Positions 1 through 34,328 of a stretch of 34,328 bases of DNA are shown here, piece after piece. Within the stretch, counting starts at the first letter, position 1, and the number at the start of each line of letters is the position of its first letter. Under the pieces are notes generated by a model. It made no database searches. It worked only from the letters and a program-made list of their open reading frames with translations, and was not told the DNA's origin. Position numbers and translations under genes: made by a program. The stretch spans positions 1-34,328 of the forward strand of contig CAMWRX010000023.1 in assembly GCA_947176765.1 (NCBI GenBank), in the 5' to 3' direction. Source of the DNA: an uncultured bacterium (lineage in GTDB: Bacteria; Bacillota; Clostridia; Oscillospirales; Oscillospiraceae).

Positions 1-854
1 ACCATATCGCCCTGCGCCAGTACAAGGTGTTCAAGCAGGCCCCCAGCGAGACGGCCATGAGCATTTTGATCACCGCGTCCGTCCGGCTGGCCCCCTTCAC
101 TTTGCCGGAGGTACAGCGCGTCACCGCCGCCGACACCATGGAGCTGGATAAGCTGGGGGAACGGAAGCAGGCCGTATTCTGCATTATCCCGGACAGCAAC
201 GACGTCTCGCTGAATTTCCTCGTGGGTATGTTGTATACGCAGGCGTTCCAGGAGCTCTACTACCAGGCGGACAAGGTTCACGGGGGCGCCCTGCCTGTTC
301 CTGTCCGGCTCATGTTCGACGAGTTCGCAAACGTGGCATTGCCGGACGGATATGCCCGGCTCCAGGCCACCATGCGCTCCCGAAATATCATGGCCACCAT
401 TATACTACAGAACATCTCCCAGTTAAAGGCCCTTTTCAAAGACGACTGGGAGGGTATCATTGGCAACGCGGACAGCTTTATCTATTTGGGTGGAAATGAG
501 CAAAGCACCCATAAGTACGTTTCCGAACTTTTGGGGAAAGAAACCATCGAAACCCGCACCAGCAGTCAGAGCAAGGGACGCAACGGCTCCTACAGCCAGA
601 ATTTTCAACAGGCGGGCCGCGAGCTCTTGACCCCCGATGAAGTCCGTATGCTGGATAATCGGCTCTCCATTATCCTGATCCGGGGCGAGGCCCCGGTGAT
701 TGACGCCAAGTACGATCTGGAACGGCACCCCAACCTCAAGTACACCGGGGATGGCGGCGCCGCTCCCTATGTCCACATAGCCCCCTGTCTCTATGACGCG
801 GGCGACCTGGACTTTACCTTTACGTCCCTGGACGAAATCGAAATTATCGAATGA
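1..854 (+). CDS. VirD4/TraG-family conjugative coupling protein, C-terminal part
   Basis: This is the C-terminal part of a coupling protein, the membrane ATPase that feeds the DNA-relaxase complex into the conjugation channel. The frame is open from the first complete codon at position 3, so the gene starts left of the window; the ATG at 27 is internal. A Walker B-like stretch (VRLMFDEFANV) is followed by the family's LQATMRSRNI and TIILQNISQLKALF segments and by GNADSFIYLGG, a pattern seen in Gram-positive VirD4 proteins. The tail is acidic (ending DEIEIIE), as is common in these proteins. The Walker A part is not in the window. The stop codon is 14 bases before the start of the Maff2 gene, consistent with one transfer operon. 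Confidence 0.92.
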   Translation, partial: HIALRQYKVFKQAPSETAMSILITASVRLAPFTLPEVQRVTAADTMELDKLGERKQAVFCIIPDSNDVSLNFLVGMLYTQAFQELYYQADKVHGGALPVPVRLMFDEFANVALPDGYARLQATMRSRNIMATIILQNISQLKALFKDDWEGIIGNADSFIYLGGNEQSTHKYVSELLGKETIETRTSSQSKGRNGSYSQNFQQAGRELLTPDEVRMLDNRLSIILIRGEAPVIDAKYDLERHPNLKYTGDGGAAPYVHIAPCLYDAGDLDFTFTSLDEIEIIE

Positions 855-868
855 AAGGAAGATGTTTC

Positions 869-1228
869 ATGAACAAGAAGAACAACAACAAGCCCGACAC
901 CCTGACCCAGCGCCAGACCCGCCGCGCCCGCCGTCTCTACTTCACCAGCGCCCTGGCTATGGGCCTGTGCGCCGCCCTCACTGTCCCCGTCTTTGCCGCC
1001 TCTGGCGGCGGCAGCGACCCGCTTTCCATTGTGAATAATTTGAGCGACTTTATTTTCTCCTGCATCAAGGCCATCGGCGTGATCATCCTGGGCTGGGGCA
1101 TCGTCCAGCTCGGCATGAGCATCCAGTCCCACGACGCCAGCCAGCGCAGCCAGGGTATGCTGTGCGTGTTCGGCGGGCTGATCATCGCGTTCAGCAAGGA
1201 AATCCTGTCCACCATCGGCGCGCTGTGA
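869..1228 (+). CDS. Maff2-family small membrane protein of the conjugation module
   Basis: This is a protein of about 119 residues. It has a basic N-terminus, a first hydrophobic segment that looks like a signal or anchor (from LYFTSALAMGL to VFAAS), and a second membrane segment near the middle (from FIFSCIKAIGVIILGWGIVQ). The C-terminal half is also hydrophobic. Such proteins, called Maff2 in clostridial elements, sit between VirD4 and the TrbL-like gene and resemble VirB2/VirB3-type channel subunits in size and topology; the exact role is not known to me. I chose ATG 869 because AAAGGAAG lies at 854-861 at good spacing. ATG 851 would overlap the virD4 stop and lacks a clear ribosome binding site. 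Confidence 0.85.
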   Translation: MNKKNNNKPDTLTQRQTRRARRLYFTSALAMGLCAALTVPVFAASGGGSDPLSIVNNLSDFIFSCIKAIGVIILGWGIVQLGMSIQSHDASQRSQGMLCVFGGLIIAFSKEILSTIGAL

Positions 1229-1245
1229 GTTGGGCCAAAACAAAC

Positions 1246-1283
1246 AAGGGGAATGCGTCTCACCATGAGACGCATTTCCCCTT
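1246..1283. repeat. Dispersed palindrome, copy 1 (full hairpin)
   Basis: The arms are 1246-1262 and 1266-1283 around a CCA loop, with one bulged base; the core is GCGTCTCA-CCA-TGAGACGC. It lies between the Maff2 and TrbL-like genes, just upstream of the ribosome binding site GGAGG of the latter. There is no U-tract after it, so it need not be a terminator. The same core recurs six more times in the element. Confidence 0.9.
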
Positions 1284-1300
1284 CATGGAGGTGAATTGCA

Positions 1301-2140
1301 ATGAGCGATAACTGGATCGTAAATATTCTGGAAAACGCGCTGACGGACTGGAACGGAAAGCTGTCTGAGATATGGACGCTGCTGACACAGACCCCGCAGA
1401 ACTTCAAAGGCGGAGACATCTGGACGGTGATCTCCGGCATACACACAGCCATGGTGGGGATCGGCTACGGCCTGCTGGTGCTGTTTTTCGCCATGGGTGT
1501 TTTCCAAAGCGCCGCCAGCTTTCGGGACTTCCAGCGCCCGGAATTTGCCCTGCGCCATTTCATCCGCTTCATTCTGGCAAAGGTGGCGGTAGGGAGCTGC
1601 ATGGAGATCATGACGGCCATTTTCAGCGTGTGCGGCGGCGTGGTTTCCGCCGTCATGGACAGTGTGGGCGGATCTGTCTCCACGGCGGCCACTTTGCCCA
1701 CTGAAATTGTAACAGCTATTAAGAGACTGGGCCTGTTGGAAAGCATACCTTTGTGGCTGGTGTCCCTGCTGGGCAGCCTGTTCATCACTGTCATGTCGTT
1801 CATTCTGCTGCTGACGGTGTATGGGCGGTTTTTCCGGCTCTATATGTTTACCGCCCTGGCCCCGCTCCCATTGGCGACCTTCGCCGGGGAGGCAACCGCC
1901 GCCAGCGGTAAAGCGTTTCTTAAAAGCTATATCGGCGTGTGCATGGAGGGGGCCGTAATCGTGCTGGCCTGCCTGATCTATTCCGCATTTCTGTCCAGCA
2001 GCACCCCGGCCGCCGACGCCAGCCTGCCCGCCGTCACCATGGCATGGCAGTACATCGGACAGCTCATTTTCAATATGCTGATCCTGACCGGGCTGGTAAA
2101 GGGCGCGGATCGGGTGGTGAAGGAGATGTTGGGGCTATAG
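1301..2140 (+). CDS. TrbL/VirB6-like conjugation channel membrane protein
   Basis: This is a polytopic membrane protein of 279 residues with at least five hydrophobic segments (around residues 45-70, 90-120, 145-175, 180-200 and 215-235). Position and topology fit the VirB6/TrbL inner-membrane channel component of Gram-positive conjugation systems. It starts at ATG 1301 behind GGAGG at 1287-1291. Its last 26 codons (ending in FNMLILTGLVKGADRVVKEM plus LGL) are found again about 630 bases downstream, after the inserted adenine methyltransferase gene. That points to a mosaic 3' end. The stop TAG at 2138-2140 overlaps the probable start of the methyltransferase. Confidence 0.87.
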   Translation: MSDNWIVNILENALTDWNGKLSEIWTLLTQTPQNFKGGDIWTVISGIHTAMVGIGYGLLVLFFAMGVFQSAASFRDFQRPEFALRHFIRFILAKVAVGSCMEIMTAIFSVCGGVVSAVMDSVGGSVSTAATLPTEIVTAIKRLGLLESIPLWLVSLLGSLFITVMSFILLLTVYGRFFRLYMFTALAPLPLATFAGEATAASGKAFLKSYIGVCMEGAVIVLACLIYSAFLSSSTPAADASLPAVTMAWQYIGQLIFNMLILTGLVKGADRVVKEMLGL

Positions 2141-2670
2141 GAAAATACAACATTATCTATGCCGACCCGCCCTGGAAATATGGACATAGGCACTCTGCGG
2201 ATAAGCACTATCCCACCATGCCTATTGAGGACATCAAGGCCCTGCCCGTGTCCGAACTGGCCGCCGACGACTGCACCCTGTTCCTCTGGATCACCATGCC
2301 CATGCTCCAGGAGGCGTGGGGCGTCATGGAGGCGTGGGGGTTCCGCTATGTGACCGCCGCTTTCGTCTGGATCAAACTGAGCCGGATATCCGACACCATC
2401 TTTTGGGGACACGGAAACTGGACAAGGGCTAACGCGGAGCTATGCCTGCTGGCTACCAAGGGGCACCCCAAACGGCTGGCCCGGAACGTTCACCAAGTCA
2501 TTATCTCCCATGTCCAGGAACACAGCCGGAAGCCGGACGAGGCCCGCCGCCGCATTGAAGCCCTGATGGGGGACGTGCCCCGTGTGGAGCTGTTTGCCCG
2601 CCGCCCCGCCCCCGGCTGGGATGTGTGGGGAAATGAAGTGGACAGCACGATTGACTGGATTACAACGTGA
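2137..2670 (+). CDS. MT-A70-family adenine DNA methyltransferase
   Basis: This is a protein of about 177 residues with the MT-A70 catalytic motif DPPW near its N-terminus (GKYNIIYADPPW), followed by HYPTMPIEDI and TLFLWITMPM as in mobile-element MT-A70 enzymes. The family transfers a methyl group from SAM to adenine N6. No restriction enzyme gene is visible nearby, so an orphan anti-restriction or regulatory role is likely. The expected start (ATG before GKYN) reads ATA at 2137-2139. An AAGGAG sequence at 2120-2125, inside the trbL-like gene, has suitable spacing for it. The frame is open upstream to ATG 2044, which would add residues unlike the family. Start codon use is therefore uncertain. 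Confidence 0.82.
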   Translation: MGKYNIIYADPPWKYGHRHSADKHYPTMPIEDIKALPVSELAADDCTLFLWITMPMLQEAWGVMEAWGFRYVTAAFVWIKLSRISDTIFWGHGNWTRANAELCLLATKGHPKRLARNVHQVIISHVQEHSRKPDEARRRIEALMGDVPRVELFARRPAPGWDVWGNEVDSTIDWITT

Positions 2671-2686
2671 AAGAGTATCTGTAAAA

Positions 2687-2767
2687 CAGCATATCTTCAA
2701 TATGCTGATCCGCACCGGGCTGGTGAAAGGCGCAGATCAGGTGGTAAAGGAGATGTTGGGGCTATGA
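2687..2767 (+). pseudogene. Duplicated 3' tail of the TrbL-like gene
   Basis: This 81-base stretch encodes QHIFNMLIRTGLVKGADQVV plus KEMLGL in frame, ending TGA. It matches codons at 2060-2140 of the trbL-like gene. About ten bases differ and many of the differences are synonymous in the trbL frame, so both copies were once coding. It is a remnant left when the methyltransferase segment entered the gene end. Its stop forms an ATGA overlap with a possible four-codon start (MKVF then stop), which is a dead fragment. Confidence 0.8.
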
Positions 2768-2812
2768 AGGTTTTCTAAGGTGGTTCTGGTGTTGATGTAG
2801 TTATCACGTCAA

Positions 2813-3286
2813 TTAGTCATCAATGGGTGGTTCTGGTATGGGAGCATTTATTATGTCTTGCGCTTGGTAATCATTAATGGGTGGCGGTTGTAATTGAGGA
2901 TAGCCACCATTTCCATCAAGACCGGGATCGGAGTTTGAAGTATTCGGCGAATCTGTATTACTATTTGAGCCTGGTATAGGCGTGGACACAGGGAGTGGAA
3001 TTGGAGTTTGTGCCGGAGTAGGGACAGGCGATGGCGTTTGGGTGGGCAATACAGGTGTCGACGTAGGTCCGGGAAGAGGTGTCGTTGAAATTATTGGGTT
3101 TGATTCAACACTTTGGGCTGGGCTTGAACTGGAGTTATCACCTGGATTGGAGAGATTGGGGAAAATGAGATAAGTCCATATCAATGTGCCAATAAAACCT
3201 ATGAGAAGGACAATAACTCCACTTACAATACCTACAAAAATATTTTCATTAATGCGCTCACGCTTATGCCTTTTATCTTCTTCCAT
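2813..3286 (-). CDS. Small single-pass membrane protein with Pro/Ser/Thr-rich tail (cargo)
   Basis: This is a 157-residue protein of unknown function. A charged N-terminus (MEEDKRHKRER) precedes one strong membrane helix at about residues 18-42. The rest is low-complexity and rich in Pro, Thr, Ser and Asn (TPVLPTQTPSPVPTPAQ and similar), with an acidic end. The topology suggests a cytoplasmic N-terminus and an extended surface stalk. The start ATG 3286 has a purine-rich site (GAGGGGAGGG) upstream. The gene lies backwards inside the transfer operon, between the duplicated trbL tail and prgI, and is AT-richer than its neighbours, so it is probably inserted cargo. I recognise no named family. 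Confidence 0.7.
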   Translation of the reverse strand: MEEDKRHKRERINENIFVGIVSGVIVLLIGFIGTLIWTYLIFPNLSNPGDNSSSSPAQSVESNPIISTTPLPGPTSTPVLPTQTPSPVPTPAQTPIPLPVSTPIPGSNSNTDSPNTSNSDPGLDGNGGYPQLQPPPINDYQAQDIINAPIPEPPIDD

Positions 3287-3358
3287 CGCTATGCCCTCCC
3301 CTCAAAGTTATTAAATAGAATTATTTAAATTATATCATTACAGAAAGGAAAAATCTAT

Positions 3359-3703
3359 ATGGAAATTAAAATTCCAAAAGAAGTACGCCAGCACAAGGAA
3401 AGCATTTTCTTCGGCCTGTCCACCCGGCAATTTTTCTGCGCCCTGTTCGCCGTGGGGATCGCTGTAGCTGTCTATCTGCTGCTGGGCAGCGTGGCCGGAA
3501 AGGAAACGGCGAGCTGGGTTTGCATTCTGGCTGCCGCGCCTGTGGCTGTGGCTGGCTTTTTCAGTTACAACGGCCTGACCCTTGAACAGTTCTTGTGGGC
3601 TTTCATCAAGTCCGAAATCCTCTGCGCCGGGGAACGGCGCTTTGTGTCCGAAAATTTCTACTACAATATGCTGAACCGAAAGGGGCGTGACGACTTTGAT
3701 TAA
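3359..3703 (+). CDS. PrgI-family conjugation membrane protein
   Basis: This is a 114-residue protein starting MEIKIPKEVRQ, with two hydrophobic segments (about residues 25-45 and 54-70) and the typical C-terminal NGLTLEQFLWAFIKSE stretch. PrgI-type proteins sit before VirB4 in Gram-positive transfer operons and correspond to VirB3-like channel components. ATG 3359 follows AGAAAGGAAAAA. The 3' end overlaps the virB4 start by 17 bases, which suggests coupled translation. Confidence 0.9.
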   Translation: MEIKIPKEVRQHKESIFFGLSTRQFFCALFAVGIAVAVYLLLGSVAGKETASWVCILAAAPVAVAGFFSYNGLTLEQFLWAFIKSEILCAGERRFVSENFYYNMLNRKGRDDFD

Positions 3704-6023
3704 ATCCCTGATCGCCGCCAACAAGAGCGAACGGGACAAGTTCAAGGTCCCCCGCAGCGTCCAGCAGTCCATCCCCATCAAGTGTATCTATGAAGATGGC
3801 ACATGGCAGGTGGGCCGGAAACACAGCCGGACGTGGCGCTTCACTGACGTGAACTACGCCGCCGCCTCCGAGGACGACCAGCGCGGGATCTTCCTGTCCT
3901 ACGGCGGGGTGCTGAACAGCCTGCCCACCGACGCCGCCGCCAAAATCACCATCATCAACCGCCGCCTCAACCCTGTGGCCTTTGAGCGCACCATGCTCAT
4001 GAAGGAGCGGGGGGACGGCCTGGACAAGTACCGCCGGGAGGCCAACGGCATCCTCACCCAGCGGGCAGCCGAGAGTAACAATCTGGTGCAGGAGAAGTAT
4101 ATCACCCTGTCCATTCCCCAGCGGAAGATCGAGGAATCCCGCGCCTATTTCCGGCGCGTGGACGCCAACCTTTCCAAGAGCTTCGGGCGGCTGGAATCCG
4201 GGGCGCGGGCCGTGTCCAACCATGACCGGCTCCGTATCCTCCACGACTTTTTCCGCCCCGGCGAGGAACAGTATTTCACCTTCGAGCAGACCGCCGCCAT
4301 TCGCCGGGGCCTGGACTTCAAAGACCTGATCTGCCCGGACGGTATGCGGTTCCGGGCGGGGCATTTTGAAATGGGGGACAAGGTGGGCCGCGTTCTGTTC
4401 CTCAAGGATTACGCCAGCTACATCAAGGACAGCATGATTTCCGCCCTGTCCGACTTCCCCCGGAACCTCATGCTGTCCATTGACATCCTGCCCATTCCTA
4501 CTGACGAGGCGGTGAAGGAAATTCAAAGCCGGATCATGGGCATTGAGACGGACATCACCCGTTGGCAGCAGCGGCAGAACGACAAGAACAATTTCACCGC
4601 CACCGTTCCCTATGACCTGGAACAGCTTCGGGGCGAGGCCAAGGAATTTCTGTCCGACCTCACCGAACGGGACCAGCGCATGATGTTTGCCGTGGTGACG
4701 CTGGTGCATATCGCGGACAGCCTGGAACAGCTTGACGCGGACACCGACGCCCTTATGTCCATTGGCCGGGAGCACCTCTGCCAATTCTCCGTCCTGCGCT
4801 ACCAGCAGGAGGACGGCTTGAACACCGTCCTGCCCTACGGCCTGCGCCGGGTGAAAGCCCTGCGCACCCTGACCACCGAGAGCACCGCCGTCCTCATGCC
4901 GTTCCGGGTCCAGGAAATCCAGGACGCGGGCGGCCTGTCCTACGGAGTGAACGCCATCAGCAAAAATCTGCTGATCTGTGACCGCAAGCGGCTGATCTCC
5001 CCCCACGCTTTCTATCTGGGTGTGTCCGGCTCCGGCAAGTCTATGGCGATGAAGTCCACGATCCAGAACGTGGCCCTCGCCACCGGGGACGATATTATTA
5101 TCATTGACGCCGAGCGCGAATACGGCCCCCTGGCCCGCGCCCTGGGCGGGGAAGTCATTGAAATCTCCCCCAACAGCAGGCACCACATTAACCCGTTGGA
5201 AGTGACCGAGAGCTACGGCGACGGGGAAAATCCCATTGCCATGAAGTCCGAAATCATCACCAGCATTTTGGAGCAGCAGATGGGCGTGGGCCGTCTGTCC
5301 GGCAGCCATAAATCCATCATTGACCGCTGTACCGCCAACGTGTACCAGGACTATTTCAACAACCGGGGCCGGGCACCCATGCCCCTGCTGACCGACTGGC
5401 GGAATGAAGTCATGCGGCAGGCGGACCCGGAGGCGCGGGAAATCGCCCTGGCCGCCGAGCTGATCACCGAGGGCAGCTTAAACGTGTTTGCCCACCCCGG
5501 CAACGTGAACATGGACAGCCGGATCGTGGTGTTGGACCTTTACGAGATGGGGGAGCAGCTTCGGCCCACCGCCCTGGTCGTCACTTTGGAGGCCATCCAG
5601 AACCGCGTCATGGAGAACCGCAAGCGGGGCAAGTATACATGGGTGTTCCTGGATGAAGTATATTTGTACTTCAAATACCACTATTCCGGGGAGTTTCTGT
5701 ACCGGGCATGGAAGCGCTTTCGGAAGTACGCCGGAATCATGACGGCGGCCACGCAGAACGTAGAGGAATGTCTGAAATCCGAGACGGCCCGGCTCATGCT
5801 GGCGAACTCTGAATTTCTGCTGCTGTTCAACCAGGCGGCCACCGACCGGGTGGAGCTTGCCAAGCTGCTGCATATTTCCGACACACAGATGGGCTATATC
5901 ACCAACGCCGAGGCGGGCCACGGCCTGTTGCGGATCGGCGGCTCCCTGGTGCCGTTCTCCAATACCATCCCCAGGGACACCGAGCTCTACCGTCTCATGT
6001 CCACCACTCCCGGCGAGAATTAA
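3687..6023 (+). CDS. VirB4/TraE-family conjugation ATPase
   Basis: This 778-residue protein matches the usual length of VirB4-type ATPases that power assembly of the type IV secretion channel and DNA transfer. A Walker A motif GVSGSGKS is at about residues 444-452. IIIIDAEREYGPLARALGGE follows as in the family, and Walker B VFLDEVYLYF is near residue 652. The downstream segment ATQNVEECLKSETARLMLAN is also typical. The start is GTG 3687 (VTTLIKSL), inside the end of prgI. The stop TAA runs directly into palindrome copy 2. Confidence 0.95.
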   Translation: MTTLIKSLIAANKSERDKFKVPRSVQQSIPIKCIYEDGTWQVGRKHSRTWRFTDVNYAAASEDDQRGIFLSYGGVLNSLPTDAAAKITIINRRLNPVAFERTMLMKERGDGLDKYRREANGILTQRAAESNNLVQEKYITLSIPQRKIEESRAYFRRVDANLSKSFGRLESGARAVSNHDRLRILHDFFRPGEEQYFTFEQTAAIRRGLDFKDLICPDGMRFRAGHFEMGDKVGRVLFLKDYASYIKDSMISALSDFPRNLMLSIDILPIPTDEAVKEIQSRIMGIETDITRWQQRQNDKNNFTATVPYDLEQLRGEAKEFLSDLTERDQRMMFAVVTLVHIADSLEQLDADTDALMSIGREHLCQFSVLRYQQEDGLNTVLPYGLRRVKALRTLTTESTAVLMPFRVQEIQDAGGLSYGVNAISKNLLICDRKRLISPHAFYLGVSGSGKSMAMKSTIQNVALATGDDIIIIDAEREYGPLARALGGEVIEISPNSRHHINPLEVTESYGDGENPIAMKSEIITSILEQQMGVGRLSGSHKSIIDRCTANVYQDYFNNRGRAPMPLLTDWRNEVMRQADPEAREIALAAELITEGSLNVFAHPGNVNMDSRIVVLDLYEMGEQLRPTALVVTLEAIQNRVMENRKRGKYTWVFLDEVYLYFKYHYSGEFLYRAWKRFRKYAGIMTAATQNVEECLKSETARLMLANSEFLLLFNQAATDRVELAKLLHISDTQMGYITNAEAGHGLLRIGGSLVPFSNTIPRDTELYRLMSTTPGEN

Positions 6024-6040
6024 ATCTCACCATGAGACGC
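6024..6040. repeat. Dispersed palindrome, copy 2 (short form)
   Basis: The core TCTCA-CCA-TGAGA (6025-6037) is followed by CGC. It begins at the last bases of the virB4 stop and ends nine bases before the cytosine methyltransferase start. The left arm lacks the GCG that pairs with the right-arm CGC in full copies. Confidence 0.88.
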
Positions 6041-6048
6041 GATTCAAC

Positions 6049-7113
6049 ATGGACGGCATCACGTTAGGCAGCCTGTTTGACGGCATTGGGGTATTCCCGC
6101 TGGCGGCCCGCCGCCATGGGATCGTGCCGTTATGGGCCAGCGAAATTGTAAAGGCCCCCATTTCCATCACCCGGCGCCACTTCCCGGATATGGAGCATTT
6201 GGGGGACATCACCAAACTGGACGGCGGGAAAATCCCCGCCGTCCATGTTCTCACCTTTGGCTCACCCTGTCAAAATTTATCACAAATTGGCAACCGAACC
6301 GGGCTGGCCGGGGTGAAATCAAGCCTGTTTTTTCACGCGATCAGAATTATCAAAGAAATGAGGGATGCAACTGACGGACAATACCCAGTTATCGCTGTTT
6401 GGGAAAATGTCATGGGAAGCCTTTCATCAAATGACCGGCTGGACTATGCAGAAGTGCTCCGGGCTTTCACAGACGCCGGTATTCCAATTCCTCGATCTGG
6501 ACGGTGGGCAAACGCCGGAATGGTGCGAGGCCAGGGGGTTGAACTGTGCTGGCGGCTCCTGGACGCCCAATATTGGGCAAGACCCCGGTTGGCACGACGC
6601 CAGCGGATCTTCCTCGTGGCCGATTTTGGAGGGCGGCGTGCTCACGAAATACTGTTTAAGCCCCGTTCAATGCTCCAAGTTTCTCCGGCTGGCAGAGAAG
6701 GCGGGGTGCCCGCCGCCCAGATTCATAGAGGCCCTGTTATTGAAGCAGGGGGGCGTATACCCATCGTCCGGCCCTTCCAGCTATTCCGCATGAGGGGCGC
6801 GGCCAACGACCGCTATCACGTCCAGTTCCGGGACAGCTTCGGTTTTATGAATGACCCATTTCCTACGCTGCTGGCGGGGGCGGCCTATCCTTTCGCGTTC
6901 TACTTTGCCGACGATCCGGGGGGCGGCTGTGTGCGGTTTCCCACGGAATTGGAAAGTGAGCGACTCATGGGCCTGCCCGATGGGTGGACCCTTTACGGCG
7001 CGGAAGGGGAGAAGATCAGCTCGGCCCAGCGTTACCGGGCGTTAGGAAACGCTATCGCCCTGCCATGCGCGGACTACATCATGGCGGGGATCAGGGAAGT
7101 TTTGGGGCGGTAA
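6049..7113 (+). CDS. DNA (cytosine-5)-methyltransferase
   Basis: This is a 354-residue C5 methyltransferase. Motif I is SLFDGIGVFPLAA near the N-terminus. The catalytic PCQ motif (GSPCQNLSQIGNR) holds the nucleophilic Cys near residue 77. Motif VI is AVWENVMG, motif VIII is RQRIFLVADFGG, and motif X is YRALGNAIALP near the end. It transfers methyl from SAM to cytosine C5. With no endonuclease next to it, it is probably an orphan enzyme protecting the element from host restriction. ATG 6049 begins the family-typical MDGITLGSLFDG; there is no good ribosome binding site, only palindrome copy 2 just upstream. The gene sits between virB4 and the hydrolase gene and is flanked by two palindrome copies, so it looks inserted. 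A second long frame overlaps its middle (6365-6793). Confidence 0.93.
   Translation: MDGITLGSLFDGIGVFPLAARRHGIVPLWASEIVKAPISITRRHFPDMEHLGDITKLDGGKIPAVHVLTFGSPCQNLSQIGNRTGLAGVKSSLFFHAIRIIKEMRDATDGQYPVIAVWENVMGSLSSNDRLDYAEVLRAFTDAGIPIPRSGRWANAGMVRGQGVELCWRLLDAQYWARPRLARRQRIFLVADFGGRRAHEILFKPRSMLQVSPAGREGGVPAAQIHRGPVIEAGGRIPIVRPFQLFRMRGAANDRYHVQFRDSFGFMNDPFPTLLAGAAYPFAFYFADDPGGGCVRFPTELESERLMGLPDGWTLYGAEGEKISSAQRYRALGNAIALPCADYIMAGIREVLGR
6365..6793 (+). CDS. Overlapping frame inside the C5 methyltransferase gene (possible dual coding)
   Basis: A 142-codon frame starting at ATG 6365 lies wholly inside the methyltransferase gene in another frame. It begins MQLTDNTQLSLFGKM and contains GQTPEWCEA, a TPNIGQ segment and KYCLSPVQCSKFLRLAEKAG near its C-terminus. 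From memory, stand-alone proteins with the same order (QLTDNTQLSLFGK at the start, then KYYLSPKACxGILRRAxKRG) are annotated near methyltransferase genes in Firmicute phages and ICEs. That resemblance is unverified. Since the methyltransferase frame also keeps motifs VI and VIII across this stretch, both frames may be in use. The start has only GAGGG immediately upstream. A chance open frame in GC-rich DNA remains possible. Confidence 0.45.
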   Translation: MQLTDNTQLSLFGKMSWEAFHQMTGWTMQKCSGLSQTPVFQFLDLDGGQTPEWCEARGLNCAGGSWTPNIGQDPGWHDASGSSSWPILEGGVLTKYCLSPVQCSKFLRLAEKAGCPPPRFIEALLLKQGGVYPSSGPSSYSA

Positions 7114-7118
7114 ATCTC

Positions 7119-7155
7119 ATAGAGATGGCGTCTCACTATGAGACGCCATCTCTAT
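7119..7155. repeat. Dispersed palindrome, copy 3 (perfect 17-bp stem)
   Basis: The arms 7119-7135 and 7139-7155 are perfectly complementary around a CTA loop; the core is GGCGTCTCA-CTA-TGAGACGCC. It follows the cytosine methyltransferase stop, which itself runs into AATCTCA (half a core). It could end transcription weakly, but there is no U-tract. Confidence 0.92.
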
Positions 7156-7184
7156 TGCAAACTTGAGTAAAATCTATACCCGCT

Positions 7185-7974
7185 TTATTCACACTTTAAT
7201 TCAACATACTCAAAAAATACTGGAGCATCCATTTTTTCATTATCGAGGTATTTTTCATACTCTTTCCGCAATTCGTCCACATAGTCTCCTTTGAGGCTGC
7301 TTAATATGGTTGTAATGCTTTTCTTTTCATCAAATTTTTTAAATGGATTTAGCCCATTCTCGTATTTTACCCGGTTCCATTCTGACTTTAAATAGACTTG
7401 AACTGCAAAGTTTAGCATTCGCCGATTGTGAGTAAAATCATCAGATTGTTGATGTTGTGATTTCACAAATTTAATCAAATAATCTGACACAACACGGTCA
7501 AATGGTGCTTGTATATTCAAATATAATGACAGTATATATGCATTCTTCAAAAACTCATTGTATCTATCTTCAAATAAGCCCTGATCACAGATATTTCTCA
7601 AATCATAGCACACGATATTTGCTGTTATGTTTCGCACAGAATCAATCCATAGATTTCTTTTGTTGCTAATACCATCAATATGTATTTTTCGAGCAGATGT
7701 AATCAAGTTAGCTATGCCAAGTATTGCCGTCGCAATGACTCCACCTGATGTAATTATTTGTACAACGTTTACTTTGGGAGCGTCACCGTTTTGAGAAGTG
7801 TTTTCCTCTGGTTTATTATTAGAACCGTTTGATTGAGTCTCGCTTTCATTTAGCATCTCGGATGGCTCAACGCAAGGCGATACATCGGGCGCAGCATAGG
7901 CAGTCATTGATAATAGCATAAATGAAAAAGCGGAAATTAATGCCAATATAAATAGCGTATTTTTTTTGAATCAC
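7185..7974 (-). CDS. Cargo membrane or secreted protein with A8 frameshift tract after its start
   Basis: The main frame (7185-7946, minus) encodes a signal-like hydrophobic N-terminus ending MTAYAA, an Asn/Ser/Glu-rich linker, a second hydrophobic segment (GGVIATAILGIANLI, about residue 70) and a charged mostly helical domain. I recognise no family. The good start signal is GTG 7974-7972 with AGGAAG seven bases upstream, but the run of eight A (7960-7967, T on the plus strand) throws it out of frame. With seven A it would read MIQKNTLFILALISAF, a proper signal peptide joined to the main frame. So the gene is either switched by slippage at A8 or recently broken, or it starts at TTG 7946. A strong promoter lies upstream. 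The gene is AT-rich and reversed relative to the transfer genes. Confidence 0.7.
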
Positions 7975-8009
7975 AGATATTCTTCCTATAAACTTTTTGC
8001 TGTGTCCAT

Positions 8010-8038
8010 ATATTACATGACTTTTTGTTGTGATTCAA
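8010..8038 (-). promoter_or_regulatory. Promoter of the A8-tract cargo gene
   Basis: On the minus strand the sequence is TTGAAT, 17 bases, then TAATAT, about 35 bases before the GTG start at 7974. The match to the housekeeping sigma consensus is good, so the cargo gene is probably transcribed independently of the transfer operon. Confidence 0.65.
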
Positions 8039-8081
8039 TTCTTTTGGTAATATTTTAAAAATTTAAAGGGGAATCAGTATT

Positions 8082-10109
8082 TTGAACATCAAAGAAAAAG
8101 GTCGGGAAAACAAGGTTAAGAACAAAAGTAAAGAGAAAGGCTGCAGGCATGCCCAAACCGGCATCCGCCGTGTCATGACGGGCAAGCTGAAAAAAGAGCT
8201 GGTTCAGCGGAAGAGGGGCGGAGGAAACCCCGCCACCGAGATACCCGACAATATCACTGACACCGCCAGGGCTGCCACCGACTCCGCCAGCGCCGACAGC
8301 AGCACCGGGGCCGTGGAGCAGGTGGAGCAGCACGCCCAGAACGCCGCCAGTGAGGTGGGCCGGTACGCCAAGCAGGGCGTTTCCATGGCGGTGTCCAAGG
8401 CCAAGCAGAACCGCCAGAAGATCAAGGAACGACAGCGCCAGCCGGACACCCAGGGCCAGCCCCCGGACACGTCTGCCCCGACCCCTGGTGTTCGTGGGGC
8501 AGATACGCCGGCCCAACCTGGGTGGGTAGAGGACGCGCCCGCTGCTCCACAGGCCCCCGCACCGGGGGAACGTATGCGCCAGCGGGCCGTAGGCCAGCGG
8601 AGGAAGCAGCATGCCCACCCCGGGCCGGGCATGGCTATCTGGGGGGAGGCTGGGGTCTCCCCCCACTACGGAAAGCCCGCGTCCACCCCCGGCCCTTCCA
8701 CCGAAAATCTCCTCGCCGGGGACCAATCTATCTATCCATCCATCAAAGAGCGTCCCAGGCGCTCCACTGTGCTGAAGGAGAAGCCCCAGGCCGGGGCCAT
8801 CCAGCCTAAAACCCGCCAGACGGTGAAGCAAACCGTTCGGGCACAAGCGGCCCCTGCCAACATCCCTGCCACCATGGGGAAGAAGGCCGCCGCCAAGCGG
8901 ATCGCTGACCGAGCCAGAAAGAAAGCCCAGCGGGAGGCCCAGCGCGATATGCTCCAAAAATCCAAGAAGGCGGCCCAGGCCACCGCCGACCTATCCAAGA
9001 AAGCGGCCCAGGCCACGGTAAAGGCGGTGAAGGAGCTGATCAGCGCCCTGTCCGCACTGGCGGGCGGCGGTGCCCTGGCCGCTGTTATGTGCGTGATTTT
9101 CCTCGTGGCTGCTGTGATTGCGTCCCCCTTTGGAATACTCTTTGCCAATGAGCCATCACCTGGGGCGGTTCCACTGAATGCCGCAGTAAACCAAATCAAC
9201 ATGGAGCTTTCGGACAAATTAGCCACGTTACAATCAGGCGACTATAGCTCCATTGACATACAGGGCACAGCCCCGGACTGGCGAGAAGTGGCGGCTGTAT
9301 TCGCCTGTAAAACCGCCATGGGCCCGGACAGCGTGGACGTGGCCGCATTGACCCCGGATCGGGTGGAGCGGTTAAAGGCTATCTTTTGGGATATGTGTAC
9401 CCTTTCGTCCAGCGTGGAAACCATTGAGCATGAGGCCACGGACGATACCGAAGCGTGGACAGAAAAGAAGCTGCATATCACCATCACCCCCAAGCGCGCG
9501 GACGATATGCGGACAGCCTATGCGTTTTCTACCGACCAGAGCAATACCCTGACGGAACTGCTGGGTGAGTTGGACGTGCTCGGCGGCCTGCTGGCGAACC
9601 TGGGCATTTCTGACGAAAAAGTGATAGAAGTGCTCCAGCGGCTGCCGGACGATCTTTCCCCGGAACGGCGGGCCGTGGTGGAGATGGCTTGTAAGCTGGT
9701 GGGCAAGGTCAACTATTTTTGGGGCGGTAAGAGCAGCGCCATCGGCTGGGATCCTCGCTGGGGTACTCTGATGAAAGTGATCTCGCCGGGGAACGACACC
9801 AGTGGCACATACCGACCCTTTGGCCTGGACTGTTCCGGTTTTCTGGACTGGGTGCTGAAAAATGTGGGCCTGCCCAGCGATGGGCATTGGTACATCGGCA
9901 GAAATTTGACAGCGGTATCAACCGCCAACGCCAAGCCGGGGGATTTTGCCCTATACCCGGATTCATCCCATATCGGTGTAGTGGTGGGCCGGAATGAGGC
10001 GGGGAAGCTGCTGATCTGCCATTGCGCCAGCGGGCAGAACAACATTGTAATAACTGAATTTTCCGCCTCCGGCTTTACAGCCGTGGGCAAACTGTCCTTT
10101 ATAGACTGA
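8082..10109 (+). CDS. NlpC/P60-domain cell-wall hydrolase of the conjugation module
   Basis: This is a 675-residue protein. The first 320 residues are basic and rich in Ala, Gln, Arg and Pro, without a signal peptide. One strong membrane helix follows (about residues 328-356, ALAAVMCVIFLVAAVIA). The outer part ends in an NlpC/P60 peptidase domain with the catalytic Cys in LDCSGFLDWV (near 583), PGDFALYP, and His in SSHIGVVVG (near 629). Such proteins, like CD1108 in C. difficile elements, open the peptidoglycan for the mating channel. The start is TTG 8082 behind AAAGGGGA. In related elements this gene usually follows virB4 closely; here two cargo genes separate them. Palindrome copy 4 follows the stop. 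Confidence 0.9.
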   Translation: MNIKEKGRENKVKNKSKEKGCRHAQTGIRRVMTGKLKKELVQRKRGGGNPATEIPDNITDTARAATDSASADSSTGAVEQVEQHAQNAASEVGRYAKQGVSMAVSKAKQNRQKIKERQRQPDTQGQPPDTSAPTPGVRGADTPAQPGWVEDAPAAPQAPAPGERMRQRAVGQRRKQHAHPGPGMAIWGEAGVSPHYGKPASTPGPSTENLLAGDQSIYPSIKERPRRSTVLKEKPQAGAIQPKTRQTVKQTVRAQAAPANIPATMGKKAAAKRIADRARKKAQREAQRDMLQKSKKAAQATADLSKKAAQATVKAVKELISALSALAGGGALAAVMCVIFLVAAVIASPFGILFANEPSPGAVPLNAAVNQINMELSDKLATLQSGDYSSIDIQGTAPDWREVAAVFACKTAMGPDSVDVAALTPDRVERLKAIFWDMCTLSSSVETIEHEATDDTEAWTEKKLHITITPKRADDMRTAYAFSTDQSNTLTELLGELDVLGGLLANLGISDEKVIEVLQRLPDDLSPERRAVVEMACKLVGKVNYFWGGKSSAIGWDPRWGTLMKVISPGNDTSGTYRPFGLDCSGFLDWVLKNVGLPSDGHWYIGRNLTAVSTANAKPGDFALYPDSSHIGVVVGRNEAGKLLICHCASGQNNIVITEFSASGFTAVGKLSFID

Positions 10110-10110
10110 A

Positions 10111-10141
10111 AAATAAATCTCACGGTGAGACGCATTTTTTT
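10111..10141 (+). terminator. Dispersed palindrome, copy 4, acting as intrinsic terminator
   Basis: The core TCTCA-CGG-TGAGA (10118-10130) is followed by CGCA and a run of seven or more T, right after the hydrolase stop. The stem can extend AAAT to ATTT across a bulge. The T-run on the plus strand makes it a likely terminator of the transfer operon. Confidence 0.8.
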
Positions 10142-10152
10142 GTTTTGTGTTC

Positions 10153-10600
10153 TCTATGAGAGCGTCCTGCCCCCTTCTATTAGCTAAAACGCTATAGCTT
10201 GCAATTGAGCGGCAAGCTAAACAGTTACCTGGCCAACATTCATTATAATCTATTGTGCCATTTGCAGTATAGAATCCATTGTGATACGTAGGATTTCCAC
10301 TGCCCGTACTATCCATCGCACCATCAACAAATCCAACTTCGATCCATGACAAACCCGAACTTGATTCATTTCTAATCCAAGTAGTATGAAGAATGAATTA
10401 GTTTTTGGCAGCAACGGTATTAGCCCACTTTGAATCAAGCGGCTGTGTTACAGCATAGAAATATGCACCATCTATATTGCTGGAGGTTATAATAGTTCGC
10501 GGAAGCTCCACAAACCAGTGAAAGCATCATTGCCAACGCAACAACAGTACCGCCAACACCTTTTAATAATTTTTTTGAACTATTGACGCTTACGTAACAC
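10153..10600 (-). pseudogene. Remnant of a small secreted-protein gene
   Basis: Reading the minus strand from about 10,590, one frame gives a clear signal peptide (KKLLKGVGGTVVALAMMLSL ending CGASA). Continuation is in a different frame (IITSSNIDGAYFYAVTQPL), then hits a TAA, and then continues with FILHTTWIRNESSSGLSWIE and VGFVDGAMDSTGSGNPTY. So at least one frameshift and one in-frame stop separate the pieces, and no start codon is in frame with the signal peptide. It resembles small secreted proteins of the neighbouring island and is decayed. Confidence 0.65.
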
Positions 10601-10603
10601 TTA

Positions 10604-12283
10604 TCAATGCTGTCTTAAATATCGTTCTATTTTTGTAAGACCTGTGGTTCTGGCCTTTTGACTGAGCACTACGTCATAATTCCTAAGCACCTGATCAATG
10701 GCAACCGCATTGCTTCCGTTGAGAATAGCCCGAACATCAAAGCCATGGTCACCTCTGGGCAGAAACAGGTCATCCATTCCAGGGGTGCTGGCAAACCGAA
10801 CCCACATCATTTCTGCCAATTTGGACAACAGATCATCGCTGGACAAAATCAATTGTGTTGCCAATTCCCGCCCCATGGGATAGTCCCAGAAACGCTTGCC
10901 GACACCAATATCAGTAGACTGATCCTGCATCAGATTCTGAAATAGATTGTTCTTTTGAGTGATTTGCGTCCCGCTTTGGGTAATTTTTGTCCCGGATGAA
11001 CGCCCATTAAGTACGCCTTCCCGCCCATTTTCAAAAAATGATTCCCTCTCAGCCAGTTTCCGCCGTGTATTGGCAATGATAGCTGCGGAGTTGGTCGCTC
11101 CTTCGCAGGGTTCGTCAAAGATTTGATATGTCGTTTGGAATTTTCCGTTTTCATATACAAATATGGGATCGGTAAACTCCGGGGTGCCGGTATACCTTTT
11201 GACCAAATTGATGTAAGCGTACCCGGTTTTTTTCATAAATTCGCCTTCATCACTGTCAATCACCGCCTGAGCCTCCGGCGTCTTTCCCACAATCTTGCCG
11301 CCGCGATACTCGAGGTCATCAATTCCAAACCCATATTGAGCTTTCAGTTCTTTGTCCATCCGGCAACGTTCATAGGCGCTGTATAATTGATTCATTTTTT
11401 GAACATAGTTTACCGATACGGAAACAACCCCAAATACAGGAATCGCATCCTTACAGCGTAAGCTGTCTACCATCCAGGGAACATAGCCCCCGTCCTCCTG
11501 CCGGTGATTATGGATGGCACCAAGGGTCGCAAGTAGGTTATCTTCGGTATAGTTTGAGGTATTAAGCACTTTTTCAATCAGGGAGTTTTCTTCGTCTGTC
11601 CCACCAGATACAACAAATTGAAACCTCGACGTATCCAAGTAGAAAGAATAGGACTTATTCTCGTCAAAGGTCATGCCATTGGCCTCAAATTCTGACCGAA
11701 CTCTGTCAAAGACGCGATCCATTTTCTGATCAAATGTGCTGTTGGCATGATCGACATCTTCCGCCTTTGCGCTGAGAAGTTTTTCTGTATCATTCAAACC
11801 CACAGTAGCAGCCTTATCATTCAGTACAACTCCATAGCTCGAAAGGACACTGTTTTGGGCTAATTCATCTGAGCTGAGCAGCATTGCCTTTACATTGATA
11901 TCTCGCCAACTCGGGGGCAATTCTCTCTGATGCGCAGTCCAACTAAGGGTTTCCCACATTGTTTTTGCTATCTTCTCTTGAAGTCCTTCATCTGCCAAAA
12001 TAATTTCCGTAGCCAGTTCCCGGCCTACAGGGTGATTTATGAAATTCCTCCTCTTATACTGTGAAAAAGACGTATCCTGCCGCAACTGTTCCGTTAATGC
12101 TTCGATTCGGGCCTGAGATGCGGAACTCACTGTGGCAGAAGTGGACAGATACTGCTGATATGCACTACTAACTGCCCACTTGTCTTGTTGTGGGGATGTA
12201 ATGGCGTGGGGAGATTTTTGTGTTCCACTTGCCGCAACATTGGGAGTGGAAGCAGGTATGGCAGAGTTAATCTCAACCTTCAT
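10604..12283 (-). CDS. Unknown 559-residue protein with a duplicated terminal domain
   Basis: I cannot name this family. The protein has no signal peptide or membrane helix. Its N-terminus (MKVEINSAIPAS, then Ser/Thr/Gln-rich) looks disordered. Residues about 78-172 and 462-557 are repeats of one another: both have HPVGRELATEIIL or YPMGRELATQLIL, then MW, then a stretch ending SSYGVVLNDKAATVGL or RNYDVVLSQKARTTGL. The middle (about 190-440) is a separate mixed domain. ATG 12283 has AGGTGA upstream. A TTGACA at 12414-12419 (minus) may be part of its promoter. Its GC content is lower than that of the transfer genes. It is the last intact gene of the reverse-strand island, and whether it belongs functionally with the sigma and secreted genes upstream is unknown. 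Confidence 0.75.
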   Translation of the reverse strand: MKVEINSAIPASTPNVAASGTQKSPHAITSPQQDKWAVSSAYQQYLSTSATVSSASQARIEALTEQLRQDTSFSQYKRRNFINHPVGRELATEIILADEGLQEKIAKTMWETLSWTAHQRELPPSWRDINVKAMLLSSDELAQNSVLSSYGVVLNDKAATVGLNDTEKLLSAKAEDVDHANSTFDQKMDRVFDRVRSEFEANGMTFDENKSYSFYLDTSRFQFVVSGGTDEENSLIEKVLNTSNYTEDNLLATLGAIHNHRQEDGGYVPWMVDSLRCKDAIPVFGVVSVSVNYVQKMNQLYSAYERCRMDKELKAQYGFGIDDLEYRGGKIVGKTPEAQAVIDSDEGEFMKKTGYAYINLVKRYTGTPEFTDPIFVYENGKFQTTYQIFDEPCEGATNSAAIIANTRRKLAERESFFENGREGVLNGRSSGTKITQSGTQITQKNNLFQNLMQDQSTDIGVGKRFWDYPMGRELATQLILSSDDLLSKLAEMMWVRFASTPGMDDLFLPRGDHGFDVRAILNGSNAVAIDQVLRNYDVVLSQKARTTGLTKIERYLRQH

Positions 12284-12463
12284 TTAATTCACCTAACCTT
12301 TCTGCACCCGATCTCGGAAATCTGACATTGATTGTGTCCCAAACATATAAAAGATTGACTATCTATAAAGTGGCTCTAATGCAGGAATTGTTATTTTGCT
12401 CAAAACCGTAGTTTGTCAAGATGCACAGAAGCAGCCACAAGTATGCGGTGTGTACACAGGGGC

Positions 12464-12497
12464 AATTGGTGCCACCCCGCATGAGGTGGCACCAATT
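12464..12497. terminator. 13-bp inverted repeat between island genes
   Basis: AATTGGTGCCACC and its exact complement flank an 8-base loop. It lies downstream of the 342-codon secreted gene on the minus strand and upstream of the 559-residue gene. It probably ends the sigma-operon transcript, though the following U-tract is weak. Confidence 0.6.
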
Positions 12498-12542
12498 TCA
12501 AATCGTCCAAAGTTTAGCTGGGGTACTTCTATACATATTACA

Positions 12543-13559
12543 TTAGGCACCAAAAGCATACAGATATTCCATGCGTACTTGCCCCCGGTACTGGTAAGAA
12601 CCCGAATACGATGTGCCAAGCCACGATACATTGGTGAGGCTAATCTTGTAGGTGCCCTGTGCATCACTCGTACCGACAACACTCGGTATAGCATCAAACA
12701 CATTAGGAGAAGAACTTACATTTGATGGAACCATATTTATTGCTGTATTTGGAAGGGCAACATTCAAACTTGCCCTCGAAATATAAGAGTCACCAGTTGA
12801 GGACAGTTTTTTAATTGTCACCTTATTAACCCATGCCCGTTTAGGGATTCCATAACTCTGCAAAGGGTATGCGGCAGAAGCTGTGTAACGCGCAGATACA
12901 GACAGAGTAATAGTTCCCAATACAACAGTGGCTTTCTTAGTTAGTGGTGCGCCAAACCAGAAGGAGTAATGCGGGCAAGTATCTACCGAATCTGTCGAAA
13001 ATGTCACCATATACTCGCTTTGGCCCGATTGCATAGGCGTTAACTCAATAAAATAAACTGTATGTCCATTATCGGATGACTTTTTATAGTACTCCACCAG
13101 GTTGGCTGCTTTCACTCCATCCGTATCTACCACAAGCTGCCCCATGGTATTTACCACTTCAAATTTTACTTCAGGATCAGCATAAATGGTCAGCGTATTA
13201 TAGCAAACCGTTGTATTGCTTCGGGTATACTCCAAGTTATAGAAGTAGTACCGTTGAAGCTCATCAGAGTTTCGCAAATAGGCACCATAGCGATAATAGT
13301 TAGGCGGATAGTCATTTATGCTACTAGGGAGTCTATTCTCCAGCGATGCACGGACACGCATAACAGTTTCACCATCACTGGTTTCAAATGGTTCTTTTTT
13401 GTATTCATCATATGCATCAATGCTATCTACAGCGCTGAAATCAAATTCCGAAGGGGCTTCAGCGGCATTAACGGGTATCGGGAACAGGCAACATGAGATA
13501 ATTAACGATGCACATACACAGTACATCAAAATGCGGCCCAACTTTTTCTTCAGCGTCAT
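12543..13559 (-). CDS. Secreted protein of unknown function (cargo island)
   Basis: This protein of about 338 residues has a classical signal peptide (basic MTLKKKLGR, hydrophobic core, cleavage likely after VNA-A). The mature part is rich in Tyr, Ser, Thr and Val with many alternating hydrophobic residues, suggesting beta-rich folds. It has no LPxTG anchor and no catalytic motif that I recognise. ATG 13559 is preferred because AGGAG lies 10-14 bases upstream; the GTG at 13571 would overlap that site. It is the most downstream gene of the run sigma, anti-sigma, DUF6147, secreted protein, and is probably part of the same regulon. Its GC content is lower than that of the transfer genes. Confidence 0.72.
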   Translation of the reverse strand: MTLKKKLGRILMYCVCASLIISCCLFPIPVNAAEAPSEFDFSAVDSIDAYDEYKKEPFETSDGETVMRVRASLENRLPSSINDYPPNYYRYGAYLRNSDELQRYYFYNLEYTRSNTTVCYNTLTIYADPEVKFEVVNTMGQLVVDTDGVKAANLVEYYKKSSDNGHTVYFIELTPMQSGQSEYMVTFSTDSVDTCPHYSFWFGAPLTKKATVVLGTITLSVSARYTASAAYPLQSYGIPKRAWVNKVTIKKLSSTGDSYISRASLNVALPNTAINMVPSNVSSSPNVFDAIPSVVGTSDAQGTYKISLTNVSWLGTSYSGSYQYRGQVRMEYLYAFGA

Positions 13560-13571
13560 CTTAATTAGCAC

Positions 13572-13979
13572 TCCTCTTCTTTTTCTGTAAAATGTTGAAT
13601 GGGATCATTGTTGCAAGAATCAGGTACAGGAAACGCTTTTTTCCTGTGGAATCACCTCTTTCACGATTATAAGATCTTGATGATCTTGTATACAATGCTG
13701 CCTTTCCCATCCATAGTCGGCAAGGGCACTCACATAGTTATCCCCCTTAAGTTTTCCTTCATAAAATATAACGGTGGAGGTATTGCATTTTGGACACAGG
13801 AAAAGGCAATTTTAGAGGATTTATATATACGCTAAATCTTTCTATAAATCCAAGACCTGTGCCAGCAATTTGTGAGGCAAAGCCCAACGAATTATTATAC
13901 TTTGCAGAACGCAGGAACATACACCTTCTAAAACAGTCTTCGTTTTTTGTTTTGGACAGTATTGATCAGATTTTGCTGC
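13572..13979. other. Intergenic stretch with small gene remnants
   Basis: About 400 bases separate the two secreted-protein genes. On the minus strand a short piece reads KKRFLYLILATMIPFNIL and KKKRSAN then stop, like a signal peptide or small membrane peptide, but it has no start codon in frame. I see no convincing gene on either strand and no strong terminator. It may hold decayed coding DNA. Confidence 0.4.
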
Positions 13980-14396
13980 TTAACTCGTTAATTGCTGAGT
14001 ACTGACCCCTGCGGCATCCTTAACATAGATCATTACCACAGCGCGGTACTCCACCCCGCTAAAGCGCGGCGGATACGTTAGCACCATACCATGCCAATCG
14101 CTGTTTTCCACCAGGAGGGCCGGGGTATTGCTGGTGTTGAACGTGTATTCCGTTGTCCAGCCGTTGCCGGAGCTGCGCTGAATCGCCACGCTGGTGGCGC
14201 CGATCTTCTCCATGATATCGTTGGCTTGCACAGAAAAGTAAATGCTGAGGTCGCCATTGCTTTTCTTGGAAAGCGTCACCGTACTGCGCACAATCCGATC
14301 ACTTGCTCGTGTTTCTGCTGCATAGGCAGGGATGTTAAACAGCATCACCAAACACAGGAGCATGGGCATGATATGAATAGGCCACTTTTTCTTCAC
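13980..14396 (-). CDS. DUF6147-like small secreted protein
   Basis: This is a 138-residue protein with a signal peptide (MKKKWPIHIMPMLLCLVMLF, cleavage near AYAAE). The mature domain starts ETRASDRIVR and has the alternating pattern of DUF6147 proteins: a VQANDIMEKIGATSVAIQ stretch, a Trp-containing turn, and a closing segment with YPPRFSGVEYRAVVMIYVK. This family is found as small exported proteins in gut Clostridia; the function is not known. The start is GTG 14396 with a very strong site (AAAAGGAGG). It lies 13 bases after the anti-sigma-like gene and is thus in its operon. Confidence 0.78.
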   Translation of the reverse strand: MKKKWPIHIMPMLLCLVMLFNIPAYAAETRASDRIVRSTVTLSKKSNGDLSIYFSVQANDIMEKIGATSVAIQRSSGNGWTTEYTFNTSNTPALLVENSDWHGMVLTYPPRFSGVEYRAVVMIYVKDAAGVSTQQLTS

Positions 14397-14409
14397 AAAA
14401 ATCCTCCTT

Positions 14410-15351
14410 TTACGTAAACATGGATTCTACAACTTGCCACAGGATGTCTTTTCCCACTTTTGAACTGACGTAATACTCATACTGATCCGTACACCAAGCA
14501 ATCGTCCAGTCCTTTGTATTTTGGATCAGGTAGAAAGTAATCCCGTCCTTCACCATTGATTCCACCGAGCCGTCAACTTTCTGTACCTGGGTGGCAGGTT
14601 CCCCCTCGTAGTTCATGATGCCGATGGAAATAATCCCCTTGCCGTCCGTATAGGATACCGAAAAGGAGCGCAGGAACGGATCATCCATGGCCAGCACGTC
14701 AAGACGATCCAAGACATACCCCTCCGGGAGCCAGCCCGGCTCGTGTACCTCCGTCATGCCGTAGGCATCGAGCGCTTCCTGTAAGGAAGCGAACTCGGTG
14801 TCGGGGGCTTCTGTTTCCTGTCCCGCTGTCTTCTGGGCCGGGTCATCGGACACCTGGCTATCGGGCACGATCTGCCCGAAGCTGAACACGTCCTCCGTCC
14901 ATCGGGCCATCGCTCCGAACACATCAACACCTGCGGCTTGGGCCGTGACCATGACGGCAAGCATACAGGCAACCGCAGCGGCGGCGACCAGGACTGTGCG
15001 GCGCATCTGTTTGAATCGGATCACACGCTTTGAGGGGGCATTAGTGGACGGCTGGGGTGTCTGCGGGGATGCGGTGTGTTCCAGATTCTCAGGCTCAGCT
15101 TCGGTTTCGCTGGCGCTGGGCATATAGTAGGTCACGAATTCGTTCCATTGCTGGTCTACATCAGGGAAAAATCCTGTGGGATTTTCGTTTTCTTTTTCGC
15201 TAATCGCCTCCTCCAGTGCGCTCATATACGCTTCGTCCTCCGGCCTGTCTGAGAGCGCTGGCGCAACTGCCAGCAGATCCAACAGCTTATCGATGGGGAG
15301 TTTGCGCAGATAGGCGTATTCTTTATAATCGTGCCTGTTTATTTCATCCAT
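14410..15351 (-). CDS. DUF4367-domain anti-sigma-like membrane protein
   Basis: This is a 313-residue single-pass protein. The cytoplasmic part (1-117) has acidic and Pro-rich stretches, and the membrane helix is at about 119-140 (RTVLVAAAAVACMLAVMVTA). An outer C-terminal domain from about 200 matches the DUF4367 pattern (GMTEVHEPGWLPEGYVLDRL and a later SYTDGKGIISI). Such proteins pair with ECF sigma factors in Clostridia and are thought to hold the sigma factor at the membrane. The gene follows the sigma gene by about 97 bases and precedes the secreted genes. ATG 15351 has a GGGGGAC site upstream. The anti-sigma role is inferred from topology and context. Confidence 0.82.
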   Translation of the reverse strand: MDEINRHDYKEYAYLRKLPIDKLLDLLAVAPALSDRPEDEAYMSALEEAISEKENENPTGFFPDVDQQWNEFVTYYMPSASETEAEPENLEHTASPQTPQPSTNAPSKRVIRFKQMRRTVLVAAAAVACMLAVMVTAQAAGVDVFGAMARWTEDVFSFGQIVPDSQVSDDPAQKTAGQETEAPDTEFASLQEALDAYGMTEVHEPGWLPEGYVLDRLDVLAMDDPFLRSFSVSYTDGKGIISIGIMNYEGEPATQVQKVDGSVESMVKDGITFYLIQNTKDWTIAWCTDQYEYYVSSKVGKDILWQVVESMFT

Positions 15352-15448
15352 GTTGTTGTCCCCCTGTTATACATATCCCGTGAGCGGGTCGTTTTTCGAC
15401 AGCGCTCCAAAGAAATTTTTAGATTGTAATTATTGTCAAAAATCAAGT

Positions 15449-15952
15449 CTATGATTTGTGAAATTCGCTCAACGCCTGTTGGAGTTTCTCGCGAATTCGC
15501 TCGAACCGCTTGTAGCAGGTGGTGAGTTTTATGTTCTGCCGCCGTGCTTCTTCGAGAAAAGTGGATAATCCCTTGGCAATTCTCAAGAAGAAAGCAAATT
15601 CATCTTCCGTCACTACGCTTTGGCAAAACTCTGCCAACTCTGAATCGCTGCTGTCCGAACAGGAAGGCTCTTTGTTGTGGTTGAGAAGTTCTAAAGACAT
15701 AAATAGCGATGCCGTCCGCTTTTGATCCTCTAAAATATGTAATGCCCGGTGACGAACTGTGCTTTTCATCCATCCAACGGGGTTTTTGATGCGCATAAGT
15801 TCCTCCGGCCGTTGGCAGGCGACTACAAATGCCTCTTGTACCGCCACCTCCGCTTCTGCTTGTTTTCCCAGTATGGAGAAGGCGAGAATATAGAGTTTGC
15901 GATAATATGTGTGATATATTTCCGCTATAAAGCGATTTGCAATTTCATCCAT
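15449..15952 (-). CDS. ECF-type RNA polymerase sigma factor
   Basis: This protein of 167 residues has a region 2-like N-terminus (FIAEIYHTYYRKLYILAFSI, then EAEVAVQEAFVVAC, then NPVGWMKSTVRHRALHIL) and a divergent region 4 (LSTFLEEARRQNIKLTTCYK, then a RIREKLQQALSEF helix). The pattern fits sigma-70 family ECF factors that direct polymerase to a small regulon. ATG 15952 follows AAAAGGAGCG at good spacing; the upstream start at 15979 lacks such a site. The gene heads a reverse-strand operon with the DUF4367 protein, which probably restrains it. The regulon may include the secreted proteins downstream. A vegetative-type promoter lies upstream. Confidence 0.85.
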   Translation of the reverse strand: MDEIANRFIAEIYHTYYRKLYILAFSILGKQAEAEVAVQEAFVVACQRPEELMRIKNPVGWMKSTVRHRALHILEDQKRTASLFMSLELLNHNKEPSCSDSSDSELAEFCQSVVTEDEFAFFLRIAKGLSTFLEEARRQNIKLTTCYKRFERIREKLQQALSEFHKS

Positions 15953-16043
15953 AAGTGTTCGCTCCTTTTGTGACCACAATACTTATGCACGAGCATAATC
16001 TCCACATTTTGGAATAATATTTGTGCTCTATGTTTACAGCTAC

Positions 16044-16071
16044 ATTGTACCATGCAGAGCCGGAAGTTCAA
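16044..16071 (-). promoter_or_regulatory. Promoter of the sigma/anti-sigma operon
   Basis: On the minus strand: TTGAAC, 16 bases, TACAAT, about 90 bases upstream of the sigma gene start. The match to the housekeeping consensus is good, so basal expression need not depend on the ECF factor itself. Confidence 0.6.
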
Positions 16072-16167
16072 AGCCTAAAAGTTAAAATCTTCTTCGCAAA
16101 GGATGAAACAGGGGGCGGACATGGTAGGATAGCATATACTAAACATCGATTTATTTGCCACACTACA

Positions 16168-16192
16168 AATTTGTCTCACCGTGAGACGAATT
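16168..16192. repeat. Dispersed palindrome, copy 5
   Basis: An 11-bp stem with one G-U pair around CCG; the core is GTCTCA-CCG-TGAGAC (16173-16187). It lies in the roughly 560-base intergenic region between the divergent sigma genes. Confidence 0.88.
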
Positions 16193-16242
16193 ATTCGGAA
16201 TATATTGCTTTTAGGAAAAGCAGTATCTCTTTGTGTGTTTTA

Positions 16243-16251
16243 TGATATACT
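16243..16251 (+). promoter_or_regulatory. Extended -10 promoter upstream of the hairpin leader
   Basis: TGATATACT is an extended -10 element (TGN plus TATACT). The -35 is poor. Transcription from here would run through palindrome copy 6 (a terminator) before reaching the sigma-like gene at 16514, making an attenuator arrangement possible. Confidence 0.4.
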
Positions 16252-16326
16252 GTGTCGAAGAATGATATTTTATATAAGCGACGGTGCCAGTGCCTTTTCT
16301 TTTAGGGCCGGGTGCGAAACTTGTCT

Positions 16327-16360
16327 AAAAAATGCGTCTCATGATGAGACGCATTTTTTT
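16327..16360 (+). terminator. Dispersed palindrome, copy 6, with U-tract
   Basis: A perfect 15-bp stem (16327-16341 and 16345-16359) around TGA, with the core ATGCGTCTCA and its complement, runs into seven T. It has the form of an intrinsic terminator and lies in the leader of the sigma-like gene. Reversed it also gives a T-run, so it may work both ways. Confidence 0.9.
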
Positions 16361-16433
16361 AGCTTAGAAAACCCCTCATGATAACCGCAGAAAATGTTGT
16401 AACCCATAGAATAAAATTTTGTTTTGCCTACTT

Positions 16434-16463
16434 TTGAAAGTTCTTTTAGTTTTTACCTATCCT
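16434..16463 (+). promoter_or_regulatory. Possible promoter of the sigma-like/Orf8-like pair
   Basis: TTGAAA, 18 bases, TATCCT, about 50 bases before ATG 16514, in an AT-rich stretch after the hairpin. The match is moderate. Confidence 0.45.
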
Positions 16464-16513
16464 GCGTTGTGATACTTATGTAGGCAACAGAAGGTGAACA
16501 GAAGGGAACACAA

Positions 16514-16942
16514 ATGACATTAGAACAATTCCATATATTCCAGGAACAAACCTTTGACTCGTTTATAACACATTTAGTAACGAATGAAGGTAAGAATGCA
16601 AGAAAAGAAATTGCACGCAGGGCGAAAAAAGAGGTTGCAATGTCCCAGCTCCTGGACAGTGAGCTTGCTCGCCTTGCAGTAACCGATACATATGATATTG
16701 AGGAGATGACATTTTCTGTTCATGATGAGATAGTCACCGTTAAAGACTTGCTTTTAGGCCAAGCTATCGCTTCTTTGCCCCCAATGCGGCGTGAAGTAAT
16801 CCTGTTGTCCTATTTTTTAGGAAAGAATGACCCACAAATAGCGAAGCTATTAAATCTAACACCAAATACAATTCGTTACCGCAGACAAACAACACTTCAA
16901 AGGTTAAAAGAGATACTGGAGGTGCTTACGAGTGAAAAATAA
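16514..16942 (+). CDS. Sigma-70-like regulator of the conjugative element
   Basis: This 142-residue protein has a C-terminal region-4 helix-turn-helix (LPPMRREVILLSYFLGKNDP, then IAKLLNLTPNTIRYRRQTTL). It resembles the sigma-like Orf7-type regulators of Tn916-like and related ICEs, which activate excision or transfer genes. The N-terminal half is helical and charged, without an obvious full region 2. ATG 16514 follows a weakly purine-rich stretch (CAGAAGGGAAC). Its 3' end overlaps the next gene by 11 bases, indicating coupled translation. The composition is more AT-rich than the transfer genes, as is common for control genes. Confidence 0.85.
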   Translation: MTLEQFHIFQEQTFDSFITHLVTNEGKNARKEIARRAKKEVAMSQLLDSELARLAVTDTYDIEEMTFSVHDEIVTVKDLLLGQAIASLPPMRREVILLSYFLGKNDPQIAKLLNLTPNTIRYRRQTTLQRLKEILEVLTSEK

Positions 16943-17192
16943 AAAGATGGTGCCATATTCTGTGATAGTAGCGGCGAAGGAAGGTGATCCAGACGCGATA
17001 AATACAATACTGTCACACTATGACAGTTATATTGACCATCATTCGCGACGCACTCTATATGACGAATATGGCAATGCGCACAGTGCAATCGATCCAGAAA
17101 TCAAACAGCGCATTCGCACCAAAATCATTGATAGAATAATTCATGACTTTAATCCTTTCCGCCTGCCCGAAGGGGAAATCCTTGAGGAATAA
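16932..17192 (+). CDS. Small Orf8-like helix-turn-helix-region protein of ICEs
   Basis: This is an 86-residue protein containing VAAKEGDPDAINTILSHYDS, then RRTLYDEYGN, and ending RLPEGEILEE. This is the pattern of the small Orf8-type proteins paired with sigma-like Orf7 in Tn916-like elements; they look like a partial sigma region 2. Together the two proteins may form a split sigma factor, one giving the core-binding part and the other the DNA-binding part (inference). The start is GTG 16932, overlapping the previous gene. A long hairpin begins right at the stop. Confidence 0.83.
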   Translation: MKNKKMVPYSVIVAAKEGDPDAINTILSHYDSYIDHHSRRTLYDEYGNAHSAIDPEIKQRIRTKIIDRIIHDFNPFRLPEGEILEE

Positions 17193-17620
17193 TTGTCGTT
17201 CCTTATAAGCGTATCTATCTTTTCAGGTGCGCTTATAAGGGCCGACAACTGGCCCTATAGCATTTCAAAATTGAATAAGGCAATCAGATACGTTCCACTA
17301 TGTGTTGAGCCAGACGGCGGGTGCGCAGGGAAATTCCACCGGGAAAGGAGGCAAGGAACCGGTAGGAATAGAGCGAATAACACCAACGCCATAATGCAGT
17401 TTCAGACAGAAACAAGGGTATGGCTGCGGGCGACGATACGCATATGGGGGATGATGATACTTGCGTCGGCTATGCGTCACAGCGTAGGACGCCCCGCCCA
17501 CAGGAATGGGGGGAGGCACGATAATAACCTATGAAGCGGTTCACCCACCGCTGTCTGTATTGCCTTTTGAGATATATCGTGAAACAGCAAAATCCGCACT
17601 GACCACCAGTGCGGATTTTG
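17193..17620 (+). ncRNA. Candidate structured non-coding RNA
   Basis: No convincing gene lies here, but many hairpins do. TTGTCG-TT-CCTTATAAGCG at 17193-17211 pairs with 17230-17248 (17 bp with a 2x2 internal loop). GTTTC-AGACA-GAAAC is at 17399-17413. GCGTC-GG-CTATGC at 17463-17475 pairs with GCGTAGGACGC at 17482-17492. A GC-rich hairpin is near 17490-17517, and AGCGGT-TCACCC-ACCGCT is at 17535-17552. A strong terminator closes the stretch. A purine-rich segment (GGGAAAGGAGGCAAGGAACC) is at 17340-17359. A 113-codon frame exists but has low complexity, no ribosome site and an unlikely composition. The class of RNA is unknown; it could be a trans-acting RNA or a long leader. It lies between the regulator pair and the integration genes. 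Confidence 0.55.
17588..17620 (+). terminator. Strong intrinsic terminator
   Basis: CAAAATCCGCACTG and its exact complement flank a 5-base loop, ending GGATTTTG. It works in both directions and closes the structured region. Confidence 0.88.
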
Positions 17621-17627
17621 TCGTTTC

Positions 17628-17650
17628 AAATCTCACCATGAGACGCATTT
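17628..17650. repeat. Dispersed palindrome, copy 7 (short form)
   Basis: The core TCTCA-CCA-TGAGA (17631-17643) is preceded by AAA and followed by CGCATTT, nearly identical to copies 2 and 4. It lies between the terminator and the 64-residue gene. Confidence 0.88.
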
Positions 17651-17681
17651 CATTAAAGGAAGGGGCCTTCATTTCACCATC

Positions 17682-17876
17682 ATGGAGAAGATCATCCTTA
17701 ATAGGGTAACGCGGTGTGACGAGAAGGAAACGGAACTGGAATTTACAGTTCGCGGTCACAAAGTCACTGGCCTGTTTCCCGCTGACCCAAAGCCAGGTGT
17801 GTATCATTCTATCAGGAATGTTTTGATGGGCACTTATGCCAACAACAATTTCATTCAAAATGTTCAGAAAATTTGA
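17682..17876 (+). CDS. Small conserved ICE protein next to the recombinase
   Basis: This is a 64-residue protein starting MEKIILNRVTRCDEKETELE and continuing TVRGHKVTGLFPADPKPGVY. Small proteins of this type are found just upstream of the recombinase in related Clostridia elements; the function is unknown to me. A recombination directionality factor or accessory role would fit its place but is a guess. ATG 17682 has AAAGGAAGGGG some 15 bases upstream, a loose fit. It ends just before the recombinase promoter. Confidence 0.7.
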   Translation: MEKIILNRVTRCDEKETELEFTVRGHKVTGLFPADPKPGVYHSIRNVLMGTYANNNFIQNVQKI

Positions 17877-17901
17877 CACAATCCGCAGAATGTGAGATAA
17901 T
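17873..17901 (+). promoter_or_regulatory. Promoter of the serine recombinase gene
   Basis: TTGACA, 17 bases, GATAAT, a near-consensus promoter about 100 bases upstream of the recombinase ATG, overlapping the end of the 64-codon gene. Confidence 0.75.
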
Positions 17902-17973
17902 ACAGTTACAAGGAAACTTGTGACTGAACCTTGACAATTACATACGGGATATATCAATCTGTCATCTCACATT
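17889..17973. promoter_or_regulatory. Inverted repeats in the recombinase leader
   Basis: AATGTGAGAT (17889-17898, over the -10 box) and its exact complement ATCTCACATT (17964-17973) enclose a hairpin GTTACAAG-GAAA-CTTGTGAC (17905-17924). They could be operator halves or parts of an RNA fold controlling integrase production. Confidence 0.55.
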
Positions 17974-18003
17974 TTCGACTTCTTTAAGAGAGGACGGGTT
18001 GAT

Positions 18004-19644
18004 ATGGACAAAACGAGCATTGTCCCAAACGATGCAGTTAGAAACACCCCAACAATAGGAAATCGAGTATACTGTCTTTACCGCGTGTCCACCAATCAGC
18101 AAGTAGACCACGATGAAAAAGACGAGGCAGACATCCCCATGCAGCGTCTGGAATGCCACAAATTTGCCGAGCGTATGGGCTGGACGATTATCCATGAGGA
18201 ACAGGAAGAAGGAGTGTCCGGCCATAAGGTGAGAGCTGAAAGCAGAGATAAGATACAGCTTATTAAGGACGCGGCGCGGCAGAAAAAGTTTGACATTTTT
18301 CTTGTGTTCATGTTTGACCGTATAGGCCGTATTGCAGACGAGACGCCCTTTGTCGTGGAATGGTTTGTTAAAAATGGTATTCGCGTGTGGAGTGCCAAAG
18401 AGGGCGAACAGCGCTTTGAAAGCCACACCGACAAGCTGACAAACTATATCCGTTTTTGGCAAGCAGACGGAGAGAGCGAAAAAACCTCTATCCGAACTTC
18501 CACCCGCATGGGCCAAATCGTGGAGAGTGGCTACTATACAGGCGGCACCTGTCCATATGGATATAAGCTGGTACGGCAAGGCCGAACGAATAAGCGAGGA
18601 TATGACCTCTATGATCTGGTTATCAATGAGGAAGAAGCCCCCCTTGTTCGGCTGATTTTCGATAAGTATGTGACAGAGGGCCGAGGTGCGCAGAGCATAG
18701 CCAATCTGTTGAACAGCATGAAAATCAAAAACCGCTCCGGCAACAACTGGCACCCCTCCAGCATTCGCGGCATGATTAAGAATATCACCTACATTGGCAT
18801 TCTCCGAAGTGGCGAAAGCCGATCACAGGTTTTGCCGCAACTGCAAATCATTGATGAGCAGACATTCCATGCGGCACAGGAAATCACCGCACAGCGGTGC
18901 GGAAAGTATGAGAGCACCCGGCATATCCCCCTCAATGTTAGAGGAACGTCCCTCCTGGCCGGCAATGTCTTTTGTGGTCATTGTGGAGCACGCTTGTCTT
19001 TGACGACCAACGGCAAGGGCAGGCCCAAGAGTGACGGCACTGACACTATTCGGGTTCGGTATGTCTGCCAAACCAAGACGAGAAAGCATGAGACTTGCGG
19101 GGGGCAAACCGGCTATACAAGGCACATTTTGGACGGGATGATAAATGATATTGTGCATGATATTTTCCGTAAAGTAAAAAGCCTGTCCAAAGCCGAGATT
19201 TTAAGTACAACCCATTCAGCCAAAGTGAACGAGTACAAAGCTACCGCTAAAAGGGCCCAGCGGGAGTATCAGAAAGCAGAAAAGGAACTCCAGGGGCTAA
19301 AGCAGGAGGTTGTAAAGGCTGTCACAGGCAATAGTGCTTTCCCCGTTGAACTGCTAAGCAGCCTCGTGCAAGAAACGGAGCAAAAATGCACCGCTTTGAA
19401 ATCGGCATATGAAGCAGCCCAGCGGGACGTAGAACAGAGTGAAATCATCATGCAGGAATTACAAGTTAAGTACAACCAGTTAATTGACTGGTCAAACATC
19501 TATGACGCCACGAATATCGAAACGCAGAAAATGATTGTTGCCCAACTGATTGAGCGCGTGGACGTATTCAGAGGTTACGAGCTGAAAATCAAATTTGCAA
19601 TCAGCATAGAACAATTTTTGATAGGACTTGACATTTCCGCCTGA
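18004..19644 (+). CDS. Large serine recombinase (integrase/excisionase)
   Basis: This 546-residue protein has an N-terminal resolvase domain with the catalytic Ser in YRVSTNQQ (Ser29), the arginine-containing segment FMFDRIGRIADE, and the ESEKTSIRTSTRMG helix region. A recombinase domain follows (PYGYKLVRQG onward, with WHPSSIRGMIKNITYIGIL). A zinc ribbon (VFCGHCGARL near residue 322, with later Cys residues in YVCQTKTRKHETCGG) leads into a coiled coil (about 400-500). It inserts and excises the element by Ser-mediated double-strand exchange. ATG 18004 follows GAGAGGACGG. The gene is the last of the element, directly beside the attachment site. Confidence 0.96.
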   Translation: MDKTSIVPNDAVRNTPTIGNRVYCLYRVSTNQQVDHDEKDEADIPMQRLECHKFAERMGWTIIHEEQEEGVSGHKVRAESRDKIQLIKDAARQKKFDIFLVFMFDRIGRIADETPFVVEWFVKNGIRVWSAKEGEQRFESHTDKLTNYIRFWQADGESEKTSIRTSTRMGQIVESGYYTGGTCPYGYKLVRQGRTNKRGYDLYDLVINEEEAPLVRLIFDKYVTEGRGAQSIANLLNSMKIKNRSGNNWHPSSIRGMIKNITYIGILRSGESRSQVLPQLQIIDEQTFHAAQEITAQRCGKYESTRHIPLNVRGTSLLAGNVFCGHCGARLSLTTNGKGRPKSDGTDTIRVRYVCQTKTRKHETCGGQTGYTRHILDGMINDIVHDIFRKVKSLSKAEILSTTHSAKVNEYKATAKRAQREYQKAEKELQGLKQEVVKAVTGNSAFPVELLSSLVQETEQKCTALKSAYEAAQRDVEQSEIIMQELQVKYNQLIDWSNIYDATNIETQKMIVAQLIERVDVFRGYELKIKFAISIEQFLIGLDISA

Positions 19645-19656
19645 TTTGGGCATAAT
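19628..19656 (+). promoter_or_regulatory. Outward-facing promoter at the element end
   Basis: TTGACA, exactly 17 bases, CATAAT, overlapping the last codons of the recombinase. It reads out through the attachment site. In the integrated state it faces the tRNA fragment and a terminator. In the excised circle it would face the opposite end of the element. Confidence 0.65.
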
Positions 19657-19702
19657 ATCAACACTGAGATTTGTTGGCTGGGGGTAAGCGACTGCACCGT
19701 TC

Positions 19703-19761
<59 letters not shown>

Positions 19762-19776
19762 TTTTGAGAAGTCGGA

Positions 19777-19815
19777 AAAGATTCATTTTGAGTTCTCAGA
19801 ATGAATCTTTTTCTT
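19777..19815 (+). terminator. Terminator after the tRNA-Ala gene
   Basis: AAAGATTCATT and AATGAATCTTT pair around a short loop that itself pairs partly, followed by T-rich sequence. It probably ends the original tRNA transcript and now blocks transcription leaving the element. Confidence 0.8.
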
Positions 19816-19862
19816 TTCCTGACATTGATGCATACGGTTCGGGAAAGCAAAAAGGCGGGTGC

Positions 19863-20819
19863 GTGAACACGGATATCATTTCCATTATTGTGCCGTGCTA
19901 CAACGAGGAAGCGACCCTTTCGTATTTCCGGCAGGAACTGCAGAGGACGGCGGACAGTATGTCCGCCGCCAGCGACCTGGATTTTGAGTTCCTCTTTGTA
20001 GACGACGGATCGACGGATCAGACCCTGGAGCTGCTCAGGCGGTTCGCGAAGCAGGACGGCCGGATCCGTTACCTCTCATTTTCCCGCAATTTCGGGAAAG
20101 AGGCCGCGATCTACGCAGGCCTTCAAAACTGCACCGGGAACTACGCGGCTGTCATGGACGCGGATCTGCAAGACCCGCCGTCGCTGCTGCCGGAAATGTA
20201 CCGGCTGCTGCAAAGCGGGGAATTTGATTCGGTGGCGACCCGGCGGGTGAGCAGGAAGGGGGAGCCGCCCATCCGCAGCTTTTTCGCGAGGAGCTTTTAC
20301 AGGCTGATCAATAAGATCTCCGATGCGGACATCGTGGACGGAGCGCGGGATTTCCGCCTGATGAAGCGGCGGATGGTGGACGCCATCGTCTCCATGGGGG
20401 AATACAACCGCTTTTCCAAAGGGATCTTCGGCTGGGTCGGGTTCCGAACGAAGTGGCTGCCCTATGAGAATGTGGAGCGGGTGGCGGGGGAGACGAAATG
20501 GTCGTTCTGGAAGCTGTTCAAATATTCCCTTCAGGGGATCGTCGCGTTTTCCACCGCGCCGCTGGCGATCGCCTCCGTGGCGGGCATTGTGCTGTGCTTC
20601 GCGGCGTTTGTCATGATCTGCTATATCGTCATCAAAACGCTGATCTTTGGAGATCCTGTGGGGGGCTGGCCCTCGCTGGCGTGCATGGTCATGTTCATGG
20701 GCGGGATCCAGCTGTTCTGCACGGGGATCTTGGGGCAGTATTTGGCCAAGACCTACCTGGAGACGAAACGACGCCCGATTTATATCATTGCTGAGACAAA
20801 TCAGGATGTTTTGGAATAG
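19863..20819 (+). CDS. GtrB/DPM1-like family 2 glycosyltransferase
   Basis: This is a 318-residue protein. The GT2 domain starts SIIVPCYNEEATL, with DDGSTD (nucleotide-sugar site) and DADLQDPP (metal-binding DXD-like). RDFRLMKRRMVDAI and GFRTKWLPY follow as in bactoprenol glucosyltransferases. Two C-terminal membrane helices (about 225-255 and 270-290) anchor it. It probably transfers a sugar to undecaprenyl phosphate for cell-envelope glycosylation. I chose GTG 19863 (VNTDIISIIV): the open frame extends upstream through the tRNA fragment and terminator, which cannot be coding. AGGCGGG upstream may be its ribosome site. Confidence 0.9.
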   Translation: MNTDIISIIVPCYNEEATLSYFRQELQRTADSMSAASDLDFEFLFVDDGSTDQTLELLRRFAKQDGRIRYLSFSRNFGKEAAIYAGLQNCTGNYAAVMDADLQDPPSLLPEMYRLLQSGEFDSVATRRVSRKGEPPIRSFFARSFYRLINKISDADIVDGARDFRLMKRRMVDAIVSMGEYNRFSKGIFGWVGFRTKWLPYENVERVAGETKWSFWKLFKYSLQGIVAFSTAPLAIASVAGIVLCFAAFVMICYIVIKTLIFGDPVGGWPSLACMVMFMGGIQLFCTGILGQYLAKTYLETKRRPIYIIAETNQDVLE

Positions 20820-20840
20820 AACGATTAGGATGGTGATGTG

Positions 20841-21668
20841 ATGATGAATCTTTTTACCCCCCAGGAGTGCGCGGCCAACTATGCCGCTGCGGGGCGGGCC
20901 AAGACGCGGATGCCCCTGATGAAAATGTTCCTGCTGGCGGTGCTGGCCGGGTTCTTGATCGCCATGGGCGGCGCGGTGACCAACACAGCCGCCCACTCTA
21001 TCGCCAACGTGGGCGCGGCCCGGATTGTGTGCGGGCTGCTGTTCCCCTTCGGGCTGGCCATGGTGGTGCTCACCGGGGCGGAGCTGTTCACCGGCAATAC
21101 GCTCATCACCATTTCCGTGCTGGACGGCCAAGCCGCCTTGACGGGAATGCTGAAAAACTGGTGCGTGGTCTACCTGGGCAACGCCATGGGGGCCATGATG
21201 GCGGCGGCGGGCTGCGCCTTCGGCGGACAGCTCAATTACTCTGGCGGGGAGCTGGCGGTATTCACCATGAAGCTGGCGGCAGGGAAGTGTGCCATGCCGG
21301 TGGGCAATGCCGTCATTCTGGGTATCCTGTGCAATGTCCTGGTGACGGCGGGGGTGCTGTTGTCCCTGTCCGCCAAGGATTTGACAGGCCGGGTAGTGGG
21401 CGCGTACCTGCCGGTGGCCTTTTTTGTGATCTGCGGCTTTGAGCACTGCGTGGCCAACCTATTTTACATACCGGCGGGGCTGTTTGCCAGAATGGTTCCC
21501 GCCTACGCGTTGCTGGCCGCTGAGCGGGGCGTCGACCTCACGGCGCTGACCTGGGGCAATTTTCTGCTGCGGAACCTGCTCCCGGTGACGGTGGGGAACA
21601 TCCTCGGCGGCGTAGGTATGGGCAGCCTGGTCTGGTATTGCCATGGCCGGAAGCAGACGGCGGAGTAG
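20841..21668 (+). CDS. Formate/nitrite transporter (FNT) family channel
   Basis: This protein of about 275 residues has six hydrophobic segments and FNT signatures: GFLIAMGGAVTNTAAH, then LFTGNTLITI, then KNWCVVYLGNAMGA, then FEHCVANLFYIPAGLF with the conserved His region, and NLLPVTVGNILGGVGMG near the end. FNT proteins move small monovalent anions such as formate, nitrite or hydrosulfide; the substrate cannot be read from sequence here. Several starts are possible (GTG 20838, ATG 20841, ATG 20844) behind AGGA at 20827-20830; 20841 is a compromise. It lies close behind the glycosyltransferase but seems unrelated in function. Confidence 0.92.
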   Translation: MMNLFTPQECAANYAAAGRAKTRMPLMKMFLLAVLAGFLIAMGGAVTNTAAHSIANVGAARIVCGLLFPFGLAMVVLTGAELFTGNTLITISVLDGQAALTGMLKNWCVVYLGNAMGAMMAAAGCAFGGQLNYSGGELAVFTMKLAAGKCAMPVGNAVILGILCNVLVTAGVLLSLSAKDLTGRVVGAYLPVAFFVICGFEHCVANLFYIPAGLFARMVPAYALLAAERGVDLTALTWGNFLLRNLLPVTVGNILGGVGMGSLVWYCHGRKQTAE

Positions 21669-21679
21669 GCCGAAACGTC

Positions 21680-21714
21680 AAAAAGGGACGCCGCCCATGG
21701 CGGTGTCCCTTTTT
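21680..21714. terminator. Terminator after the FNT gene
   Basis: AAAAAGGGAC-G-CCGCC pairs with GGCGG-T-GTCCCTTTTT around CAT, ending in five T. It is close behind the FNT stop. Confidence 0.88.
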
Positions 21715-21790
21715 GGCCTGTGTTGACGTCCTTTTATTTTTGGGTCGATGTGGCAAACTCGCTTTTCTGGTTTCGAAAAACGGGAAAATA

Positions 21791-21814
21791 AAAGGACTGC
21801 TATAGCAGTCCTTT
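21791..21814 (-). terminator. Terminator of tRNA-Leu
   Basis: A perfect 24-base palindrome (AAAGGACTGCTA and complement) just 3' of the tRNA on the minus strand, continuing into T-rich sequence in that direction. Confidence 0.85.
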
Positions 21815-21820
21815 CATTTT

Positions 21821-21907
21821 TGGTGCGCGAGGCGGGAGTCGAACCCGCACGCCCTTGCGAGCACTGGCACCTGAAGCCAGCGAGTCTACCAATTCCACCA
21901 CTCGCGC
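21821..21907 (-). tRNA. tRNA-Leu(CAG)
   Basis: On the minus strand the acceptor GCGCGAG pairs with CTCGCGC, then A and encoded CCA. The anticodon arm is CTGGC-TTCAGGT-GCCAG with anticodon CAG. A long variable arm (TGCTCGCAAGGGCGT) is typical of leucine tRNA, and the T-arm is GCGGG-TTCGACT-CCCGC. Total length is 87 with CCA. A consensus promoter and a terminator frame it. Confidence 0.96.
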
Positions 21908-21944
21908 ATCTATTTAGTTTGTGCTGTCGTTCAGCACGAGAATG

Positions 21945-21973
21945 ATATTACCACAATGAAAGCCAATTGTCAA
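21945..21973 (-). promoter_or_regulatory. Promoter of tRNA-Leu
   Basis: TTGACA, 17 bases, TAATAT on the minus strand, about 38 bases before the mature tRNA. A small hairpin (GTGCTG-TCGTT-CAGCAC, 21921-21937) lies in the 5' leader. Confidence 0.82.
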
Positions 21974-22132
21974 CAGTTTTTTCACTATGTTTTTTTGGGC
22001 CTTGTTTTTGCGGCAGGGGACAGCTCCGCTCTTGCGAGAGCGTCCGCTAAACGCTGTGAAAACGGCCCTTGCCGGCTGGGCCGTTCCTGCTTGCCCCTTA
22101 TGGCGAGTTTGTGGCGCGCAGCGCCGGGAAAG

Positions 22133-22162
22133 CACACAGCCCCGCAACCGCGGGGCTGTGTG
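22133..22162 (-). terminator. Probable terminator after purA
   Basis: CACACAGCCCCGC and its complement GCGGGGCTGTGTG form a 13-bp stem with a 4-base loop, eight bases past the purA stop on the minus strand. The following T-tract is short. Confidence 0.75.
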
Positions 22163-22170
22163 GGTTCTTC

Positions 22171-23457
22171 TTATTTGTTCCGCATCGCGATCTCGTGGCG
22201 CTTGGGCCCGGTGGACACGATGGTGATGGGCACGCCGACGCGCTTTTCCAAAAACTCCACGTAGTTTTTGGCGTTGGCGGGCAGCGCGTCATAGTCGGTG
22301 ATGCCCCGCACGTCGCTCTTCCAGCCGGGGAGGGTCTCAAACACCGGCTTGGCCCGCATCAGCTTCGGGGTGGTGGGGAATACATCCGTCACCGCTCCGT
22401 CAATTTCATAGCCCACGCACACGCGGATCTCGTCCAGATAGCCCAGCACATCCAGGCAGGTCAGCGCCACCTGGGTGGCCCCTTGCACCATGCAGCCGTA
22501 TTTTGTGGCCACGGTATCGAACCAGCCAACCCGGCGGGGACGGCCCGTCGTCGCGCCAAATTCGCCCCGGTCGCCGCCCCGGCGGCGCAGCTCGTCGCCC
22601 TCGGGACCCAGCAGCTCGCTGACGAAGGGCTCGGTGTTGGAACCCACGCTGGAGGAATACGCCTTGGTGACGCAGATCACGTCCTCAATGGCGGTGGGAG
22701 GCACTGGGGCCCCCACGCAGCCGTAGCCCGCCAGGGTGTGGGACGAGGTGGTCATGGGGAAGATGCCCAGATCCGGATCCTTCATGGAGCCCAGTTGGCC
22801 CTCCAGCAGGACGGTCTTGCCGTCTTTCAGCGCCCGGTGGAGGAAGCCTACCGCGTCGCCCACGTAGGGGCGGATCAGCTCCCGGCACTCCAGAAGCTGG
22901 TCGTACAGCGCCTGGACATCCAGGACGGGCTTGTGATACAGGTGCTCAAAGAGGATATTTTTCACCTCAACGGCCCGGCTCAGCCGCTCCCACAGGCGGT
23001 CCTCGTCAAACAGGTCGCACACCTGGATGCCGGTCTTGGCGTATTTGTCGGAATAGAAGGGGGCGATGCCGCTCTTGGTGGAGCCAAATGCCTTGCCGCC
23101 CAGGCGCTCCTCCTCGTACCCGTCCTGGAGGACGTGGTAGGGCATGAGCAGCTGGGCCCGCTCAGACACAATGAGATTGGGGGCGGGCACCCCCTGGTCA
23201 ATAATGCCCTTCAGCTCCGCCGCCAGCTTGGCCGCGTCCAGCGCCACACCGTTTCCAATGATGTTGGTGATGTGGGGATAGAAGATGCCGGAGGGCAGGA
23301 TGTGCAGGGCGAAGCGTCCATAGTCGTTGATGATGGTGTGGCCCGCGTTGGCCCCGCCCTGGAAGCGCACCACCACATCCGACGTCTCGGCCAGCAGATC
23401 GGTGATCTTGCCCTTGCCCTCGTCGCCCCAGTTGGCTCCTACGATCGCTTTTACCAT
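22171..23457 (-). CDS. purA: Adenylosuccinate synthetase
   Basis: This 428-residue enzyme joins IMP and aspartate with GTP to give adenylosuccinate, the first committed step to AMP. It starts MVKAIVGANWGDEGKGK, holding the phosphate loop and catalytic Asp, followed by RFQGGANAGHTI with the catalytic His. GEFGATTGRPRRVGWFD and the IMP-binding Arg region are present later. The middle motif reads LLEGQLGSMKDPDLGIFPMT instead of the common EGAQG form, so it belongs to a divergent PurA branch. ATG 23457 follows AGAGGT. Its own promoter lies upstream; the gene stands alone. Confidence 0.95.
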   Translation of the reverse strand: MVKAIVGANWGDEGKGKITDLLAETSDVVVRFQGGANAGHTIINDYGRFALHILPSGIFYPHITNIIGNGVALDAAKLAAELKGIIDQGVPAPNLIVSERAQLLMPYHVLQDGYEEERLGGKAFGSTKSGIAPFYSDKYAKTGIQVCDLFDEDRLWERLSRAVEVKNILFEHLYHKPVLDVQALYDQLLECRELIRPYVGDAVGFLHRALKDGKTVLLEGQLGSMKDPDLGIFPMTTSSHTLAGYGCVGAPVPPTAIEDVICVTKAYSSSVGSNTEPFVSELLGPEGDELRRRGGDRGEFGATTGRPRRVGWFDTVATKYGCMVQGATQVALTCLDVLGYLDEIRVCVGYEIDGAVTDVFPTTPKLMRAKPVFETLPGWKSDVRGITDYDALPANAKNYVEFLEKRVGVPITIVSTGPKRHEIAMRNK

Positions 23458-23545
23458 AAAAATACCTCTGCGCCCGGGATTCGCAGCCAATTCCCCTGGT
23501 CTGCCTTATCCGGCGCGCATTGCGGGCCAATAGCCCAACAGCCCT

Positions 23546-23574
23546 ATTATAATCAACTTCCCCCTTCGGCGCAA
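23546..23574 (-). promoter_or_regulatory. Promoter of purA
   Basis: TTGCGC, 17 bases, TATAAT on the minus strand, about 90 bases before the purA start. I see no clear purine riboswitch in the leader. Confidence 0.65.
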
Positions 23575-23603
23575 GTCCTTTGGGCGCTTTTTCCGATTTT
23601 CTC

Positions 23604-23632
23604 TTTACTTTCATAAAGTGGCATGTTAAAAT
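23604..23632 (+). promoter_or_regulatory. Promoter of the yerC operon
   Basis: TTTACT, 17 bases, TAAAAT, about 34 bases before the yerC-like start. Confidence 0.55.
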
Positions 23633-23665
23633 GCCTTCAGAGCTGCCAGAGGAGGAGGATGCGCG

Positions 23666-23950
23666 ATGCAGAAAGAGATGCCGGATCAAACCGCCCTGCT
23701 GTTTGAGGCCATCCTGTCGCTGCGCGATCAGGAGGAGTGCCGTGCCTTTTTCCAGGATCTGTGTACCGTGGCTGAGCTGCGGGCTATGGCTCAGCGGCTG
23801 GAGGTGGCCCAGCTTCTGGACGAGGGTCTCATCTATAATGATATTCTCAAGCGCACCGGGGCCTCCAGCGCCACCATCAGCCGGGTGAACCGGGCGCTGC
23901 AATACGGCGCGGACGGCTACAAGACCGTGCTGCCGAGGCTGCCCAAATGA
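23666..23950 (+). CDS. yerC: YerC/YecD-family TrpR-like regulator
   Basis: This 94-residue helical protein has the TrpR-like fold pattern: DLCTVAELRAMAQRLEVAQL, then LLDEGLIYNDILKRTGASSA, then TISRVNRALQYGADGYK. The helix-turn-helix is the SSATISRVNR stretch. YerC/YecD proteins are small DNA-binding regulators in Firmicutes whose targets are poorly known. ATG 23666 follows GAGGAGGATGCG. It overlaps the next gene by four bases (ATGATG), giving a yerC-methyltransferase-hslO operon. Confidence 0.9.
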   Translation: MQKEMPDQTALLFEAILSLRDQEECRAFFQDLCTVAELRAMAQRLEVAQLLDEGLIYNDILKRTGASSATISRVNRALQYGADGYKTVLPRLPK

Positions 23951-24690
23951 TGGACGCCTATACAGCCTTAGCCCGGTGCTATGACCGGCTGACGGTTGAC
24001 GTGGACTACCAAAAGTGGGCGGACTATATCGAGCGGCATTTCCGCAGGCTGAAACGGCCTGTCCGCTCTGCGGTAGAGCTGGGCTGCGGCACTGGGAGCC
24101 TGACGAAATTGCTGGCGGAACGGGGCTATGCCATGACCGCCATCGACCTCTCGCCGGATATGCTGTCCATCGCCGAGCAGAAATGCCGGGGGCTGGACGT
24201 GCTGTTTTTGTGCCAGGATATGTCCCGGCTTACCCTGGCAGAGCCGCAGGACGCCGTCATCTCCTGCCTGGACAGCGTGAACTATGTCACCCGGCCCGCC
24301 TCCCTGCGGCGGACGTTTCAGCGGGTCTATCAAAGCCTTGTCCCCGGCGGGCTGTTCCTCTTCGACGTGAAAACCCCCGCCGCCCTGGAGGGGGCGGACG
24401 GCCAGACCTATCTGGACGAGGACGACGACCTGTTCTGCGTCTGGCGGGGGGAGTACAGCCCCCGCCGCCGCATGTGCGGCTACGGGCTGGATCTGTTCGT
24501 CCGGGAGGAGGACGGAAGCTGGAGCCGGGGCGGCGAGTACCACGAGGAGTACGCCTACACCATGGAGGAGCTGGAAGGCTTCCTCCGGGAGGCGGGCTTC
24601 CAAACCATTAAGCTGTACGGCGACAAGACCATGACTGCACCCCATGAAGGGGCACAGCGGGTCTTTTTCGCCGCGAGAAAGGAATTGTAG
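23947..24690 (+). CDS. Class I SAM-dependent methyltransferase
   Basis: This is a 247-residue protein. The SAM-binding motif I is AVELGCGTGSLTKLLAERG. MTAIDLSPDMLSIAEQK holds the acidic residue for the ribose, and a LVPGGLFLFDVKTP segment follows. The substrate is unknown. It starts at ATG 23947, overlapping yerC, and ends directly before hslO, so it is transcribed with both. Confidence 0.88.
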   Translation: MMDAYTALARCYDRLTVDVDYQKWADYIERHFRRLKRPVRSAVELGCGTGSLTKLLAERGYAMTAIDLSPDMLSIAEQKCRGLDVLFLCQDMSRLTLAEPQDAVISCLDSVNYVTRPASLRRTFQRVYQSLVPGGLFLFDVKTPAALEGADGQTYLDEDDDLFCVWRGEYSPRRRMCGYGLDLFVREEDGSWSRGGEYHEEYAYTMEELEGFLREAGFQTIKLYGDKTMTAPHEGAQRVFFAARKEL

Positions 24691-24692
24691 CG

Positions 24693-25577
24693 ATGGATCA
24701 GATCGTTCGCGTTATTGCCAAGGACGCCCCTGTGAAAGCCATGGCCATCTCCGCCCGGGATACGGTGGAGCGGGCTCGGGCCATCCACGACTGCTGGCCG
24801 GTGGCCGCAGCAGCCCTGGGCCGTCTGCTCATGGCCGCGTCCATGATGGGCGCGGTCATTAAGACAGAGGACGGCGCCGTCACCCTGCGTGTCAAGGGCG
24901 GCGGGCCGCTGGGGAGCCTCACCGCCGTGTCCGACAGCCACGGGAACGTCCGGGGCTACGTGCAGAACCCCGCCGTGGACGTGCCCCGGAAGGCCAAGGG
25001 CAAGCTGGACGTGGGGGCCGCTGTGGGGGCGGATGGTGACTTGACCGTCATCCGGGATTTGGGGCTGAAAGAGCCCTATATTGGCTCGGTGCAGTTGGTT
25101 GGCGGCGAGATCGCCGAGGACATCGCCGCCTATTTCGTGGAGAGCGAGCAGGTGCCCACCGCCTGCGCCCTGGGGGTGCTCATCGCCCCCGACCAGACCG
25201 TCCAGGCCGCGGGGGGCTACCTGATCCAGCTTCTGCCCGGGGCGGACGACGGGGTCATCTCCGCCGTGGAGCGGGGGGTGGCCAAATTGGGGGCGGTCAG
25301 CGCGCGGCTGGACGCGGGCATGGATCCCCTGGACCTGCTGCGGGAGGTGCTGGAGGAATTTGAGCTGGAGGTGTTGGAGACTTCCCCCATCGAGTACCGC
25401 TGCTACTGCACCCGGGAGCGGGTGAGCCGGGCCCTCATCAGCCTGGGCAAGGAGGAACTCACCTCCCTCATCGAGGAGCAGGGGGGCGCGGAGCTCACCT
25501 GCCAGTTCTGCGACAAAGTGTACCGCTTCTCCAAAGGCGATCTGCAAGCGCTGCTGGACGAGGCAGTGGACAAGTGA
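24693..25577 (+). CDS. hslO: Hsp33 redox-regulated chaperone
   Basis: This is a 294-residue protein. The N-terminal domain shows Hsp33 features (RARAIHDCWPVAAAALGRLL, then KGGGPLGSLTAVSDSHGNVR, then VRGYVQNP). The C-terminal redox switch has four zinc-binding Cys as CYC (near 236) and CQFC (near 270). Under oxidative stress disulfides form and the chaperone becomes active in the cytoplasm. ATG 24693 follows AAAGGAATTG. It ends at a shared terminator facing spoIIP. Confidence 0.95.
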   Translation: MDQIVRVIAKDAPVKAMAISARDTVERARAIHDCWPVAAAALGRLLMAASMMGAVIKTEDGAVTLRVKGGGPLGSLTAVSDSHGNVRGYVQNPAVDVPRKAKGKLDVGAAVGADGDLTVIRDLGLKEPYIGSVQLVGGEIAEDIAAYFVESEQVPTACALGVLIAPDQTVQAAGGYLIQLLPGADDGVISAVERGVAKLGAVSARLDAGMDPLDLLREVLEEFELEVLETSPIEYRCYCTRERVSRALISLGKEELTSLIEEQGGAELTCQFCDKVYRFSKGDLQALLDEAVDK

Positions 25578-25585
25578 AACAACGA

Positions 25586-25621
25586 CAGGAGAGCGCCGGC
25601 CTAGCCGGCGCTCTCTTCCTG
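25586..25621. terminator. Bidirectional terminator between hslO and spoIIP
   Basis: GAGAGCGCCGGC and its exact complement flank CTA, with T-rich flanks on both sides. It overlaps the final codons of spoIIP and serves the convergent genes. Confidence 0.85.
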
Positions 25622-26776
25622 TTCCATCAGCTCCACCACCGTCCGGGCGTACAGCCGCGCGGCGGTAATGGCCTCCTGAAGGGTGTTGCCGTGGGTGCCC
25701 ACCTCTACCAAAATCGTCCCCGTGGACAGATGCTGGTTGAAGCGGGTGGGGCGCAGCACCAGGGGCCGGGCCAGGGTGGCCCACTTATCGCACAGCGCCG
25801 ACTGAATGGACAGAGCCAGTGCCAGGTTCACCCTCCAGTTGGGGTGGGTCTGGCCGGTGGCGTCGCTGCCCATCACCATCATCACCTGGGCGCAGTTGTC
25901 CACCGTCCCCGCCACTGCCTTGTAGATGGTGCCGTCGGTGGCCACCAGCGCGTCCCGGTGGACGTCCAGCAGCAGCACCAGGGAGGGGTATTTTTTCAGA
26001 TTCTCCGCCACCCCCTGCACCGAGCGGTTGTAGGCGTCGTTGTAGCTGGGGTAGTCGTACAGGGTGGTGTCGTGAACCACGCCGATGCCCGCCGCCTCAA
26101 ATACCGCCTTCATCTCCTCGCCCACCCGGATCATGTTGTAGTTGGTGTCCAGGGTGCGGTGGTCGCCGCTGGGCTCGTATACGTCGGTGCCGTCCATGGT
26201 GTACGACTCGGTGGCGTGGGAATGGTAAATGAGTACCTTTGGGCCTTCCCCCTCTGCGGACAGTTGGGGCGCGTTTTTCAGCAGAGCCGGTATATCCACT
26301 GTATAGTCGGTTCGGTTGTAGACGGACACATTCCCCGATGTGACGTACTTGGTGGAGCTGCCCGCTACCATGGTCTTGGGAATGATGCCGTCCGGCGCGG
26401 TGGTGGAGACAGGCGAGTCGGTGCCCTCGTCCTCACCCGTGGGATCCAGCTCGGCAATGTCCAGGCTCTCCTTAGCCGGGGGATCGGTGGGCGCGGGCTC
26501 CTGAGGGGGCAGTGTGCCCCCCAGCAGGGAGGACTGGGCCAGCACCAGCCTGTCCCAGCGGGACAGCCCATCCCCCGTCTGCTCCACCAGCCCCAGCTCC
26601 GCCGACAGCAGAGTGATGGACACCTGGGCGTCGCCCGCCAGCTTCCAGAGCTGCTCCAGGGCGGCGGCGGGGTCGCCCACCAGCCACAAAAGCCAGGCCG
26701 CCAGGGCGGCCAACAGCGCCGCCACCCCCGCCCGCAGGCTCCGGGCCAGCGGCCTACTTGTCCTTTTCTTTCGCAT
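25601..26776 (-). CDS. spoIIP: Stage II sporulation protein P
   Basis: This 391-residue protein has a single N-terminal membrane helix (about 15-35), a variable Pro/Thr/Glu-rich linker, and the SpoIIP peptidoglycan hydrolase domain. LIYHSHATESYT carries the catalytic His, LLLDVHRDAL a second His, and VEVGTHGNTL the metal-binding end motif. SpoIIP cleaves stem peptides and crosslinks in the septum during engulfment, with SpoIID and SpoIIM. ATG 26776 follows GGAGG at ideal spacing; the GTG nine bases upstream overlaps that site. It shows that the host makes spores or descends from spore-formers. A sigma-E-like promoter lies upstream. Confidence 0.94.
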   Translation of the reverse strand: MRKKRTSRPLARSLRAGVAALLAALAAWLLWLVGDPAAALEQLWKLAGDAQVSITLLSAELGLVEQTGDGLSRWDRLVLAQSSLLGGTLPPQEPAPTDPPAKESLDIAELDPTGEDEGTDSPVSTTAPDGIIPKTMVAGSSTKYVTSGNVSVYNRTDYTVDIPALLKNAPQLSAEGEGPKVLIYHSHATESYTMDGTDVYEPSGDHRTLDTNYNMIRVGEEMKAVFEAAGIGVVHDTTLYDYPSYNDAYNRSVQGVAENLKKYPSLVLLLDVHRDALVATDGTIYKAVAGTVDNCAQVMMVMGSDATGQTHPNWRVNLALALSIQSALCDKWATLARPLVLRPTRFNQHLSTGTILVEVGTHGNTLQEAITAARLYARTVVELMEQEESAG

Positions 26777-26793
26777 TGCGCTCACCTCCCTGC

Positions 26794-26822
26794 AATGTAT
26801 GTCATCCTAGGAAAAAATAGAC
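26794..26822 (-). promoter_or_regulatory. Sigma-E-like promoter of spoIIP
   Basis: On the minus strand: GTCTATT, 14 bases, CATACATT. The -10 matches the mother-cell sigma-E consensus CATACANT, and spacing fits. In Bacillus subtilis spoIIP is known to be sigma-E dependent. Confidence 0.65.
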
Positions 26823-26824
26823 CC

Positions 26825-26853
26825 TTGACATGGTGAGTTCAATTAGTTATACT
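26825..26853 (+). promoter_or_regulatory. Promoter of the AbrB-ABC operon
   Basis: TTGACA, 17 bases, TATACT, a near-consensus promoter. The -10 lies inside the first of two direct repeats AGTTATACT (26845-26853 and 26864-26872), spaced 19 bases apart. They may be operator halves for autoregulation by the first gene. Confidence 0.78.
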
Positions 26854-26888
26854 GAGTGGGAAAAGTTATACTAGTAGGAGGAGCCGAA

Positions 26889-27122
26889 ATGAAGATGAAA
26901 ATGCCCAAGGATAAGTTCCTCAGCACCGTACGGATGGGGGACAAGGGACAGATTGTCATTCCCAAGGAAGTGCGGGAGATGTTTGAGATCGAGCCGGGAG
27001 ACAACCTGATGCTGTTGGCGGACAAAGATCGCGGCATTGCCATCGTGGCCTTCGACGGGATGATGGACTTTATGAACGAGGCCACCCGTCAGGCGATGGG
27101 CCAGAAGGAGAGGGAACAATGA
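26889..27122 (+). CDS. AbrB/SpoVT-family transcription regulator
   Basis: This is a 77-residue protein with the swapped-hairpin AbrB domain: TVRMGDKGQIVIPKEVREMF, then IEPGDNLMLLADKDRGIAIV. A short helical tail ends QKEREQ. AbrB-type dimers bind DNA in the major groove and commonly repress their own operons. ATG 26889 follows AGGAGGAG. It overlaps the ABC ATPase gene by four bases (ATGA), so it probably senses or limits expression of the exporter. Confidence 0.9.
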   Translation: MKMKMPKDKFLSTVRMGDKGQIVIPKEVREMFEIEPGDNLMLLADKDRGIAIVAFDGMMDFMNEATRQAMGQKEREQ

Positions 27123-27838
27123 ACGCGATACAGATCATGGGTTTGACCAAGGAATACGGGAACCGCAGGGTGGTGGACCGGCTGGAGCTGTCCATTCCGG
27201 CGGGGGAGCTGTTCGCCCTGCTGGGGGTGAACGGGGCGGGGAAGTCCACGACGATCAAGATGCTGTCCTGCCTCACCGTTCCCACCGAGGGGGACGCCCA
27301 GCTCATGGGGCACAGCGTCCGCACCCAAAGCCACCAGGCCAAAGAGATTTTGGCCGTATCCCCCCAGGAGACGGCGGTGGCCCCGGGGCTCACCGTGGCG
27401 GAAAATTTGGAGCTGATGGCGGGCATCTATGGCCGCTCCAAGGAGCGGGTAACTCAAGTGATGGAACAGCTCGGCCTGACCCAGTGGGCAAAGCAGCGGG
27501 CCAAGACCCTGTCCGGCGGCTGGCAGCGGCGGCTGTCCATCGCCATGGCGCTGGTGTCCCAGCCGGAGGTGCTGTTTCTGGACGAGCCCACCCTGGGCCT
27601 GGACGTGCTGGCCCGGCGGGAGCTGTGGGGGGTGATCCGGGGGCTGAAGGGACACACCACCATCATTTTGACCACCCACTACTTAGAGGAGGCGGAGTCT
27701 TTGGCTGAGCGCATCGGCATCATGAACGCGGGCCGTCTCCGGGCGGTCGGGACCGCCCAGGAGCTGAAGGCCCTGGCAGGCTGTGACAACTTCGAGGACG
27801 CCTTTGTGGCGCTGGCGGGAGAGGAGGCGGCATCATGA
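27119..27838 (+). CDS. ABC transporter ATP-binding protein
   Basis: This 239-residue ATPase has Walker A GVNGAGKST, a Q-loop SPQETAVAPGLT, signature LSGGWQRR, Walker B VLFLDEPT and a switch His in LTTHYLEEAE. The form is that of drug/antibiotic-type ABC-2 exporters. It pairs with the permease gene that overlaps it by four bases. The substrate is unknown. Confidence 0.95.
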   Translation: MNAIQIMGLTKEYGNRRVVDRLELSIPAGELFALLGVNGAGKSTTIKMLSCLTVPTEGDAQLMGHSVRTQSHQAKEILAVSPQETAVAPGLTVAENLELMAGIYGRSKERVTQVMEQLGLTQWAKQRAKTLSGGWQRRLSIAMALVSQPEVLFLDEPTLGLDVLARRELWGVIRGLKGHTTIILTTHYLEEAESLAERIGIMNAGRLRAVGTAQELKALAGCDNFEDAFVALAGEEAAS

Positions 27839-28566
27839 GAGTGAGAGCGTTTGCCAAGCGAAATATGAAGGAGCTGCTCCGGGATCCCCTGACCCTGTTC
27901 TTCGGGCTGGGCTTCCCCCTGGCGCTCCTGCTCCTGATGACCGTGATCCAGCGCAACGTCCCCGTGTCCATTTTTGAGCTGGACACCCTGGCCCCGGGTA
28001 TCGCCCTGTTTGGGCTGACCTTTATGGCGCTCTTTTCCGGAATGCTCCTCGCCAAGGACCGCTCCTCCGCCTTCCTGGCCCGGCTGGCGGCGTCCCCGAT
28101 GACGGCGGCGGATTTCCTGCTGGGCTATCTGCTGCCCCTGCTGCCCATGGCGGTGGGGCAGAGCGTCATCTGCATGGCGGCGGCGGTGGCCCTGGGCCTG
28201 CCCCTGAGCTGGAATCTGCTGGCGGTAGTGGCGTCGCTGATCCCCTCCGCGCTGCTGTTTATCGCCCTGGGCCTGCTGTGCGGCACCTTGTTCAATGACA
28301 AGCAGGTGGGCGGTATGTGCGGAGCCCTGCTGACCAACGTGACGGCATTCCTGGCCGGCATCTGGTTTGACCTGTCCCTGATCGGCGGGGGATTCAAAAC
28401 CTTCGCCTACCTTCTCCCCTTTGCCCACGGGGCGGACGGGGCCAGGGCCGCGCTGGCGGGGAATTGGGCCGCCCTGCCTGGACATCTGCTGTGGGTGTCG
28501 GTGTGGGCGGCGGCGGTGCTGGCACTGGCCATCGTTTTATTCCGGGGCCGCCTGGTGGAGCGGTGA
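27835..28566 (+). CDS. ABC-2 type permease
   Basis: This 243-residue membrane protein has about six hydrophobic segments (about 21-41, 57-77, 95-120, 130-155, 165-185 and 218-240). The N-terminus MRVRAFAKRNMKELLRDPLT is the usual ABC-2 permease start, and a conserved loop KDRSSAFLARLAASPMTAAD follows the second helix. It forms the membrane part of the exporter. I see no terminator after it; a promoter for the next gene follows. Confidence 0.93.
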   Translation: MRVRAFAKRNMKELLRDPLTLFFGLGFPLALLLLMTVIQRNVPVSIFELDTLAPGIALFGLTFMALFSGMLLAKDRSSAFLARLAASPMTAADFLLGYLLPLLPMAVGQSVICMAAAVALGLPLSWNLLAVVASLIPSALLFIALGLLCGTLFNDKQVGGMCGALLTNVTAFLAGIWFDLSLIGGGFKTFAYLLPFAHGADGARAALAGNWAALPGHLLWVSVWAAAVLALAIVLFRGRLVER

Positions 28567-28606
28567 GAGGCTGGTCCCTTTCGACAAAAGCAGTGGACAT
28601 TCAGGG

Positions 28607-28635
28607 TTGAAATTTGATACCCACTGTGGTAAAGT
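28607..28635 (+). promoter_or_regulatory. Promoter of the bactofilin gene
   Basis: TTGAAA, 17 bases, TAAAGT, about 73 bases before the start. The match is good. Confidence 0.65.
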
Positions 28636-28707
28636 ATGGTCATCACGAAAGAAGCGCTGGGCGGTCCGTGCGTGATCGGTTCAGTCCTTTTGAGGAAAGG
28701 TGAGATC

Positions 28708-29208
28708 ATGATGGGTTTCTTTGGAATGCAAAAGACTGAGCCCCGGGTAGAGGTCCCGGCGCTTCCGGAAGAGAAGCCGGTGAGCGCGCCCGCCCCCGTG
28801 CGAGCCGGCAGCACGGTCATTGCTCAGGGCATTACGGTTACCGGCACGATTCAAGGTGAGGGTGTGGTTCAGGTCGAGGGCGTGGTCGAGGGCGAGTTCG
28901 ATCTGACCGGCGCGGTGATCGTGGCGGAGTCCGGGCTGGTTCGCGGCCCCATCACGGCGGACGTGGTCCGGCTGGCGGGCCGTGTGGAGGGCAATGTCTA
29001 CGCACGGGAGCACATGAAGCTGGAGCCTACCGGCAGCCTGGACGGCGATGTTACCACCGCCTCCCTGGTGGTGGAGGACGGCGGCAGCCTGAACGGCCGG
29101 TGCACGACCTTGAAGCCGACCCCGGCCCTGGAGCCGGAGCTGCAAGAGATCAAGGGCCCCGCCGCCCTGGAATTCGGGCCGGAGTTCGAGTTGGAAGAGG
29201 AGAGATAA
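28708..29208 (+). CDS. Bactofilin family polymer-forming protein
   Basis: This protein of about 166 residues has a central beta-helix domain of repeating short strands (STVIAQGITVTGTIQGEGVV, then QVEGVVEGEFD, then GLVRGPITADVVRLAGRVEG). Flanking tails are unstructured: Pro-rich before and Glu-rich after. Bactofilins polymerise without nucleotide into filaments linked to cell shape or envelope work. The start ATG 28708 (or 28711) follows AGGAAAGGTGA. It appears monocistronic. Confidence 0.88.
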   Translation: MMGFFGMQKTEPRVEVPALPEEKPVSAPAPVRAGSTVIAQGITVTGTIQGEGVVQVEGVVEGEFDLTGAVIVAESGLVRGPITADVVRLAGRVEGNVYAREHMKLEPTGSLDGDVTTASLVVEDGGSLNGRCTTLKPTPALEPELQEIKGPAALEFGPEFELEEER

Positions 29209-29292
29209 AAGTCCCGATTCAATTTTGTGTTCCTGATACAGAATGAGGGAATGGTTTCTCTCCGAACTGGTTAAGAATTTGGAGGAAATCAC

Positions 29293-29826
29293 GTGGAGAA
29301 CAAAATAGTCATAGCAGAAACAGAACGGCTGATTTTAAGAAGATACAAAAAAGAGGATTTGCAGGACTTATTTGAATACTTATCTAATGCGGAAGTTGTG
29401 AAGTATGAACCATATAAAGCCATGACCATTGATGAGACAAAGGAAAATCTGGAATGGCGCATTGGAACAGGTGAAATGATCGCGGTCGAGTTAAAGGATT
29501 CCCATAAAATGGTTGGTAATGTATATATGGGAAAACGTGAATTTGACGCGCTGGAAATCGGTTATGTATTTAATCGAAATTATTGGGGACACGGCTATGC
29601 CGCCGAAAGCTGCAAAGCCTTGATTCAACAGGCATTTTCAAATGGTATCCACAGGATCTATGGAGAATGCGACCCCGATAACAAGCGTTCTTGGAAATTA
29701 CTAGAAGCATTAGGATTTCAGCGGGAAGCCCATTTCAGGGAAAATGTGTATTTCTGGAAAGACGAACATGAGAAGCCGATTTGGAAAGATACCTACGTAT
29801 ATGCCATGTTGAATGCTGGCGAATAA
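29293..29826 (+). CDS. GNAT-family N-acetyltransferase
   Basis: This 177-residue protein starts with the RimJ/RimL-like pattern ETERLILRRYKKEDLQDLFE. The acetyl-CoA motif is GYVFNRNYWGHGYAAESCKA, followed by ALGFQREAHFRENVYF. It probably acetylates an amino group on a small molecule or protein; the substrate is unknown. The start is GTG 29293 behind GGAGG. The gene is clearly more AT-rich than its neighbours, which suggests recent acquisition. Confidence 0.9.
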   Translation: MENKIVIAETERLILRRYKKEDLQDLFEYLSNAEVVKYEPYKAMTIDETKENLEWRIGTGEMIAVELKDSHKMVGNVYMGKREFDALEIGYVFNRNYWGHGYAAESCKALIQQAFSNGIHRIYGECDPDNKRSWKLLEALGFQREAHFRENVYFWKDEHEKPIWKDTYVYAMLNAGE

Positions 29827-29884
29827 CTTGAAATTTGCCAGGTAGTTTGCAGAAACAAAAAAGCGAATTAGGTACATAAAAAAG

Positions 29885-29919
29885 AATCCCCCGCCGGAAT
29901 ATCCGGCGGGGGATTTTTT
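29885..29919 (+). terminator. Terminator after the acetyltransferase gene
   Basis: CCCCCGCCGG pairs with CCGGCGGGGG around a short loop, followed by six T. From here to 30,074 I see no gene. Confidence 0.92.
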
Positions 29920-30074
29920 ATTAGATTTCAAAATGCGCGGCAATGTTGTCATGCTCCGATTGGGCGCGCGGCCGGGTCGCTTTCCCTCCGTCTCGGGCTG
30001 GTCTTGGCCCGCTTGTGCGGGCCTGCGCTCGCCCTCGCTTCAGTCCAAGCTCCCCTGCGCGCCTATCGTCGCAC

Positions 30075-32756
<2,682 letters not shown>

Positions 32757-32808
32757 CGCTTGACGCTCCTTTTCTTTTTAGTCGGCAAAGGAAAGAACCA
32801 TATAAAAG

Positions 32809-33486
32809 TTATTTCGGTAAATAGCCAGAGCCACCGCAGGTTTTGCAAACCCGCCCCACATCCACGTTCAATAGAGGGAGTTTTTTTAGATGCAGTCCTT
32901 TGCCCTGGCAGTCCGGGCATATGATGCAATCACCTTCGGGCCTTGGCTGTACGGAATTTGGATAAGTCTCCCGGTATCTTTGATACTGTTCCAATGTCCG
33001 CTCCATGTTCTGCTTCAGATGTTCGTCTGTTATGATCGCGGCTCGTTCCAAAACGCCGGTTTCTTTTAACACTTTTTCAAAATCTTTATATCCTTTTGAA
33101 AGCCGGCTCAAGGGGATTTTCCTCTGCCTGTTATTCTCCTGGATGCGGAAAATATATGTGCCATTTTCCCGCGCGACCTGCACCCGTCCCCCCGGTATCT
33201 CCTTCCACCGGAACCGATATTCTTCTTTGCGGGAGTAGTGGAAGATTACCGTTTCCGCATCATACTCCACCCAAACCAGCCCCAAATAGAATACGCGGTA
33301 GATTGCAAAGGCCACAAGGCCGCCGAACATAACCGCCCCAGCCAGAAACATCAACCGCTCGTCACGGGATGCCTGGGGATGGAAAAAAGCCATGTAGAGG
33401 GAGAAGACAGTCAGCGGAACAAAGAAAACCGCAAAGACCAGGAATGCAATCATTTTTGAAAACCAGCCCACTGTACATTTTTTCAT
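32809..33486 (-). CDS. Membrane protein with C-terminal DnaJ-type zinc finger
   Basis: This is a 225-residue protein of unknown role. Two membrane helices (about 11-33 and 46-68) are followed by a beta-rich stretch (about 70-130) that looks like a PH-like domain of YcxB type. A helical, charged linker leads to a C-terminal pair CPDCQGKG and CKTCGGSG, the CXXCXGXG motif of DnaJ zinc fingers, without any J-domain. ATG 33486 has AGGTGA upstream. The combination is unusual; I cannot name a family. Confidence 0.78.
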   Translation of the reverse strand: MKKCTVGWFSKMIAFLVFAVFFVPLTVFSLYMAFFHPQASRDERLMFLAGAVMFGGLVAFAIYRVFYLGLVWVEYDAETVIFHYSRKEEYRFRWKEIPGGRVQVARENGTYIFRIQENNRQRKIPLSRLSKGYKDFEKVLKETGVLERAAIITDEHLKQNMERTLEQYQRYRETYPNSVQPRPEGDCIICPDCQGKGLHLKKLPLLNVDVGRVCKTCGGSGYLPK

Positions 33487-33632
33487 ATCCTATCACCTCG
33501 TATAATAAGATTTGCTGACGCATTATAGTGGGCCTGCATAGTCTGCTTCGCAAAATCAGCAGGCTAAGTATATCACACCCGGAGCAAAAAGGGAAGAGCG
33601 TTGGGCCGCGCCGTTCGCGCCGCCGGTTCCCC

Positions 33633-33660
33633 TTGCATTTCCACGGCATTGTGATATAAT
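33633..33660 (+). promoter_or_regulatory. Promoter of mrnC-rqcH
   Basis: TTGCAT, 16 bases, TATAAT, 34 bases before the mrnC start. Confidence 0.75.
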
Positions 33661-33694
33661 TTCAAAGATATTTCCCGAGATTGGAGAATTTTCC

Positions 33695-34108
33695 ATGGAT
33701 TACTTTCACCTGTCTGCCGGACAGGACACCATTGAGCGCATCAGCGCCCTGGGCCTTGCCCATCTGGGCGACGGCGTATATGAATTGATGGTGCGCGCCT
33801 GGCTGTGCCTCCACGGCAAGGCCACCAACGCCGGCCTGCACAAGGCTGCCGTGAAATACGTGGCCGCCCCCGCCCAGGCCAAGCTGGCGCACGCCATCCT
33901 GCCCCTGCTCACCGAGGAAGAGCAGGGGGTGTACCGCCGGGGCCGCAACAGCCACACCGCCGCCGTGCCCAAAGGAGCCAGTGTGGGGGAGTACCACGCC
34001 GCCACGGCGCTGGAATCCCTATTCGGCTGGCTGTATCTGCAGGGAAGGACGGAACGGCTTAACGAATTGTTTGACGCAATGATGGAGGAGGCAAGCCATG
34101 CCTTTTGA
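33695..34108 (+). CDS. mrnC: Mini-ribonuclease 3
   Basis: This 137-residue protein is made of an RNase III catalytic domain alone: LAHLGDGVYELMVRAWL (usually LGDAVYE), then GRNSHTAAVPKGASVGEYHA, then ATALESLFGWLYLQGR. Mini-III matures 23S rRNA ends in Firmicutes. ATG 33695 follows TTGGAG. Its end overlaps the next gene by 11 bases. Confidence 0.93.
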   Translation: MDYFHLSAGQDTIERISALGLAHLGDGVYELMVRAWLCLHGKATNAGLHKAAVKYVAAPAQAKLAHAILPLLTEEEQGVYRRGRNSHTAAVPKGASVGEYHAATALESLFGWLYLQGRTERLNELFDAMMEEASHAF

Positions 34109-34328
34109 CGCTATATTCATGAACGCTCTTGCCGGGGAGCTGCGGGACAAGCTCATCGGCGGCAAGGTGGATAAGCTCTATCAGCCCGCACGGGACGAGG
34201 CGGTGCTCCATATGCGGGCGGGGCGGGATAACGTGCGCCTGCTGCTGTCCGCCAGCCCCGCCCACCCCAGGGCGCGTATACCCATCTGGCGCTGCCGCCG
34301 AATAGCGAGGTGGTGATCTCGGTGGGAG
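34098..34328 (+). CDS. rqcH: RqcH/NFACT-family ribosome quality control protein, N-terminal part
   Basis: The start MPFDAIFMNALAGELRDKL, then KVDKLYQP and a VRLLLSASPAHPRA segment is typical of the NFACT-N domain of RqcH (Rqc2 homologue), which binds stalled 50S subunits and directs alanine tailing. The frame should run for about 580 codons but meets a stop at 34314-34316. Near 34,272 the sequence stops matching the family in any frame. The window ends here, so this may be a frameshift, a real break, or poor sequence at a contig end. Confidence 0.8.

Follow-up and report, generated by a model that had tools for sequence, protein, structure and literature searches.

What purpose is served by a short palindrome that recurs throughout a conjugative element (ICE)? 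The question is raised by a 34,328-nt stretch of DNA (the window), whose ICE part contains the exact sequence TCTCANNNTGAGA seven times, with cores starting at positions 1258, 6025, 7131, 10118, 16174, 16337 and 17631. A first-pass annotation had listed seven copies of TCTCA-NNN-TGAGA at these places and all seven proved exact, compared with 0.01 expected in the window from dinucleotide shuffles. It had also noted their absence from the chromosomal flank. Indeed, all copies lie before position 17644 and none past the recombinase, and no palindrome with 6-bp arms occurs three or more times in 19700-34328. The outer arms fall into full GCG...CGC (three sites), AAA...CGC (three) and TTG...CGA (one), and the T-runs reported for two copies are present at 10118 and 16337. 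At the gathering threshold of Rfam, a tRNA was the sole match. The sites and the VirB4 gene, which served as anchor for finding related elements, are as follows.

1251..1277, plus strand: palindromic site 1, 27 bp (core 1258-1270), full GCG/CGC arms, in the gap between a TrbC-type pilin gene and the next gene
3687..6023, plus strand: VirB4-type ATPase gene
6018..6044, plus strand: palindromic site 2 (core 6025-6037), AAA/CGC arm class, overlapping the VirB4 stop
7124..7150, plus strand: palindromic site 3 (core 7131-7143), 3' of a C5-methyltransferase gene
10111..10137, plus strand: palindromic site 4 (core 10118-10130), AAA/CGC class with T-run, 3' of an NlpC/P60 gene
16167..16193, plus strand: palindromic site 5 (core 16174-16186), with a sigma-like gene on the minus strand to one side and plus-strand genes to the other (divergent gap)
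16330..16356, plus strand: palindromic site 6 (core 16337-16349), long paired arms and T-run
17624..17650, plus strand: palindromic site 7 (core 17631-17643), AAA/CGC class, upstream of a serine recombinase gene

In the whole genome TCTCA-NNN-TGAGA was found at 19 places, and a reversed-pattern control at none. The family had been proposed to be confined to the element rather than present at equal density in the chromosome, and 18 of the 19 copies do lie in ICE-type DNA (12 in the window or on contig C76, 6 in blocks homologous to other ICE loci); the lone copy elsewhere, on contig C18, has the loop GTC. Among related elements, 47 loci totalling 681 kb (52 VirB4 loci minus L039, L052, L055, L072 and L075) hold 110 exact cores. 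Of 47 VirB4 ends scored, 31 have a site no more than 75 nt from the stop codon; for this count L032 and L051, whose contigs end near the VirB4 stop, were also dropped and the window and L005 added. Viral contigs gave no match to the exact patterns of two site variants, although patterns this strict make for weak evidence of absence. The annotation had placed all copies between genes, and in related elements this does not hold throughout: some copies lie within coding sequence, 10 of 10 in phase 0 when scored in the frame of their own gene. That count omits L034, where the site lies past its gene, and L063, where two copies are in phase 0 of the frame that begins like its relatives and in phase 2 of the other frame translated. 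Among crude plus-strand ORFs of at least 300 aa, 26 of 32 contained copies were in phase 0.

Comparison across elements defined a 27-bp site with the consensus AAATNCGT[C/T][C/T]CAC-S-GTG[A/G][A/G]ACGNATTT. It had been suggested that the arms change in pairs under selection, with covariation in related elements as the check, and compensated cores were found there (TTTCA..TGAAA and TCCCA..TGGGA). Both arms are thus altered together in what we call dialects (TCTCAC, TTTCAC and TCCCAC). The proposed 3-base hairpin loop, on the other hand, was not borne out. The centre of symmetry is a single base, C or G in 246 of 252 unique sites, and the flanking "loop" bases vary as a palindromic pair: after merging of strands, positions -1/+1 are C..G in 159/252 and A..T in 18/252 sites, a divergent ParB clade having GTCCCAA-S-TTGGGAC and hence A..T. 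The dyad is broken by C..A or T..G at these positions in 63/252 sites. Because the arms are compensated and the "loop" positions change as a dyad, a 27-bp double-stranded operator fits better than an RNA loop. Each element usually has one main dialect, and mixtures occur in L064 (two and two), L024, L026, L043 and L054.

A candidate binding protein is encoded by the element family itself. This large ParB-family protein has two ParB_N domains and a helix-turn-helix core of the ParB/Noc/KorB type; PF02195 (ParB_N) matched two stretches in each of L080 (E 1.7e-19) and L079 (E 6.2e-19). An AF2 model of the core (pLDDT 87.5) matches structures of Noc, ParB, Spo0J and KorB. The structures matched include DNA-binding domains solved on their sites. 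Residues G85, R87 and R88 of the GxRR motif, which we take to be the predicted CTP-binding motif in the nucleotide pocket of ParB cores, are invariant in 22 aligned cores. Upstream of the L079 parB lie genes for RepA_N and DUF7678 proteins, and no ParA was found among six L079 neighbours scanned. The assembly to which the window belongs yielded no intact tandem ParB; on its contig C17 a ParB fragment, interrupted by an in-frame stop, follows a palindrome at a distance of 39 nt. A search of 23 related genomes likewise gave none in five (G051, G052, G054, G060 and G062, corresponding to the site-carrying loci L063, L064, L066, L067 and L059), where the best ParB match was weak (27-33% identity); four of these loci either adjoin a contig end or belong to a short contig. 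A wide search, in which no more than 4 candidates were scored for any genome among the matches listed, gave a match in at least 7 of 394 genomes, own genome included, a number that is not an estimate of prevalence.

The sites are linked to this protein by position and by spelling. All 24 parB genes whose start could be resolved are preceded by a palindrome, at a distance of 21-49 bp from the ATG; it is a family site in 21 and degenerate in 3. These starts were picked by hand-listed N-terminal peptides chosen after earlier output, and several of the genes are close relatives. In 18 of the 24 (15 family, 3 degenerate) the spacing is 36-41 bp. Outside this set are L137 (cut before its start), L010 (a remnant without ATG), partial N-terminal matches (L129; C7, C11 and C18 of G053), type-2 and chromosomal-type ParBs, and duplicates. 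Tandem parB was on the same contig as ICE VirB4 at 12 of 24 loci searched for ParB, and at 11 of 11 same-contig loci with known start the dialect at parB was that of the element's other sites (mixed with mixed). Dialect labels, assigned by hand, required 7 changes on the ParB tree for 7 labels (shuffled mean 12.2; 0 of 200 shuffles as low). Single recognition-helix residues were rejected as dialect determinants, since none tracked cleanly and L142 and L143 (CT) fall among TT relatives. As controls, ParB-bearing records of E. faecalis (L162) and Monoglobus (L163, with ParA and ParB) had no palindrome with 6-bp arms and gaps of 0-8 repeated three or more times.

We therefore consider it probable that the palindromes are dispersed double-stranded operators for the ICE-encoded ParB-family protein, acting as KorB-like loading or silencing sites, and each element family seems to have its own spelling of the site. 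Among the functions proposed at first, protein binding is the one that survives, as a prediction from sequence. ParB would bind the 27-bp palindromes and may repress its own gene through the upstream copy. By analogy with KorB on plasmid RK2, it could form a CTP-dependent clamp that loads wherever a palindrome occurs and slides along the element, and sliding ParB might silence the whole element or mark it for maintenance.

Not all features of the sites are those of a simple operator, and some would suit RNA hairpins with a conserved core at gene ends (intrinsic terminators, attenuators or mRNA-stability elements). By crude ORF calls, many of whose 68 "inside" assignments look spurious, 109 of 133 intergenic copies lie after the 3' end of a plus-strand gene (background 258 of 403 gaps) and 16 of 133 are found between divergent genes (background 88 of 403), a distribution not expected from promoter operators alone. 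In VirB4 sense, 173 unique sites show the centre CCA 27 times against 7 for TGG, and AAA in the left arm 39 times against 8 for TTT in the right arm. This bias counts against a plain palindromic operator, which should be strand-neutral. Some stems extend to 15-17 pairs, inverted double copies occur where ORFs apparently converge, and pairing outside the 27 bp exceeds chance modestly at positions 14-17. However, the U-tract is not a family trait, although individual copies may terminate: a T5 run accompanies 40 of 201 copies and an A5 run on the other, left side 47 (random positions, 1.5%). In the arms, G.U pairs do not outnumber A.C (36 vs 37 in 132 unique sites, AAA/TTT classes excluded). A terminator scan flagged one of the seven window sites, in minus-strand orientation, though it misses stem-embedded T-runs such as those at 10118 and 16337. 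Across dialects the "loop" positions vary as a dyad pair, there are copies ahead of parB starts and in frame within genes, and terminators need no shared sequence. Termination or attenuation as the main function, which the annotation had suggested for some copies, is thus unlikely.

That the sites are operators of another element-encoded DNA-binding protein (sigma/HTH or Xre-type), with parB as one target among others, is quite unlikely. The palindrome would fit any dyad-binding protein and further regulator-like genes are present, but a palindrome precedes every one of the 24 parB genes (parB promoters being those tabulated), dialects are structured with the ParB tree and one dialect shares its half-site with parS. 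Spread within elements as mobile palindromic repeats, REP-like or as hot spots of cassette exchange, would suit a multi-copy, mostly intergenic family with tandem pairs in places, and the gene after the VirB4 site is not the same in the window ICE as on C76. Yet mobile repeats would be expected in the chromosome as well, where these copies are nearly absent, and the distance to parB is near-fixed; we regard this explanation as very improbable. As to the related proposal of cargo entry points, gene content after the VirB4 site does differ between the two elements, but there was no sign that the palindromes mediate the difference. GTCTC was rejected as a modified or uptake-like site: outside the palindromes the half-site is not enriched, window positions 1-19700 holding 8 GTCTC and 7 GAGAC against 10.4 and 13.2 expected.

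If ParB binds these operators, gut Bacillota ICEs gain a KorB-like, element-wide regulatory layer, which was not found in the literature searched. ParB proteins with matched dialects would form a natural series for studying how ParB specificity and site spacing evolve, and the palindromes would be a simple sequence signature for delimiting ICEs in draft genomes. A bolder version, which we put forward only tentatively and hold to be doubtful, is that a ParA-less tandem-ParB clamp system coats and silences whole ICEs from dispersed loading sites. Dialects would then be an element-specific code by which a resident ICE silences or excludes only incomers of the same dialect, a conjugative counterpart of phage immunity.

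Variants of phage stoperators differ between related phages, as site dialects do between ICEs. In mycobacteriophages (PMC9283540, PMC6550527), stoperators are likewise repressor sites that recur many times across a mobile genome. They are asymmetric sites of a monomeric repressor, unlike the palindromes tied to a ParB-type protein described here. The Noc binding site in nucleoid occlusion, given as TATTTCCC-GGGAAATA in PMC7383237, is spelled differently, and the ICE system is element-borne. Chromosomal parS is the 16-bp even palindrome TGTTTCAC-GTGAAACA (PMC7383237), with a half-site identical to GTTTCAC of the TT dialect. The match is confined to the half-site and to this dialect; the listed dialects are one base wider than the even palindrome. 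The ICE protein also has ParB_N followed by a helix-turn-helix core, but its sites have an extra central base and are dispersed over the element.

The KorB-type regulator of RK2 has operator copies dispersed over its element and one at the promoter of its own gene. Both features recur here, in the dispersal of the palindromes over the window ICE and its relatives and in the putative operator upstream of parB. In contrast, the ICE protein has a second ParB_N domain and the elements are Bacillota ICEs. The half-sites also differ, GT[C/T][C/T]CAC in the ICEs and TTTTAGC for KorB, whose RK2 operator is ATTTTAGCGGCTAAAAG (PMC11790492); as in that operator, the TT-dialect site has an extra central base.

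The exact pattern TCTCANNNTGAGA occurs seven times in the window, against 0.01 copies expected; these are the copies listed by the first-pass annotation, at the same positions and all (7/7) within the conjugative part. The whole genome carries the palindrome at 19 places, while a reversed-pattern control gave none. The proposed confinement to the element was confirmed, as 18 of the 19 copies lie in ICE-type DNA and one lies outside. The palindromes are a real, element-confined family of putative operators.

Genes around the palindromes and beyond the element
Around the palindromes (Pfam): VirD4-type coupling protein, TrbC-type pilin, MT-A70 methyltransferase, VirB4
Further around the palindromes (Pfam): C5-methyltransferase, NlpC/P60 protein, cargo, sigma/HTH genes, serine recombinase
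Past the serine recombinase: glycosyltransferase and formate/nitrite transporter, among other genes; tRNA-Leu

Two related ICE stretches of this genome (window 6018-6056 and L005 1722-1760) share an identity that spans a palindrome and the next ATG. 3' of this ATG they part ways, into the C5-methyltransferase gene and another ORF, respectively.

Relatives were collected with the VirB4 protein as query (52 loci, mostly labelled as Oscillospiraceae-type). The 47 loci scored contained 110 exact cores in 681 kb, and none of the reversed control. Paired arm changes, which the first-pass annotation proposed to look for in related ICEs, were observed: loci without, or nearly without, the exact core have compensated versions, either TCCCA..TGGGA (L034, L036, L041, L065, L071) or TTTCA..TGAAA (L038, L046, L049, L050, L067, L068, L073). 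Mixed forms also occur, with a C.A-mismatched TCCCA..TGAGA in L024, L026, L043 and L054, and two TTTCAC (TT) plus two TCTCAC (CT) sites in L064. A palindromic site lies at most 75 nt from the VirB4 stop at 31/47 ends scored.

The base pairs were tallied over 252 unique sites with both orientations merged. At the positions flanking the centre base (-1/+1), 159 sites have C..G, 18 have A..T and 63 have C..A (or T..G), and 246 have C or G at the centre itself. A..T at -1/+1 is as frequent as the half-site pair CCCAA/CCCAA, with 18 sites each. Copies within an NlpC-type gene of several relatives are all in phase 0 where they were read in the frame of that gene (10 of 10), as are 26 of 32 copies inside crude ORFs of at least 300 aa. 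T-runs at 40/201 sites are balanced by A-runs on the opposite side at 47, and G.U pairs (36) do not outnumber A.C (37). These patterns favour a dyad DNA site, to which the sequences point, over the hairpin or terminator suggested initially. On the other side of the balance, the sites show a strand bias (CCA 27 vs TGG 7; AAA-left 39 vs TTT-right 8), a preference for gene 3' ends (109/133 sites vs 258/403 gaps) and a modest surplus of pairing at positions 14-17 (0.45, 0.37, 0.37, 0.35 vs 0.37, 0.29, 0.25, 0.26 expected). Some copies may therefore act in RNA too.

The bias relative to VirB4 (CCA over TGG, AAA arm left) in the window, L005 and L024-L075 is unexplained by a plain palindromic operator. 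The in-frame palindromes of the NlpC-type gene lie in its low-complexity N-terminal part (L046 12687-13070, L058 5813-6096, L050, L067, L073), encode N-x-[F/S]-H-x-E-T and follow one another at 41, 45 or 82 codons.

ParB_N searches revealed large ParB proteins within site-rich elements of genome G017. A ParB with two such domains (tandem ParB) shared a contig with VirB4 in 12 of 24 loci submitted; 5 of 23 genomes searched gave no good match. The 24 parB genes whose start could be resolved, not 24 independent events since some are closely related (e.g. L134-L136), all have a palindrome 21-49 bp 5' of the ATG, at 36-41 bp in 18. Of these palindromes 21 are family members and three are degenerate (L080, L152, L157). 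Extra family copies lie at most 130 bp upstream in seven (L133, L134, L135, L136, L138, L141, L151), and L155 has one extra upstream copy as well. The half-site dialects cluster on the ParB tree, with 7 changes against a shuffled mean of 12.2 (0/200 shuffles as low). An AF2 model of the ParB core matched Noc, ParB, Spo0J and KorB. Judged from sequence, the reader of the palindromes is most likely this ICE-encoded ParB-type protein.

In the window's own assembly, the search for ICE-type tandem ParBs returned only one broken fragment (contig C17), with a palindrome 39 nt ahead, ACG in place of the relatives' ATG and an in-frame TAG. The order there (L010 7529-8400) is short ORF, palindrome, ParB fragment; by eye the ORF resembles a RepA N-terminus.

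A different dispersed palindrome, CTTYGGGACA-NNN-TGTCCCRAAG, has seven exact GGGACANNNTGTCCC copies in L078, a neighbouring part of contig C4 in G017 (5515, 6316, 9080, 10993, 13364, 15348, 16545). It lies near a type-2 ParB gene (L077 18175-19740), and one copy in L122 is likewise behind a type-2 ParB.

A competing published reading (PMC5512222) takes ParB domains of ParA-less polyvalent proteins as likely NTP-regulated DNases; it concerns DdrB-like ParB domains, to which the ICE ParB may not belong. PMC7383237 gives the parS consensus as TGTTTCAC-GTGAAACA and that of NBS as TATTTCCC-GGGAAATA. PMC11790492 describes KorB as a CTP clamp of the ParB family; acting from OB sites (ATTTTAGCGGCTAAAAG), it silences RK2 replication and transfer genes. 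Compared with these consensus forms, the TT dialect is a pair of parS half-sites plus one extra base, and this base follows the OB spacing style. By analogy with KorB, clamp and silencing functions would apply to the ICE ParB, and the operator family with its putative reader is most likely a new variant within the KorB/ParB kind.
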